Positions 1 to 56,787 of a DNA stretch of 56,787 nt are shown here, piece after piece. Within the stretch, counting starts at the first letter, position 1. Each line of letters begins with the position of its first letter. The DNA lies in the NCBI RefSeq assembly GCF_944324995.1, contig NZ_CALUYL010000024.1, forward strand, positions 1 to 56,787. The letters are read 5' to 3'. The position numbers and the translations under genes are program-made. The notes under the pieces were generated by a model that saw only the letters and a list, made by a program, of their open reading frames with translations, searched no databases and had not been told where the DNA came from. The stretch is from an uncultured Mailhella sp. Lineage in GTDB: Bacteria; Desulfobacterota; Desulfovibrionia; Desulfovibrionales; Desulfovibrionaceae.

Positions 1-449
1 GGGAGATTCTGGCGCAGCTTGAGGCCGCGCGGGGCAAGGCGCGGGTGGCGAAGCTGGAAGCCGCCGTGCTCCCGGGACTGGACATTGCTCCGGCAAAGGG
101 TAAAACCGTGAAGCCCGCCCCGATGCAGGAACCATCTCCGGCACAGGAACCCGCTCCGGCGCAGCCCGCGCCCGAGCATCCGCTTCTGGAGGCGCTGCGC
201 AGCGTGAATCCCGACGCCATGACGCCTCTCGACGCGCTGCGCCTGCTCTCCGACTGGAAAATGCTCTGGGGCTCGCCCGCAAAGGACAAGGCTGCCGCGC
301 CTGCCCCCGCAGCTTCGGCCGATGCGGAGAAAAGCGCCCCGCAGACAGGCGAGGCGCAGGCGGACGAAGGGCAGACGGGCAAGGCGTCCGGCCCCGCCGA
401 GGCTCCCCGCCGCCGCGGACGAAAGAAGGCGTCCGGCGCTCCGGCCTGA
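1..449 (+). CDS. mutS: DNA mismatch repair protein MutS, C-terminal fragment (runs in from the left edge)
   Basis: The open frame enters at base 3 with no start in the window, so only about 149 C-terminal residues are seen. They begin with a helix (EILAQLEAARGKARVAKLEA) like the clamp end of MutS, continue through an Ala/Pro/Gln-rich linker, and contain the segment HPLLEALRSVNPDAMTPLDA, which matches the short C-terminal helical motif of MutS that ends in a Leu-rich DALxLLxxW stretch. An Ala/Lys/Arg-rich tail follows. MutS recognises mismatches and dimerises or tetramerises through this end. A GTG at 45 is internal, not a start. The identification rests on this motif alone, because the ATPase and mismatch-binding domains lie outside the window. 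Confidence 0.72.
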   Translation, partial: EILAQLEAARGKARVAKLEAAVLPGLDIAPAKGKTVKPAPMQEPSPAQEPAPAQPAPEHPLLEALRSVNPDAMTPLDALRLLSDWKMLWGSPAKDKAAAPAPAASADAEKSAPQTGEAQADEGQTGKASGPAEAPRRRGRKKASGAPA

Positions 450-878
450 CGCTGATCGCCGGGAATTCGGCGCAGAAGCGCGCCGCGTCCGGGCTGTCCT
501 GACAGCGTTCCCCTCCGGAGAGTCCCGAGGCGGCAAGCGTTCCGCGCCCGGTGCTCGGAGCAGAACGGGTTCAGCGCCGAAGTTCCGATGCGGCAGGGCG
601 TTCGGCCTCCGGTGGAGGGGCAGAAGAGGCCGGAGCAGAAACATATTTCGCGCCGGATGTTTCAGGCGCAAAACCTGTTCCGTGCCGGGGCCGCCCCGGA
701 ACGAAACCATGCTTCGCTCCGAGGTTTCGGAGCAGAAGCGCTCCGCGCTGGAAGGTTCGGAGCCGACAGGACAACAAGTTCCGCGCCTCTTTTCGGCGCA
801 GACAGAAAAAACGACCGCCTCCCCGGCAAGGATGCGGCACAAGCGGCATGTCCCCCGGGCATGTCATCAAGGATTGCT
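450..878. repeat. Gene-free stretch with degenerate ~30-35 bp tandem repeats
   Basis: No gene is supported between mutS and the lipoprotein gene. About seven diverged copies of a unit resembling TTCGGAGCAGAA followed by TCCGCGCCGG recur near 466, 554, 628, 660, 725, 755 and 791. Spacing tightens to about 30-35 bases in the right half. All three forward frames are partly open, but none has a good start, and codon use does not resemble the neighbours. It may be a decayed minisatellite or hairpin array. Confidence 0.4.
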
Positions 879-1373
879 ATGAAACGTCGTTTCGTGTTTT
901 CAGGAGCCTGGTTTGCGCTGATTGCGCTGTGCGCGGCGCTCGTCGTCGCCGGATGCGGCCGCAAGGGCGATCCTGTGCCCGACTACTCCCGCGATGAATT
1001 TTCCTTTGCCTCGCTCAGCGCCGAGGCCGCGGCGGACGGCACCATCACGTTTCAGGGCACGGTGTCGGGCGCGGCCCAGAACCTGGAATACATGGTGCTC
1101 GAAATGCAGGCCGTGGACGGCGAACTGTGCGAAGGCTGCCCCTTCCTGCCGCAGGATCAGTACCGCGTCGATTCCCGCGACGCCTGGGAAAGCAACAGCG
1201 GCTCGTCGTTCAGCTTCGTGTATCGACCCGTGTTTTCCGGCAGCGCTTATCGGTGGCGTCTCATCGGTCACAATCTTTACTCGGGCCTGCCCGACGTGGT
1301 GAGCCCCATGCAGACGGTGTTCATGGACGGCTATTCCGGCATCGACATGTCCATGCCCGCCCTCGGAGAATAA
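879..1373 (+). CDS. Small lipoprotein, function unknown
   Basis: The protein has 164 residues. Its N-terminus is a lipoprotein signal peptide: MKRR, a hydrophobic stretch, then the lipobox LVVAGC with the acylated Cys at residue 26, followed by GRKGDPVPDY. The residue after Cys is Gly, so outer-membrane sorting is plausible. The start was chosen at the ATG 879 because AAGGA lies just upstream and it gives a clean signal peptide; the frame is open further upstream but reads through the repeat region. The mature part contains two more Cys (CEGC) and a beta-rich, fibronectin-like pattern, but I do not recognise the family. Only 2 bp separate it from the next gene, so the two are probably cotranscribed. 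Confidence 0.75.
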   Translation: MKRRFVFSGAWFALIALCAALVVAGCGRKGDPVPDYSRDEFSFASLSAEAAADGTITFQGTVSGAAQNLEYMVLEMQAVDGELCEGCPFLPQDQYRVDSRDAWESNSGSSFSFVYRPVFSGSAYRWRLIGHNLYSGLPDVVSPMQTVFMDGYSGIDMSMPALGE

Positions 1374-1375
1374 TC

Positions 1376-2065
1376 ATGCCTGCTCTTCAACGTGCGGCGC
1401 GTCTTTTGTGCGCCCTGTGCCTGTGCCTCGGAATCTGCGTTCCTTCCGCCTGGGCCGCCGCCTACGCCGACTTCCGTTCCGACATCCAGTACCGCATCGA
1501 CGGCAAATCCGTGCGTACCTGCGGAGCCGCCATGTCCTCCGGACACAACTCCAGACTCGACCTCGACCTCGGCAAGGCCGGAGCCTTCACGCTCCTCATC
1601 GACAGCCGCAATCACATGCTCCGCGTGCTCTCCCAGCGCCTCAAGGCCTACGTCGAAATCCCCGTCTCCGGAGATCCCCGCGATTGGCGCAGCCTCGTCA
1701 AAAGCGCCGCGGCCGCCGTCATGCCCCAGAGCATGGGCATGATCAGCCTCCAGGAAAAGGAAGTTACCCCCATAGGTAAGGATAACTGGCAGGGCTACGC
1801 CGTCAGAAAAACACGCAACGTCTTCGAGGCCGGATTCATGGGCTCCACCAGACGCTTCACCGTCGAAGTCTGGGAAAACGAGGCCTTCTCCCCCTTCCCC
1901 ATGCACGTCAGAGCCGAAGAAACCGACGCTACCCACGGCGGCGCCGCCTGGCTCACCAATATCGTCGCTGAACAGGCCGCCCAGTCCATGTTCCAAATCC
2001 CCCAGGGCTTCTCCCGCTATACCTCCGTCCTCGACCTCTTCCTCTACGCCCTCACCGCTTTTTAA
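1376..2065 (+). CDS. Exported protein of unknown function
   Basis: The protein has 229 residues. A Sec signal peptide spans about residues 1-26 (Leu/Cys-rich core, cleavage likely at AWA before AAYADF), so it should be periplasmic or attached outside. The start at 1376 lies 2 bp after the preceding stop, with GGAG about 8 bases upstream. The mature chain has alternating beta-type segments such as KAGAFTLLIDSRNHMLRVLS and ends in a helical stretch. It loosely resembles DUF4412-type or LolA-like folds that carry hydrophobic ligands, but that is a guess. It probably acts with the adjacent lipoprotein. A composite repeat begins at its stop codon (2063-2065). Confidence 0.7.
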   Translation: MPALQRAARLLCALCLCLGICVPSAWAAAYADFRSDIQYRIDGKSVRTCGAAMSSGHNSRLDLDLGKAGAFTLLIDSRNHMLRVLSQRLKAYVEIPVSGDPRDWRSLVKSAAAAVMPQSMGMISLQEKEVTPIGKDNWQGYAVRKTRNVFEAGFMGSTRRFTVEVWENEAFSPFPMHVRAEETDATHGGAAWLTNIVAEQAAQSMFQIPQGFSRYTSVLDLFLYALTAF

Positions 2066-2890
2066 AGGCAGAAAAGGCAGGAAAGGCAGGAAAGGCATGC
2101 GGGGGAAATAATTCCCCCCGCGCCCCCCTGTTTCTGCCTCCCGGCTTCGCCGGTTCGGCAGGACAGGGTGAACGGGAAGATTATGCCCGAAGCAAAGGGC
2201 GAGGGGGAGAGTGAAGACCGGAAGGCGTTTTTCAACGCTCTGGGGCCCCGGGCGACGTCTGGAGCCTGGCCGACGGCAGGCGCGTAGCCGGAATTCACTT
2301 CCGGCGTTAAGCGCAGCTGCCGTCGTACAAGTTCCGCAGTCCGTGTAGTGTGTCTTGCGTCAACGGGATGTTGTGGCAGAACTATTCCTGCGAGGTCAGA
2401 AATAATTCCCCTCGCGCCCCCCTGTTTCTGCCTCCCGGCTTCGCCGGTTCGGCAGGCGGGAGCGTGCAGGCAAAGCGCGTTGCCTATGGCTGCGGTCGAG
2501 CAAAAAGGTTATGTCCGCAGCGGGCGGAGTGCTTGGCGGGCGCTGTTCGATCTGCGGTCTCAGTGCAGGTGTGTCCTTTCGGACCCACCTGCGGTGGCCG
2601 ACTCCTGTCCGACAAAGGTCGGACAGTCGTGTCAAAGGAAAAGATTTCCAGATTTTTGTTGGAGAAGGAATCGGCCCAGCGTGGTGGAGCCGATTTCGGT
2701 TCAGCCGCCGGGGCGGGGAAATTTCCACCCGGAAAGTCGTTTCTCAATGCTCTGGGGCCCCGGGCGACATCAGGAGCCCGGCCGACGGCAGGCGCGCAGC
2801 CGGAATTCACTTCCGGCGTTAAGCGCAGCCGCCGTCGTACAAGTTCCGCAGGCCGAACAGTGTGTCTTGCGCAAACGGGAGACGGCAGCC
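2066..2890 (+). repeat. Composite structured repeat, copy 1 (full copy plus a second tail)
   Basis: It starts on the stop codon with purine-rich AAAGGCAG-type units. A strong hairpin (GCGGGGGAA / TTCCCCCCGC) and a CCGGCTTCGCCGG hairpin follow. Next are the CCGGGC / GCCCGG stem, the GCCGGAA / TTCCGGC stem (2287-2293 with 2299-2305) inside an outer GACGGCAG / CTGCCGTC pair, and last the GTGTCC / GGACCCAC and TGTCCGAC / GTCGGACA hairpins ending near GATTTCCAGAT. A second set of middle modules follows at about 2729-2890. There is no coding signal. Confidence 0.85.
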
Positions 2891-3550
2891 GCCGGGCGCT
2901 CGTCAGATACAGAGAGAGGAAGCGTTCCGAGAGTGGGGCGTCTTCCTCTCTTTTTTTCGATTCAGCGTTTCATGCCGGGGTGTCGCCTGCCGGACAAAGA
3001 TCGGCGCAGAATGTTGCTGCCGCCCCATGATGTTGCACGGCGTTGCCTTTTAAACATCTTGTCATCTTTTCCTTTGCTCACGACTGTCCGGCACAGGCCG
3101 GACAGGAGTCGGCCACCGCAGGTGGGCGCAGCAGCGCACACCTGCACTGAGACCGCAGCCCGAACAGAGCCTGCCAGAACTTCCCGCCTGCGTGGAGCTC
3201 ACCTGTCGAAACTCCGAACGCCATTTTCAGCAACCCGACCGGCATTCGCCCCGACCTGCTGAAGCAGCTTTAGCTGCGAAGAAGAATCAGGGGGGATCGG
3301 GGGGAATTATTTCCCCCGGCGGGGTTCGGGGCGGAGCCCCGCTGCTCTCGTCTGATCCCTTCCATTCAATCCGGGGCGGAGCCCCGATGCTCCGGCCTGT
3401 CCCCTTCCTCTTCTGTCTTTCCCTTCCTTTCTGTCTTTATTTATTGTTATTTTTCAGTGAAGATTGGGCATGATTCTTGACAGTGGGGGGAGGGGGGTGG
3501 ATAGTGGAAAAGCTCAGGTTTGGAGTTTTTAAGGCAGGGACGTTGCGGAT
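2891..3550. repeat. Composite repeat copy 2, inverted, followed by the upstream region of the GGDEF/EAL gene
   Basis: From about 3068 to 3330 a copy of the composite repeat lies on the minus strand, starting with its TCACGACTGTCCGGC end and finishing with a CAGCTTTAGCTG hairpin and a GGGGGGAATTATTTCCCCC stem. Two GGGGCGGAGCCCC hairpins follow at about 3330 and 3372, then pyrimidine-rich sequence to 3440 that corresponds to the purine-rich head read on the other strand. Bases 2891-3067 hold nothing I can name. Confidence 0.75.
3477..3505 (+). promoter_or_regulatory. Candidate sigma-70 promoter with a G-tract spacer
   Basis: TTGACA at 3477-3482 and GATAGT at 3500-3505 are separated by 17 bases that are almost pure G (two runs of six). 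It lies 46 bases before the ATG of the GGDEF/EAL gene. The -35 box is perfect and the -10 box is a weaker match. Confidence 0.5.
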
Positions 3551-6500
3551 ATGACGATAGGCAGCGGATTTCATTTATCAGATCTTCAATACTGGCGCGA
3601 GTTGAAGATACTGGCGGAGCGCGCCTCGCGGGATGTATTGTCCGGGCTTTTGAATCGTGAGACGGCGACGGACTACATTGAGCAGTGTTTGCGGCACATG
3701 CAGCCTGGGGACATGTGTGCGTTGTTCATTGTTGATCTGGACAACTTCAAGCAGGTGAACGACACGCTGGGGCATCAGGCGGGGGATCAGGTCATTCGTC
3801 TGGCGGCGAAGGCGCTGTCGGGGTGTTTTCGGGCGACGGACATTGTGGGGCGTCTTGGCGGGGACGAGTTTTTTGCGCTGATTTCTGGTCCGATTACGGA
3901 GGAGAGTGCGCGGGAGAAGGCGCGGAGCATATGTGAGGCGCTGCAGTTTTCGATAGGCGTGAATCCGACGCTGCATGTGAGTTCGAGCGTTGGGGTGTAC
4001 ATAGCGTCCGGGGAGACGCGGGCGTTTGAGAAGCTGTACGAGCGCGCGGATGCGGCGTTGTACGAGGCCAAGGCGGAGGGGCGCAACAGGTATCACATCA
4101 GCAGCGGGGAGGAGTCGGAAGAAGGCGAGCACGAGACGGAAGTGCTGCCGTATGCGCCTGTTCAGCTTCAGGCGTTGCTTGAGCACATGGAAGAAGGCGT
4201 GGCGCTGCTGGAAGTGCAGGAGGACATCAGCGTGGTGTATGCGAGTCCTGCGCTGCTGCGCATGCTGGGCGCGGAGCCGGGAAGCGTGGCGCTGCCGTGT
4301 GATCTTTCGTCGTTTTCCGGGATTCATCCCGACGACGTGCCCGAATACGAGCGGCTTTTGCGCGAGAGCATGGCGAGCGGCCGCGGGGTGGAATATGAAC
4401 ATCGTTTTCTGCGCGACGGGGTATGGCGCTGGTGTCGGGCGCGGGTGACGCGCATGCCGGCGTCCGGCGGCAGGGTGTCGATGCTGGCGCTGGTGCGGGA
4501 TGTTTCAGGTGCGCGCAAGCGCGAGGACGCGCTTCAGGAAGAGAGCGAGCTTTTGAAGCTGGCGCTTGATCGCGGTTCGCGCGTGCTCTGGGAATTGGAC
4601 GTGTCGTCGCGTCGATTTGTGCTGTTCAACAGTCGGCGTCGGGTGAACGCGTCATCCATGCGGGTGGAGAATTTTCCGGAGGGGCTGATTGAACGCAAGT
4701 GGGTGCATCCGGATTCCGTTTCCCGATTCCGGGCGTTTGCGCGGGATCTGCTCGGCGGCCGTCCTGCGGGCGGGGGAGCGTTCATTCTTCGTCACAAGAT
4801 GAGTCGTCGATACGGGTGGTTTTCGGTGTACTACCGGGTGCTGCCCGACGGGGATCGGCGACCGCTCAAGGTGATAGGCATTGCGGAACCGCTTTTCGGG
4901 GGGCTGTTTTCTGGCGGGGGGATATCCGGACGGGACAGGCTGTGGGAGGCGTTGCGTCCGAACCTGTTCTGCTATTTGCGGCTTGATCTGACGCGCGACC
5001 GTGTGGAGGCGCTGTGGTCGGAGGGGCGGACGTTTACGCCGCATTTGTGCGGGGTAAGCTGCATGGAGCTCTTGAAGAGGGAGAAGAAGCGTCTGTTCCG
5101 CCGCGAGGACAGGGATGAATTTCTGTCGGTGTTCGGCAGGGATGCGCTGCTTGCGGCGTTTGCGCGCGGCGCGGAGTGGGTGACGCGGGAATATCGTCGC
5201 GTGGACGAGGGCGGCATGGTTCGCTGGCTGTCGTACACGGCGCATCTGGCGCAGAATCCGCTCACGGGGAACGTGCAGGCGTTCTGCTTTCTGCAGGACA
5301 CGGAACGTCGGCACGAGCGCGAGGCGCAGCTGGTGCGCAGTTCGCGCGATTTGCCGGTGCACGGCATCTACGGTCGGGACATGGCCCGCAGGCTGGCGGA
5401 AAACGTGCTGGAGAGCGGGGACTCTCCGCTGCATCTGCTGGCGTTTGTGCGGGTGCTTGGTCTGTCCGGGCCGGAAGCGGCGCGCCGTCGTCGATTTATT
5501 TTCATGGCGTTTTCGCTGCTGCTCGGTTCCGAGTGCGTGATAGGCGAGCACGGCGAGGACGCGTTTACGGTGTTTCGTTCCGACGCCGCGCCGCGGGTGG
5601 TGACGCGGCAGCGCATGGACGAAGCGTTTGCCTTTGTGCGTCAGGCGCTGTTTGACTGCGGCATGGCCATGATTCCGCGTTTTGTGGCGGCGGTGGCCTG
5701 CGCCGATCTTTGCGGAACGGACTACGAGGCGCTGGTGCGGCGAGCCGGGCAGATGTGCGGCGAATGGGAAAACGAGCCTTCGGACGTGATTGTGTTCATT
5801 GACGATCTGTCGCCGTTCCAGCCCGAGCGGTCGGACGGGCTGCCGCTGGGCGCGGAATCCGCGGTTTCGGCGTCGGTCGTGCCGGATGCGGCGTCCGGCG
5901 GGGAGGTTCCGACTCCCGCTCCGGCAGCGGCGTCTGCGCCGGATGCGGCGTCGGCATCCGCGGGCGCGGCGACAGGCACGGCGGCCCCCGGAACGTCCGG
6001 CGCGACGCTCCCCGCGGGGGCGGGAACGTCGACTCCTGCGCCCCACGCTGTTCCCGGAACTTTTGCCGCCGTGTCCCACGGCGCCCTCGGATCACCGGCT
6101 CTCGCGTCTCCTTCGGCTTTCGGAACCTCGACCCCCGCGGCTTCTGCCGCCCACGGAACCTCGGTTCCCGGAGCCTCCGGAACTTCGCCTCTCGGCGCGT
6201 CGTTCCCCGGAGCGTCGGCATCCGCTCCGGCCGTGGGCAACGCGGCCCTCGGCGCTCCGGTTCCCGGCATGGCGGCCCTGGTTTCCGCTGCGGCTGCGTC
6301 GGCGGCTGCCTCGGCCGACCACGCCGATCATGCCGATCATGCGGTTTCCGCCCTTGAGAGCAACGTCGCCGCCCGCCCGGCGCAGTCCGTGTTGCCGAAG
6401 GAGGGCGCGCGCCACGCCGAACCGGCGCGCCGCCTCTCCGACAATGGCAAGGATACGGCCATTGCCTGTCTGGAAGCCCTGCTGCTCGACGAGTCCCCGG

Positions 6501-8143
6501 ACGTCGTCATGGCGGAGGTGCTGCGGAATCTGGGCGAATACTATCAGGCGGACAGAGTCTATACCCTCGCCCTCGTCGACGACGGCCGCAGCGTTCGCGC
6601 CACCCACGAATGGGTGAACGACGGCCGCCGCAGTCTGAAGAAGCAGTTTTCCGACGTGCCTCTCGACAAGCTTCCCATGTGCTGGCGCGCCCTGCGCGAG
6701 AACGCGCCCCTGCACATGCGCAGCAGGGGCGACCGCTGGAGCTATGCCGTGTTCCCCCTCGCGCCGGAAGACGGCGCGCCCGACGGTCTGCTCTGCGTGG
6801 AGAATCCGCGGGCCCGCATGGAAGGCGACGGTCTGTTCGCCGTGCTCATGCCGTATCTGGAACGGTCGCTGCGCGTGTCCGGTCAGGGGCGGGATTCCGG
6901 CATGCGCGACGCGCTCACCGGATTGCAGAATCTGCGCGCCTACATGGACAAGGTGTGTCTGCTCACGTCCGACGCCTATAGTTCTCTGGGGGCGTTCATT
7001 CTGGATATTCCCGGTGCGTCCCAGCCGCGGCGGCGCGTGGGACAACGGAATTCGTGGCGCATCCTGTACGTTGCCGAAACGCTGAGCGCCGTGTTCGGTC
7101 GCGAACTGCTGTTCCGCACCCGCAGCGACGAATTCGTGGCCCTGTGCGCCAACAGCACCCAGAACGTTTTTCTCGCGCGGGTGCTGAGAGCGCAGTCTCT
7201 GCTGCAGCGGCGATATCCGGGTCAGCTGCGTTTCGGCTATTCATGGTCGGAAGGTCTTTTTTCCGGCGACAAACTGGTCAAGGAGGCGCGCACCATCATG
7301 CTCTGCAATCAGCTGGAGCCCACGACCGACGGAAAGGGGCAGTCCGCGCGCGGCGTGCGGGGCCCCGCCGTGGCGGGCACGGCCGGACTGGAGAGCTTTA
7401 CCATCTACCTTCAGCCCAAGGTGAACATGCGCACCGGCGACCTCGTGGGCGCGGAAGTTCTGGTGCGCGGCCTCGACGGTTCGGGCCGCGTCATTGCGCC
7501 CGCCCTGTTCATGGAATCCCTGGAACGCACGGGCGTCATCCGCGAGGTGGATCTGCACGTGCTCAATCTGGCGCTCTCCACCATGGAAAACTGGCGCGTG
7601 CGCGGCTGGAAGGTGCTGCCGCTTTCCGTAAACTTTTCGCGCGCCACCATGCTGAGCGCCTCGGCGCCGGGTTCGGTGCTGGCGCTGTTCAGCCGGTATC
7701 CGCATATTTCGCCGAACCTGCTCGAAATCGAGGTTTCCGAAAACGCCGGCGATCTGGAAAACCGCACGCTCGAACGCGCCATGGCGGGTTTTCGTCCGTT
7801 CGGGGTGCGCTTCGGTCTCGACGACTTCGGCACGCGTTACGCCAATCTTTCGGTGTTCGCCAATGTGGCCTTCGATACCGTGAAGCTCGACAGAAGTCTC
7901 ATCAGCGGCCTGTCGCACAACGCCGTGGGACGCGCCCTCGTGGGCGACATCGTGCGGCTGTGCGCGGTGCGCAACATGACCTGCGTTGCCGAAGGCGTGG
8001 AGACGCAGGCGCAGATCGACGCCCTGCTTGCGGAAGGCTGCGTGATCGGACAGGGCTTTTATTACGGCCGCCCCATGTCGGCGGCGGATTTTGAACGCAG
8101 ATACCTGCGTCCCCAGCCGGGGCAGGAAGGCGTGACCCCATGA
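3551..8143 (+). CDS. Multidomain c-di-GMP signalling protein: GGDEF, PAS repeats, degenerate GGDEFs, GAF, EAL
   Basis: The protein has 1530 residues and no membrane segment, so it should be a cytoplasmic sensor. In order: a canonical diguanylate cyclase domain (about 20-185, RLGGDEF with GGDEF at 103-107); a PAS domain (about 208-320); two more PAS-like segments (about 334-445 and 469-585); a GGDEF-like domain without the motif (about 597-754); an Ala/Pro/Ser-rich low-complexity linker (about 756-964); a GAF domain (about 971-1108); a degenerate GGDEF with RSDEF (near 1191); and an EAL phosphodiesterase domain (about 1281-1521). In the EAL domain the signature is EVL (Glu1302), but the Asn, the DDFG pair, the VKLDRS Lys and the AEGVET Glu are kept, so activity is plausible. 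It could both make and break c-di-GMP. The next gene starts 28 bp downstream and is probably cotranscribed. Confidence 0.9.
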   Translation: MTIGSGFHLSDLQYWRELKILAERASRDVLSGLLNRETATDYIEQCLRHMQPGDMCALFIVDLDNFKQVNDTLGHQAGDQVIRLAAKALSGCFRATDIVGRLGGDEFFALISGPITEESAREKARSICEALQFSIGVNPTLHVSSSVGVYIASGETRAFEKLYERADAALYEAKAEGRNRYHISSGEESEEGEHETEVLPYAPVQLQALLEHMEEGVALLEVQEDISVVYASPALLRMLGAEPGSVALPCDLSSFSGIHPDDVPEYERLLRESMASGRGVEYEHRFLRDGVWRWCRARVTRMPASGGRVSMLALVRDVSGARKREDALQEESELLKLALDRGSRVLWELDVSSRRFVLFNSRRRVNASSMRVENFPEGLIERKWVHPDSVSRFRAFARDLLGGRPAGGGAFILRHKMSRRYGWFSVYYRVLPDGDRRPLKVIGIAEPLFGGLFSGGGISGRDRLWEALRPNLFCYLRLDLTRDRVEALWSEGRTFTPHLCGVSCMELLKREKKRLFRREDRDEFLSVFGRDALLAAFARGAEWVTREYRRVDEGGMVRWLSYTAHLAQNPLTGNVQAFCFLQDTERRHEREAQLVRSSRDLPVHGIYGRDMARRLAENVLESGDSPLHLLAFVRVLGLSGPEAARRRRFIFMAFSLLLGSECVIGEHGEDAFTVFRSDAAPRVVTRQRMDEAFAFVRQALFDCGMAMIPRFVAAVACADLCGTDYEALVRRAGQMCGEWENEPSDVIVFIDDLSPFQPERSDGLPLGAESAVSASVVPDAASGGEVPTPAPAAASAPDAASASAGAATGTAAPGTSGATLPAGAGTSTPAPHAVPGTFAAVSHGALGSPALASPSAFGTSTPAASAAHGTSVPGASGTSPLGASFPGASASAPAVGNAALGAPVPGMAALVSAAAASAAASADHADHADHAVSALESNVAARPAQSVLPKEGARHAEPARRLSDNGKDTAIACLEALLLDESPDVVMAEVLRNLGEYYQADRVYTLALVDDGRSVRATHEWVNDGRRSLKKQFSDVPLDKLPMCWRALRENAPLHMRSRGDRWSYAVFPLAPEDGAPDGLLCVENPRARMEGDGLFAVLMPYLERSLRVSGQGRDSGMRDALTGLQNLRAYMDKVCLLTSDAYSSLGAFILDIPGASQPRRRVGQRNSWRILYVAETLSAVFGRELLFRTRSDEFVALCANSTQNVFLARVLRAQSLLQRRYPGQLRFGYSWSEGLFSGDKLVKEARTIMLCNQLEPTTDGKGQSARGVRGPAVAGTAGLESFTIYLQPKVNMRTGDLVGAEVLVRGLDGSGRVIAPALFMESLERTGVIREVDLHVLNLALSTMENWRVRGWKVLPLSVNFSRATMLSASAPGSVLALFSRYPHISPNLLEIEVSENAGDLENRTLERAMAGFRPFGVRFGLDDFGTRYANLSVFANVAFDTVKLDRSLISGLSHNAVGRALVGDIVRLCAVRNMTCVAEGVETQAQIDALLAEGCVIGQGFYYGRPMSAADFERRYLRPQPGQEGVTP

Positions 8144-8171
8144 CGGCAGAAGCGACAACGGTTCCGACGCC

Positions 8172-10703
8172 ATGCGCGTGGAATGCGGGCGGAGGGACGT
8201 TCCGCTGCTCACCGTGGGCATAGGGGCTTCGGCCGGAGGTCTGGAGGCGCTTCAGCAGTTTTTCGCGAGCATGCCCGACAACAGCGGTCTGGCGTTCGTG
8301 GTGATTCAGCATCTTTCGCCGGATTACAAAAGTCTCATGGCGGAAATTCTGGGCAAGTACACCGGCATGACCGTGATTCAGGCCGAAAACGGCATGCCCG
8401 TGGAACCCAATATCGTGTTTCTCATTCCGCCCAAGAAGAACATGACCCTCAAGGACGGCAAACTTCTGCTCTCTGACTATCCGCCCGTGGGAATCAATCA
8501 TCCCATCGACATCTTTTTCACGTCGCTGGCCGAGGAGAAGAAGGAATATTCCATGGCGGTGGTGTTTTCCGGCACGGGTTCCGACGGCACGAACGGCGTC
8601 AAGGCGGTGAAGGAGCACGGCGGCCTCGTGCTTGTGCAGGATCCCGCCACCGCGCGCTTCGACGGCATGCCCCGCAGCGCCATCAACACCGGACTCGCCG
8701 ATTTTGTGCTTTCCCCGCACGACATCGCGCGGGAGATACTCAATTTTTCGCATTATCCGGCGCTCGGCGAGGGCGAGGCCGAGGAATCCTTTCTTTCCAG
8801 CGACGAGGATACCCTTACCCGCATTTATCTGCTGCTGCGCAAGGTGAGCGGCATCGATTTCACGCACTACAAGCGCAACACCGTGCTGCGGCGCATCGAA
8901 CGGCGCATGGTAGTCACGCACTGCCCCACGCCCACGGCCTTCGCCAAAATGCTTGAGGAAAACAAAGAGGAGGCAAGCCTGCTCGTCAAGGACATCCTCA
9001 TCGGGGTGACCCGCTTTTTCCGCGACGCCGAGTTCTTTGAAAAGCTCAAGTATACCGCCATGTACAGCATTCTTGAGCACTGCGACGAAAAGGAACCCGT
9101 GCGCGTGTGGAGCGCCGGATGCTCCACCGGCGAAGAAGCCTATTCCCTGGCCATACTCTTCCACGAGGCCATGGAAGAAAAGCATCTGCACCGCGATGTG
9201 AAAATCTTCGCCACCGACGTCGATACCCACGCCATCGAACAGGCGGGCAAGGGCATGTTTCCCGAAAGCATTGCCGACGACGTTTCCCCCGAACGCCTGG
9301 CCCGTTACTTCGTCAAGCACAACGATCAGTATCAGGTGACCAAGGAAATCAGAAAGATGATCGTGTTTGCGCCGCACAACATGCTTTCCGATCCGCCATT
9401 CGGCCGCCTCTCGCTCATCAGCTGCCGCAACGTGCTCATTTATTTTCAGCCCGTGCTGCAGAAGGGACTCTTTGCCATTTTCCACACGGCGCTCAAGAAC
9501 GGCGGCTATCTCTTCCTCGGCAGAAGCGAGACCGCCAGCGAATACAACAAGGTGTTCACCCCGCTGTGCATCACCGAAAAGATTTACGTGCACCACAACG
9601 AGGGCAAGGTGGACGATTTCATAACGCCGTCCTTCAGCATTCCCAAGATTCAGCCCAGCCTGCCCGGCGCTTCCGGCATGGCCCGCAGGGAAGAGAGCAG
9701 CTTCGCCCTCGAAAGCGTCTATACCCGTTTTCTGGAAAAGTTCCTGCCCGCCGCCGTCGTGCTCGACGATCAGAACAACATCATTCATTTTTTCGGCAAC
9801 TACGCCGATTACTTGAATATCGCCCCGGGCAAGGCCACCTTCAACTTCTTCTCGCTGGTCAATAAGGACATCAATCTTGTGTCCTCCACGGCCATCAGCC
9901 GCTGCCGCGTGGAACGTTGTCCCGTCACCTATACGGGCATATCCGTGGACACCGCTTCCGGCCGGAAGATCATCGATTTGTCGGTGCAGCCCATCTTCGA
10001 CGACGCCGGCGTTCACACCGGCCTGCTGGCCATCCTGTTCCTGGAACAGCGCGACCTGCCCCTCGGCGGCGTGACGGAAAAATACGACATCGACACCACC
10101 GCCGCGCAGCGCATCGTTGATCTCGAACACGAACTCCAGGTTTCGCAGAACGACCTGCGCTCCACCATCGGCGAACTTGAAACCGTCAATGAGGAACTCC
10201 AGGCCGCCAACGAGGAACTGCAAAGCTCCAACGAGGAACTGCAAAGCTCCAACGAGGAACTGCAATCGGTCAACGAGGAGCTCTATACCGTGAATTCCGA
10301 GTTTCAGCAGAAGCTCGACGAACTCACCACCATGACCAACGATTTGTCGAACTTCCTGTCGTCCACCATGACGGGCATCCTGTTCGTGGACAGCAATCTC
10401 CATATCCGCAAGTTCACGGAGTACATCGGCAGGGAATTCCAGCTCGTCAGCCAGGACGTGGACCGCCCCCTCCAGATATTCGCCCACAGCTTCCCCGACG
10501 AAGATATCGTCGCCGACGCCAGGGCCGTCCTGAAAAACCTCGCGCCCATCGACAGAGAAGTCACCGGCATGAACGGCCGCTTCTATACCATGCGCATAGC
10601 CCCCTACCGTACCACCGAAAACAGTATCCAGGGCCTCGTCATCACCGTCATCGACAGCCTCGGCGAGGGCTGGAAAAAAGTCGATCCCCCCGCCGAAGAG
10701 TAG
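8172..10703 (+). CDS. CheB-CheR fusion with coiled coil and PAS domain (hybrid chemotaxis-type signalling protein)
   Basis: The protein has 843 residues. An N-terminal CheB-type methylesterase domain (about 10-190) carries the catalytic triad Ser20 (GIGASAGG), His47 (VIQHLSPD) and Asp138 (GTGSDGT). There is no receiver domain before it. A CheR methyltransferase follows (about 210-470), with the SAM-binding segment VWSAGCSTGEEAYSLA and the SCRNVLIYF motif. Then come a PAS-like region, a heptad-repeat coiled coil with repeated NEELQSS units (about 673-713), and a C-terminal PAS domain (about 715-830). Such fusions usually feed a downstream histidine kinase or an alternative chemosensory-like pathway; none is in the window. 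It lies just after the c-di-GMP protein, suggesting a shared signalling unit. A composite repeat follows immediately after the stop. Confidence 0.9.
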   Translation: MRVECGRRDVPLLTVGIGASAGGLEALQQFFASMPDNSGLAFVVIQHLSPDYKSLMAEILGKYTGMTVIQAENGMPVEPNIVFLIPPKKNMTLKDGKLLLSDYPPVGINHPIDIFFTSLAEEKKEYSMAVVFSGTGSDGTNGVKAVKEHGGLVLVQDPATARFDGMPRSAINTGLADFVLSPHDIAREILNFSHYPALGEGEAEESFLSSDEDTLTRIYLLLRKVSGIDFTHYKRNTVLRRIERRMVVTHCPTPTAFAKMLEENKEEASLLVKDILIGVTRFFRDAEFFEKLKYTAMYSILEHCDEKEPVRVWSAGCSTGEEAYSLAILFHEAMEEKHLHRDVKIFATDVDTHAIEQAGKGMFPESIADDVSPERLARYFVKHNDQYQVTKEIRKMIVFAPHNMLSDPPFGRLSLISCRNVLIYFQPVLQKGLFAIFHTALKNGGYLFLGRSETASEYNKVFTPLCITEKIYVHHNEGKVDDFITPSFSIPKIQPSLPGASGMARREESSFALESVYTRFLEKFLPAAVVLDDQNNIIHFFGNYADYLNIAPGKATFNFFSLVNKDINLVSSTAISRCRVERCPVTYTGISVDTASGRKIIDLSVQPIFDDAGVHTGLLAILFLEQRDLPLGGVTEKYDIDTTAAQRIVDLEHELQVSQNDLRSTIGELETVNEELQAANEELQSSNEELQSSNEELQSVNEELYTVNSEFQQKLDELTTMTNDLSNFLSSTMTGILFVDSNLHIRKFTEYIGREFQLVSQDVDRPLQIFAHSFPDEDIVADARAVLKNLAPIDREVTGMNGRFYTMRIAPYRTTENSIQGLVITVIDSLGEGWKKVDPPAEE

Positions 10704-10956
10704 AAAAGGCAGGAAGAGAGGAAAGGCAGAAAAGACAGAAAAGGCAGAAAAGGCAGAAAAGGCATGCGGGGGAAATAATTCCCCCCGCGCCCCCCTGATT
10801 CTGCCGTGCGGCTGCGCCGCCCGGCAGGACAGGGTGAACGGGATGATTATGCGAGGAGCAAGGGGCGAGGGGGGGAGTGAATAGGAGAGGAGAAAAGCAA
10901 AGGAAAAGATTGACGGGAGGGGAGAAACAGCCTTGCATTGTGTCACGCTTCACTCT
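10704..10956 (+). repeat. Composite structured repeat, copy 3 (head only)
   Basis: It starts right after the TAG stop with six or so AAAGGCAG-type units, then the GCGGGGGAA / TTCCCCCCGC hairpin and the GCGGCTGCGCCGC version of the next hairpin. It breaks off near 10885 after the GAGGGGGGGAGTG segment. Bases 10886-10956 are unassigned and lead directly into a damaged first CRISPR repeat, so the leader expected here is missing. Confidence 0.8.
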
Positions 10957-11291
10957 ATGTTGCAGACCTGACTAAAGGGATTATGACTTCGCCTGATCGA
11001 GGCTCACAAGCGCCTGATGCGCATTGTCCGTTCTAACCGACCTGATCCCCAAAGGGATTATGACGCCTCAGCTTCCTGCTTGTCGAAGGTTAGTAGCTCA
11101 GTCTGCGGTTCCAAGAGACCTGGTTTACAAAGGGATTATGACCATCTTCCCCGTACCTCCTTTCTGTATTTGTTCTGAACAGTTCTAAGAGACCTGATTT
11201 ATAAAGGGGTTATGACACTTGTTCCTGAGTATATTCCATCTTGTGGTGTTCCCATAAGGATTCAACAGACCTGATCTAAAGGGATTATGAC
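10957..11291 (+). CRISPR. CRISPR unit 1 (5 repeats, 4 spacers; leader missing)
   Basis: Repeats lie at about 10957-10987 (damaged), 11030-11064, 11108-11142, 11182-11216 and 11259-11291 (terminal, degenerate). The intact unit is 35 bases, starting GTTCTAACAGACCTGAT and ending AAAGGGATTATGAC. Spacers are 42, 43, 39 and 42 bases and all different. The first and last repeats both lack two bases just before AAAGGG. Strand is given as + because leaders lie to the left and terminators to the right of the other units; the transcribed strand is not proven. Confidence 0.85.
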
Positions 11292-11367
11292 TTGAAAACC
11301 ATATAGCCGTATGGATTTCCATAATGAGTGAGCTCCAAAGCCGTTCTGCAACGATCTGCTTTTTTTA
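11292..11367 (+). terminator. Unit 1 trailer and terminator (possible tracrRNA-like 3' part)
   Basis: After the terminal repeat come a CCATA / TATGG hairpin, an overlapping TATGGATTTCCATA palindrome, and at 11336-11367 a weakened version of the unit terminator (AAAGC ... GCTTTTTTT). It matches the trailer of unit 2 almost base for base. Confidence 0.65.
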
Positions 11368-11371
11368 TCGG

Positions 11372-11792
11372 AAAACGGCGAATGCAGGGGAGGCAAGAGC
11401 GCCTACGAAGGGGCGATGTTGAATCCTGCCTGCGGGAGGTTCCGCAGGGCGACGACTCTGGAAAGTTGAGGCCCATATGTGGGGAAGACTGATTCCCGTG
11501 GAGGATGGGCGAGTAGATTGTGGGAGAGATAAAGAGGGGCGCGGAGTGATCGCAGCTGATGCATGCCGTTTGCGCGAAGGGCGACAGTCAAGCGCAGTTT
11601 TGAAAATATGTTGATATTTCAAGCGATTGAATAAGACGAGCCCGACAGACTTCGCGCGGTAAATATCAGTAGTAATTTCAACATGTTGCCAAAATTACTG
11701 AGCAAATCCTTTCTGCTGGACGTCGAACCTCCCCGAGGTTCGCGCATCCGTCCTCCCAACCCCTTGAACGCCAAGACATTTCAGGATACGCT
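11372..11792 (+). promoter_or_regulatory. CRISPR leader of unit 2
   Basis: This is one of four near-identical segments of about 420 bp, each lying between a terminator and the first repeat of the next unit. It contains a near-palindrome (TTGAAAATATG ... ATATTTCAA, about 11599-11622), a CGAACCTC / GAGGTTCG hairpin near 11725-11743, and, just before the first repeat, TTGAAC at 11764 and TACGCT at 11787 with a 17-base spacer, a candidate promoter. Short open frames on the minus strand beginning MKYQHIFK recur in the copies but differ in frame, so they are not treated as genes. Confidence 0.65.
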
Positions 11793-12133
11793 GTTCTAAC
11801 AGACCTGACTCACAAAGGGATTATGACCAAGGCGTAAAGAACACTTTAATGCGTTTTTTCCAGTGATACGTTCTAACAGACCTGACTCACAAAGGGATTA
11901 TGACATGAAAAGAATACTTTTGAAGAAGCTACGGTAGCTTTTATGTTCTAACAGACCTGATCTTCAAAGGGATTATGACGCGTTTTCCTTGGCGCGCTTG
12001 AGAGCGCTCACCAAAGAGGTGAAGTTCTAACAGACCTGATCTTCAAAGGGATTATGACCATAATGTTCCCATCCTTCTTTTCGGTCCTGCCTTCCTATCG
12101 GTTCTAACAGACCTGATCTAAAGGGATTATGAC
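11793..12133 (+). CRISPR. CRISPR unit 2 (5 repeats, 4 spacers)
   Basis: Repeats lie at 11793-11827, 11870-11904, 11945-11979, 12024-12058 and 12101-12133. The first two carry GACTCACAAAGGG, the next two GATCTTCAAAGGG, and the last is 33 bases with two bases missing before AAAGGG. Spacers are 42, 40, 44 and 42 bases and share nothing with those of the other units. The leader abuts the first repeat exactly. Confidence 0.9.
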
Positions 12134-12211
12134 TTGAAAATTATATAGCCCCTATGGATTTCCATAATGAGTGAGCGCCAAGGCAGTTCTGCAACGAGCT
12201 GCCTTTTTTTA
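12134..12211 (+). terminator. Unit 2 trailer and intrinsic terminator (possible tracrRNA-like 3' part)
   Basis: About 45 bases of trailer, with a TATGGATTTCCATA palindrome, precede a textbook terminator: stem AAGGCAG / CTGCCTT (about 12179-12203) and a T run to 12210. Terminal repeat plus trailer plus terminator is about 110 nt, the size of a tracrRNA. Confidence 0.75.
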
Positions 12212-12212
12212 T

Positions 12213-12637
12213 CGGAAAGCGGCGGAGGTCGGGGAGGCAAGAGTGCTGACGAAGGAGCGATGTTGAATCCTGCCTGCGGGGAGGTTCCGCATGGCGACGC
12301 CGCTGGAAAGCGAAGACGCATGTGTAGGGAAGACTGATTCCCGTGCAGGATGGGCGAGTAGATTGTGGGAGAGATAAAGAGGGGCGCGGAGTGCTCGCAG
12401 CTGATGCATGCCGTTTGCGCGAAGGGCGACAGTCAAGCGCAGTTTTGAAAATGTGTTGATATTTCAATGAATAGAATAAAACGAGCCCGACAGACTTCGC
12501 GCAGTAAATATCAGTAGTAATTTCAATATGTTGCCAAAGATACTGAGCAAATCCTTTCTGCCGGACGTCGAGCCTCCCCGAGGTTCGCGCATCCGTCCTT
12601 CCACCCCCTTGAACGCCAAGACATTTCAGGATACGCT
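12213..12637 (+). promoter_or_regulatory. CRISPR leader of unit 3
   Basis: Near-identical to the leaders of units 2, 4 and 5, with scattered substitutions. The TTGAAAATGTG ... ATATTTCAA near-palindrome (about 12444-12464), the CGAGCCTC / GAGGTTCG hairpin and the TTGAAC / TACGCT pair before the first repeat are all kept. Confidence 0.65.
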
Positions 12638-12743
12638 GTTCTAAGAGACCTGACTTTCAAAGGGATTATGACTTAAAGTCTTCACCAAATTCTTCAACAA
12701 TTTTATTGTATGTTCAAACAGACCTGATCCAAAGGGATACGAC
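12638..12743 (+). CRISPR. CRISPR unit 3 (2 repeats, 1 spacer)
   Basis: There is one good repeat at 12638-12672, a 39-base spacer, and a degenerate terminal repeat at 12712-12743 (32 bases; it ends GGGATACGAC). This is the minimal unit: leader, repeat, spacer, degenerate repeat, trailer, terminator. Confidence 0.85.
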
Positions 12744-12831
12744 TTATCGTTATTGGGTTCTTAGTATTCTTTCAGTGGCACTTTCCCCACACGAAGAGGA
12801 AACAAGGCAGTTCTAACGAGCTGCCTTTTTT
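12744..12831 (+). terminator. Unit 3 trailer and intrinsic terminator
   Basis: The trailer is of the second type, beginning TTATCGTTATTGGG and shared with units 4 and 5, not with units 1 and 2. The terminator stem AAGGCAG / CTGCCTT is at 12804-12827, followed by T residues to 12831. Confidence 0.75.
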
Positions 12832-12837
12832 ATCGGC

Positions 12838-13253
12838 AAGTGGCGGATGCAGGGGAGGCAAGAGCGCTGACGAAGGAGTGATGTTGAGTCCCCGCGGGGA
12901 GGTGCCGCAGGGCGACGCCGCTGGAAAGCGAAGATGCATGTGTGGGGAAACTGCTTCCCGTGCAGGATGGCGAGTAGCTTGGGGAGAGAGGAAGAGGGGC
13001 GCTGAGTGTTCGCAACTGATGAATGCCGTTTGTGCGAAGGGCGACAGGTAAGCGCTAGTCTTGAAAATATGTTGATATTTCAATGAATTGAATAAAACGA
13101 GTCCGACAGACTTCGCGCGGCAAGTATCAGTAGTAATTTCAATATGTTGTCAAAACTGCTGAGCAAATCCTTTCCGCCGGACGTCGAACCTCCCCGAGGT
13201 TCGCGCATCCGTCCTCCCAACCCCTTGAACGCCAAGGCATTTCAGGATACGCT
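12838..13253 (+). promoter_or_regulatory. CRISPR leader of unit 4
   Basis: A copy of the ~420 bp leader with small deletions relative to the others. The palindrome near 13058-13082, the CGAACCTC / GAGGTTCG hairpin and the TTGAAC / TACGCT pair are kept. Confidence 0.65.
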
Positions 13254-13519
13254 GTTCTAAGAGACCTGATCTTCAAAGGGATTATGACATCCAACACAAC
13301 CGCTGCTTATATTCCGATTTATACTGCTGTTCTAAGAGACCTGATCTTCAAAGGGATTATGACGCCGGAAGCACAAGGGCGGAACTCGCGGGAAATGTGC
13401 TCAAGGTTCTAAGAGACCTGATCTTCAAAGGGATTATGACACGAGGTTGTCCGTGATGCCGATGTTGATGGACTTGGAAAGCATGTTCTAACAGACCTGA
13501 CTTTCAAAGGGATTGTAGC
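13254..13519 (+). CRISPR. CRISPR unit 4 (4 repeats, 3 spacers)
   Basis: Repeats lie at 13254-13288, 13329-13363, 13406-13440 (all the GTTCTAAGAG variant) and 13485-13519 (terminal, ending GGGATTGTAGC). Spacers are 40, 42 and 44 bases and unique. Confidence 0.9.
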
Positions 13520-13611
13520 CCGTCATTATTGGGTACGTAGTATTTTTTTACTGGCCATTTTCTTCCTCACAAATGAGCGCCAAGGCAGTTCTGCAACGAG
13601 CTGCCTTTTTT
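13520..13611 (+). terminator. Unit 4 trailer and intrinsic terminator
   Basis: The trailer contains ATTATTGGGTACGTAGTATT, of the units 3-5 type. The stem AAGGCAG / CTGCCTT at 13582-13606 is followed by a T run to 13611. Confidence 0.75.
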
Positions 13612-13617
13612 ATCGGA

Positions 13618-14039
13618 AAGCGATGGAGGCAGGGGAGGCAAGAGCGCCTACGAAGGGGCGATGTTGCATCCTGCCCGCGGCGAGGTTCCGCAGGGCGACG
13701 CCGCTGGAAAGCGAAGACGCAAGTGTGGGGAAGACTGCTTCCCATGCAGGATGGGAGAGCGGCTTGAGGGAGAGAGAAAGAGGGGCGCGGAGTGATCGCA
13801 GCTGATGCATGCCGTTTGCGCGAAGGGCGACAGGTAAGCGCGATTTTTGAAAATGTGTTGATATTTCAAGGAATTGAATAAAACGAGCCCGACAGACTTC
13901 GCGCAGCAAGTATCAGTATTAATTTCAATATGTTACCAAAATCGCCGAGCAAATCCTTTCCGCCGGACGTCGAACCTCCCCGAGGTTCGCGCAGCAGCGC
14001 TCCCACCCCCTTGAACGCCAAGGCATTTCAGGATACGCT
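13618..14039 (+). promoter_or_regulatory. CRISPR leader of unit 5
   Basis: The fourth copy of the ~420 bp leader, with the same palindrome (about 13846-13869), hairpin and TTGAAC / TACGCT pair next to the first repeat. Confidence 0.65.
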
Positions 14040-14446
14040 GTTCTAACAGACCTGATCTTCAAAGGGATTATGACCTTCTTGGCGGCCTTCTTGGAAGTGG
14101 TGTTGGTGGTAGCGATGTTCTAACAGACCTGATCTTCAAAGGGATTATGACGCTGCAACTGCAAGCGAAGGAACGCTTCGGTGTCCACCGTTCTAACAGA
14201 CCTGATCTTCAAAGGGATTATGACCATGTCGTATCTCCTATTGGTTAAGTGTTACATAAGTTCTTGCGTTCTAACAGACCTGATTTACAAAGGGATTATG
14301 ACCAAACATGCGCCAGAGCTTTTTGTTTCTAAGTTCAGCGAGTTCTAAGAGACCTGATTTCCAAAGGGATTATGATGAAAATAAAAAACAAAGAATAGCA
14401 AGAAGACTCATATGTTCAAAGAGACCTGCCCCAAAGGGATTGTGAC
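14040..14446 (+). CRISPR. CRISPR unit 5 (6 repeats, 5 spacers)
   Basis: Repeats lie at 14040-14074, 14117-14151, 14190-14224, 14268-14302, 14342-14376 (last base changed) and 14414-14446 (terminal, 33 bases, GACCTGCCCC in the middle). Spacers are 42, 38, 43, 39 and 37 bases, all different. Repeat quality falls from left to right, which supports a leader at the left. Confidence 0.9.
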
Positions 14447-14538
14447 TTATCGTTATTGTGCTCTTAGTATTCTTTACTGTTTATTTTCTCCCTCACAAAT
14501 GAGTGCCAAGGCAGTTCTGCAACGAGCTGCCTTTTTTT
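14447..14538 (+). terminator. Unit 5 trailer and intrinsic terminator, end of the CRISPR locus
   Basis: The trailer begins TTATCGTTATTG, as in unit 3. The stem AAGGCAG / CTGCCTT at 14508-14532 with a T run to 14538 closes the locus. Past ATCGGAAAGCG the sequence no longer matches a leader. Confidence 0.75.
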
Positions 14539-15060
14539 ATCGGAAAGCGACTGCCAGAACTGAGGCACAGGAGAGGCAGCAGTGAGGGCAGGCGCGAATT
14601 TGCAAGGACCGGTCAGGAATGCTGATGCGAGGTCGGCGAGGGCGAGGCAGGGCAGGGTGAAAATCGAGGCGAGAGCGGGCGCGGCAGCTCTCGACATTTT
14701 CCCGAACTTTCGGGCAGTCGGGAGGTACGCGCAAGCAAAGTCCCGACGCCTCTCCCTCAGTGAAGCGCGGCGCAGGGCTTGCCCGGGGGGAATTCCGGCG
14801 ACCCCGCCTCAGCAAAGCGCGTGGGGAGCGCTGCACGTCTGGCAGTGGCGTTTGCTACGGCGTGGTGGAGACAAGCAGGCACGCAGAACAGAGCAGCGCC
14901 GCATGCGGAGCGCAGTTTCATCATGATCCCGATGCAGGAGGACTGTGGAAAGTTCTGATTCCTTCGCCGCATGAGTTTTTGGGAATGTCGTAAGGAAGCA
15001 CTTGCTTTTTTATCGGAGCGCGACTACTTATCAGTAAAGATTCTTAATAAGGAGGGTGCC
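14539..15060. other. Gene-free stretch between the CRISPR locus and msrAB
   Basis: No gene, CRISPR repeat or composite repeat is visible. Short open frames exist on both strands but lack a believable start. Near 15000 a fragment ending CTTTTTTATCGG resembles the end of the CRISPR unit terminator, a possible relic of a sixth unit. A strong ribosome binding site, AAGGAGGGTGCC, ends at 15060 and sets the msrAB start. Confidence 0.4.
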
Positions 15061-16119
15061 ATGTACGACAAGGTCAGAGCGCGACGCGCCTTTTTCCTTG
15101 TGCTGCTGGTTTTTTTTGCGAGTGACGCGGCGGCGAAGTTTACCCGTCCAACTTTTGACCCCTTACGGGAGCCGGTTGCCATGACAGAGAGCGGATTTCG
15201 TATTGTGGCGCGCGGCGATGCCGCCGTGCCGCCTCTCACGCCCAGGGAAGCGGATGTGATTCTCCGCAAGGCCACGGAAGCGCCGTGGTCCGGTGAATAT
15301 GAAAAGAACACGGCGGCGGGAACGTATTTGTGCCGTCAGTGCGGCGTGGCGCTGTATCGTTCGTCGGACAAGTTTGATTCCGGCTGCGGCTGGCCCGCCT
15401 TTGACGATGCGCTGCCCGACATCGTGCGTCGTCTGCCCGATGCCGACGGTCGCCGCGTGGAGATCGTGTGCAATCATTGCGGGGCGCATCTGGGGCACGT
15501 GTTTGAAGGCGAACGTCTGACGGAAAAGAATACGCGTTACTGCGTGAATTCGGTGTCGATGAGCTTTGCGCCTGCGGGCAGCGAGAAGGAGAAGCTGGGG
15601 CTTGCGCTGTACACGCAGGTTCGCGGAACCAGTGTGGCGGTGCTTGCGGGCGGCTGCTTCTGGGGTGTGGAAGACGCCATGAGCAAGCTGCCGGGCGTGG
15701 TGGACGTGCGTTCCGGCTACACGGGCGGGCATACCGACCGGCCGTCCTATGAGGATGTCTGCCGCGGCGATACCGGCCACGCCGAAGCCGTGCTCGTGCG
15801 CTTCGATCCCGCCAAAATCAGCTATGAAGCCATCGTGCGCCGCTTCTTTGAAATTCACGATCCCACCCAGCTCAACCGCCAGGGCCCGGACGTGGGCAGT
15901 CAGTACCGCTCCGCCGTGTTCTGGCTGGATGAAAACCAGAAGCAGACCGCACAGAAACTCATCGATGAACTGCGCCGCCTCGGCTACGACGTCGTTACCA
16001 AACTCGAACCCGCCGGCCCCTTCTACGAGGCCGAAGCCTGGCACCAGGACTTCACCAAACGCACAGGCCGCGGCGGCTGCCACCTCCCCGTCCCCCGCTT
16101 CGACCGCCCCGCAAAGTAA
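15061..16119 (+). CDS. msrAB: Exported methionine sulfoxide reductase, MsrB-MsrA fusion
   Basis: The protein has 352 residues and reduces both stereoisomers of methionine sulfoxide, here in the periplasm, because a signal peptide spans about residues 1-25 (RARR, hydrophobic core, ASDAAA). MsrB comes first (about 45-175), with zinc-binding CRQC and CNHC pairs and the catalytic Cys161 in RYCVNS. MsrA follows (about 190-345), with Cys199 in GGCFWG and the HDPTQLNRQGPD segment. The order B then A is the reverse of PilB-type fusions, which also carry a thioredoxin domain absent here, so an external electron donor is needed. The start at 15061 is set by AAGGAGGGTGCC; an upstream in-frame ATG at 14971 has no such site. 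A composite repeat begins at the stop. Confidence 0.93.
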   Translation: MYDKVRARRAFFLVLLVFFASDAAAKFTRPTFDPLREPVAMTESGFRIVARGDAAVPPLTPREADVILRKATEAPWSGEYEKNTAAGTYLCRQCGVALYRSSDKFDSGCGWPAFDDALPDIVRRLPDADGRRVEIVCNHCGAHLGHVFEGERLTEKNTRYCVNSVSMSFAPAGSEKEKLGLALYTQVRGTSVAVLAGGCFWGVEDAMSKLPGVVDVRSGYTGGHTDRPSYEDVCRGDTGHAEAVLVRFDPAKISYEAIVRRFFEIHDPTQLNRQGPDVGSQYRSAVFWLDENQKQTAQKLIDELRRLGYDVVTKLEPAGPFYEAEAWHQDFTKRTGRGGCHLPVPRFDRPAK

Positions 16120-16750
16120 AGCCAGGAAGAGAGGAAAGGCAGAAAAGACAGGAAAGGCATGCGGGGGAAATAATTCCCCCCGCGCCCCCCTGATTCTGCC
16201 TCCCGGCTTCGCCGGTTCGGCAGGACAGGGTGAACGGAAAGATTATGCCCGAAGCTATGGGCGAAGGGGGAGTGTCTGCCGGAAGGCCGTCTCTCAACGC
16301 ACTGGGGCCCGCGGGCGACATCAGGAGCCCGCGCCGACGGCAGGCAAGTAGCCGGAATTTACTTCCGGCGTTAAACGCAGCCGCCGTCGTGCAAGCTTCG
16401 CATCCTGTACGGTGTGTCTTGCGCAAACGGGATGTTGTGGCAGAGCTAGTCCTGAAAGGTCAGAAATAATTCCCCGACAAAGTCGGGACAAGCCCCCCGC
16501 GCCCCCCTGATTCTGCCTCCCGGCTGCGCCGCCCGGCAGGACAGGGTGAACGGAAAGATTATGCCCGGAGCTATGGGCGAAGGGTGGACGTTTGGAAAGT
16601 CAGTAGGCACGACGCGCGGAAAGTTCTGGCAGACACTGTTCGGGCTGCGGGCTCAGTGCAGGTGTGTCCTTACGGACCCACCTGCGGTGGCCGACTCCTG
16701 TCCGACAAATGTCGGACAGTCGTGAGTAAGGAAGGATTTCCAGATATTTT
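16120..16750 (+). repeat. Composite structured repeat, copy 4
   Basis: It starts at the msrAB stop. It has the head hairpin, a CGCGGGC / GCCCGCG version of the middle stem (about 16309-16331), the GCCGGAA / TTCCGGC-type hairpin, then a second head whose loop carries the insert CCCGACAAAGTCGGG (16473-16487), and finally the tail hairpins GTGTCC / GGACCCAC and TGTCCGAC / GTCGGACA. Confidence 0.82.
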
Positions 16751-17001
16751 TAAGGGAACACCGAGCTCAAGGGCGCAAATGCAATCCGAAAGGTGGTTGT
16801 TCAGCGCTCCGAGGCCCCGGGCGATGTCAGTAGTCCGGGCATGGCAGCTCTCCCGACAGCATCAGGCAAGGGAACCCCGAAAGCAACGAAGGCGCAGCCT
16901 CAAGAGAAAAGTTTGAGATCGCGCCTTTTGTTTTGCGGGCAGAAAAGCCCCTTGACGGAGTTTCCTTTGCATCCTTCGCTCAACGCCGCGGACGGGCGGC
17001 A
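16751..17001. other. Gene-free stretch after composite repeat copy 4
   Basis: A degraded piece of the repeat middle (GGTGGTTGTTCAGCGCTC through GTAGTCCGGG) lies at about 16785-16850. The rest to 17001 shows no gene; it is the 3' flank of the minus-strand nuclease-like gene. No clear terminator for that gene is seen. Confidence 0.4.
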
Positions 17002-18207
17002 TCAATGCGTGATGATTTTTTGGATTTTCAAGAGGGCATCCCACTGTTCGCCGAAGGTGTTCAGGAGCTGTTTCTGTGAAACATCCGTGGACGACATGAG
17101 GCAGTAGGTATTTCTTTCCGTGAAAGAAAAAGCTGCTTTGTTTTTTATTTTTCCTGCGGCGCTTTCAAGGGCGGTCAACATACTTTCATCCTGTCTCATG
17201 TCGCTTATGTAAAGATACAGTTTGATGGAGCAGGTGTCGTCGTCATTGAGGGAAATATTAATGTAAATCGGCCAGTAGGTGTCATTTTCTTCGGAACGTT
17301 CCGCAATTTTCCAAGTCGTGAAATCGCACGAGCCTTTTTGTATGTAATAGGATGTTTTAAACTTTTTGCTTACGGCAAGGGAAAGGTCTATCTCCTTTAT
17401 ATATTTCATTCTCTTGATAAGTCTTTCAAATATCCACTGATGTTTGACGTATGTTTTATACAGAGAAATGTCGAAGTGCTTCTTGTCGGCAATAAAATCG
17501 GTGATGCTGTCCTCATGCAGATCCTTCACGGCGTTGATGAGTTCTGCATGCGTGTGACAGAGCTGATCCATGCAGTCGTCGAAGGCGCTTTCGTCGTCAA
17601 TGGCGGTATGGAATGATTCGAGAATGTATCTTATCCGCTGTTCTTTGACATCCTTCTTATGATTGACGATAAATTCGGATATCCAGGAGAAGTCGAGCGG
17701 TATCCAGCCCTTTTGGGCGATGTGTTCCATTTCAGGAACGTTCATATTGACGTCGAGATAGACGAAGAACGTTTTATCCAGCTTGTTTTTGCGCGTGTTG
17801 GAAAAATATTTTTGATAGAAACTGAGCTGATTGTTGTGTTCCTTGGAGCCGAATTTGTTTTCAATGACAATGCATACCTTGTCGCTGACAAGAAGAATGT
17901 CCAGTCTTCCCTTTTTCCCGTAATGCTTGATGGTCTGCTCGGTAAGAATGGTCGCGGAACCGATTTCGCCGAGGGTCAGCCGGTCTGAGTTCAGCTTTTC
18001 GTGCTGTTTGACGCTGTTGTTTATCTCCGCCACAAAAGCCTTGAGAAAGGCATTGCCTAAACCGTGACTTTCTTCCGGATCAAGAAGCCAGGCGATCAGT
18101 TGTGACGTGCCGAGCTCATTGAGCGAAATAAAATCAAAGATATTGTTCTTTTTTGAATAGTTGACAATAACGGCGTCGGATTCAAACTTTTTGATGGGGC
18201 TGGTCAT
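17002..18207 (-). CDS. PD-(D/E)XK nuclease superfamily protein, AT-rich, probably acquired
   Basis: The protein has 401 residues. The nuclease core is visible in residues 95-135: GRLDILLV (Asp103), then VIENK (Glu116, Lys118), then QLSFY (Gln127 and Tyr131, a QxxxY motif as in RecB-type nucleases). The N-terminus (NNIFDFISLNELGTSQLIAW) resembles the start of PDDEXK_4-type proteins found near restriction and defence genes. The C-terminal 200 residues are unassigned. The start at 18207 follows AAAGGA. Base composition is far more AT-rich than any neighbour except the HsdS recognition regions, a sign of horizontal transfer. It has its own promoter and no operon partner. Substrate and role are unknown; a defence role is inferred only from family and composition. 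Confidence 0.78.
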   Translation of the reverse strand: MTSPIKKFESDAVIVNYSKKNNIFDFISLNELGTSQLIAWLLDPEESHGLGNAFLKAFVAEINNSVKQHEKLNSDRLTLGEIGSATILTEQTIKHYGKKGRLDILLVSDKVCIVIENKFGSKEHNNQLSFYQKYFSNTRKNKLDKTFFVYLDVNMNVPEMEHIAQKGWIPLDFSWISEFIVNHKKDVKEQRIRYILESFHTAIDDESAFDDCMDQLCHTHAELINAVKDLHEDSITDFIADKKHFDISLYKTYVKHQWIFERLIKRMKYIKEIDLSLAVSKKFKTSYYIQKGSCDFTTWKIAERSEENDTYWPIYINISLNDDDTCSIKLYLYISDMRQDESMLTALESAAGKIKNKAAFSFTERNTYCLMSSTDVSQKQLLNTFGEQWDALLKIQKIITH

Positions 18208-18251
18208 GGCATATTCCTTTGTTCAAGGGAAAATTTTTTGCTGAATGCTTC

Positions 18252-18280
18252 ATAATATGATATTGTTCTTTATTGCTCAA
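18252..18280 (-). promoter_or_regulatory. Sigma-70 promoter of the PD-(D/E)XK gene
   Basis: Read on the minus strand: TTGAGC (18280-18275), 17 bases, then TATTAT (18257-18252), 45 bases before the start codon. Flanks are AT-rich. It is a good match in both boxes and spacing. Confidence 0.65.
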
Positions 18281-18439
18281 GTGATATCTATGCATAACGG
18301 CAACACTCACGCCTTCCGCCTTCCCTATTCACTGCAACAATTCACTGCGCAATCTCTTCTTTGATGGCTTCTCACGTTCGGCACCAGTGACGAGACAGTT
18401 TTCATAATCCGCGCCTTGTTGTCTCGAATGCAGGCGTTA

Positions 18440-18910
18440 CCGTCCTGCCATTCTTTCGCTCTCCAAACATCTGGAAATCCCATCCTTTGACACGACTGTC
18501 CGGCGAAGGCCGGACAGGAGTCGGCCACCGCAGGTGGGCGCAGCAGCGCACACCTGCACTGAGACCTTGTAATTCTCCCGAAGAGCAACACCGTCCCGTT
18601 TGCGCAAGACACGCTGTACGGTCTGCATCACTTGCACGACGGGCATTGCGTTTTACGCCGGAAGTGAATTCCGGCTACTTATGCCCGTCGGCCGGGCTCC
18701 TGACGTCGCCCGGGGCCCCACAGCGTTGAGAAACGTCCTTCCGGTTTCCACTCCCCCCTTCGCCCTCTGCTTCGGGCATAATCTTCCCGTTCACCCTGTC
18801 CTGCCGAACCGGCGAAGCCGGGAGGCAGAATCAGGGGGGGGCGGGGGGAATTATTTCCCCCGCATGCCTTTCCTGTCTTTCTTGTCTTTTCTGCCTTTTC
18901 TCTCTTTCTG
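18440..18910 (-). repeat. Composite structured repeat, copy 5 (minus strand)
   Basis: Read on the minus strand it begins after the pyc terminator with AAAGGCAG-type units, then the head hairpin, the CCGGCTTCGCCGG hairpin, the middle stems, and the GTGCGC / GCGCCCAC and TGTCCGGC / GCCGGACA tail hairpins, ending near 18470. Bases 18281-18439 show no feature. Confidence 0.82.
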
Positions 18911-18920
18911 CCTTTAACTA

Positions 18921-18954
18921 AAAAAGGGCGTCCGTTTTGCGGGACGCCCTTTTG
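18921..18954 (-). terminator. Intrinsic terminator of pyc
   Basis: Stem AAAAGGGCGTCC / GGGACGCCCTTTT with a seven-base loop, about 18 bases past the pyc stop. It has T or A runs on both sides and could work in both directions. Confidence 0.8.
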
Positions 18955-18971
18955 GGGGTTATGTTTTTGTG

Positions 18972-21900
18972 TTAGCTGCCGGGTTCCTTATCGGCCTTTT
19001 CCACGGGGCAGCCGCACCACGGGCAGTAGTGCATGGCGGCGGAGGGGAGGGGTTTGCCGCAGTCGGGGTTGGGGCAGACGATGGGGCAGGGGCCGAGTTC
19101 GACGATGAGTTCGCCTTCGCGCACGGGGATCATTTTACGCGTGGCCTGGTAGTCGGCGGTTTTGAGCACGCGTTTGACGATGCCGTCGGTGGGGGCGAGC
19201 ACGGCCTTTTCCTGCTTCATGATGGAGATGTTGAACAGTTCGTCTCCGGCCTTCACGATATCGCCGGGCTTGACGTACATCACCCAGAGGTCGCCGTTGG
19301 AGGGGGCGGCCACGTGGTAGATGTTGTTCTCATCGGCCATGGTGGTGTCGGCGGAGGTCATGCGGCCTTCGGAGACTTTGACTTCGTGGCTGATGAGGAT
19401 GGAGTCGAAGCTGTAGCGCACGGTGACGGTTCCGTGATCGGTGACGGGACTGATACGGAAGATGGTCATCTTGTGGGGCTTGCCGCTCGAATCGGTGAAC
19501 TGGAGTTCCTGACCCAGCTTGAGGCCTTCAAACCACACGTGCAGGGGCAGGCGGTTGGGATCGCCGTACTTTTTGACGAACTGCATGGTTTTGACGGCGT
19601 CGCCGGGGTGGTTCAGGTACATGACGAGTTCTTCGTCGGAGGGGGCGCGCTTGATGATGGCGGCGCAGGCCTTGGCTTCGGCTTCGACGTTGACGTCCTT
19701 CAGGTGCTCGAGGGGGGAATCCTCGGTGCGGGAGGCGAGGGCGGAGCGGTAGGCGGAGCTGCCGAAGGCGCTCTCATAGACCCAGTCTTCGGGGAAGCCG
19801 AGGGGCAGGCGGCCGAACTTGCCGAGCAGCAGGTTGCGGAAGGCGTCGTTGCAGTCGCGGTAGATGTCGAGGCGCTGTTCGCGAAGGATGTCGTCCACCT
19901 GATCTTCGGGGGTGACGGCGGCGAGTTCAGCCACGCGGATGAGGTCCTGCACGCCCTTTTCGCCGCTGCGCTTGAAGGCGTTGGTCACGGCGAGGAAGGC
20001 GGTGTTCCAGGTGATCTGGGAACCGGGGGTGACGTCGTGATAGCGCACTATTTTGCGGATGGCGGCAAGGAAGCGCAGCATGTGGGGCAGCAGCTGAATG
20101 TAGCCCTGCTTCATGGCGCCTTCCTGCGAGGACGAGGTGGCACCGCCGGGCATGCAGTGATACACGGCGTTGTAGTCGGTGCCCTGGAAGTAGGGGGAGC
20201 AGTAGCGGTCGTAGAAGGGCATGATCTGCTTGAGCACGAAGTTGGCCTGGGCGATCATATCCTTGTTGACCATGGTTTTGAGGCCGAGCTCATTTTCCAT
20301 GTAGGCCACGGTGGCGAGCACGTCGCCCTGACCGTAGGTGCGCACGCTGGCGCCGAGGCCGGTATCGACGATCTGAACGCCTGCCTTGGCGGCGGCGCCC
20401 ACGGCGGGCACGAAGAGGCCGTCGGTGGCGTGGCGATGGTAATGGAGCACGAGGTCGGGCCACTGCTTGCGGATGGCCAGGGTGAGATCGGCGATGAAGG
20501 ACGGCGAGCAGATGCCGGCCATGTCCTTGAGGCCGAGGATGATCATGCGCGAGGCGTCCTTCTGGGTGCAGCCCGCGATGCTGCCGACCATGTCGAGGGT
20601 GGCGGCGGTCACGTTGAGGTAGTGGTCGATGTCGAAGCCCTTGGCCACGGAGATGGAGAGGGCGGGTTCAAAGACCACGTCGTTGCGGGAGAGCACGACT
20701 TCGGCGATGGGGCGCATGTTGCGCATATCGTTGAGGAAGTCGAAGCAGCGGATGATCTGGTAATTGTCGCAGATCATTTCGCCGGTGATGTTCATGAGGT
20801 TGCGGGGCTGGGGGGTGTAGCCGAGCACGTTGGTGGAACGCACGAGCAGCTGCTTGAGCGTTTTGGGCGCGAACTGATTCCAGGCCTGGGCCTCGGTGAA
20901 GGGATAGGTCATGTTGGCCATCATGGCCACATGGAAGTGAGCGCCGCCGCCGTTTTCGAGGGAGAAGAAGTTGCAGGAATCGAGGTAGGGCCCGATGAGT
21001 GCATCTTCGGCGAGGCGGAAGCGGTTGCCGGTATTGGACTGCGTCATGTCGCGGGTGGTGGTGTCGGTGAAGTGCACCATCTTGGAATCACGCAGGAATT
21101 CGAGCAGCTGATCGCGTTCGTGGGGATAGGGGCTCGGAGCGTAGCGGTCTGCGCCGGAGATGTGGGGCAGCACGGGCTCGAAGGCGGGCAGACGGGGGGT
21201 GTCTGCGGAGCGGTACTGACCGAGCTGCACGAAGGGATTGTATCCCTTGGCGGTGATTTCGGCCACGAGGTGGCTGAGACGTTCGCCTTCGGGCGCGAGA
21301 TCCTGATAGTCGAAGAGTTCCGGCGTATTGGCGACGAAGTTGGTGTCGAAGTTGGCGGAGCGGAACTGTTCGTTCTGGAGGATGTGGCGATAGAAGGGCA
21401 GCGTGGTCTTGATGCCGGAAATGGTGTACTCTTCGAGGGCGCGGTTCATGATGCTGAGAATGCGTTCCCAGCTTCTGCCGAAGGCGATGAGGAGCGCGCC
21501 AGCGGAGTCGTAGTTGGAGGGGAAGTCGTAACCGGCGCAGAGATTGGAGTCGATGCGGATGCCGGGGCCGCCGGGGGATTCGTAGCGGACGACGCGGCCG
21601 CAGTTGGGGGTAAAGTTGTTCTGGGGGTCTTCGCAGTTGATGCGGACCTGCATGGCCCAGTTCTGGGGCTTGGTGTTTTCCTCGTTGAAGGGGAGTTCGG
21701 CGCCGAAGGCGATGGCGATCTGCGCGCCGACGAGGTCGATGCCGTAGCGGCTTTCGGTGATGCCGTGTTCGACCTGGAGACGGGTGTTGACCTCGATCAT
21801 GTAGGGGGTGCCGTCCTGGGTGACGAGGAATTCCACGGTGGCGAGGGAATAGTAGTTGACGGCCTTGATGAGGGCGCGTGCGTATTCCTTGAGCTGATCG

Positions 21901-22694
21901 CGGAGTTTCTGGGTCATGCCGGGCCAGGGGGACGGCGTGATTTCGACGAGCTTCTGATGATTGCGCTGCACGGTGCAGTCGCGTTCATCGAAGGCGAAGA
22001 CGTTGCCGTACTGATCGGCGATGACCTGGATTTCGATGTGACGGACGTGTTCGAGGTAGCGTTCGACGAAGAGGCGGGGATTGCCGAAGGAAGCTTCGGC
22101 CATGGTGGAAGCCTTGACGAAGGCGTCTTCGAGTTCCTGCATGGTGCGGATGACGAAGATGCCGCGACCGCCGCCGCCGCCTTCAGCCTTGAGCATGACG
22201 GGCAGACCGATTTTCTTGATGACCTTGCGTGCGCCGTTGATGTCGACCGCGCCGTCGGAACCGGGCACGACGGGCACGCCGATTCTGGTGGCGAGGTTTC
22301 TGGCCTGCACCTTGTTTCCGAGCAGGTTCATGGATTCGCAGGTGGAGCCGATGAAGGTGATGCCGGATTCGGCGCACTTGCGGGGGAAGCTGTCGTCTTC
22401 GGAGGCGAAGCCCCAGCCGGGATGGATGCCGACCACGCCGCGGGCCTTGGCCTTGCTGATGATGAGGTCGAGGTCGAGGTAGGCGGAGGGGTTGGGACCG
22501 AGGAGCATGAGTTCCTGAGCGGCGGAGGCCGCGGGGGAGGTCTTGTCCACGTCGGTGGCGGTCATGATGGCCACGGCGCCGAAGCGTTCGCGGATGGCGC
22601 GGCAGATGCGGCGGGCGGGAATGCCGCGGTTGGCCACGAGTATGGCCTTGCCTTTGAGCTCGGCCTGAACTTGTTCCATGGTTTTTGCAGACAT
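18972..22694 (-). CDS. pyc: Pyruvate carboxylase with C-terminal zinc ribbon
   Basis: The protein has 1240 residues and converts pyruvate plus bicarbonate and ATP to oxaloacetate. The N-terminal biotin carboxylase (about 14-470) has the glycine-rich loop EGGGGGRGI and the EVNTRLQVEHGITE signature. The carboxyltransferase (about 540-830) has DTTTRDMTQS, the LGLKDMAGI lysine and the metal-binding HYHRH. A PYC/OADA-type domain follows, then a biotinyl domain with Lys1160 in IMKQEKAV; the residue after the lysine is Gln where Met is usual. The last 35 residues form a CPNPDC ... CPWC zinc ribbon, not part of the textbook enzyme. birA lies 53 bp upstream in the same direction, so substrate and modifying enzyme are probably cotranscribed. 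It would supply oxaloacetate for anaplerosis. Confidence 0.93.
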   Translation of the reverse strand: MSAKTMEQVQAELKGKAILVANRGIPARRICRAIRERFGAVAIMTATDVDKTSPAASAAQELMLLGPNPSAYLDLDLIISKAKARGVVGIHPGWGFASEDDSFPRKCAESGITFIGSTCESMNLLGNKVQARNLATRIGVPVVPGSDGAVDINGARKVIKKIGLPVMLKAEGGGGGRGIFVIRTMQELEDAFVKASTMAEASFGNPRLFVERYLEHVRHIEIQVIADQYGNVFAFDERDCTVQRNHQKLVEITPSPWPGMTQKLRDQLKEYARALIKAVNYYSLATVEFLVTQDGTPYMIEVNTRLQVEHGITESRYGIDLVGAQIAIAFGAELPFNEENTKPQNWAMQVRINCEDPQNNFTPNCGRVVRYESPGGPGIRIDSNLCAGYDFPSNYDSAGALLIAFGRSWERILSIMNRALEEYTISGIKTTLPFYRHILQNEQFRSANFDTNFVANTPELFDYQDLAPEGERLSHLVAEITAKGYNPFVQLGQYRSADTPRLPAFEPVLPHISGADRYAPSPYPHERDQLLEFLRDSKMVHFTDTTTRDMTQSNTGNRFRLAEDALIGPYLDSCNFFSLENGGGAHFHVAMMANMTYPFTEAQAWNQFAPKTLKQLLVRSTNVLGYTPQPRNLMNITGEMICDNYQIIRCFDFLNDMRNMRPIAEVVLSRNDVVFEPALSISVAKGFDIDHYLNVTAATLDMVGSIAGCTQKDASRMIILGLKDMAGICSPSFIADLTLAIRKQWPDLVLHYHRHATDGLFVPAVGAAAKAGVQIVDTGLGASVRTYGQGDVLATVAYMENELGLKTMVNKDMIAQANFVLKQIMPFYDRYCSPYFQGTDYNAVYHCMPGGATSSSQEGAMKQGYIQLLPHMLRFLAAIRKIVRYHDVTPGSQITWNTAFLAVTNAFKRSGEKGVQDLIRVAELAAVTPEDQVDDILREQRLDIYRDCNDAFRNLLLGKFGRLPLGFPEDWVYESAFGSSAYRSALASRTEDSPLEHLKDVNVEAEAKACAAIIKRAPSDEELVMYLNHPGDAVKTMQFVKKYGDPNRLPLHVWFEGLKLGQELQFTDSSGKPHKMTIFRISPVTDHGTVTVRYSFDSILISHEVKVSEGRMTSADTTMADENNIYHVAAPSNGDLWVMYVKPGDIVKAGDELFNISIMKQEKAVLAPTDGIVKRVLKTADYQATRKMIPVREGELIVELGPCPIVCPNPDCGKPLPSAAMHYCPWCGCPVEKADKEPGS

Positions 22695-22747
22695 ATCTAC
22701 TCCGAGGAAGGGGGAGGTTTCGGGGGGGCCGGGTTCCGACGGGGAAG

Positions 22748-24160
22748 TCAGGAGACTTGACCGGCGGGAAGGATGGAGCCGCCCAGAAACGTTTCCGTTC
22801 CGAATGCTGTACTGAGGCGAAGCGCGCCGGATTCGGTCACGCCGTCCACCACGCCCTCACAGGGGATTCTGACCATGGTTTCCCTTTCGGGGCAGGCGTC
22901 GGCGAGCGTGACGCGGCAGCCGCGGAAGGCGAGATGCCTTTGCGCGAGCGCGGGCCACCACGGTTCGAGGGTCTGCCTTTGTGAATAGCAGGAAAAAAGA
23001 CGGCTCGCAAGTCGAATCCAGAGCGTGAAAATAGTCACGATGTCCTTGGATTTGCTGTCCTTTTGCGAGGGATGGGCGCAGGCGGGATCGACGAGGGGAA
23101 AGCCGGATGCGCGCCTGAGCACGCCTGCGGAAAAAGCGTAGTTATCCCGGAGCATTGAGTTCGGCGGGCAGGAGACGAGGTTGAAGCCCGTGCCCACAAT
23201 GAGCGCGCCGCGTCGTTCTTCCATGAGCATGCCGCCGACTTTGAAGCAGTCGTTTCTGCCCGGGGCGACGCCGGGGCGGAACGAGGATGAGGGCTGAAGG
23301 AGGTCGTTGGGCCATTTGAGGAGCACGGGGCAGCGTTCGCGGGAGAGGGCTTCGGCGAAGAGGGCTCCGCAGGCGGGGGCGGCGGCCGCGGAATCGAAGG
23401 GCGGGGCGAGGGGAAGGCGCAGGGCGGAGTAGAGATTGCCCTCGGGGGAGGCCCAGGCGCGGCGCATCTGTCCACGGCCGGAGCTCTGACGCAGGGAAAG
23501 CACGGAGGCCCATTCGGGGAAGAGGTCGGCCTCCACGAGCAGGCGGGCGACGTCGAGGGTTGAGGTGGCAGGGCCTGTGATGTACACTGGGGCGGGCAGT
23601 CCGGGTGCGGGAATTTCGAGCCAGCGCACGCCGTTTTTTTCTTTGGGCGTCCAGGCAAGGGCATCGGGGCCTGCGGAACCGGGACGCGTGGCCGAGGAGT
23701 CGGGGCGCGAAGGCGAGCCGGAGAGCGGAGCCGAAGCGTTGGCTGCGGCGAGACCGGCGTCCGCGCAGGTGGCCGCGTTTGCAGTTGCACGGGTGACCGC
23801 GTTTGCAGCGGCGATTGCTGCGGCGGAAGTTCCGCCGTGTTCCGGGTCGTCGGCCTTGCCCGGTACGCGCGCATCCGCATAGGCGGAGCGTTCGCCCGGA
23901 GCCGGGCCCGCGCCTCGTTCGCTCCGTTCCGGGGCGTTTGCAGTCGCGCTGGCGTCCGGCGTGTCGGCGCGGTTTCCGCCGTCGTCGCGCTCCGTCCATG
24001 CGGCGGCAAACAGCGCCGGAATCGTCGCCAGATCTGCGGCGGTCAGGGCAAGAGGCGAGGCGGCAAGCGCTTCCGGCGAAAAGGGCAGAGCCGTGGGCTC
24101 CTGTTCCCCGATGGGGGGCAGGCCCAGATAGAGCAGTCGCAAGGCGGCGTTATCGTTCAT
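22748..24160 (-). CDS. birA: Biotin--protein ligase
   Basis: The protein has 470 residues. It attaches biotin through biotinyl-AMP to the carrier lysine of carboxylases. The catalytic core is in about residues 175-380: SSGRGQMRR, KWPND and KVGGMLMEE are the biotin/ATP-binding motifs. The C-terminal small domain (about 400-470) has the GVVDGVTESGALRL beta barrel. There is no N-terminal winged helix, so it should not act as a repressor. Residues about 60-170 are an Ala/Arg/Pro-rich low-complexity insertion, which makes the protein much longer than the usual 230-330 residues. It lies immediately upstream of pyc in the same direction. The start at 24160 is the first ATG; one inside the low-complexity part cannot be excluded. 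Confidence 0.88.
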   Translation of the reverse strand: MNDNAALRLLYLGLPPIGEQEPTALPFSPEALAASPLALTAADLATIPALFAAAWTERDDGGNRADTPDASATANAPERSERGAGPAPGERSAYADARVPGKADDPEHGGTSAAAIAAANAVTRATANAATCADAGLAAANASAPLSGSPSRPDSSATRPGSAGPDALAWTPKEKNGVRWLEIPAPGLPAPVYITGPATSTLDVARLLVEADLFPEWASVLSLRQSSGRGQMRRAWASPEGNLYSALRLPLAPPFDSAAAAPACGALFAEALSRERCPVLLKWPNDLLQPSSSFRPGVAPGRNDCFKVGGMLMEERRGALIVGTGFNLVSCPPNSMLRDNYAFSAGVLRRASGFPLVDPACAHPSQKDSKSKDIVTIFTLWIRLASRLFSCYSQRQTLEPWWPALAQRHLAFRGCRVTLADACPERETMVRIPCEGVVDGVTESGALRLSTAFGTETFLGGSILPAGQVS

Positions 24161-24276
24161 GGATCCTCCAGAGCGGCCGTCGCGTATCGGCGGCGATGAA
24201 ACACACAGCCCCTCCTGCGGGAGGGAGGCGCGCGGCGTTTTTGCCTGCGCGCGGCGGCCCGCGGGCCGGGGGCAAC

Positions 24277-25434
24277 ATGGGTGAATGGTATGTGGTGGGC
24301 GGCGCGGTGCGCGATCTTCTGCTGGGGCGTCCTGCCCACGACGTGGATGTTTCCTTCAGCGGTGGCGAAGCATTCTTTCTACAGCGCTTCCCTGCGGCGC
24401 GCAATACGGGTCGCAGTCCTGAAATCTGGCTTGTGGGCGCGGACGAGTTCACCCCGCTGGAAGGCGATGTCGAGCACGACATGCTTACCCGCGACGTCAC
24501 CGTGAACGCCGCCGCCTTCGACGCGCAGGGGCGTTTGTTCTGCCATCCGGATTTTCTTGCGGACATGGCTGCCCGCCGTCTGCGCTTTGCCTCGCCCGAC
24601 GCGCTGAAAAACGATCCGCTTCGCCTGTTCCGCGTGGCGCGCTTTGCCGCGGCCTGGCCGGACTGGACCGTGCCCCCCGAAACGCTGGACGCCATGCGCC
24701 GCGCGGCCGTGGAGTGCCGATCCGCGGTAGCCGCGCTTCCTGCCGAGCGCGTGGGACGCGAATTTCTGCGCGCGCTGGAAGCGTCGAAGCCGTCGCGTTT
24801 TTTCACGGTGCTGCGCGACGCGGACTGTCTTTCTCCGTGGTTTGAGGAACTCGCCCCCGCGGCGGATATTCCTGCGGGGCCGCTCCCGTGGCACGACAAT
24901 TCGGTGCTGGATCACACCCTTGAGGTGCTCGACCGCTGTGCCGGACACCCCCTCGCCGCCTGGATGGCCCTTTGTCACGATCTCGGCAAAATCCGCACGG
25001 ACGCCGCCATTCTGCCGCATCACTACGGGCATGAGCTCAAGGGCGCGGAACTCGTGCGCGCCCTGGGCCGCCGCCTGCGCCTGCCTTCGCGCCACATTCG
25101 CGCGGGCGTGGAGGGCACGGCGCTGCACATGAAGGGGGGCGTGTACGGCTCCCTGCGCGCAGGCACGCGCAGAGACCTGATCTGCAAACTCCAGGAAGCC
25201 CGCATCTTCCATGATTTCTGGATCCTCGCCGGAGCCGACGGCGGCTGGAACTGGGAACCCATGGCCACCCGCGACCTCGCCGCCATCCGCGCCGTGCGCC
25301 TGCCCGAAGCCTGGCGCAACCGCGGCGCGGAATCCGGAAAACGCCTGCGCCAGCTCCAGTGCGAAGCCCTCTCCCGACTCCCGAAATCCCAGCCCCCCCG
25401 CGCCCTCAACGCCCCGCCTTTGCCGGAAGAGTAA
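24277..25434 (+). CDS. cca: CCA tRNA nucleotidyltransferase / polynucleotide adenylyltransferase family
   Basis: The protein has 385 residues from the ATG at 24277 (MGEWYVVGGAVRDLLLG), chosen because GGGGG lies 6 bases upstream and the nucleotidyltransferase motif starts directly; an ATG at 24196 would add 27 residues. The catalytic head has GGAVRD and the metal-binding DVDVS pair, followed by RDVTVNAAA and the RLFRVARFAA helix of the neck. An HD domain is present (LCHDLGK, about residues 230-235), as in the E. coli-type enzyme with phosphohydrolase activity. It repairs or completes the CCA end of tRNAs. It is transcribed divergently from birA. A composite repeat starts on its stop codon. Confidence 0.9.
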   Translation: MGEWYVVGGAVRDLLLGRPAHDVDVSFSGGEAFFLQRFPAARNTGRSPEIWLVGADEFTPLEGDVEHDMLTRDVTVNAAAFDAQGRLFCHPDFLADMAARRLRFASPDALKNDPLRLFRVARFAAAWPDWTVPPETLDAMRRAAVECRSAVAALPAERVGREFLRALEASKPSRFFTVLRDADCLSPWFEELAPAADIPAGPLPWHDNSVLDHTLEVLDRCAGHPLAAWMALCHDLGKIRTDAAILPHHYGHELKGAELVRALGRRLRLPSRHIRAGVEGTALHMKGGVYGSLRAGTRRDLICKLQEARIFHDFWILAGADGGWNWEPMATRDLAAIRAVRLPEAWRNRGAESGKRLRQLQCEALSRLPKSQPPRALNAPPLPEE

Positions 25435-26225
25435 AGGCAGAAAAGGCATGAAGAGAGGAAAGGCAGGAAAGGCAGAAAAGACAGGAAAGGCATGCGGGGG
25501 AAATAATTCCCCCCGCGCCCCCCTGATTCTGCCTCCCGGCTTCGCCGGTTCGGCAGGACAGGGTGAACGGGAAGATTACGTCCGAAGCGAAGGACGAAGG
25601 GGGGAGTGCCGCCGGAAGGCCGTCTCTCAACGCTCTGGGGCCCCGGGCGACGTCAGGAGCCCGGCCGACGGGCATAAGTAGCCGGAATTCACTTCCGGCG
25701 TTAAACGCAATGCCCGTCGTGCAAGCAGAGCAGGCCGTACAGCGTGTCTTGCACAGACGGGACTGCGTGCTCTTCGGAGGCCTGCAAGGTCAGAAATAAT
25801 TCCCCCCGCACCCCCCTGTTTCTGCCTCGCAGCTTCGCTGCTTCAGCAGGCAGGCGGGAACTGCGGATGCCGGAGTGCTTGGCAGGTGCTGTTCTGGCTG
25901 CGAGCTCAGTGCAGGTGTGCGCTGCTGCGCCCACCTGCGGTGGCCGACTCCTGTCCGGCCTGCGCCGGACAGTCGTGTCAAAGGATGGGATTTCTGGATT
26001 TTGGGGGGGAAACTCCGAGGTCAGGGCCGCAAAAGGTAAACCGGAAAACGTCCTCTCAACGCTCTGGGGCCCGCGACCTGTCCTCAGACGGTCGCGCCGA
26101 CGGGCATAAGCAGGCGGGATTTACCTCTGTCGCTAAACGCAGCCGTCGTCGTGCAAGTTCCGCAACCTGTGCAGACTGTCTTGCGCAAACGGGCGATGGC
26201 GGACGCCGGGGCGTTTTCGTCCATC
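25432..26225 (+). repeat. Composite structured repeat, copy 6
   Basis: It begins on the TAA of cca. The outer stem is the GACGGGCAT / ATGCCCGTC version and the inner one GCCGGAA / TTCCGGC. A second head has the CGCAGCTTCGCTGC version of the hairpin, and the tail has GTGCGC / GCGCCCAC and TGTCCGGC / GCCGGACA. A further partial copy at 26040-26185 has GCGACC / GGTCGC in place of CCGGGC / GCCCGG. Confidence 0.82.
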
Positions 26226-26244
26226 ACGTTTTTTCTCAGGCTTG

Positions 26245-26754
26245 CTACCATTCCTCACGGCTGCGGAGCAGGGCGAGCATACGGGCTTCGCAGGAGCTTT
26301 TTTGTTCGGGCGTGAGGGCGGTGAAGGTGAGGGCGCGGGTAGGGCACGAAGCCACGCAGGGGGGAGACTCGGTTTCGGGGTTGAAGAGGCCGTTGCAGAG
26401 GTCGCATTTGATCATGGGGCTGCGCGGAGCGGCGAACGAGGGCACGTGGAAGGGACAGGCTCTGAGGCAGGCGCGGCAGCCGATGCAGGCGTGTTCGTCC
26501 ACGGTGACGAGGCCGTTTTCCTGTTTGTGAATGGCTCCTGCGGGGCAGGCTTCGAGGCATGCGGGCGTGTTGCAGTGCAGGCAGGCCACGGAAGCGTGGC
26601 GCAGGCGGGGCATGGTTTCTTCTTTGGTCCACAGGGTATCCAGGCGTCGGCGGCAGGCGTTCTGCGGAGTGTCGCGCCAGGTTTTGCAGGCAACCACGCA
26701 GCCGTGACAGGCAATGCAGCGTTCCGGGTCGAAGGTGATGGCGTATTCCTTCAT
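26245..26754 (-). CDS. Four-cluster [4Fe-4S] ferredoxin subunit, DmsB/PhsB-like
   Basis: The protein has 169 residues and is the electron-transfer partner of the molybdopterin protein encoded just upstream. Four cysteine clusters are visible: CIACHGCVVAC (Cys13, 16, 19, 23), a CLHCNTPACLEAC group, CIGCRACLRACP, and CDLCNG with CVASCPT. It has no signal peptide or membrane segment. The start codon overlaps the stop of the catalytic subunit by ATGA, which fixes the start at 26754 and implies translational coupling. No membrane-anchor subunit follows: the next sequence is a composite repeat. Confidence 0.9.
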   Translation of the reverse strand: MKEYAITFDPERCIACHGCVVACKTWRDTPQNACRRRLDTLWTKEETMPRLRHASVACLHCNTPACLEACPAGAIHKQENGLVTVDEHACIGCRACLRACPFHVPSFAAPRSPMIKCDLCNGLFNPETESPPCVASCPTRALTFTALTPEQKSSCEARMLALLRSREEW

Positions 26755-29012
26755 GAGGCATCCTTTTCGGCGGGGCAGACGCGCGCGACGTTTACGAGGG
26801 TCTGACTGCCCATGGCGGTGATGAGGGGATCGGCGCTTTTTTCCATGTCCGGGGAGTAGAGCAGGTTCACGTTGGCGCCGCCGTCGAGCAGGGGCAGGTC
26901 GGGCAGGCCGAGTTCGGCGCAGCCCTGCCACCAGCCGTGCAGCAGCATGACCGTGTCTTCGCGGATGCCGGGATAGTACATGGCCTTCACAAGAAGAAAG
27001 CCGTGGGGAGAGGTGACGCGCACGGTATCGCCGTCGGCAATGCCGAGGGCCCGGGCCCTGTTCGGATGGATGTGCAGACAAGGTTCCTTTTCCACCTCGC
27101 GCAGCAGGGGAACGTTGCGCTGCCAGCCTGCGGAAAAGCTCCGCGAGGTGTGATAGTCGGAAAGCACGAAGGGGTAATCCTTGAGGAGTTCCGGGGTGCC
27201 GGTCACGCTTTCCACGGGTTCTCTCCAGCCGGGCAAGGGCGCAAAGCCCGCCTCTTCAAAGCTGGTATTGTAGAGCGCCACCTTGCCCTGAGGCAGGAAG
27301 GGACTTTTGTCGAGGCGCGAGCTGGGCGTGGAGAAGACTTTTGCGTAGTTTTCGTAGGTGCGCCGACCGGCGGGCGGATACACGATGCCCGTGCGGTGGG
27401 AACGCAGCTCGTCCATGGTCATGCCGAGCGGTTCGAGCTGCCAGTTCATGCAGGCGTTGATGTCGCCGTTCCAGAATTCGTCGCCGTAGCCGAGGGCGGT
27501 GCCGATGTCGAGAATGATCTGCTGCATGGAGCGGCCTTCGCCCACGGGATCAGCCGCCCGGCTGCGCGCCATGATGAACGGACCGCGCACCTCGAACGGA
27601 TGATCGATTTCATAGGGCGTGAGTGCGGGCAGCACGATGTCGGCCCAGGGCATGTCTGCGGTGCGGTGGGTGTCGATGACGACATAGAAATCCAGCTTTT
27701 CCAGTGCCCTGATGACGCCTCGCGGATTGCGGGTGCTCACCGTGGGCTGCGAGCCGGGCGCAATGATGGCGTGAATGGTCGGATGCTCGGAAACAACGTC
27801 GGCAAAAAGGCGCGGATACGCGGCCGAGGTGCCTTCGCGGAACGGCTGAAACGCGCGGGGGAATTCCGGTCCCACGATTTTTTCCAGCCATTCCGGGGTG
27901 TACCTGTCCCTCATTTGAACGCTGCGCGGCGCGGGCATGGTGGAGCCCGGCCCGGCAAACAGATTGCCGCCCGGCCTGTCGAGATGCCCGGTAACGGCCA
28001 TGAGCATGGCTATGGCGCGGATGGCGTCGCTGGCGGAAGGGGCGTGTTCGAGACCGTTGCCCACATCGATGGTGGCCCGGGGCGTGGTGGCGTAGGTGCG
28101 GGCCATTTCCTCAATGACTGCAGCCGGTACGCCGCAGATGCCTTCGGCCCACGCCGGACTGAACTGACGCACGTGTTCGGCAAGCCTGTCGTAGCCGAAG
28201 CACCACTGATCAACGAAATTTTTGTCGATGAGCCCCTCGCCCGTGACGACGTGGAGCATGGCAAGAGCGAGCGCGGCATCGGTGCCGGGGCGAACGGGAA
28301 TCCAGTCGGTGGCGAAACTGCCGTCGGCTTCGATGGAGGGCTTGATGGCGTAAATGCGCGCGCCGCGAAGCCGGGCTTCCACGAGCGCTTCGGCCGTGCC
28401 CAGCGGCGGCCCGGAATACACCGGCTGCCTGCCCCAGATGAGAATCACGTCGGCATTTCTGTAGTCCGGCGAGGGCCGCGCCCCTATCGTGTGGCAGAAG
28501 CCGAAATGAAGCTGCATGGCGCAAATGCCGCTGTGCCCGTAGTTGGGACTGCCGTGCGCCACGAGCAGACGATACAGATATTCGCTGTAGTCGCGCCGTG
28601 CCGGAGAAAGCACTGCCAGCGATTCCGGCCCGAACGCCGCTTTCTGCGCCTTCAGCGTGTCCGCCACAATGCCGAGCGCGTCATCCCAGCCTATGGGCTC
28701 GAAGCGGCCTTCGCCCTTTTTGCCCGTGCGCCGCAGCGGCGTGGTGATCCTGTCCGGAGAATAGACCCACTGCGCCGCCGCATGAGCCTTGCAGCACAGC
28801 CCGCCCCTGTTGTGCGGCGCTTCCTTCATGCCAGCTACCCGAAGCAGACGCCCGCCGCGCTCAAACGCGTACACCGCACAGTTTCCCCGCGGCCCGCACA
28901 TGCCGCACCACGTGGGCACTGCCCGCTCCCCGCGCCGCGCCGCCAGCGCCTCCGCTTCCTCCAGCGTGAACGCTCCGCTCCTGTCCCATGCGTCGGTAAC
29001 CTTGTGAGGCAT
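26751..29012 (-). CDS. Molybdopterin (Mo or W) oxidoreductase catalytic subunit, DMSO reductase family
   Basis: The protein has 753 residues from the ATG at 29012, which follows GGGAGGG; an upstream ATG at 29042 lacks a comparable site. The N-terminal [4Fe-4S] motif is Cys36-x2-Cys39-x5-Cys45 and Cys73 (WCGMCGPRGNC, GLCCKA). The segment YGHSGICAMQ would place a Cys as metal ligand, as in polysulfide/thiosulfate reductases and acetylene hydratase, but the assignment is tentative. The C-terminal part (about 640-750) is a molybdopterin-dinucleotide-binding barrel. No twin-arginine signal is seen, so it should be cytoplasmic. With the ferredoxin it forms a two-subunit soluble enzyme of unknown substrate; candidates are sulfur oxyanions, polysulfide or an organic substrate. 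Confidence 0.88.
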   Translation of the reverse strand: MPHKVTDAWDRSGAFTLEEAEALAARRGERAVPTWCGMCGPRGNCAVYAFERGGRLLRVAGMKEAPHNRGGLCCKAHAAAQWVYSPDRITTPLRRTGKKGEGRFEPIGWDDALGIVADTLKAQKAAFGPESLAVLSPARRDYSEYLYRLLVAHGSPNYGHSGICAMQLHFGFCHTIGARPSPDYRNADVILIWGRQPVYSGPPLGTAEALVEARLRGARIYAIKPSIEADGSFATDWIPVRPGTDAALALAMLHVVTGEGLIDKNFVDQWCFGYDRLAEHVRQFSPAWAEGICGVPAAVIEEMARTYATTPRATIDVGNGLEHAPSASDAIRAIAMLMAVTGHLDRPGGNLFAGPGSTMPAPRSVQMRDRYTPEWLEKIVGPEFPRAFQPFREGTSAAYPRLFADVVSEHPTIHAIIAPGSQPTVSTRNPRGVIRALEKLDFYVVIDTHRTADMPWADIVLPALTPYEIDHPFEVRGPFIMARSRAADPVGEGRSMQQIILDIGTALGYGDEFWNGDINACMNWQLEPLGMTMDELRSHRTGIVYPPAGRRTYENYAKVFSTPSSRLDKSPFLPQGKVALYNTSFEEAGFAPLPGWREPVESVTGTPELLKDYPFVLSDYHTSRSFSAGWQRNVPLLREVEKEPCLHIHPNRARALGIADGDTVRVTSPHGFLLVKAMYYPGIREDTVMLLHGWWQGCAELGLPDLPLLDGGANVNLLYSPDMEKSADPLITAMGSQTLVNVARVCPAEKDAS

Positions 29013-29613
29013 GCTCCCTCCCTTGCTGTGATCTTCAAACATAGGCGGCCGATTGCCCGAATGTCAAACAAGACAAAGGTAGAAAAGACAGGAAAGGCAG
29101 AAAAGACAGGAAAGGCATGCGGGGGAAATAATTCCCCCCGCACCCCCCTGATTCTGCCGTGCGGCTGCGCCGCCCGGCAGGACAGGGTGAACGGGAAGAT
29201 TATGCCGAAGCAGAGGGCGAAGGGGGGGAGTGCCTGCCGGAAGGTCGTCTCTCAACGCTCTGGGGCCCCGGGCGACGTCAGGAGCCCGGCCGACGGCAGC
29301 GCGTAGCCGGAATTCACTTCCGGCGTTAAACGCAATGCCCGTCGTGCAAGCCCCGCATCCTGTACAACGTGTCTTGCGCAAACGGGCCTGCGTGTTCGTC
29401 GGGAGACTGCAAGGTCAGAAATAATTCCCCGACAAAGTCGGGACAAGCCCCCCGCACACCCCTGTTTCTGCCGTGCGGCTGCACCGCCCGGCAGGACAGG
29501 GTGAATGGGAAGATTACGTCCGAAGCGAAGGGCGAAGGGGGGCGTGCCTCCGGAAGGCATTCTCTCAACGCTTTGGGGCCCCGGGCGACGTCAGGCAACA
29601 AAAAAACGTTTCC
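29013..29613 (+). repeat. Composite structured repeat, copy 7 (upstream of the oxidoreductase gene)
   Basis: The purine-rich head starts near 29074. Here the repeat lies at the 5' side of a minus-strand gene, unlike most copies. It has the GCGGCTGCGCCGC hairpin twice and the inserted CCCGACAAAGTCGGG hairpin at 29428-29442. It breaks off in the middle module near 29590. The promoter of the oxidoreductase operon was not identified; 29013-29070 is the likely place. Confidence 0.8.
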
Positions 29614-29800
29614 TCTGACGGCAGAGGACAAAACACGGTCGAGCCCCAAAACCGGCCGGATTCAAAGCGTGACCGAAGTCAAAACGACCTCTCCCTGATT
29701 TTTCCCCTTGCACGGCCCTGATTTCTGTCTCGATTCAGGGCCGCACCCTAAACAATGAAGCCACGTTGGGACTTCCACACACGAACGCTCAACGTTTCCC
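29614..29800. other. Gene-free spacer with one long stem-loop
   Basis: GGCCCTGA (29714-29721) and TCAGGGCC (29735-29742) form an eight-pair stem without a T run. No gene is seen. Confidence 0.4.
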
Positions 29801-30100
29801 TGTCATCTGGAAATCCCATCCTTTGACACGACTGTCCGACATTTGTCGGACAGGAGTCGGCCACCGCAGGTGGGCGCAGCAGCGCACACCTGCACTGAGT
29901 CCGCAGCCCGAACAGCGTCCGCCAAGCACACCACCCCTCGCAGTCCCAGCCTTTCCAAACTCCCGCCCATTTTCGGCAATGCCCTTTGCCTGCACACCCG
30001 TCCCGCCGAGGGCGAAGCCGTCGGCGGAAACAGGGGGGTGCGGGGGGAATTATTTCCCCCGCATGCCTTTTCTGCCTTTCCTCTCTTCCAGCTTTTCCAG
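29801..30100 (-). repeat. Composite structured repeat, copy 8 (minus strand, partial)
   Basis: Read on the minus strand from about 30095: AAAGGCAG-type head, head hairpin, then a deletion joining directly to the tail with GTGCGC / GCGCCCAC and TGTCCGAC / GTCGGACA, ending near ATTTCCAGATGA at 29806. The middle stems are missing. Confidence 0.78.
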
Positions 30101-30147
30101 TTGCGGGGGGAGGGGTTTTGCGGCAGTAGAGGGGGAGGGGGTGCGAG

Positions 30148-31092
30148 ATGAGTCGGCAGTTGCGGTATCGGAGTTTGGACAGGCATTTACGGGGCGAGTT
30201 TGGGGAGAAGGTGCAGAAGATCACGCTGGATGCCGGGTCGGGGTGTCCGAACCGGGACGGAACGCTGAGCGTGGGCGGGTGTACGTTCTGCAATGCGGAG
30301 GGTTCCGGGCCGGGCGTGGGTCTGGGGAGCTTTCGGGATCAGTGGGAGCGCTGGCGGTCGCGGTACGCGGCCATGCCCAGAATGAAGGGCACGCGTTTGT
30401 TTCTGGGGTATGTGCAGTCGTTTACCAACACGTACGGGCCGGTGGCTCGGCTGTCGGCCATGCTGAAGGAGCTGGAAGCGCTGCCCGGGCTGGTCGGAGC
30501 GTGCATCGGCACGCGCCCCGACTGTCTGGACGAAGAGAAAATGCGGCTGCTGGCATCGGTGCCGTGGCGGGAATTCTGGCTGGACGTGGGCGTGCAGACG
30601 TGCAGCGACGCCACTCTTCGGCGCGTGAACCGCGGGCACACGGCGCAGGATTCGGAAAGGGCGCTCCGGCTGGCGGCGCGTTTTGGCGTGAAGACGTGTG
30701 CGCATCTGATGGCGGGTCTTCCGGGCGAGGACGGCGAGGACTTTTTGAGCTCGGCGCGCTGGCTTTCGGGCCTGCCCGCGGACGGGGTGAAGCTGCACAA
30801 TCTGTACGTGCCGAAGGGCGCGGCCGTGGAACGGGCGTGGAAAAGCGGAGAGCTGCGCCTGCTCGAGCAGGAGGAATACGCGCTTTTGGCGGCGCGGGCG
30901 CTCACGCTGCTGCCGTCGAACGTCGTGATTCACCGGCTCTGCGCGGATCCCGCACCCGGTGAACTCGTCGCTCCCGCCTGGGCGGCGGACAAGCGCCGCA
31001 CCCTCGACATGATCGACGCCGTGCTGGCCTATAACGACTGGTGGCAGGGCAAGGCCTGCGACGCGCCGGAGCGGAATCCCTTCCTTGACTGA
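30148..31092 (+). CDS. yhcC: Radical SAM protein of the TIGR01212/YhcC family
   Basis: The protein has 314 residues. The radical-SAM cluster is Cys33-x11-Cys45-x2-Cys48 (SGCPNRDG ... GGCTFCN), the spacing typical of TIGR01212. Further family segments are LGYVQSFTNTYGP, ACIGTRPDCLD and HLMAGLPGEDGEDF. The start at 30148 has a purine-rich GGGAGGGGG upstream. E. coli YhcC is also radical SAM of unassigned reaction, so no substrate is claimed. No operon partner is evident; downstream is a long gene-free stretch before mreB. Confidence 0.88.
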   Translation: MSRQLRYRSLDRHLRGEFGEKVQKITLDAGSGCPNRDGTLSVGGCTFCNAEGSGPGVGLGSFRDQWERWRSRYAAMPRMKGTRLFLGYVQSFTNTYGPVARLSAMLKELEALPGLVGACIGTRPDCLDEEKMRLLASVPWREFWLDVGVQTCSDATLRRVNRGHTAQDSERALRLAARFGVKTCAHLMAGLPGEDGEDFLSSARWLSGLPADGVKLHNLYVPKGAAVERAWKSGELRLLEQEEYALLAARALTLLPSNVVIHRLCADPAPGELVAPAWAADKRRTLDMIDAVLAYNDWWQGKACDAPERNPFLD

Positions 31093-31760
31093 CGCGTTTT
31101 CCCGAGACTGAGAGTGCATTCCGACGACGGGCCTGCTTCCCGATGATGGGGGGGGGAGCGCCCGGTCGTCCCGCCGTTTTTTTGCGTCCCCCGTGCCTGC
31201 CCGCGCTTGGTTTTTCGGCGCTTTCCGTGGGCGCGCGCGGGATTTTCCCCGCTTCCTTTCCCCGGCGCTTCCGCTTTTTTCTCGCGCCTCCCGTCCCGTG
31301 GCGACGTCCTTCCGGCAGACATGATCACGAATCTGCCCCGTCTGCTCCGTCCGCGGCTGTGTTCTTGCATTTTCCCTCTCCCCGCGTTCTCGGTGGCGCT
31401 TTCCGTCGTTCCGTCGCTGTTTCTCCCGCTTCCTCGTCGCTGTTTTTCCATCGCCCGGGGCGGGGCCGCTCCGCCCTTTGTTTCCTCTCGCCTTTCCCGC
31501 CTTCTTTTCCCCGCGTCTTTCCTCGATGTCCCGCGGCTCCGGCTTCCTCTCCCGCCGTCCCGCCTGCGCCCCCCTGTTTTCATTTTCCCCGTCGTCCCTC
31601 CGTTTTCCCCTATCCCGCCTCGGCAGAATGAGGTTTGACGGAGAAATGTCGCCTGCACCCATTAAAAATATTGACAAGAGTGCAAATACGATGGAAAGCT
31701 GTCTAGTTCCGAAAGGCGTTCCGCGCCACTCGGAGGACGGCGGGCCGGACGATCGCGTAC
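31093..31760. other. Long pyrimidine-skewed gene-free region before mreB
   Basis: The plus strand from about 31200 to 31640 is strongly C/T-rich, with many CCCC and TTTT runs. Frames are open on both strands only because stop codons are rare in such sequence; no start has a convincing ribosome site. A second TTGACA lies near 31672. It may be a long upstream region or a decayed gene. Confidence 0.45.
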
Positions 31761-31762
31761 TA

Positions 31763-32873
<1,111 letters not shown>

Positions 32874-32879
32874 CTCTTG

Positions 32880-32910
32880 ATCCCTCCCCTGCCGACCGGG
32901 GGAGGGATTT
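32880..32910 (+). terminator. Hairpin between mreB and mreC (attenuator-like)
   Basis: ATCCCTCCCC pairs with GGGGGAGGGAT around an eight-base loop and is followed by only TTT. It sits 7 bases after the mreB stop. It may trim or partly terminate transcription, giving more MreB than MreC. Confidence 0.55.
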
Positions 32911-32937
32911 CATGCCCAACGCAGGAGTCGCCCCGCC

Positions 32938-33861
32938 TTGCTGCCCCGACGCATCATTCTTCTCATCATCTGCACGCTGCTGCTTTTTCTGGGCATCTAC
33001 ACCTGGAACCAGCGCACCGGACAGTGGGACAGGCTGTGCGCCGCCGTGGGACTCGAATTCACCGGGGGCATCATGCGCGGCCTCGACAGCATTGAGGATT
33101 CCCTCTCCGACGTGTGGAACAGCTACGTCGATCTGCGCGACGTGCGCCGTCAGAACGACGAGCTGCGCGAACGGCTCCGCATTCTCGAACAGCGCCTCGC
33201 CGGAACCCGCGAGGAACGCGCCGAACTCGAAAGGCTGCGTCGGCTCATGCATCTTGAGTATCCGGCGTCGTGGCCTGCGCGCGCAAGCCGCGTGCTGGCC
33301 TGGCGCATGGGCCCCAATGCGGCGCTCTCCACCATCATGCTTTCGAGCGGCTACATGAGCGGAGCCGCGCCGGGAACGCCGGTCACGTCCTGGGCGGGCG
33401 TGGTGGGCCGCGTGCTCAAGGCCGGCCCCAGCACTTCCGTGGCGCTGCTGCTCACCGATACCGGCTCGCGCGTGGCGGTCATCACGTCCGAGGGGCGCGT
33501 GCAGGGCATACTTTCGGGCGGCGGCCCCGGGCTGCCCCTCGAACTTCGTTTCGTGCGTCAGAACGCTCCCGTGCGCGTGGGCGAGCTGCTGGTCACCTCC
33601 GGCGTGGATTCCTGCTATCCCAAGGGCATTCCCGTGGCCCGCGTGACGGCCATATCCACGGGCGGGGCGTCGCGTTCCGGGGCGTCGGTGCTCGAAATTC
33701 AGGCCGAACCCCTCGTGGATTTCCACAGTCTTGAGGAAGTGTTTCTGCTTCAGCGGCCTGTCGATTCCATCACGCCCGAGAGCGACGCCGTCTATACCCG
33801 CCGCACGCCGGTGCTGGAAAAGCCCGAGGAACCGGCTCCCGAAGCGGGAGGCGCTCAATGA
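32938..33861 (+). CDS. mreC: Rod-shape protein MreC
   Basis: The protein has 307 residues. A single N-terminal membrane helix (about 5-22, IILLIICTLLLFLGIYTW) is followed by a coiled coil (about 60-105, rich in RRQNDELRERL-type heptads) and the two beta-barrel MreC domain (about 110-280). It links cytoplasmic MreB to periplasmic PBP2. The start is a TTG at 32938 with AGGAG upstream; no in-frame ATG gives the membrane helix. The last codons overlap mreD by ATGA. A Pro/Glu-rich tail ends the protein. Confidence 0.93.
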   Translation: MLPRRIILLIICTLLLFLGIYTWNQRTGQWDRLCAAVGLEFTGGIMRGLDSIEDSLSDVWNSYVDLRDVRRQNDELRERLRILEQRLAGTREERAELERLRRLMHLEYPASWPARASRVLAWRMGPNAALSTIMLSSGYMSGAAPGTPVTSWAGVVGRVLKAGPSTSVALLLTDTGSRVAVITSEGRVQGILSGGGPGLPLELRFVRQNAPVRVGELLVTSGVDSCYPKGIPVARVTAISTGGASRSGASVLEIQAEPLVDFHSLEEVFLLQRPVDSITPESDAVYTRRTPVLEKPEEPAPEAGGAQ

Positions 33862-34334
33862 GCTGGGCGAGCGCCGGCTGGTGGCTCTGCTATGCGTTCA
33901 TAGGCGTTGCGCTTCAGGCCCTGCTGCCCGGTCTTGATTTCCTGCTGCCGGGCTTCATTCTGGCGCTTCAGGAGAGGAATTTTCCGCAGGTGCTGGCCGT
34001 GGGCGCGTTTTTCGTGCTGCTACAGGAAGGCATGGGAAGCATGGCTTTCGGCGGCACGCTTTTGTGGTACGCGCTGGCGGCCATCGTGTTCCACGTGGGC
34101 TGCGGACTGCTGCAGGGCACGGGCTTTTTGTTTGTGACGCTGTTCGGCATACTGCTTTCCTGCGCGCATTATCTGATTTTCGCCACGCTTTCCGCGCTTC
34201 AGGACATCCCGTGGAATCCCTCGCTGCTTCTGGACGAATGCCTGTTTCAGGCGCTGTTCACGCCGTGGGTGTGGTGGGTGGCCGCGGCGCTGCGCCGCAA
34301 GGTGATCCATGAAGATAGAAACCGGCAACGATGA
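33858..34334 (+). CDS. mreD: Rod-shape protein MreD
   Basis: The protein has 158 residues and is almost wholly hydrophobic, with about five membrane helices, as expected for MreD. Its position between mreC and the PBP2 gene supports the call, because the family is poorly conserved in sequence. The start overlaps the mreC stop, and the end overlaps mrdA by 26 bases, so the three are translationally coupled. Confidence 0.88.
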   Translation: MSWASAGWWLCYAFIGVALQALLPGLDFLLPGFILALQERNFPQVLAVGAFFVLLQEGMGSMAFGGTLLWYALAAIVFHVGCGLLQGTGFLFVTLFGILLSCAHYLIFATLSALQDIPWNPSLLLDECLFQALFTPWVWWVAAALRRKVIHEDRNRQR

Positions 34335-36123
34335 ATATCAGCCGCCGAAAAGCGGGCTTCTGCTTCTCCAGTGCTGCATAGTGCTGCTGTTTGCGCTGTT
34401 CTGCGCGCGCTTCTGGTATTTGCAGATACACCGCGGCGCGGACTACGTGCGCATGGCGCAGGAAAACCGCCTGCGCGACGAACGTATTTTTGCGCCGCGT
34501 GGTGAAATTTATGATGCGTCGGGCGAGCTGGTGGCGGAAAACCGCACGGCCTACGGACTCGCGCTGGTGCGGGAATACTGTCCGGACATCTCGGCGGCGC
34601 TTGCGCAGGTGAGCGCCTGGACCGGCGTGCCGCTCGATCGTCTTCACGCGCGCTATGAGCAGGATCGCAGCAAGGGCCGCAGTTTTGACCCCATCCTGCT
34701 GCTCACCGACATGCCTTTCGAGCAGGTGGCGCCCATCGAGGCCGAACTCTACAAGTGGCCCGGTCTGCGCGTGGTGACGCATTCCCGGCGCTACTATCCG
34801 GAAGGGGAGGCGTTTTCGCACATTCTGGGCTACGTGGCCGAAGCCAGTGAAAAGGAACTGGCGGAAGATCCCGACCTCTCGCTCGGCGACATGGTGGGGC
34901 GTCAGGGCCTGGAAAGCGTGCTGGAACGGCGTCTGCGCGGACAAAAAGGTCTGTACCGGCTGGAAGTGGACGTGCTCGGCAGACCGCTGAGCCGCACGCT
35001 CATCGAGTCGCCGCACATGGGGCAGAACGTGACGCTGTCCATCGACTCGCGGCTTCAGCACGCGGTCATGGAGGCGATGGGAGACTATTCGGGCAGCGTG
35101 GTGGTCATGGATCCCGATTCCGGCAAGCTGCTCGCGCTGGTGACGCGTCCTGCCTACGACAACAATATTTTCATCGGCGGGCTTTCGGCGCGCGACTGGA
35201 ACGCTCTGCGCAGCGATCCGCGTTTTCCGCTCCAGAACCGTGCCATCCAGAGCGCCTATCCTGCGGGATCGGTGTGGAAGCTCATGATGGTGGGCATGCT
35301 GCTTGAGCACGGCGTGTCTCCGCAGGAAAAGGTATTCTGTCCCGGACAGTTCACGCTCGGCAATCATACGTTCCGCTGCTGGCGGCGCGGCGGGCACGGA
35401 GCCGTGGACATGGAGCATTCGCTCATCTATTCCTGCGACGTGTATTTTTACAGCATGGCGGTGAAGCTGGGCATCAACAACATGGAAGCCTTTGCCCGCG
35501 CCTGCGGCTACGGTCGCGAAACCGGCATAGATCTGCCCTACGAGACCACGGGCCTTGTGCCTTCGCGCGACTGGAAGAAGCGCCGCTTCGGCGAAGCCTG
35601 GCAGCAGGGCGACACGGTGAACGCCTCCATCGGACAGGGCCATGTGCTCGTGACCCCGCTCCAGACCGCCGTGTTTCTCTCGTCCATCATCAACGGCGGC
35701 TATCTTCTCAAGCCGCAGCTCATTGCCGACGCTCCCCGAGAGGTCACGGGCAAGACGCCCATTTCCGACGCCCACCGCGAATGGATCAAAAAAGCCATGG
35801 TGCAGACCGTGGAAGCCCCGGGTGCAACAGCCAAGGTGCTGAAAAGAAAGGATATGACCATAGGCGGCAAAACAGGTACCGCGCAGGTGGTCAAGATCAA
35901 GATGCAGGGCGACCGCCGCGTGAAGACCGCCGAAATGGAGTTCCGCCAGCGCGACCACGCCTGGATAGGCTCCTGGGGCGAAAAGGACGGCAAACGCGTC
36001 GTCGTCGTCACCATGATCGAACACGGCGGCGGCGGTGGCGCCGTGGCCGGCCCCGTCACCAAGGCCGTTTATAACATCCTCTTCCCCCCGGAACCCGACG
36101 CCAAACCCGCTAAACGCAAATAG
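34309..36123 (+). CDS. mrdA: Penicillin-binding protein 2 (elongasome transpeptidase)
   Basis: The protein has 604 residues. One membrane helix (about 20-40) is followed by the PBP dimerisation domain (FAPRGEIYDASGELVAENRT) and the transpeptidase domain. Active-site motifs: SVWK with Ser321, SCD with Ser375 (PBP2-type variant of SxN), and KTG at 521-523 (GGKTGTAQ). It cross-links side-wall peptidoglycan in complex with MreBCD. It starts inside the end of mreD. RodA, often next, is not here: a composite repeat begins at the stop codon. Confidence 0.95.
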   Translation: MKIETGNDEYQPPKSGLLLLQCCIVLLFALFCARFWYLQIHRGADYVRMAQENRLRDERIFAPRGEIYDASGELVAENRTAYGLALVREYCPDISAALAQVSAWTGVPLDRLHARYEQDRSKGRSFDPILLLTDMPFEQVAPIEAELYKWPGLRVVTHSRRYYPEGEAFSHILGYVAEASEKELAEDPDLSLGDMVGRQGLESVLERRLRGQKGLYRLEVDVLGRPLSRTLIESPHMGQNVTLSIDSRLQHAVMEAMGDYSGSVVVMDPDSGKLLALVTRPAYDNNIFIGGLSARDWNALRSDPRFPLQNRAIQSAYPAGSVWKLMMVGMLLEHGVSPQEKVFCPGQFTLGNHTFRCWRRGGHGAVDMEHSLIYSCDVYFYSMAVKLGINNMEAFARACGYGRETGIDLPYETTGLVPSRDWKKRRFGEAWQQGDTVNASIGQGHVLVTPLQTAVFLSSIINGGYLLKPQLIADAPREVTGKTPISDAHREWIKKAMVQTVEAPGATAKVLKRKDMTIGGKTGTAQVVKIKMQGDRRVKTAEMEFRQRDHAWIGSWGEKDGKRVVVVTMIEHGGGGGAVAGPVTKAVYNILFPPEPDAKPAKRK

Positions 36124-36720
36124 CAGGAAAGGCAGAAAAGGCAGGAAAGGCATGCGGGGGAAATAATTCCCCCCGCGCCCCCCTGATTCTGCCTCCCGGC
36201 TTCGCCGGTTCGGCAGGACAGGGTGAACGGGAAGATTATGCCCGAAGCCAAGGGCGAGGGGGAGAGTGGAGGCCGGAAGGCCGCTTTTCAACGCTCTGGG
36301 GCCCCGGGCGACGTCAGGAGCCCGGCCGACGGCCGCAAGTAGCCGGAATTCATTTCCGGCGTTAAACGCAGCCGCCGTCGTGCAAGTGGTGCAGTCCGCA
36401 CAGCGTGTCTTGCGCAAACGGGCCTGCGTGTTCGTCGGAGCTTTGCAAAGTTAGAAATAATTCCCCCCGCGCCCCCCCTGATTCTGCCGAAGGCTGCGCC
36501 GTTCGGCGGGCGCTGGCGGGAAGGCAAAACGTGTTGCCGAAGATGCGCGGGCGTTCGGAAAGGCCGCGGTTGCGAGCGGTAGTGTGCTTGGCGTGCGCGC
36601 TTCGGTCTGCGGACTCAGTGCAGGTGTGTCCTGTCGGACCCACCTGCGGTGGCCGACTCCTGTCCGGTCTTCGCCGGACAGTCGTGTCAAAGGAAAGGAT
36701 TTCCAGATTTTTGAGGGATA
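36122..36720 (+). repeat. Composite structured repeat, copy 9
   Basis: It begins on the TAG of mrdA. It is a complete copy: purine head, head hairpin, CCGGCTTCGCCGG hairpin, CCGGGC / GCCCGG, GCCGGAA / TTCCGGC, second head, GTGTCC / GGACCCAC, and TGTCCGGT / GCCGGACA, ending near TTTCCAGATTTTTG. Confidence 0.85.
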
Positions 36721-36902
36721 GCTGCCGAACGCTGTGCAGGAAAAGTCCTCTCTTCTGAGTGGAGGGGAAGCCGGAATCTGTCGCGCCCGCTGACGGGGAA
36801 AGCCGTTGCGGTGATGTTCCTGGTACTCTGCCGGACGACCGTGAGTAAAGAATGAAGTTCCGAAAGTCTTGTGTCGTTGTCCGGCCGAAAAAGAGTAAAA
36901 TA

Positions 36903-36938
36903 AACCGCAGGATTCCGTTATCGGGAAAGCCTGCGGTT
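36903..36938 (-). terminator. Hairpin downstream of typA (second terminator candidate)
   Basis: AACCGCAGG pairs with CCTGCGGTT; on the minus strand it is followed by TTTATTTTACTC. It lies about 120 bases past the typA stop. Bases 36721-36902 hold no other feature. Confidence 0.5.
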
Positions 36939-36954
36939 CATAGTTGTCACAAAC

Positions 36955-37028
36955 AAAAGTTTTAGGAAGGAGGATGGGGGGGGCGGGGGAAGGAGGAAAG
37001 CCCTTTTTCAAAAGGGTTTCCTCCTTCA
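36955..37028 (-). terminator. Terminator of typA, within a second repeated element
   Basis: Long stem AAGGAGGAAA ... TTTCCTCCTT around GCCCTTTTTCAAAAGGG (36990-37026), preceded by AAAAGTTTTAGGAAGG. The same element, with both arms changed together, occurs at 47781-47860. Confidence 0.6.
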
Positions 37029-37058
37029 CCCGCTCGCCATCACTATCTTTTTCTTCAA

Positions 37059-38894
37059 TTACACGCGCTTGCGGCCGCCGCCCATACGGTAGCGTTCGGC
37101 GCAGGAGAGGACGGCCTTACGGAGTCTGAGGGAGTGGGGGGTGACTTCGAGGACTTCGTCTTCGCGCATGAAGTTGAGGCACTGTTCGAGGGACATGGGG
37201 CGCACGGGGGTGAGGATGATGTTTTCATCGTGGCCGGCGGCGCGGAGGTTGGTGAGTTTCTTTTCTTTGGTGGCGTTGACGTCGATATCGTTGTCGCGGT
37301 TGTGTTCGCCGACGATCATGCCTTCATAGACGGGGTCGCCGGGCACGACGAAGAGGCGGCCGCGGGGTTCGAGGTTATAGAGGGCGTAGGCCACGGCGTT
37401 GCCGGGGCGGTCGGCGATGAGGGAACCGGTCATGCGGGTAAGGAAGTCGCCGCGGTAGGGTTCGTAGCCGCTGAAGTTCGAGTTGAGGATGCCGGTGCCC
37501 TTGGTATCGGTGAGGAATTCGTCGCGGTAGCCGATGAGGCCGCGGGCGGGCACGGAGAAGGAGAGGCGCACACGACCGGTGCCGTTGTTCACGCAGTTGG
37601 TCATGCGGCCCTTGCGGAAGTTCAGCTTTTCGGTGACGACGCCCATATAGATTTCGTCGCAGTCGATGGAGACTTCTTCGATGGGTTCGTACTTCTGGCC
37701 GTCGATTTCCTTGAAGATGACTTCGGGGCGGCCGACGGTGAGTTCAAAGCCTTCGCGGCGCATGGTTTCCACGATGATGGCCATCTGGAATTCGCCGCGA
37801 CCCTTGACGAGGAAGGCGTCGCGATCTTCGGTGTCTTCGACCTTGATGGACACGTTGCGGAGGGCTTCGCGATCGAGGCGTTCGCGGATTTTGCGGGCCT
37901 GCACGAGTTTGCCGTCGCGACCGGCGAGGGGGGAGGTGTTGATGCCGAAGCGCATGGACACGGTGGGGTCGTCCACCTTGATGCGGGGCAGGGGCGAGGG
38001 ATCGGCGGCGGTGCAGATGGTGTCGCCGATGGTCACGTCTTCGATGCCCGCCATGACCACGATATCGCCGGCATCGACTTCATCGACATCGACCATGTTT
38101 TTGCCCTTGTACACCTGGAAGCGGGTGGCGCGCAGCGGACGGGGCTTGCCGTCTTCGCCGATGCAGACGAGGGCGTCCTTGGTGTGGGCGTGGCCGTTGC
38201 GGATGCGGCCCACGGCGAGTCTGCCGAGGTAGTCGGAATAATCGAGGTCGGCGACGAGCATGTGGAAGGGCATTTCAGGATCGTACGACGGCGCGGGGAT
38301 ATACTTGAGGATGGCGTCGAAGAGGGGAGAAAGGTCCTTACGTTCGTCGTTGAGGTTGTTCATGGCGACGGCGTCGCGACCGATGGCGTAGAGCACGGGG
38401 AATTCGAGCTGACTTTCGTTGGCGTCGAGGTCGATGAAGAGGTCATAGACTTCGTTGAGGACTTCGGCGGGACGGGCGTCTTTTCTGTCGATCTTGTTGA
38501 GCACCACGATGACGGGCAGGGAGAGACCGAGGGCCTTGCGCAGCACGAAGCGAGTCTGGGGGAGGGGGCCTTCGGAAGCGTCCACGAGGAGGATCACGCC
38601 GTCAACCATGGAGAGGGCGCGTTCGACTTCGCCGCCGAAGTCGGCGTGGCCGGGGGTGTCGAGAATGTTGATGCGAACGCCTTTCCAGCCCACGGCGCAG
38701 TTTTTGGCGGAAATGGTGATGCCGCGTTCGCGTTCGAGTTCCATGCTGTCCATGAGGCGGTCGTCGACCACCTGATCGGCGCGGAACATGCCGCTCTGCT
38801 TGAAGAGGCCGTCCACCAGGGTGGTCTTGCCGTGGTCGACGTGGGCGATAATGGCGATATTGCGGAGAGATTCGTTACGGGCGAGAGAACTCAC
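37059..38894 (-). CDS. typA: Ribosome-associated GTPase TypA/BipA
   Basis: The protein has 611 residues. The translational GTPase has the P-loop AHVDHGKTT, the [15 protein letters not shown] switch segment and the [10 protein letters not shown] base motif, followed by EF-G-like domains III and V (GRGEFQMAI) and the TypA-specific C-terminal domain. It acts on ribosomes in stress adaptation and 50S assembly. The start is the GTG at 38894 ([12 protein letters not shown]), with GAAGGAAT upstream; the open frame runs 74 codons further but that part is low-complexity Arg/Gly. It appears monocistronic, with terminators downstream. Confidence 0.95.
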
Positions 38895-39149
38895 GTTCGC
38901 ATTCCTTCTTTGACTTGGTTTGAAAAAAGTTGCCTTCGCGCGGACTGCGCCGACTCCTCCGAACGCCGACCCGCGCGCACGCGCAGCCCGACGCCGAAAC
39001 CCTGCCGGGCGGCGGCGGAAAACCTGCCCGAAGCCGCTCCCTTCTCGAAGCCGCCCCGGACGGATGAATGACTCTTTGAAACTGTGAAGTATAAAGAAAG
39101 GAAGCAGAGATTGCAACCCTCCCTCCCCCCTGCCCCGCCGGGCGGCAAC
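38895..39149. other. Upstream region of typA
   Basis: GC-rich, with no gene supported. The typA promoter should lie here on the minus strand but no convincing pair of boxes was found. Confidence 0.35.
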
Positions 39150-39740
39150 GCCCCCGGAAAGGCGGGAAAGGCAGAAAAGGCATGCGGGGGAAATAATTCC
39201 CCCCGCGCCCCCCTGATTCTGCTTCGCAGCTAAAGCTGCTTCAGCAGGACAGGGTGAACGGGAAGATTATGTCCGAGGCAAAGGGCGAGGGGGAGAGTGG
39301 AGGCCGGAAGGCCGTCTTTCAACGCGCTGGGGCCCCGGGCGACGTCAGGAGCTCGGCCGACGGCAGCAAGCAGCCGGAATTCACTTCCGGCGTTAAGCGC
39401 AGCCGCCGTCGTGCAAGCGATGCAGCTCGTACAGCGTGTCTTGCGCAAACGGGATTGTGTGCTTTTTGCGGTCTGCAAGGTCAGAGATAATCTCCCCCGG
39501 TCCCCCCTGATTCCGCCGAAGGCTGCGCCCTCGGCGGGCGCTGGTGGGAAGGCAGGGCGAGTTGCCGAAGATGGCGGGATTTTGAAAAGGCAGGGACTGC
39601 GAGGTTTTGGCGTGCTTGGCTGACGCTGCTCGGGCTGCGGACGCAGTGCAGGTGTGTCCTCACGGCCCCACCTGCGGTGGCCGACTCCTGTCCGGCCTTC
39701 GCCGGACAGTCGTGTCAAAGGAAAGGATTTCCAGATGAGG
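39150..39740 (+). repeat. Composite structured repeat, copy 10
   Basis: A full copy not attached to a stop codon. Its hairpin is the CGCAGCTAAAGCTGC version with outer arms CTGCT / AGCAG, a paired change from CTGCC / GGCAG in other copies. The tail has GTGTCC ... GGCCCCAC and TGTCCGGC / GCCGGACA. Confidence 0.82.
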
Positions 39741-40005
39741 GGGGGAGAACATCGAGGGGCGAGAAAGTAAACCGGAAAGTTTTTTTGTCGTTCTGGCCCC
39801 CCGGGCGTTGAGAGACGGCCTTCCGGCAGTCACTCCCCCCTTTGTCCTTCGCACTGCGCATAATTTTTCCGTTCCCCCTGTCCTGCCGAACCGGCGAAGC
39901 CGGGAGGCAGAAACAGGGGGGTGCGGGGGGCTTGTCCCGACTTTGTCGGGGAATTATTTCCCCCCGCATGCCTTTTCTGCCTTTTCTGTCTTTCCATTTT
40001 GTTGC
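39741..40005 (-). repeat. Composite structured repeat, copy 11 (minus strand, head only)
   Basis: It faces copy 10 tail to tail. Read on the minus strand from 40003: purine head, head hairpin with the inserted CCCGACAAAGTCGGG (39950-39936), CCGGCTTCGCCGG hairpin, ending in the middle module near 39795. Confidence 0.8.
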
Positions 40006-40068
40006 GGGGTGCGGGGAATCGGGGTATTATGGGGCGTTGGTTTGGGACTTTGTGCGAGGGGGTTGTCT

Positions 40069-42447
40069 GTGCGGAAGGCGGGATACGAATCGGAAGAGGA
40101 CACGAAGGTTCGGTACATTACTCCGGCCATTCAGCATGCGGGGTGGCAGAGCAGTCAGATCATGATGGAGTATTCGCTCAAGGCGGACAGGTATCGCATC
40201 ATTCCCGAGCAGAACTGCACCATTCGTGAGAAGCAGGCATCCCGCACGAAGCCGGACTACATTCTTTTTCGGGATGTGAACCGGCCGTTGGCGGTGGTGG
40301 AGGCGAAAAAGCGCGGGAAGACGGCGCGCGACGGTCTGGATCAGGCCATTGAGTACGCCCGGCTTTTGGATGTGCCGTTTGCCTACGCCTCGGCGGGGGA
40401 AGGATTTATTGAGTTTGAGATACCCACGGGCACGCTGAGGGAATTGCCGCTGCACGGATTTCCCTCCCCGGAGGATCTGTGGAAGCGCTGGTGCGCGCTC
40501 TACCATGTGAGCGACGACGACAGAAAGACGCTTGAGAGCGCGCAGTATTACACGTCTGCGGGGGGCATGACGCCGCGCTATTATCAGATGCAGGCCATCA
40601 ACCGCACGGTGGACGCGGTGGTGGCGAAGCATCGGCGGCGTGCGCTTCTGGTGATGGCCACGGGCACGGGCAAGACCTACACGGCGTTTCAGATAGTGTG
40701 GCGTCTCAAGAAGGCCGGCGTGGTGAAGAATGTGCTTTATCTTGCCGATCGCAATCAGCTCGTGGATCAGACCATGATCGACGATTTTTCTCCCTTCCGC
40801 GCGATGTACAAGATTCAGAAGGGAACCATAGACAGGAACTATGAAATTTATTTCGGACTGTATCAGCAGCTCAAGGGGGACGAAAGCGAGCCGTTGTCCG
40901 ATCATTTCCGTCAGGTTCCGGAAAATTATTTCGATCTCATCATTGTGGATGAGTGTCACCGGGGCAGCGCGGACGAGCAGAGCAGCTGGCGCGACGTGCT
41001 TGAGTATTTCAAGTCGGCGATTCAGATAGGCATGACGGCCACGCCCAACGAGAAGGACGGGGCCAACAACATTGATTATTTCGGGGAGCCGCTGTTCACC
41101 TACACGCTCAAGCAGGGCATAGAAGACGGATTTCTTGCGCCGTATCAGGTGATATCCGTGCATCTGGACAAGGACGTCAACGGCTGGGAGCCCGGCGAGG
41201 ACGACGTGGATGTGGATGGTCGGCCCGTGCCGCGTCGTCTGTACCGGCTGAGCGATTTCGACAAGACGCTGGAAATCAGGGATCGCACGCGCAAGGTGGC
41301 CGAAGTGGTGACGAATTATCTTCATCATCTGGGCCGGATGTCCAAGACGATCATTTTTTGCGTGACGCAGCGGCACGCGGCGGCCATGCGCGACGCCATA
41401 CGCGAATGCAACCGCGACATGGTGGCCCGCGACTACCGCTACGCCGTGCGCATGACTGCCGACGACGAGGAAGGTCGGGGGCTGTATCAGGATTTCACGA
41501 GCGTGAACAGCGCCTATCCCGTTGTGGTGACTACGAGCAAGCTGCTGACCACGGGCGCGAACACGCGCTGCGTCAAGCTCATCGTGCTGGACAGCAACAT
41601 TCGTTCCATGACGGAGTTCAAGCAGATCATCGGACGCGGCACGCGTCTGCGTCCGGACGCTGGCAAGACCTTCTTCACGATTCTCGATTTCAGAAACGCG
41701 TGCGCGCTGTTTCACGATCCCGACTTCGACGGACCGGCCGACAATGCGAGCGTCTGGTCGGGGGAAGGGGATCCGCCGTGCAGGGAGCGCCCGGTCGGAA
41801 CGGACGGGGGCAGGGAATCCGCACCGCCCGAGGCCGCGCCGGAAGGCGTGAGTTCGCCGGAAGACGGCGAGCCGAGCCGTCTGATCGTGGTGGACGGCGT
41901 GGAGGTTTCGATACTGGGCAGGAGCGTAAGCTATCTGGATGAAAACGGCAGGCTCGTGACGGAAAAATTCGAGGAGTACACGAAGCGGAACATTCTTTCC
42001 TGCTACGGCACGGAAGAAGCGTTCCGCGCGGCGTGGAACGGACCGACGTCCAAGCGGGTGATTCTGGAAGAACTGGAGAAGCGCGGGGTGATGCTCAAGG
42101 AGCTCCGCAAGGAGCTGGGCAATCCGGATCTCGACGAGTTCGACATGATACGTCACATTGCCTTCGGCGCGCCCATGCTGACGCGAAAACTGCGTGCCGC
42201 GAGGGTGAAGAGCGCCCGTTTTCTGGAACGGTATCAGGGCACGGCGCGGGCGGTGCTGGAAAAGCTGCTTGACGCCTACGAGGAGAACGGCGTGTCGGAA
42301 ATAGACGGCGTGGACGCCCTGCGGGCCTGCGCGAATCTGGGCGGGGTGAAGCATCTTCTTCCGGAGTTCAACGGCAAAGAGGGCTACATGGAGGCGCTGC
42401 GCGCCATGCAGCATGAGCTGTACGAGGAAGAGGAAGAACCCGCGTAG
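40069..42447 (+). CDS. hsdR: Type I restriction enzyme, R (motor and nuclease) subunit
   Basis: The protein has 792 residues. The N-terminal nuclease core shows Asp63 (KPDYILF) and Glu78-Ala-Lys80 (VVEAKK). The superfamily 2 translocase has Walker A ATGTGKT (Lys202), DECH (Asp294 on), GMTATP, and the late helicase motif IIGRGTRLRPD. The size and the C-terminal domain fit the EcoEI-type R subunits, shorter than EcoKI HsdR. With HsdM and HsdS it cuts unmethylated foreign DNA after translocation. The start is a GTG at 40069 with AGGGGG six bases upstream; a TTG at 40063 is possible. It is first gene of the hsdRMS operon. Confidence 0.92.
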   Translation: MRKAGYESEEDTKVRYITPAIQHAGWQSSQIMMEYSLKADRYRIIPEQNCTIREKQASRTKPDYILFRDVNRPLAVVEAKKRGKTARDGLDQAIEYARLLDVPFAYASAGEGFIEFEIPTGTLRELPLHGFPSPEDLWKRWCALYHVSDDDRKTLESAQYYTSAGGMTPRYYQMQAINRTVDAVVAKHRRRALLVMATGTGKTYTAFQIVWRLKKAGVVKNVLYLADRNQLVDQTMIDDFSPFRAMYKIQKGTIDRNYEIYFGLYQQLKGDESEPLSDHFRQVPENYFDLIIVDECHRGSADEQSSWRDVLEYFKSAIQIGMTATPNEKDGANNIDYFGEPLFTYTLKQGIEDGFLAPYQVISVHLDKDVNGWEPGEDDVDVDGRPVPRRLYRLSDFDKTLEIRDRTRKVAEVVTNYLHHLGRMSKTIIFCVTQRHAAAMRDAIRECNRDMVARDYRYAVRMTADDEEGRGLYQDFTSVNSAYPVVVTTSKLLTTGANTRCVKLIVLDSNIRSMTEFKQIIGRGTRLRPDAGKTFFTILDFRNACALFHDPDFDGPADNASVWSGEGDPPCRERPVGTDGGRESAPPEAAPEGVSSPEDGEPSRLIVVDGVEVSILGRSVSYLDENGRLVTEKFEEYTKRNILSCYGTEEAFRAAWNGPTSKRVILEELEKRGVMLKELRKELGNPDLDEFDMIRHIAFGAPMLTRKLRAARVKSARFLERYQGTARAVLEKLLDAYEENGVSEIDGVDALRACANLGGVKHLLPEFNGKEGYMEALRAMQHELYEEEEEPA

Positions 42448-42738
42448 GAAGTCATCGTGCGGGGAAGCAGAGCGGGGAGCCTGCTCAGGAAAACAGCGCA
42501 CGACACCATTGCGCAGGCCATTGCAGGGAACCCTGGCGTCCGACAGTTTGTGGGCGGGGCGGTCGCGTGGTTTGCGCGGAAGGCATAAACATTTCATCTT
42601 CACGCGAGGGATGAGTTCAAGTAGTCTCGATGGGCGCGGGCCGGCCGTAGGTGGCGAGGTTCGTGCGCAAGGGGGCGTTTTTTGCGTTTCGGCGCGCCCT
42701 CGGAACACTGAACTGCCGCATGACGGCAGGAGAATGCA
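42448..42738. other. Spacer between hsdR and hsdM
   Basis: 291 bases without a supported gene. A short open frame crosses it but has no ribosome site. An AGGAG site for hsdM is at its end. A separate promoter for the methylase genes would be expected here, but none is clear. Confidence 0.35.
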
Positions 42739-44202
42739 ATGAGTCTTTCGACCTTCATCAAGCGGATGCGCGACATCACGCGTCTGGATCAGGGCATCAA
42801 CGGCGACGCGCAGCGCATCGAGCAGCTGACGTGGATGCTGTTTCTGAAAATTTACGACGACAGGGAATACGACTGGGAAGCCTTTGACGACGATTATGAA
42901 TCCATCATTCCCGAGCCGTGCCGCTGGCGCAACTGGGCGGATACCGTGAACGACACGGCGCTCAAGGGGGATGCGCTGATCTCGTTTGTGGACGGCACGC
43001 TTCTGCCCACGCTGAAGGATTTGTCCATTCCCGCGGGCTGTCCGCTGCGCAAGAGCATTGTGAAGACGGTATTCACCGACATTCACAACTTCATGAAGGA
43101 CGGCGTGCTGCTGCGTCAGCTCATCAGCGAGATCAACGAATGCGATTTCAACGATCCGCGTGAAGCCCACGCCTTCGGCTCGATTTACGAAAGCATACTC
43201 AAACTGCTGCAGAGCGCGGGCAGTTCCGGCGAGTTCTACACGCCTCGCGCGCTCACGGATTTCATGGCGCGTCACGTTGAGCTGAAGCTCGGCGACCGTG
43301 TGGCGGACTTCGCCTGCGGCACGGGCGGTTTTCTGAATTCCGCGCGGGAGGTGCTGAGCGATTCTGCCCGAACGGTGGAGCAGCGCGAGCTGCTGAGCCG
43401 TTCGTTTTACGGTACGGAAAAGAAGCCGCTGCCGTATCTTTTGTGCGTGACCAATCTGCTGCTGCACGGCGTGGATGAGCCGCTGATAACCTATGGCAAT
43501 TCGCTCGCGAAAAACACGGGCGACTACACGGAAAACGACAAGTTCGACGTCATTCTCATGAATCCGCCCTACGGCGGCAGCGAACAGCCGGTGATACAGC
43601 AGAATTTTCCGGGCAACATGCGCAGCGCGGAAACGGCCGATCTGTTCATCATTCTCATCATGACGCGGCTTCGGGCCACGGGTCGGGCGGCGGTGGTCAT
43701 TCCCGACGGCTTTCTGTTCGGCGGCGGCAACAAGGCGGAAATAAAGAAGGAGCTGCTCCATCATTTCAATCTTCACACGGTGCTGCGCCTGCCGGGGTCG
43801 GTGTTTTCGCCGTACACGTCCATAGCGACCAACGTGCTGTTCTTCAACGGTACGGGGCCCACGAAGGAAACATGGTTCTACCGGGTGGACATGCCGGAAG
43901 GCTATAAGCATTTTTCCAAAACCAGGCCCATGCTGCCGGAACATTTTGCCGCGCTCGACGCCTGGTGGAATCATCGTGTGCCGCTGGAGGAGAACGGCGC
44001 GGACAAGGCCCGCTGCTACAGCGCAGGCGAACTGGAAGAGCGGAATTTTAATTTTGATCTGTGCGGCTTTCCGCAGGAGGAAGAGGAAATTCTGCCGCCC
44101 GAGGAACTCATTGCCCGCTATCAGGCGGAACGCGCCAGACATCTGAAAGTCATGGATGACGCGCTCGACCACATTCTTTCCATGATCGGAGGCCGGGCAT
44201 GA
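42739..44202 (+). CDS. hsdM: Type I DNA methyltransferase, M subunit
   Basis: The protein has 487 residues. It is an N6-adenine methyltransferase. The N-terminal helical HsdM_N domain (about 5-130) is followed by the SAM-binding motif ADFACGTGGFL (about 190-200) and the catalytic NPPY at 275-278 (MNPPYGGSEQ). The start has GGCAGGAG upstream. Its stop overlaps the hsdS start by ATGA. The protein modifies host DNA with HsdS and is needed for restriction with HsdR. Confidence 0.95.
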   Translation: MSLSTFIKRMRDITRLDQGINGDAQRIEQLTWMLFLKIYDDREYDWEAFDDDYESIIPEPCRWRNWADTVNDTALKGDALISFVDGTLLPTLKDLSIPAGCPLRKSIVKTVFTDIHNFMKDGVLLRQLISEINECDFNDPREAHAFGSIYESILKLLQSAGSSGEFYTPRALTDFMARHVELKLGDRVADFACGTGGFLNSAREVLSDSARTVEQRELLSRSFYGTEKKPLPYLLCVTNLLLHGVDEPLITYGNSLAKNTGDYTENDKFDVILMNPPYGGSEQPVIQQNFPGNMRSAETADLFIILIMTRLRATGRAAVVIPDGFLFGGGNKAEIKKELLHHFNLHTVLRLPGSVFSPYTSIATNVLFFNGTGPTKETWFYRVDMPEGYKHFSKTRPMLPEHFAALDAWWNHRVPLEENGADKARCYSAGELEERNFNFDLCGFPQEEEEILPPEELIARYQAERARHLKVMDDALDHILSMIGGRA

Positions 44203-45563
44203 CCGCTGATGAGCTCAAGGCTTCCGTCTTGCAGATGGCCATAGAGGGCAGACTCGTGCCTCAGCTCGATGACGAACCGGCGGTCGATATGGACGTCGAC
44301 TCGCCGGACGACGTGCCCTTCGACATTCCAGAAAAGTGGAAGTGGTGTTATCTAAAAGAAATTGTCGAGTTAATAAATGGTGATAGAGGTGTAAATTATC
44401 CTTCTAAAGATAAATTATTGCATAATAATACTGGAAATCCATTTATCAGTGCAATAAATTTAAAAGAAAATAAAATTTTATATGATGAAAAGCTTTTATT
44501 CTTGTCAGATGAGCAGCTTTTAAAGTTGAGAAGTGGAAAAATTTTAAATAATGATATACTTCTTTGCATTAGAGGTTCGTTGGGTAAATTTGGAATTGCT
44601 GATAAAACTGGTGGTGCAATAGCATCATCTCTTGTAATTCTCAGAGTAAAAAATATAAAAAAGTTGTATTTTAAATATATAGGACTGTTTTTAAATACAA
44701 ATTTATTTAAAAAACATATTATTAACACAAAGAATGGAGCAGTATTGCCTAATTTAAGTGCAAAAGCTGTTAGTAATTTTGCTATTCCCCTTCCCCCACT
44801 TTCGGAACAGCGACGCATTGTGGAGAAGCTGGAGGAGATTCTTCCAGTGATTGAAGAGTACGGCAAGGCGCATGACGCGTTGCAGGCCGTGGAAAAGGCG
44901 TTGCCGGGAAAGCTGCGCGCCTCGTTGTTGCAGGAAGCGATTTCCGGTCGGCTTGTTCCTCAGCTCGATGACGAATCGACCGTCGATATTGACGCCGAAA
45001 CGCCGGACGACGTGCCTTTTGCCATTCCGGAAAAGTGGAAGTGGGTGAGGATAAATAATATTGGCAAGGTAGCAAGTGGGGCAACTCCGAAGACTGGGGT
45101 TGCAGGCTATTGGTCGTCTAAGGGAATTCCATGGATAACTCCTGCTGACTTGGGAAAAAATAAATCAAAAACCATTTCATGCGGAGAAAGATTCATTACA
45201 CAAGAAGGATATGATTCTTGCTCTGTCGTCATACTTCCTAAAGGTACAATAGTTTATTCGTCGCGAGCCCCAATAGGTTATTTGGCAATAGCCGAAAATG
45301 AATTGACAACAAATCAGGGGTGCAAGTCTGTAATACCTAATACTGATATTGTTGATTCAGAATACGTTTATTATACGCTTATGGCTCTTACTCCAGAAAT
45401 ACAGAGTCGAGCATCAGGAACAACATTTCTTGAAATATCGGGGAAAAAAATGGGAGAAACTTTGTTTCCCCTCCCCCCGCTTGCGGAACAGCGGCGCATT
45501 GTGGAGCGTCTGAACGAGCTTTTGCCGAGTGTAGAGGCTATGGACAAGCTGTATCAGGAATAA
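44199..45563 (+). CDS. hsdS: Type I specificity subunit
   Basis: The protein has 454 residues. It has two target-recognition domains (about 47-200 and 280-425), each followed by a conserved helix ending in PLPPLxEQRRIVExL. The start of each half is an internal repeat: residues 6-45 (KASVLQMAIEGRLVPQLDDE) and about 240-280 (RASLLQEAISGRLVPQLDDE). The recognition domains are markedly AT-rich (about 44340-44780 and 45040-45460), while the conserved parts have the high GC of the host. This mosaic shows that recognition domains were swapped in from other genomes. The target sequence, of two half-sites, cannot be read from the protein. Confidence 0.93.
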   Translation: MTADELKASVLQMAIEGRLVPQLDDEPAVDMDVDSPDDVPFDIPEKWKWCYLKEIVELINGDRGVNYPSKDKLLHNNTGNPFISAINLKENKILYDEKLLFLSDEQLLKLRSGKILNNDILLCIRGSLGKFGIADKTGGAIASSLVILRVKNIKKLYFKYIGLFLNTNLFKKHIINTKNGAVLPNLSAKAVSNFAIPLPPLSEQRRIVEKLEEILPVIEEYGKAHDALQAVEKALPGKLRASLLQEAISGRLVPQLDDESTVDIDAETPDDVPFAIPEKWKWVRINNIGKVASGATPKTGVAGYWSSKGIPWITPADLGKNKSKTISCGERFITQEGYDSCSVVILPKGTIVYSSRAPIGYLAIAENELTTNQGCKSVIPNTDIVDSEYVYYTLMALTPEIQSRASGTTFLEISGKKMGETLFPLPPLAEQRRIVERLNELLPSVEAMDKLYQE

Positions 45564-45572
45564 GACGAAAGA

Positions 45573-45606
45573 AAAAAGCGTCCGGTGAAAAGCCGGACGT
45601 TTTTTG
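45573..45606 (+). terminator. Intrinsic terminator of hsdRMS
   Basis: CGTCCGG (45579-45585) pairs with CCGGACG (45593-45599), followed by six T, 10-40 bases past the hsdS stop. Confidence 0.85.
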
Positions 45607-45739
45607 CGCTGTCTTGCGTGGTCAGAGGGCGACGCGGCGCGGGAGAGGGCGTTTTCGGGCGTTGTTGGCGGCGGCCCTGAATCGAAACCGGAGTCGAGGC
45701 TGGTCCGGGAGAAGAGAGAATCCGGAAGAGACCGGAACA

Positions 45740-45898
45740 CGCCTTCCCCCTTTCGCCTTCGTTCCGGGCATAATCATCCCGTTCACCCTGTCCTGCCGAA
45801 CCGGCGAAGCCGGGAGGCAGAAACAGGGGGGTGCGGGGGGGATTATCTCCCCCGCATGCCTTTCCTGTCTTTCCTCTCTTTCTGCCTTTCCTGCCTTT
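45740..45898 (-). repeat. Composite structured repeat, copy 12 (minus strand, head only)
   Basis: Read on the minus strand it starts on the TAA stop of the radical SAM gene (45897) with AAAGGCAG units, then the head hairpin and the CCGGCTTCGCCGG hairpin, and ends near 45745. Bases 45607-45739 have no recognised feature. Confidence 0.82.
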
Positions 45899-47012
45899 AC
45901 GGGCAGGAGATGATGCCTTCGGACCAGAGGCAGGCGCCGCAGGTAGGGGTATTATTGCCGTAGCAGTCGGGAAGGGAGTTTTCCCAGTTGTCGCACTGGG
46001 AGCAGCGGCAGCAGGGGGAGAACTCGAAGTTGCGCACTTTGTTTCGGAAGGCGGCGTAGTCCGGGGAGTTCCAGATCATGTCGAGGGGGGTGTCGCGGAC
46101 ATTGCCGAAGAAGTGGTGCTGATTGACGCGGGTTTTGCCGCCCCAGTAGAGGCGGGAGGTGCGCAGCAGCGACATGCAGGGGGCGACGAAGCCGTCGTGC
46201 CGCACAAAGGCTATGCCGTCGTCGATGAAGCGGCAGCGGCGGGCTGGGCGGTGCAGGCGCTGGCCCGACAGGAATATTTCGCACATGCCGGCGCTGAGCA
46301 GTCCGGCGGCGGCCTGGGCTGCGCCGGGCTGAGTCCAGTCCATGAGGGGCAGGTGGATGCGCGGCGCGGAAGGCGGCACGTTGTCGCCGCCGAGGTCGCT
46401 GCCGATCACGTTGCGGTAGAGCAGTTCGGATTCGGTGTGCTCGTCGGTGGGAATGGCGTGGGAAATGTTCACTTCGTTCACGCGGTAGTAGCTGGCGAAG
46501 TAGGGCAGATCGGCGAGTTCCTGCACGTTGCTCTTCATGACCACGAAGGCCAGCCCGAGCTTTACTTCGCGGTTCAGGGCGAAGCGCAGCTGATTGAACG
46601 TCATGATGTGCTGCTTGAGCGTGGCGAGATGTCCGTTGCGTCGAATGCTTTCGTAGCGTTCTTCCTTGAAGCCGTCCACGGAAAGCCAGAGCATGTCGAG
46701 TCCGGCGTCGAGCAGGGCGGCGGCGTGCGCTTCGTCGAGCAGCGAGCCGTTGCTCAGAAGTTCGGTTCGGCGGCCCGATGCCGACGCCGCGCGCACCATC
46801 TCCACAATGCGCGGATGCGCCAGCGGCTCGCCCATGCCGCCGAAAAATATGGTTTCCACGCTCGCAGGCAGATGCTCCATCACCGCGCGGAACGTCTTCT
46901 CGTCCATGTCCCCCGTGCTCTCGCCTATCCAGCTGTTGCGAAAGCACATCGCGCAGCGCAAGTTGCACCGCGACGTGGGCTCAATATACAGCCGCTTCAA
47001 TTCGTCGCCCAT
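45897..47012 (-). CDS. Radical SAM protein with Cys-rich SPASM-like C-terminus
   Basis: The protein has 371 residues. The radical-SAM cluster is Cys16-x3-Cys20-x2-Cys23 (SRCNLRCAMC), with the GGMGEPL motif after it. The C-terminal region contains CRFIDD, APCMSLL, a CCRCSQC group and CGACLWSEGIISCP, so one or two auxiliary [4Fe-4S] clusters are likely, as in SPASM peptide-modifying enzymes and in the maturases of tungsten aldehyde oxidoreductases. The closing GACLW ... CP resembles the latter in my recollection, but no aldehyde oxidoreductase or precursor peptide gene is nearby. The substrate is unknown. It is a single gene with a composite repeat on its stop codon. Confidence 0.82.
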   Translation of the reverse strand: MGDELKRLYIEPTSRCNLRCAMCFRNSWIGESTGDMDEKTFRAVMEHLPASVETIFFGGMGEPLAHPRIVEMVRAASASGRRTELLSNGSLLDEAHAAALLDAGLDMLWLSVDGFKEERYESIRRNGHLATLKQHIMTFNQLRFALNREVKLGLAFVVMKSNVQELADLPYFASYYRVNEVNISHAIPTDEHTESELLYRNVIGSDLGGDNVPPSAPRIHLPLMDWTQPGAAQAAAGLLSAGMCEIFLSGQRLHRPARRCRFIDDGIAFVRHDGFVAPCMSLLRTSRLYWGGKTRVNQHHFFGNVRDTPLDMIWNSPDYAAFRNKVRNFEFSPCCRCSQCDNWENSLPDCYGNNTPTCGACLWSEGIISCP

Positions 47013-47129
47013 ATGTTCCCCCGCCGGGAAGCCCCGGAAAAAGTTAAACTAAAACTCAAACTATACCTTTTTTCGCCACCGTGTCCAGCTCGCGCCGAAA
47101 AACACGCCGTTTCATTATTCGAGAGAGAA

Positions 47130-47625
47130 AGTGGAAGGGGGACAGGCCGGAGCAGCGGGGCGCTGCCCCGAGCCCCGCCGGGGGAGATAATCTCCCCCGG
47201 GCCCCCATGTTTCCGCCGAAGGCTGCGCCATCGGCGGGCGCTGGCGGGAAGGCAGGGCGAGTTGCCGAATCCGAGCGGGAGATTGGCAAGGCGGGAACTG
47301 CGGATGTCGGAGTGCTTGGCGGGCGCTGTTCGGTCTGCTGCCTCAGTGCAGGTGTGCGCTGCTGCGCCCACCTGCGGTGGCCGACTCCTGTCCGGCCTTC
47401 GCCGGACAGTCGTGTCAAAGGAAGGGATTTCCAGATTTTTGGGGAGGGAATACCGAAGTCGGGGGCGCAAATGCAGACCGGAAAACGTTCTCTTAACGCG
47501 CTGAGGCCCCGGGCGACGTCAGGAGCCCGGCCGACGGGCATAAGTAGGCGGGATTCACTCCCGCCGTTAAACGCAATGCCCGTCGTGCAAGTCTTGTGTC
47601 CGAACAGCGTGCCTCGCGCAAACGG
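47130..47625 (+). repeat. Composite structured repeat, copy 13
   Basis: The head differs: a GCGGGGCGCTGCCCCG hairpin and CCGGGGGAGATAATCTCCCCCGG in place of the usual head stem, with both arms changed. The inner stem is GGCGGGA / TCCCGCC (47547-47553 with 47559-47565) and the outer GACGGGCAT / ATGCCCGTC. The tail hairpins are GTGCGC / GCGCCCAC and TGTCCGGC / GCCGGACA. Confidence 0.82.
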
Positions 47626-47780
47626 GATGCGGAGTGCGCAGGGCGCTTGAGTGTCTGCCCCGCACCTGTGGTGCCGATTCCCGTCCCCCCCCCCGCGCCT
47701 GTCAGGCACAAAAAAGGGCGGCGTGGTGGAAGAAAACGTTGCTCGTACGCCCTGAGAACAGGAAAAGCAGTTGTAATAAT

Positions 47781-47860
47781 AAAAGTTTTAGGAAAGGGGA
47801 TTGGGGGGCGGGGAAAGGGGAAAAGCCCTTTTTCAAAAGGGTTTTCCCCTTTCCCCGCAA
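47781..47860. repeat. Second copy of the terminator-like element seen at 36955
   Basis: It begins AAAAGTTTTAGGAA as at 36955. The long stem is GGGGAAAGGGGAAAA with TTTTCCCCTTTCCCC around GCCCTTTTTCAAAAGGG. The rest of 47626-48033 has no gene; bases 47861-48033 form the upstream region of the lipoprotein gene. Confidence 0.6.
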
Positions 47861-48033
47861 TCTTTTTCCCTCAATTCCTTTCGTCTGTCCTTTTTTGGAC
47901 GCGATCTCCGAAATTCTTTGCGCCGCAAGGGCAAAAAAACGCTTCCCATGTGAGAAATTTAACGATATAGGGTGAAACTCCTTTTCCCGCCCCTGATTCC
48001 GGGAAGAAAAAAAACAACGATAAGAGGTGAGAA

Positions 48034-48492
48034 ATGAACAGGATTTTTGTGACGGGCGTTATGGTGCTCAGCATTGGTGTCAGCGGCTGCATGTCGGCGG
48101 GAAAGCATCGGGAAGCGGTGCGCGACGACACGGCGGACAGAATTTCCGTCGGCAAGGTGCAGAGAGAGATTCGTGAAGGCATGTCGAGTGCCGAAGTGGT
48201 GTCCATACTTGGTTCGCCGAACATGGTGACCACCGACAGCGAACGCCGCGAAACCTGGGTGTACGACAAGGTTGCCACGGAACAGGCCTATTCCGCCTCG
48301 CAGGGCGGCGTGGGCGGACTGCTCGGCGGGGTGTTCGGCCTGGGCGCCGCCGGCCTTCTCGGCGGTGCGACCGGCAATGTGGAACGCAGCAGTGGAGCGT
48401 CGGCCACGAATCAGCGCACCCTGACCATCATCATCAAGTTCGACGAGAACGGCAAGGTTCGGGACTACAGCTATCGGCAGTCCAGCTTCTGA
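48034..48492 (+). CDS. BamE/SmpA-like outer-membrane lipoprotein
   Basis: The protein has 152 residues. A lipoprotein signal peptide ends in VSGC (Cys19). Residues 40-80 (VQREIREGMSSAEVVSILGSP followed by a WVYD strand) match the SmpA/OmlA fold, in which the loop GMSxxEVxxxLGxP is typical. A glycine-rich hydrophobic stretch (about 90-112) interrupts the domain. Members support outer-membrane protein assembly, but many paralogues have no known job. RBS AGAGGTG is 7 bases before the ATG. It may be cotranscribed with the two lipoproteins that follow, though 370 bp separate them. Confidence 0.75.
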   Translation: MNRIFVTGVMVLSIGVSGCMSAGKHREAVRDDTADRISVGKVQREIREGMSSAEVVSILGSPNMVTTDSERRETWVYDKVATEQAYSASQGGVGGLLGGVFGLGAAGLLGGATGNVERSSGASATNQRTLTIIIKFDENGKVRDYSYRQSSF

Positions 48493-48861
48493 TGATTTGT
48501 CCTGCCGGGCAGGGGAGAAGACCTCTTGCGGGAGAGTCGCTTCCGAAGATGTTCGTCATCGGGCCGGGAAAGCCCTTTTCGGCGCGGTTCGCCTTGGCGC
48601 GGAAGTTCCGCGTCATCCGGGGAGCCGGTGTTTTTCCCTCTGCCGGAAGCCTGCCCGTCACGCGCTGCGGATGGACGCATCACCGTGGGGTGCTGGACTC
48701 TCTCCGCCGCTTGCTGCGGCCTGCCGCAGTGCGTTCGCCGTGGAGCGGATCCCTCCCGGGAACGCGCGGTCAATCTTCCCTGCGTCCGCAGCCGCGCGAA
48801 CCTGCGGCCCCCGAAAGCGCAAGGATGTTTCAACGGACCATTAATGTCGTGAGGATATATT
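48493..48861. other. Gene-free spacer between lipoprotein genes
   Basis: 369 bases. Frames are open in several directions because of GC content, but none has a ribosome site or recognised domain. No repeat copy is seen. A GAGGAT ribosome site for the next gene lies at the end. Confidence 0.35.
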
Positions 48862-49590
48862 GTGAAGAAAGTGTTTATGTTGATGCTGTGCGTGACCCTG
48901 CTTGCGGGATGTTCCACGCAGATTCCCCGAGACGCGCTTCTGCTCACGCCCGACTCGCTCCAGAGCCGTCAGATGCAGACCCGGCGCTTCGACACCACCG
49001 ACAAGGCCGCCATGCTTGCGGCGGCTACGGGAGTGCTTCAGGATCTGGGCTTCAATCTTGAGGAGGCGGAAGTGCCGCTCGGCGTGCTGGTAGGCTCGAA
49101 GAAGCGCGACGCGTCGAGCACCACGCAGCTTGCGGGCGCGTTCATCATTGCGGCGCTCGGGGGCGGTCAGGTTCCCGTGGATTCGCATCAGACCATACGC
49201 GTGTCCATGGTGATGCGGGAAAATACCGGCGCGCCGGGCTCCCGCGCTCCGATGAAGAGTCTTTCCGCCGCGGAATTGACTTCCGTGCGGGCCGACATCG
49301 AAAGAAACATCGCCGCCGGACTGCGCAAGAATTATTCCCGCGACGTGAGCGACAAGGCGGCCCGGCAGGCTGCCGACAACGCCGTCAAGGTGATAGAGGC
49401 GGATATCAAAAAGATTCTGAGCGTGCAGTCGAGCGGCGGAGAATCCATTGTGCGTGTGACGTTCCAGCGCATCATCTTCGACACCGCCGGACAGATCACC
49501 CGCGCCGAACAGATCAACGATCCCGCCATCTACCGGGAGTTTTACGATAAACTTTCCAAGTCCGTCTTTTTGGAGGCTCACGAAATATGA
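48862..49590 (+). CDS. Lipoprotein, paralogue of the next gene
   Basis: The protein has 242 residues. It starts with GTG at 48862 after GAGGAT. The signal peptide ends in LLAGC (Cys17). Two segments match the next protein: QMQTRRFDTTDK followed by VLQDLGF, and YDKLSKSVFLEAH at the C-terminus. A middle part (about 70-190) is extra and contains a short hydrophobic GAFIIAALGGG stretch. I do not recognise the family. The stop overlaps the next start by ATGA, so the pair is translationally coupled. Confidence 0.78.
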   Translation: MKKVFMLMLCVTLLAGCSTQIPRDALLLTPDSLQSRQMQTRRFDTTDKAAMLAAATGVLQDLGFNLEEAEVPLGVLVGSKKRDASSTTQLAGAFIIAALGGGQVPVDSHQTIRVSMVMRENTGAPGSRAPMKSLSAAELTSVRADIERNIAAGLRKNYSRDVSDKAARQAADNAVKVIEADIKKILSVQSSGGESIVRVTFQRIIFDTAGQITRAEQINDPAIYREFYDKLSKSVFLEAHEI

Positions 49591-50012
49591 AAAAGCTCAT
49601 GGCTCTTGCTCTCTCCCTTGTGGTGCTGCTCTCCGCCGGCTGCGCCGTGCCCGCCGCCGAAGGCCTGTTCGAGTCCGGCGGCTCCTCGCAGCTGCGCCTG
49701 CGCCAGATCCAGACCCGTTACTTCGATACCTCCGATAAACAGAGAACCGTCGAAGCCGTCATCGCCACCCTCCAGGACCTCGGATTCGTCATCGATAAGG
49801 CGTCCCTCGACCTCGGCAGCGTCACCGGTACCAAACTTAAAGGATATACCGTCCGCATGACCGTCAACGTCATGCCCCGCGGCAAGGCGCAAATGACCGT
49901 CCGCGCCAGCGCCCAGTATAACGTTACCCCCATCGAAGACCCCATCATCTACCAGGACTTCTTCAACGCCCTCTCAAAAAGCCTCTTCCTCCAGGCCCAC
50001 CTCGAAAACTGA
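49587..50012 (+). CDS. Lipoprotein, short paralogue of the previous gene
   Basis: The protein has 141 residues. The signal peptide ends in LSAGC (Cys19). It shares QIQTRYFDTSDK, LQDLGF and ALSKSLFLQAH with the upstream protein but lacks its middle section, as if it were a minimal version of the same fold (two beta segments around one helix). Gene duplication is inferred. A composite repeat starts at its stop codon. Function unknown; an envelope role is likely because both are lipoproteins. Confidence 0.78.
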   Translation: MKKLMALALSLVVLLSAGCAVPAAEGLFESGGSSQLRLRQIQTRYFDTSDKQRTVEAVIATLQDLGFVIDKASLDLGSVTGTKLKGYTVRMTVNVMPRGKAQMTVRASAQYNVTPIEDPIIYQDFFNALSKSLFLQAHLEN

Positions 50013-50605
50013 AAAGGAAGAGAGGAAAGGCAGAAAAGGCAGGAAAGGCATGCGGGGGAAATAATTCCCCCCGCGCCCCCCTGATTCTGCCTCCCGGCTT
50101 CGCCGGATCGGCAGGACAGGGTGAACGGGAAGATTATGCCCGAAGCCAAGGGCGAGGGGGAGAGTGCATACCGGAAGGCCGTCTTTCAACGCTCTGGGGC
50201 CCCGGGCGACGTCAGGAGCCCGGCCGACGGGCATAAGCAGGCGGGATTCACTCCCGCCGTTAAACGTAATGCCCGTCGTACAAGTCCCGCAGGCCGTACA
50301 GTGTGTCTTGCGTAAACGGGAGTAAGCGCTCTTCGGAGGTCTGCAAGGTCAGAAATAATTCCCCCCGCGCCCCCCTGATTCTGCCTCCCGGCTTCGCCGG
50401 TTAGGCAGGACGGGAGAGTGCAGGCAAAGCGCGTCGCCGAAGCGACGTCCGGCAGGAGCAGGTTGCAAGACTTGGAGGGCTTGGCGGGCGCGGTTCGGGC
50501 TGCGGTTTCAGTGCAGGTGTGTCCTTTCGGACCCACCTGCGGTGGCCGACACGGATTCCGGTCTCGCCGGAATCCGTGTGAGTAAGGAAGGATTTCCAGA
50601 TGATT
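50011..50605 (+). repeat. Composite structured repeat, copy 14
   Basis: It begins on the TGA of the lipoprotein gene. The inner stem is GGCGGGA / TCCCGCC (50240-50246 with 50252-50258). Its last hairpin is CACGGATTCCGG / CCGGAATCCGTG (50550-50561 with 50567-50578), a completely different sequence from TGTCCGGC / GCCGGACA at the same place in other copies. Confidence 0.85.
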
Positions 50606-50932
50606 GCAATGGGGCTTTTGTTGCCGGACGTGTTCAGGTAGTATGAATTTTTCGGGAAAAAGAGTCGTTGCTGCTTGGGCGGAGCATGTTCGGAAGACGC
50701 AGGCGCATGGATGAGAAAATGCGGAGTGCGTGTTGACGCCTGCACGCAGCGGATGTTCTTATCATTGAAATGATGAGGACTTTCACCGAAATTTTTTGAT
50801 GACGTGCCGGGACCGCGGATATTGCCCCCCCGGGAGCGGATATTTTGAAGGCGCGTGTTTTTTGGCGTTCGGTGCGCGACGCGTGGGGGCGGACGCGGCG
50901 GAATGCGATGCGGAAAGGATGGAGAACACGGA
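50606..50932. other. Gene-free stretch before the small membrane protein gene
   Basis: 327 bases, AT-richer than average in its left half. TTGACG at about 50733 has no convincing -10 box. No gene or repeat copy is seen. Confidence 0.35.
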
Positions 50933-51295
50933 ATGAACGTGACGGATGAACAGATAGCCGAGCGGTATGCGTCGATGACGGATGAGGAATTGAAGGCGTT
51001 GGATCCGGAGAAGCTTACGGCGGAAGCGGCAGCGCTGCGGGCGGAAGAGTTGAAGCGTCGCGGCGTGTCGGAAACGCCCGCGGAAGAAGCGAAACGCGCC
51101 CGGTTCGAGCGGGAAAGGGAAGCGCAGGCCGGACGGCGACGCCGGGGGCAGCTGACAGCCGTTGCGCTGGTGGTGGCGTCGCTGGCGGCGGAACTGGTGC
51201 TCCCGCGTTTTGTTGATGTCCCCGATTTTCTGCTGGCCTGCGTGGTCGTGGTGCTGTGCGTTCTGGCTCTGTGGGCCTGGCGGGGCAAGGCCTGA
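50933..51295 (+). CDS. Small membrane protein with charged N-terminal helix
   Basis: The protein has 120 residues. Residues 1-70 are charged and helical (TDEQIAERYASMTDEELKAL, then an Arg/Glu-rich stretch). Two membrane helices follow (about 75-92 and 98-115), with a short basic end. GGAG lies about 10 bases before the ATG at 50933; the frame extends upstream but without a site. The segment YxxMTDEELxxL resembles the short helical motif found at the start of many proteins with DUF-type membrane tails. Function unknown. It stands alone, followed by an inverted composite repeat. Confidence 0.65.
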   Translation: MNVTDEQIAERYASMTDEELKALDPEKLTAEAAALRAEELKRRGVSETPAEEAKRARFEREREAQAGRRRRGQLTAVALVVASLAAELVLPRFVDVPDFLLACVVVVLCVLALWAWRGKA

Positions 51296-51832
51296 ACGCC
51301 GGGTGCGGACAAAATCCTATCCCCCCTGCCTGCATTCCCCATATCATTGCGGCAGTGCCCTCCGGTTAGCATTCGCTTCCCTGATTTTTCTTCCATATCT
51401 GGAAAGCTCTTCCGGTTGACACAGCTGTCCGGCCCGAGTTACCGATGCCGCCCGTGTTCCCCGGAGCGTTGAGAGAACATGTTCCGGTCTGCATTCGCCC
51501 CTCCCCCTCGATGTTCCCTCCCAAAACATCTGGAAATCCTTTCCTTTGACACGACTGTCCGACTTTTGTCGGACAGGAGTCGGCCGCCGCAGGTGGGCGC
51601 GGAAGCGCACACCTGCACTGAGACCGCAGCCCGAACAGCGCCTGCCGGGCCTTTCCGCGCCTCGCAGCCTCCGCCTTTCCAAACTCCCGCCATCTTCGGC
51701 AACGCGCATAGCTTTCCCGCCTGTCCTGCCGAACCGGCGAAGCCGGGAGGCAGAAACAAGGGGGCGCGGGGGAAATTATTTCCCCCGCATGCCTTTCCTG
51801 TCTTTCCTGCCTTTTCTGCCTTTCAACCCGTT
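51296..51832 (-). repeat. Composite structured repeat, copy 15 (minus strand)
   Basis: The recognised part is 51420-51832. Read on the minus strand: purine head, head hairpin, CCGGCTTCGCCGG, a deletion of the middle, then GTGCGC / GCGCCCAC with the loop changed, and TGTCCGAC / GTCGGACA. A further tail fragment near 51420-51480 is decayed. Bases 51296-51419 show nothing. Confidence 0.75.
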
Positions 51833-51868
51833 CTATCCGTAAATAAGAGGATATTAAGGAAGGGGGGG

Positions 51869-51896
51869 TTGATTCTTTCTGTTTGGAAGGTATAAT
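51869..51896 (+). promoter_or_regulatory. Sigma-70 promoter of the biotin carboxylase operon
   Basis: TTGATT at 51869-51874, a 16-base spacer and a perfect TATAAT at 51891-51896. It lies 188 bases before the start codon, leaving a long leader with a GC-rich GGCGGCCGCGCGAGCGGC segment. Confidence 0.65.
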
Positions 51897-52083
51897 CGCC
51901 CCACAAAAGGCGGCCGCGCGAGCGGCGCTGAGCTCGGCTTCTGCATGAAGAGCGGGGCCGGGCGGGCGCGTTGCGCCAGTTGCGTCATGTTGCGGATAAG
52001 GCGGGAGGAGAGGATCGCCTTATCAGATTGTTTCACTATTCTATGGTCTTATGGCCTTTTCCCCTTTGCAATAAGGAAATGGC

Positions 52084-53505
52084 GTGAATAAACAGCATAA
52101 AGTGCTTATAGCCAACCGCGGCGAGATTGCGGTTCGCATTATTCAGGCATGCATAAAGCTCGGACTTGATTTTGTATGCGTTTACACGGCGGAGGATGCG
52201 TGTTCCGGGCACGTGTTGCTGGCCCGCGAAGTGGGCGGCGAGAAGAGCTTGTACCGCATTTCTTCGTATCACGACGCGAACGAGCTTCTGAGCGTGGCCG
52301 ACGAATCCGGGGCCACGGCGGTGCATCCGGGCTACGGCTTTTTTGCCGAGGACTTTCGTTTTGCGCGTCGGGTTACGGAGCGCGAGCGTCCGCTGGTGTT
52401 TCTGGGGCCGTCGTGGCGGGTGATCCGCGATCTCGGCGACAAGATCAACACCAAGCGTCTGGCGCGTTCGCTCGGGGTGCCCACGGTGCCCGGTTCCGAC
52501 CGTCCCATCTACGACGAGCTCGAAGCCGAAAAAATTGCGCGTTCGCTTTTCGACTTTCAGATGCAGCAGGGGATTGCGCGTCCGCTGGTGCTGGTGAAGG
52601 CCTCCGCGGGCGGCGGCGGCATGGGCATTGAAGAAGTCTATGACATCGACATGTTCCGTCAGGTGTACCGTCGCATCCGCAACTACGCCATGCGTCAGTT
52701 CAAGGACGAAGGCGTGCTCATCGAGCAGCGCATCAAGGATTTCAATCATCTGGAAGTTCAGGTGCTTTCCGATCGCACGGGGCGTCATCCGGTGCATTTC
52801 GGCACGCGCAACTGTTCCATTCAGTCCACGGGGCGTCAGAAGCGTCTCGAAGTGGCTCCGGGCTTTGATCCGTCGTCCATCAAGTACGATTTCGACGCCG
52901 CGGCCCTGCTCGACGAGATCGTCATGCATTCGCTGAACATGGCGCGCAAGGTGGGCTACGACAGCGTGGGCACCTGGGAATGGATCGTCACCCGCGACGG
53001 GCAGCCCTTCCTCATGGAAGTGAACACCCGCATTCAGGTGGAAAACGGCGTGTCGGCGGCCATCAGCCGCGTGAAGGGACAGGAAGTCGATCTCATTGCC
53101 GAACAGATCCGCACCGGTCTCGGCGAGCCGCTCGGCTACACGCAGGACGACATCACCTTCCACGGCGTGGGCGTGGAATACCGCATCATTGCCGAGGATC
53201 CCGACAACGGCTTCGCGCCCTGGGTGGGCGACATCGACCGCTTCAGCTGGGAAGAGCACGAATGGTGCCGCGTTCACACGCATGTGCCTCCGGCCTCGCC
53301 CGAGCATCCCTACACCATTCCCACCGAGTTCGATCCCAACCTGGCGCTGGCCATCATCTGGGGCAAGGATCTTGCCGAGGTGAGCGCCCACGGTCTTGCC
53401 TTCCTCGACACGCTCCGTCTTGAGGGGCACGACGGCAAGGGCGAACCGCTGAAGTCCAACGTGGAATTTCTGAAGAAAAAAACGGAGCGCATGCTGCGTT
53501 TCTAG
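52084..53505 (+). CDS. accC: Biotin carboxylase subunit of an acetyl-CoA-type carboxylase
   Basis: The protein has 473 residues. It carboxylates the biotin on the carrier encoded two genes downstream, using ATP and bicarbonate. It has the N-terminal LIANRGEIAVRII, the HPGYGFFAED segment, the ATP-grasp glycine loop KASAGGGGMGI and the metal-binding EVNTRIQVEN. In the last motif His after QVE is replaced by Asn, and the usual PVTE is GVSA; the catalytic Arg, Gln and Glu are kept. It starts with GTG at 52084 after AAGGAAA. It is first gene of a three-gene operon with short spacers (33 and 9 bp). The unusual motif suggests a divergent subfamily; the final acceptor could be acetyl-CoA or propionyl-CoA. 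Confidence 0.86.
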   Translation: MNKQHKVLIANRGEIAVRIIQACIKLGLDFVCVYTAEDACSGHVLLAREVGGEKSLYRISSYHDANELLSVADESGATAVHPGYGFFAEDFRFARRVTERERPLVFLGPSWRVIRDLGDKINTKRLARSLGVPTVPGSDRPIYDELEAEKIARSLFDFQMQQGIARPLVLVKASAGGGGMGIEEVYDIDMFRQVYRRIRNYAMRQFKDEGVLIEQRIKDFNHLEVQVLSDRTGRHPVHFGTRNCSIQSTGRQKRLEVAPGFDPSSIKYDFDAAALLDEIVMHSLNMARKVGYDSVGTWEWIVTRDGQPFLMEVNTRIQVENGVSAAISRVKGQEVDLIAEQIRTGLGEPLGYTQDDITFHGVGVEYRIIAEDPDNGFAPWVGDIDRFSWEEHEWCRVHTHVPPASPEHPYTIPTEFDPNLALAIIWGKDLAEVSAHGLAFLDTLRLEGHDGKGEPLKSNVEFLKKKTERMLRF

Positions 53506-53538
53506 TTTCCTGTTCTGGTCAGGAAGGGATATATTTTT

Positions 53539-55782
53539 ATGATGGAATGGGAAAAGCAACTGCATCAGCTTTCCGACCGACTGTGTTATCTCAAGGATAT
53601 CTTCCCCGGCAAGCACGAGGAGGACATCGCGCTTCTTGAGACCCGTCTCGGCGAGACCCGTCGCAAGCTCGAATCCTGCACGGCCGAAGAGGCGCAGGCC
53701 GAAATGACCTCGCTCGAAGATCTGTTCTTCTTCATGGAGTGCAAGCTCGAAGACAAGCTCACCCCCATGGACAAGGTGCGCATCGTGCGTCATCCGCACC
53801 GCATCTGCCTGCGCGACATCCTCGAAAACGTGTACGACAACTACACCGAAATCGGCGGACAGGGCGAGCACACCAACGATCCGGCCATGGTCATCGCCCG
53901 CGCCTACATCACGCGCAAGCGTCACGGCAAGGTGTATCATCAGCCCGTGCTCGTGATGGGCCACGAAAAGGGCCACGGCGAGGAATTCCGCAACGGCGGC
54001 TCCGCCAAGCCCTGGGGCAACGCCAAGGCCAAGCACTACATGGGCGTGGCCGAAACCGAAGGCATTCCGATTCACGCCTACGTGTTCACCCCGGGCGGCT
54101 ATCCGCTGGAAGACTATCCCGGCGCGGCGCAGCAGATCGCCCGCAACATCTACGAAATGGCCGGCCTTACCGTGCCGCTCATCGCGGTGTTTTCCGAAGG
54201 CGGTTCCGGCGGCGCCGAAGCCATTTCCCTCGCCGACAAGCGCCTCATGTTCTCGCACGGCTACTATTCCGTGATCTCGCCCGAAGGCGCGGCCGCCATT
54301 GAAGGCCATCTGCGCGGCGGGGCGCGCGCTTCCGCCGATCTCGTGGAACGCTGCGCCAAGGATCTGCATCTCACCGCCGAAGACAACCTCAAGTTCGGCT
54401 ACATCGACAAGATCATTCAGGAACCCGTGCTCGGCGCGCGTCCGTACCACTACGAGTTCTTCCGCACCATCCGTCAGGAAGTGATCCGCGCCACCGACGA
54501 AGTCGTGCTCGCCGCCCGCGGTCTCGCGCCGCTGCGCGCCGCCACGCTGCGCCGCTTCCGCGACAGGGAACTCAATCTCGACGAATTCTCCGTGCGCTGG
54601 GATCTTTCCCGCAAGGCGCGTCAGCGTCTCGTGGAAATGCGTCAGAACAAGTTCATCAAGGCCTCGCACCGCGAGTGTCAGAACCGGCGCTCCGTCATGG
54701 GACGCCTCGGCGACGCCTGGTCCGAACAGTGGTGGGAAATCTACAACCGCCTCATTTATGATTTCTATCATCGCAACCGCCGCACCTTCTCGAACCTGCT
54801 TGAGGAAATAGGTTCGGAATGGGAAATGCTCAAGCTGCGCGCCATGAAGCCGTGGAACAAGCTGCGTCACGGCAAGGTGGAGGAACCCGCGGGCAATACC
54901 GAAGAGCTGACTACGCTTTCCGAATGGGAGGAAGACAACCATTCCGGATGGGCCTGGGTCAGCCCCAAGGCCAAGGAAGACCGTGCGGTGTCGTGTCCGT
55001 ATTCGGCGCAGCGCGGCTGCATGGACATGTGGGCTCCCGATCTCTACAACGAATTTGCGGGCGTGTGCTCGTCGTGCGGACATCACTTCCCCATGGAATA
55101 CCAGTGGGTGATGAACAACTGCTTCGACGAAAATTCGCTCTATGAATTCAATACCGAGGTGGAAGCCGGCAACCCGCTGAACTTCCCCGGATTCGACGAA
55201 AAGATCGCCGCGGCCAAGAAAAAGACCGGTCTCAAGAGCGGCTGCATCACCTTTGAAGCCCGTCTCGACGGCGTGCAGGTGGTGGTGGCCATTCTGGTGG
55301 GCTCGTTCCGCGGCGGATCCGTGGGCGTGGCCGAAGGCTCCAAGTTCGTGGCTGCCGCCGATCGCGCGCGCCGCAAGCGTTATCCGTTCATCGTGTACTG
55401 CCACGGCACCGCGGGCATACGCATTCAGGAAGGCACGCACGGCGTCATTCAGATGCCGCGCTGCACCGTGGCCGTGCGTCGCTACATCGAGTCCGGCGGC
55501 CTGTACCTCGTGCTCTACGATACCAAGTCCTACGGCGGCCCGGTGGCCAGCTTCCTCGGCTGCGCGTTCTACCAGTTCGCCATCCGCTCTTCGGACATCG
55601 GCTTCGCGGGCCCGGGCGTCATCAAGAACACCACCGGTCTCGACATTCCGCCGGATCATCACAACTGCTACAAGGCGCTTTCCCGCGGGCACATCCAGGG
55701 CGTGTGGGATCGCCGCGACGTGCGCGCCAATCTGCGCCAGGCCCTCGAAACCATGGGCGGCCGCAACCTTTACTATCGCTAG
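53539..55782 (+). CDS. Fused carboxyltransferase, alpha then beta domains (AccA-AccD type)
   Basis: The protein has 747 residues. The N-terminal half (about 1-320) resembles AccA: a coiled N-terminus, then GGQGEHTNDPAM, PGGYPLEDYPGA and FSEGGSGGAEA. The C-terminal half (about 480-747) resembles AccD: a zinc-ribbon Cys set (CPYSAQRGC, CSSC), GSFRGGSVGVAEG and HGTAGIRIQEG. About 150 residues between them are helical and unassigned. In E. coli the two are separate genes; here the order is alpha-beta in one chain. It transfers the carboxyl group from carboxybiotin to an acyl-CoA. The start at 53539 follows GGAAGGG; a second ATG is at 53542. Confidence 0.88.
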   Translation: MMEWEKQLHQLSDRLCYLKDIFPGKHEEDIALLETRLGETRRKLESCTAEEAQAEMTSLEDLFFFMECKLEDKLTPMDKVRIVRHPHRICLRDILENVYDNYTEIGGQGEHTNDPAMVIARAYITRKRHGKVYHQPVLVMGHEKGHGEEFRNGGSAKPWGNAKAKHYMGVAETEGIPIHAYVFTPGGYPLEDYPGAAQQIARNIYEMAGLTVPLIAVFSEGGSGGAEAISLADKRLMFSHGYYSVISPEGAAAIEGHLRGGARASADLVERCAKDLHLTAEDNLKFGYIDKIIQEPVLGARPYHYEFFRTIRQEVIRATDEVVLAARGLAPLRAATLRRFRDRELNLDEFSVRWDLSRKARQRLVEMRQNKFIKASHRECQNRRSVMGRLGDAWSEQWWEIYNRLIYDFYHRNRRTFSNLLEEIGSEWEMLKLRAMKPWNKLRHGKVEEPAGNTEELTTLSEWEEDNHSGWAWVSPKAKEDRAVSCPYSAQRGCMDMWAPDLYNEFAGVCSSCGHHFPMEYQWVMNNCFDENSLYEFNTEVEAGNPLNFPGFDEKIAAAKKKTGLKSGCITFEARLDGVQVVVAILVGSFRGGSVGVAEGSKFVAAADRARRKRYPFIVYCHGTAGIRIQEGTHGVIQMPRCTVAVRRYIESGGLYLVLYDTKSYGGPVASFLGCAFYQFAIRSSDIGFAGPGVIKNTTGLDIPPDHHNCYKALSRGHIQGVWDRRDVRANLRQALETMGGRNLYYR

Positions 55783-55791
55783 GGTGAAAGC

Positions 55792-56442
55792 ATGAGAGAC
55801 ATTGCCGAAGTTATGGAAGAACTCAAGGCCGCGCCCTACACGGAACGGGAGGTCTGCGCCCCGCACACGGGCGTGATCCAGTTCGCCGACGTCAAGGAAG
55901 GCGACCGCGTGAGCGGCTTTACCGGAACCTGGAAGGAAATTCCCGGCACGCATATCGCCACCATCACGCGCGAGAAGAATCCGCGCAAGGTGCTCGCCAC
56001 CGAACGCGGCGTGCTGCAGAAGCTCTATCGCGATCTCGACGGCTCCTTCGTGGAGGCCGGAACCCCCCTCGGCGTGATCCGTCACTATCTCACGCGGCAG
56101 GAAGTGGTGAGCAAGCTGCTCAAGGAAAGCCTGTACGCCTTCTGCGCCCCGGAACGCGCCAAGTACTACTTCGTGCCCGACGTGGACAAAAAGGTGAAGA
56201 TTCTCGGCTGCCGTACGGTGTCCATCCACGACGGCATGGAACTGTTCATCGTGTCGCGCATGAAGCGTGAAGTGCCCCTGTGCTACAGCGGCCCTTCGGG
56301 CATCATCTACGACGTGTACTTCGACCAGACCGGAAACGTGGACGCCGGCAGCCCCCTTATCGTGGTCTGCCCGCCGGAACAGCAGACCGCCGTGGAAGAC
56401 GTGGTGGCCCGCGTCCAGAGCGAATGGAACGAAGGCGAATAG
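55792..56442 (+). CDS. Biotin carboxyl carrier protein with two biotinyl-like halves
   Basis: The protein has 216 residues. The C-terminal half (about 140-205) is a biotinyl domain with the attachment lysine in SRMKREVPL and the closing GNVDAGSPLIVV. The N-terminal half (APHTGVIQF ... ATERGVLQKL, FVEAGTPLGVI) has the same beta-barrel layout, but its hairpin reads NPRKVLAT instead of MKM, so it is probably not biotinylated. The lysine is followed by Arg where Met is usual. Partner of the two upstream subunits. Tight spacing (9 bp) supports cotranscription. BirA from this window is the likely modifying enzyme. Confidence 0.82.
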   Translation: MRDIAEVMEELKAAPYTEREVCAPHTGVIQFADVKEGDRVSGFTGTWKEIPGTHIATITREKNPRKVLATERGVLQKLYRDLDGSFVEAGTPLGVIRHYLTRQEVVSKLLKESLYAFCAPERAKYYFVPDVDKKVKILGCRTVSIHDGMELFIVSRMKREVPLCYSGPSGIIYDVYFDQTGNVDAGSPLIVVCPPEQQTAVEDVVARVQSEWNEGE

Positions 56443-56468
56443 CCCCCCACCCGAAAAACGTATGAACC

Positions 56469-56503
56469 AACGCCCGACCGCACCCGCAGCCGGGCGTTTT
56501 TTT
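56469..56503 (+). terminator. Intrinsic terminator of the carboxylase operon
   Basis: ACGCCCG pairs with CGGGCGT around a GC-rich loop, followed by seven T, about 27 bases past the stop. Confidence 0.82.
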
Positions 56504-56787
56504 AGGGAAAGAAAGGGAAGGCAGAAAAGGCAGGAAAGGCAGAAAAGGCATGCGGGGGAAATAATTCCCCCCGCGCCCCCCTGTTTCTGCCTCCCGGCTT
56601 CGCCGGTTCGGCAGGACAGGGTGAACGGGAAAATTATGCGAGGAGCAGAGGGCGAAGGGGGGAGTGCAGCCGGAAGGCTGTCTTTCAGAGCTCTGGGGCC
56701 CGCGACCTGTCTTCAGGCGGTCGCGCCGACGGCAGGCAAGTAGCCGGAATTCACTTCCGGCGTTAAACGCAGCCGCCGTCGTGCAAG
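56504..56787 (+). repeat. Composite structured repeat, copy 16 (runs off the right edge)
   Basis: Purine head from about 56513, head hairpin, CCGGCTTCGCCGG, then the GCGACC / GGTCGC version of the middle stem (about 56702-56727) and GCCGGAA / TTCCGGC. The window ends inside the outer stem. Confidence 0.85.

Follow-up and report, generated by a model that had tools for sequence, protein, structure and literature searches.

Mosaic palindromic repeats with stable sites and scrambled contents in one chromosome segment of a Mailhella species

A family of composite, intergenic repeats occupies both strands of the window analysed in this work, i.e., the whole 56,787-nucleotide stretch of an uncultured Mailhella sp., a relative of gut sulfate reducers (contig NZ_CALUYL010000024.1, genome G000). 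The family is best read as non-coding DNA mosaics assembled from palindromic modules. In G059, a genome of the same species available as one contig, all 44 repeat heads found are located at 199,833-780,348 of 3,168,613, and most sites are common to the two strains. We lean, without great confidence, towards mosaic repeats of the NIME/BIME/BOX kind, the contents of which would be reshuffled between fixed sites by non-allelic recombination.

An earlier note on this DNA had counted about sixteen copies on both strands; composite repeats on both strands were indeed found, but the count came to 14 heads in 13 clusters (11 exact heads, two with one and two mismatches, respectively, and one long-form head at 39971 on the minus strand), the longest cluster being 2068-3318. 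The description of a large composite family with ordered hairpins, longer than REP or ERIC elements, was borne out. The head consists of 9-bp iterations and a GC-rich palindrome, usually positioned directly 3' of a gene stop codon, and as many as four units follow it, each made of discrete hairpin alleles, in the order A1-(A2/A1'/B)n, with a variable unit number and a tandem unit of approximately 294 bp (A1 to A1' spacing). These alleles are discrete blocks that occur in many combinations, whole hairpins switching together. Comparison of the window with itself gave dispersed direct repeats of at least 60% identity and inverted repeats of up to 312 nt at 81-94%, and DNA searches of its own genome returned at least 64-88 matches per query (40 of 81-88 candidate areas scored), so that copy numbers are lower bounds. 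The copies and the modules of the reference copy are as follows.

2066..3439, no single strand: gap-filling intergenic element with a plus-strand head at about 2068, A1-A2-A1'-B-A2, then inverted B and head remnants (3052-3318), followed by a tract of pyrimidine 9-mers that runs to 3439
10702..10881, plus strand: head-only copy (A1), 3' of a CheB/CheR-PAS gene, in a 6.2-kb segment that is missing in G059
16107..16847, plus strand: A1-A2-A1'/B-A2, adjoining the stop of an MsrAB-like gene (16119)
18455..18915, minus strand: A1-A2-B
25431..26210, plus strand: A1-A2-A1'-B-A2; the corresponding G059 site has A1-B-A2-A2, and that of G008 also has a repeat
29074..29595, plus strand: A1-A2-A1' and a partial A2, the plus-strand half of a two-headed gap
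29804..30108, minus strand: A1-B, the opposing half of the gap that holds the 29074 copy
36119..36740, plus strand: reference copy A1-A2-A1'-B, beginning at the stop codon of a PBP gene (36121-36123)
36125..36240, plus strand: module A1, with the 9-mer array (GGCAGGAAA/GGCAGAAAA)n, the GCGGGGGAAATAATTCCCCCCGC palindrome and then the p-stem hairpin
36271..36425, plus strand: module A2, with the c stem, the d stem with the nested e stem (GCCGGAATTCATTTCCGGC), and a GCAAG/CTTGC stem
36450..36720, plus strand: module B, with a palindrome and p hairpin, the GCAGGTGTG..CACCTGC stem with a variable tip, and the CTGTCCGG..CCGGACAG stem
39152..39995, no single strand: two-headed gap, A1-A2-B (plus) and an opposing A1 (minus), beside a type I R-M-like island
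45743..45899, minus strand: A1 head beyond the R-M-like island, oriented like the 39995 head
47128..47686, plus strand: A1'-B-A2; the same site has three A1-A2 units in G059
50011..50605, plus strand: A1-A2-A1'-B with a third f allele (GGATTCCGG/CCGGAATCC)
51444..51837, minus strand: A1-B
56505..56787, plus strand: A1-A2, truncated by the contig end; the site is occupied in G059 and G008

Module A2 also contains a GTTAAAC box that we take to resemble integron attC; the attC idea was dropped.

The segment that holds the G059 heads measures 580 kb of 3.17 Mb, representing 18% of the chromosome, lies on one replichore and begins 100-185 kb from the skew switch. Head density within it is uneven, the interval 324-430 kb containing 22 heads and the stretch from 237.7 to 324.1 kb not a single one. 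The repeats of this strain form one network of 86 segments, of which 85 are inside the segment, and the single outside member (2,253,400), a terminator-like hairpin, belongs to none of A1, A2 and B. In a second species, G008, all 8 stretches picked at known matches contain repeats and fall within the equivalent of the G059 segment, 12 other sampled stretches contain none, and sites are partly conserved between the species. The proportion of bases covered at least three times was 8.1% in domain versus 0% in control stretches for G008, and 7.4% versus 0.72% for G059. No comparable high-copy repeat was detected around the bipA gene in other genera (0.24% versus 0% in G025 and 0.87% versus 0.35% in G043). 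The congener G017, only part of whose stretches could be placed, behaved in the opposite way (1.07% in domain versus 2.83% in control stretches). A G017 query with a loosely similar hairpin (as GCCGCAATTGACTTGCGGC) matched 10 of 11 fetched G017 stretches, and its cross-matches to G008 span only 20-30 bases. Given this G017 repeat, confinement may not hold as a rule across the genus. DNA-level matches to the family came from a single genus, in which 12 of 17 other members had matches and the remaining 5 had none, in a search that scored at most 9 candidates per genome and in which several of the matches in the 12 congeners are short pieces.

Confinement of this type could mean that the palindromes are binding sites for a protein with a role in organising or segregating a single chromosome segment, comparable to MatP/matS in the E. 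coli terminus domain. There, 23 matS sites occupy 800 kb of the Ter domain (PMC3330122; here and below, statements on published families draw on parts of the cited papers), and the present repeats are likewise restricted to one large chromosome segment. The grouping of all heads in less than one-fifth of the chromosome, the mapping of the sampled G008 repeats only to orthologues of the G059 segment, the conservation of some sites between species and the maintenance of stem arms as DNA palindromes agree with such a role. However, matS measures 13 bp, whereas the repeats here are long and variable and sit on one replichore, off the skew switch and at uneven density; ever-changing bodies of 600 bp should not be needed for a landmark, and the restriction of the family to one genus, with no match in several of its members in the search described above, is a further argument against it. 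A landmark function is decidedly unlikely.

Comparison of the two genomes of the species, one of them the 44-contig assembly G000, in which repeats are possibly misassembled, placed a G059 head at the same flank for 36 of 41 G000 heads, with a mean flank identity of 97.3%. The bodies had an identity of 0.775 in orthologous pairs versus 0.716 in other pairs, the ortholog ranked best in only 6 of 36 cases, and none of 37 orthologous pairs had an identical module string. First alleles at orthologous sites matched about as often as the permutation means, slightly above chance for p (13 of 33 versus a permutation mean of 8.4, P 0.040); the corresponding values were 9/16 versus 6.6 for d, 11/18 versus 11.0 for e, 8/14 versus 6.9 for B, 11/19 versus 11.2 for f and 16/18 versus 16.0 for c. 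Units within one G059 element frequently share alleles (p 27/35, d 32/38 and e 33/37 pairs), whereas sharing within G000 elements is weak (p 5/11, d 5/10, e 5/8). Similarity did not decay with distance (Mantel r -0.004, P 0.425). The alignment of the window with G059 falls into 12 blocks; the only two overlaps above 5 kb outside the segment (14.8 and 6.75 kb) form one block each, at 96.9 and 97.5%. Several of the G000 contigs end within repeats, and the copies are similar enough to mislead an assembler, but the window contig crosses repeats and has the same gene order as the one-contig G059, in which allele sharing within elements, allele diversity and confinement are all visible without recourse to G000; it is extremely improbable that the scrambling between strains is largely an artefact of this fragmented assembly. 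Neither the confinement nor the combination of fixed sites and scrambled contents is visible from the window alone.

The pairs of stem arms quoted in the earlier note as changing together are present in the copies. In the fetched G000 and G059 stretches, the inner f stem is exactly complementary in 54 of 54 cases (38 CTGTCCGG and 16 CTGTCCGA, the count pattern omitting the third f allele), the B tip in 51 of 53 (26 TCC/GGA and 25 CGC/GCG), and the p stem has matched CTGC/GCAG or CCGC/GCGG arms in 119 of 122, with 3 mixed. Among 134 aligned A2 rows, the e stem retains all 6 pairs in 111, 5 in 17 and fewer in 4, with gaps in 2, and the longer d stem retains all 9 pairs in 47, 8 in 50 and 3-7 in 29, with gaps in 8. 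The test of stem covariation that the note had proposed gave a divided answer: the share of paired cells exceeded the null in all three modules, as none of 200 simulations preserving tree and columns reached the observed value, but a G-test with a tree null was much weaker, yielding 5 pairs at E<0.05, all in B and 3 of them consensus pairs, and no significant pair in A1 or A2.

The note had taken this covariation as strong evidence for a selected folded form, a conclusion that we do not retain. Stem mismatches were about equally G·T (130) and A·C (126), in a count restricted to pairs common to the folds of both strands (80 of 149 sense-strand pairs), which favours symmetric pairs, and omitting pairs with a non-Watson-Crick majority; with no preference for G·T over A·C, the stems give no sign of strand-specific RNA selection. 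Template switching is described as capable of changing both arms of a stem in one event (PMC8794818). The symmetry of the mismatches and the switching of alleles as discrete whole-hairpin blocks point to DNA palindromes kept up by exchange and possibly by template switching; the covariation does not demonstrate that an RNA fold is selected. Structured 3' untranslated RNA elements, serving as terminators, mRNA stabilisers or stable RNAs and selected for their fold, would agree with the covariation, with the strong palindromes near stop codons, with the orientation of the heads, of which a codon-pattern heuristic placed 56 of 83 in sense after a gene end and 21 in antisense, leaving 6 undecided, and with the better folding of module B on the sense strand (mean -126.7 versus -113.0 kcal/mol). 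However, beyond the indifference to G·T, the folding energies of A1 and A2 are alike on both strands, an Rfam match is absent in the window, and a role in expression does not predict confinement to a single segment, making this a very unlikely account.

The statement that no named family matches has held: the Rfam scan of the window gave no match at gathering level, and no match was found in phages and plasmids, nor in viral contigs for the one exact pattern sought there. Homology to a coding gene or insertion sequence, which the note had named as counter-evidence, was not found either, the 8 ORFs (157-304 aa) overlapping elements containing no Pfam family at E 0.001. In the parts of the literature drawn on, neither this family nor any hairpin family restricted to a segment as large as the present one is described beyond 200-kb REP clusters. 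Several known systems resemble the family in description. Neisseria NIMEs, or dRS3-RS arrays, are mosaic, intergenic arrays of 200-2700 bp made of short inverted repeats and variable units, the dRS3 being 20-bp repeats, ATTCCC(N8)GGGAAT, that flank RS units, and they are associated with local recombination and with changes in gene content (PMC3898611). The repeats here are similarly mosaic intergenic arrays of inverted repeats, but their hairpins are longer and nested, and their heads stand at fixed sites, mostly by stop codons, in one segment. S. pneumoniae BOX elements (boxA-boxB(n)-boxC) have strong predicted folds, a variable copy number of the middle module and insertions of which about half are common to all strains, and they occur in few species only (PMC3049150). 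This modularity with a variable number of middle modules is shared, a likeness of description, but BOX copies are reported throughout the chromosome (PMC3049150), in contrast to the confinement of the present family, and an exchange of alleles among fixed sites does not figure in the parts of that paper drawn on.

Another comparison is with REP/BIME sequences, which are palindromes with complementary changes, arranged in composite arrays and with some regional accumulation (PMC2817692), all of which is found here too. Non-autonomous REP/BIME- or MITE-like elements, copied preferentially nearby by a transposase and piling up around its gene, would explain a regional distribution, since REPs can accumulate at distances of up to about 200 kb from a rayt gene (PMC2817692). 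The tag of REPs, GTAG or CGTC, stands at the base of a palindrome of 20-40 bp. Here a GTAG comes directly before the e hairpin in 47 of 134 A2 rows, a CGTC occurs within the d stem, and several gaps are bounded at both ends by inverted heads in the manner of MITE terminal inverted repeats, yet many elements are single-headed. IS200-type TnpA matches were detected, among them three loci inside the G059 segment (263.9, 274.2 and 322.1 kb), the third of which lies some 1.7 kb away from a head. Yet GTAG is not conserved, GCAG being commoner before the e hairpin (81 rows; others 6), two TnpA neighbourhoods examined contain no head, the sites common to both strains leave little insertion to be seen, the unit measures approximately 294 bp, and the segment is about three times as large as published REP clusters. 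The REP-associated tyrosine transposase suggested in the earlier note was sought with PF01797 and NF047646, and in G000, G059, G008 and G015 no protein exceeded the cut-off of the NF047646 RAYT model (best 35.8 of 80 bits), in a search that gave a signal in 6 of 14 control genomes, E. coli included, and one above cut-off. The three TnpA proteins scanned all exceeded the cut-off of the IS200 model and none that of the RAYT model. We consider such mobile elements an unlikely explanation.

Under the preferred reading of mosaic repeats reshuffled by non-allelic recombination, non-allelic homologous recombination (gene conversion) would swap contents among the sites, probably triggered where the hairpins break or stall replication forks, and units would be gained through tandem amplification. 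Arms would remain complementary through the exchange of whole hairpins and through template switching that copies one arm onto the other. The weakest step concerns confinement, which may reflect ancestral spread and continued exchange only among copies of one chromosome neighbourhood. Exchange is inferred indirectly, from the comparison of two strains. Gene conversion alone leaves the absence of heads outside the segment unexplained, and the missing decay with distance is equally expected under transposition. A stronger proposal is a segment-specific system in which fixed heads, mostly at gene ends, mark one conserved segment and bodies are actively and specifically exchanged only among the sites of that segment, giving each site a combination that keeps changing. 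We judge it quite unlikely, but if true it would amount to non-coding recombination that is programmed or bounded by a domain, and it would naturally record contacts between loci in the bacterial nucleoid.

The point of main interest is the regional confinement. Interspersed bacterial repeats are usually described as genome-wide, and the confinement of dozens of copies to one-fifth of a chromosome, supported by a second species, implies a boundary to spread or to recombination. Given stable positions and shuffled contents, pairs of sites that exchange alleles could record physical contact, and genome sequences alone would then suffice to test for domain-limited recombination. The family also calls for caution, as paired-arm covariation in DNA palindromes that exchange is by itself no proof of a selected RNA, and it is a good system in which to study how a bacterial chromosome recombines with itself.

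The composite intergenic repeats claimed in the earlier note are present, as confirmed by a repeat search of the window, and the family is built from three modules.

Modules of the repeat family
Module A1: head of 9-bp iterations (GGCAGGAAA/GGCAGAAAA), then the palindrome GCGGGGGAAATAATTCCCCCCGC, then a second hairpin (p)
Module A2: c stem, d stem with a nested e hairpin, GCAAG/CTTGC stem
Module B: palindrome and p again, GCAGGTGTG/CACCTGC stem with a variable tip, f stem

The fullest module order is A1-A2-A1'-B-A2, and other copies have units missing or repeated. Opposing heads stand at both ends of several intergenic gaps. In named genomes, a pattern taken from the repeat matched three contigs, each from uncultured Mailhella sp. 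isolate E40__bin200, and the genus is most likely Mailhella (Desulfovibrionaceae). A codon-pattern heuristic places a gene with its stop codon upstream of 56 of the 83 heads and a divergent gene beside 21, with 6 undecided. The start of some heads is the stop codon itself, and that of others lies a few bases away from it.

The heads of the family were found in one segment of the chromosome. In the one-contig genome of the same species, G059, a 29-base head pattern with up to three mismatches allowed gave 44 matches, all within 199,833-780,348 of 3,168,613 bases, for which uniform placement has a probability of about 10^-30; 22 of them fall within 324-430 kb. The window's own genome, G000 (2.92 Mb in 44 contigs, the window being C24), likewise has 44 heads, spread over 13 contigs. 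In seventeen 20-kb stretches from its other contigs, a single short A1 match was found and dispersed repeats covered no base threefold or more, whereas the corresponding share in 23 stretches of the repeat contigs (480 kb) was 7.0%. None of 18 stretches of G059 sampled away from known heads had a module match. Ten further stretches included eight without one (140-160, 170-190, 250-270, 285-305, 470-480, 745-760, 790-810, and 820-840 kb), one with two A2 copies (450-470 kb), and one with a partial copy (540-555 kb). The GC skew of G059 suggests that replication ends at 15-100 kb and starts near 1.8-1.95 Mb, so that the segment would lie on one replichore. A 4.2-kb block on a G000 contig without repeat heads (C2:80525-84714) is 98.9% identical to G059 486.7-482.5 kb, which belongs to the segment, and may have been translocated over the border of the latter. 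Another intergenic repeat, this one terminator-like (GGAGGAAA..TTTTTCAAAA..TTTCCTCC), is part of the same repeat network, and one copy of it is the sole network member found outside the segment.

Copies of the terminator-like repeat
Window 36948-37033
G059 197838-197949
G059 2253400-2253490

Support for this confinement comes from a second species of the genus, G008, for which twenty stretches were read. All eight picked at known hits have repeats, and their orthologous proteins place them in the G059 segment (191-203, 231-243, 330-355, 374-448, 486-492, and 660-677 kb, besides one stray protein match each at 270 and 729 kb). None of the 12 controls has repeats, including one that corresponds by orthology to G059 103-111 kb, which lies just beyond the segment. 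Since the stretches were guided by earlier hits and the best 9 of 45 candidates of the DNA search were scored, this result is support and not a census. The two species have sites in common after three genes (ends at window 56442, 36123, and 25434) and next to a fourth, at about 30150-31680, but not in the gap at 18207-18972 or after 2065. With at most nine candidates scored per genome, matches were found in at least 12 of 17 other members of the genus, some as short pieces only, and in none of 41 genomes outside it. The congener G017, which gave no match to the family, contains dispersed hairpin repeats of its own in most of the stretches sampled (L225-L234 and L238). One of these, loosely like the e hairpin, is present in 10 of 11, so confinement may fail elsewhere in the genus.

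Within the segment, sites are stable and what they contain is shuffled. The window and G059 425-381 kb are collinear, with blocks that are 90-98% identical except for one of 188 bases at 80% and one of 159 bases at 89%; the two overlaps of more than 5 kb outside the segment form one block each, at 96.9 and 97.5%. By flank, at least 36 of 41 G000 heads have an orthologous head in G059, which was fetched in part. However, body identity is hardly higher at orthologous sites than at others (0.775 versus 0.716), first alleles there agree about as often as permuted alleles, and none of 37 orthologous pairs has an identical string of modules and alleles by our motif list, which misses variants. Of repeat bases in the window, 38.9% are collinear with G059 at 92% identity or more, versus 63.2% of other bases, the second figure being depressed by the 92% limit and by two gene islands that G059 lacks. 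In G059, the units of an element tend to carry matching alleles, a tendency that is weak in G000, and similarity shows no decay with distance inside G059. A type I restriction-modification-like island (window 39996-45743; HsdM- and HsdS-like proteins, below curated cut-offs) lies between two A1 heads of the same orientation and is missing in G059, as expected if recombination between the heads had removed or inserted it. Also absent from G059 are CRISPR-like arrays at window 10960-14450, in which a repeat like GTTCTAACAGACCTGATCTTCAAAGGGATTATGAC occurs 17 times, at 73-79 nt spacing within five groups separated by four leader-like units of about 460 bp with a terminator-like hairpin (starts about 11329, 12173, 12794, and 13574).

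The covariation claimed earlier was upheld in part. Distinct module rows from the fetched stretches numbered 95 (A1), 134 (A2), and 75 (B), after removal of copies covering less than 75% of the model, mostly gapped columns, and identical rows; the null model, simulated 200 times, preserved the tree together with the parsimony changes of every column. For A1, A2, and B, the share of paired cells (0.924, 0.904, and 0.890) exceeded the null maxima (0.887, 0.800, and 0.749), as did double-change cells (97, 375, and 311 versus 42, 178, and 193); the structures tested were built on these alignments, which biases the comparison in their favor. But the numbers of pairs with double changes (12, 17, and 30) stayed within the null maxima (12, 20, and 36), and the general G-test under a tree null was nearly negative (five pairs with E<0.05, each of them in B and three being consensus pairs). 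Pairs present in the folds of both strands have 130 G·T and 126 A·C mismatches, so that neither strand looks preferred as RNA. This balance and the block-like alleles favor DNA palindromes as what the paired arms reflect. As one template-switching event can alter both arms (PMC8794818), the selected folded form that the earlier note drew from covariation does not follow.

Mosaic composition, folding or palindromy, and strain variability liken these repeats to NIMEs (PMC3898611), BIMEs, and BOX (PMC3049150), and at most a partial tag is held in common with the GTAG/CGTC-tagged REPs (PMC3733652). A REP-associated tyrosine transposase (RAYT), raised in the earlier note as a possible mobilizer, was sought, and none passes the cut-off here. 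Because of this, and because the likeness is one of description, we make no claim of a shared family. Some members of the genus have many Y1 transposase (PF01797) genes and gene fragments (32 matches in G008 and 25 in another congener, G007). It is possible that the repeats serve a segment-organizing role; we prefer that ancestral local spread limited the heads to the segment, for which a precedent exists in REPs clustered around RAYT genes over up to about 200 kb (PMC2817692), although RAYTs stay below the cut-off in the present case. Comparison of the two genomes suggests non-allelic exchange, which would act between fixed palindromic sites prone to breaks, alongside tandem amplification.
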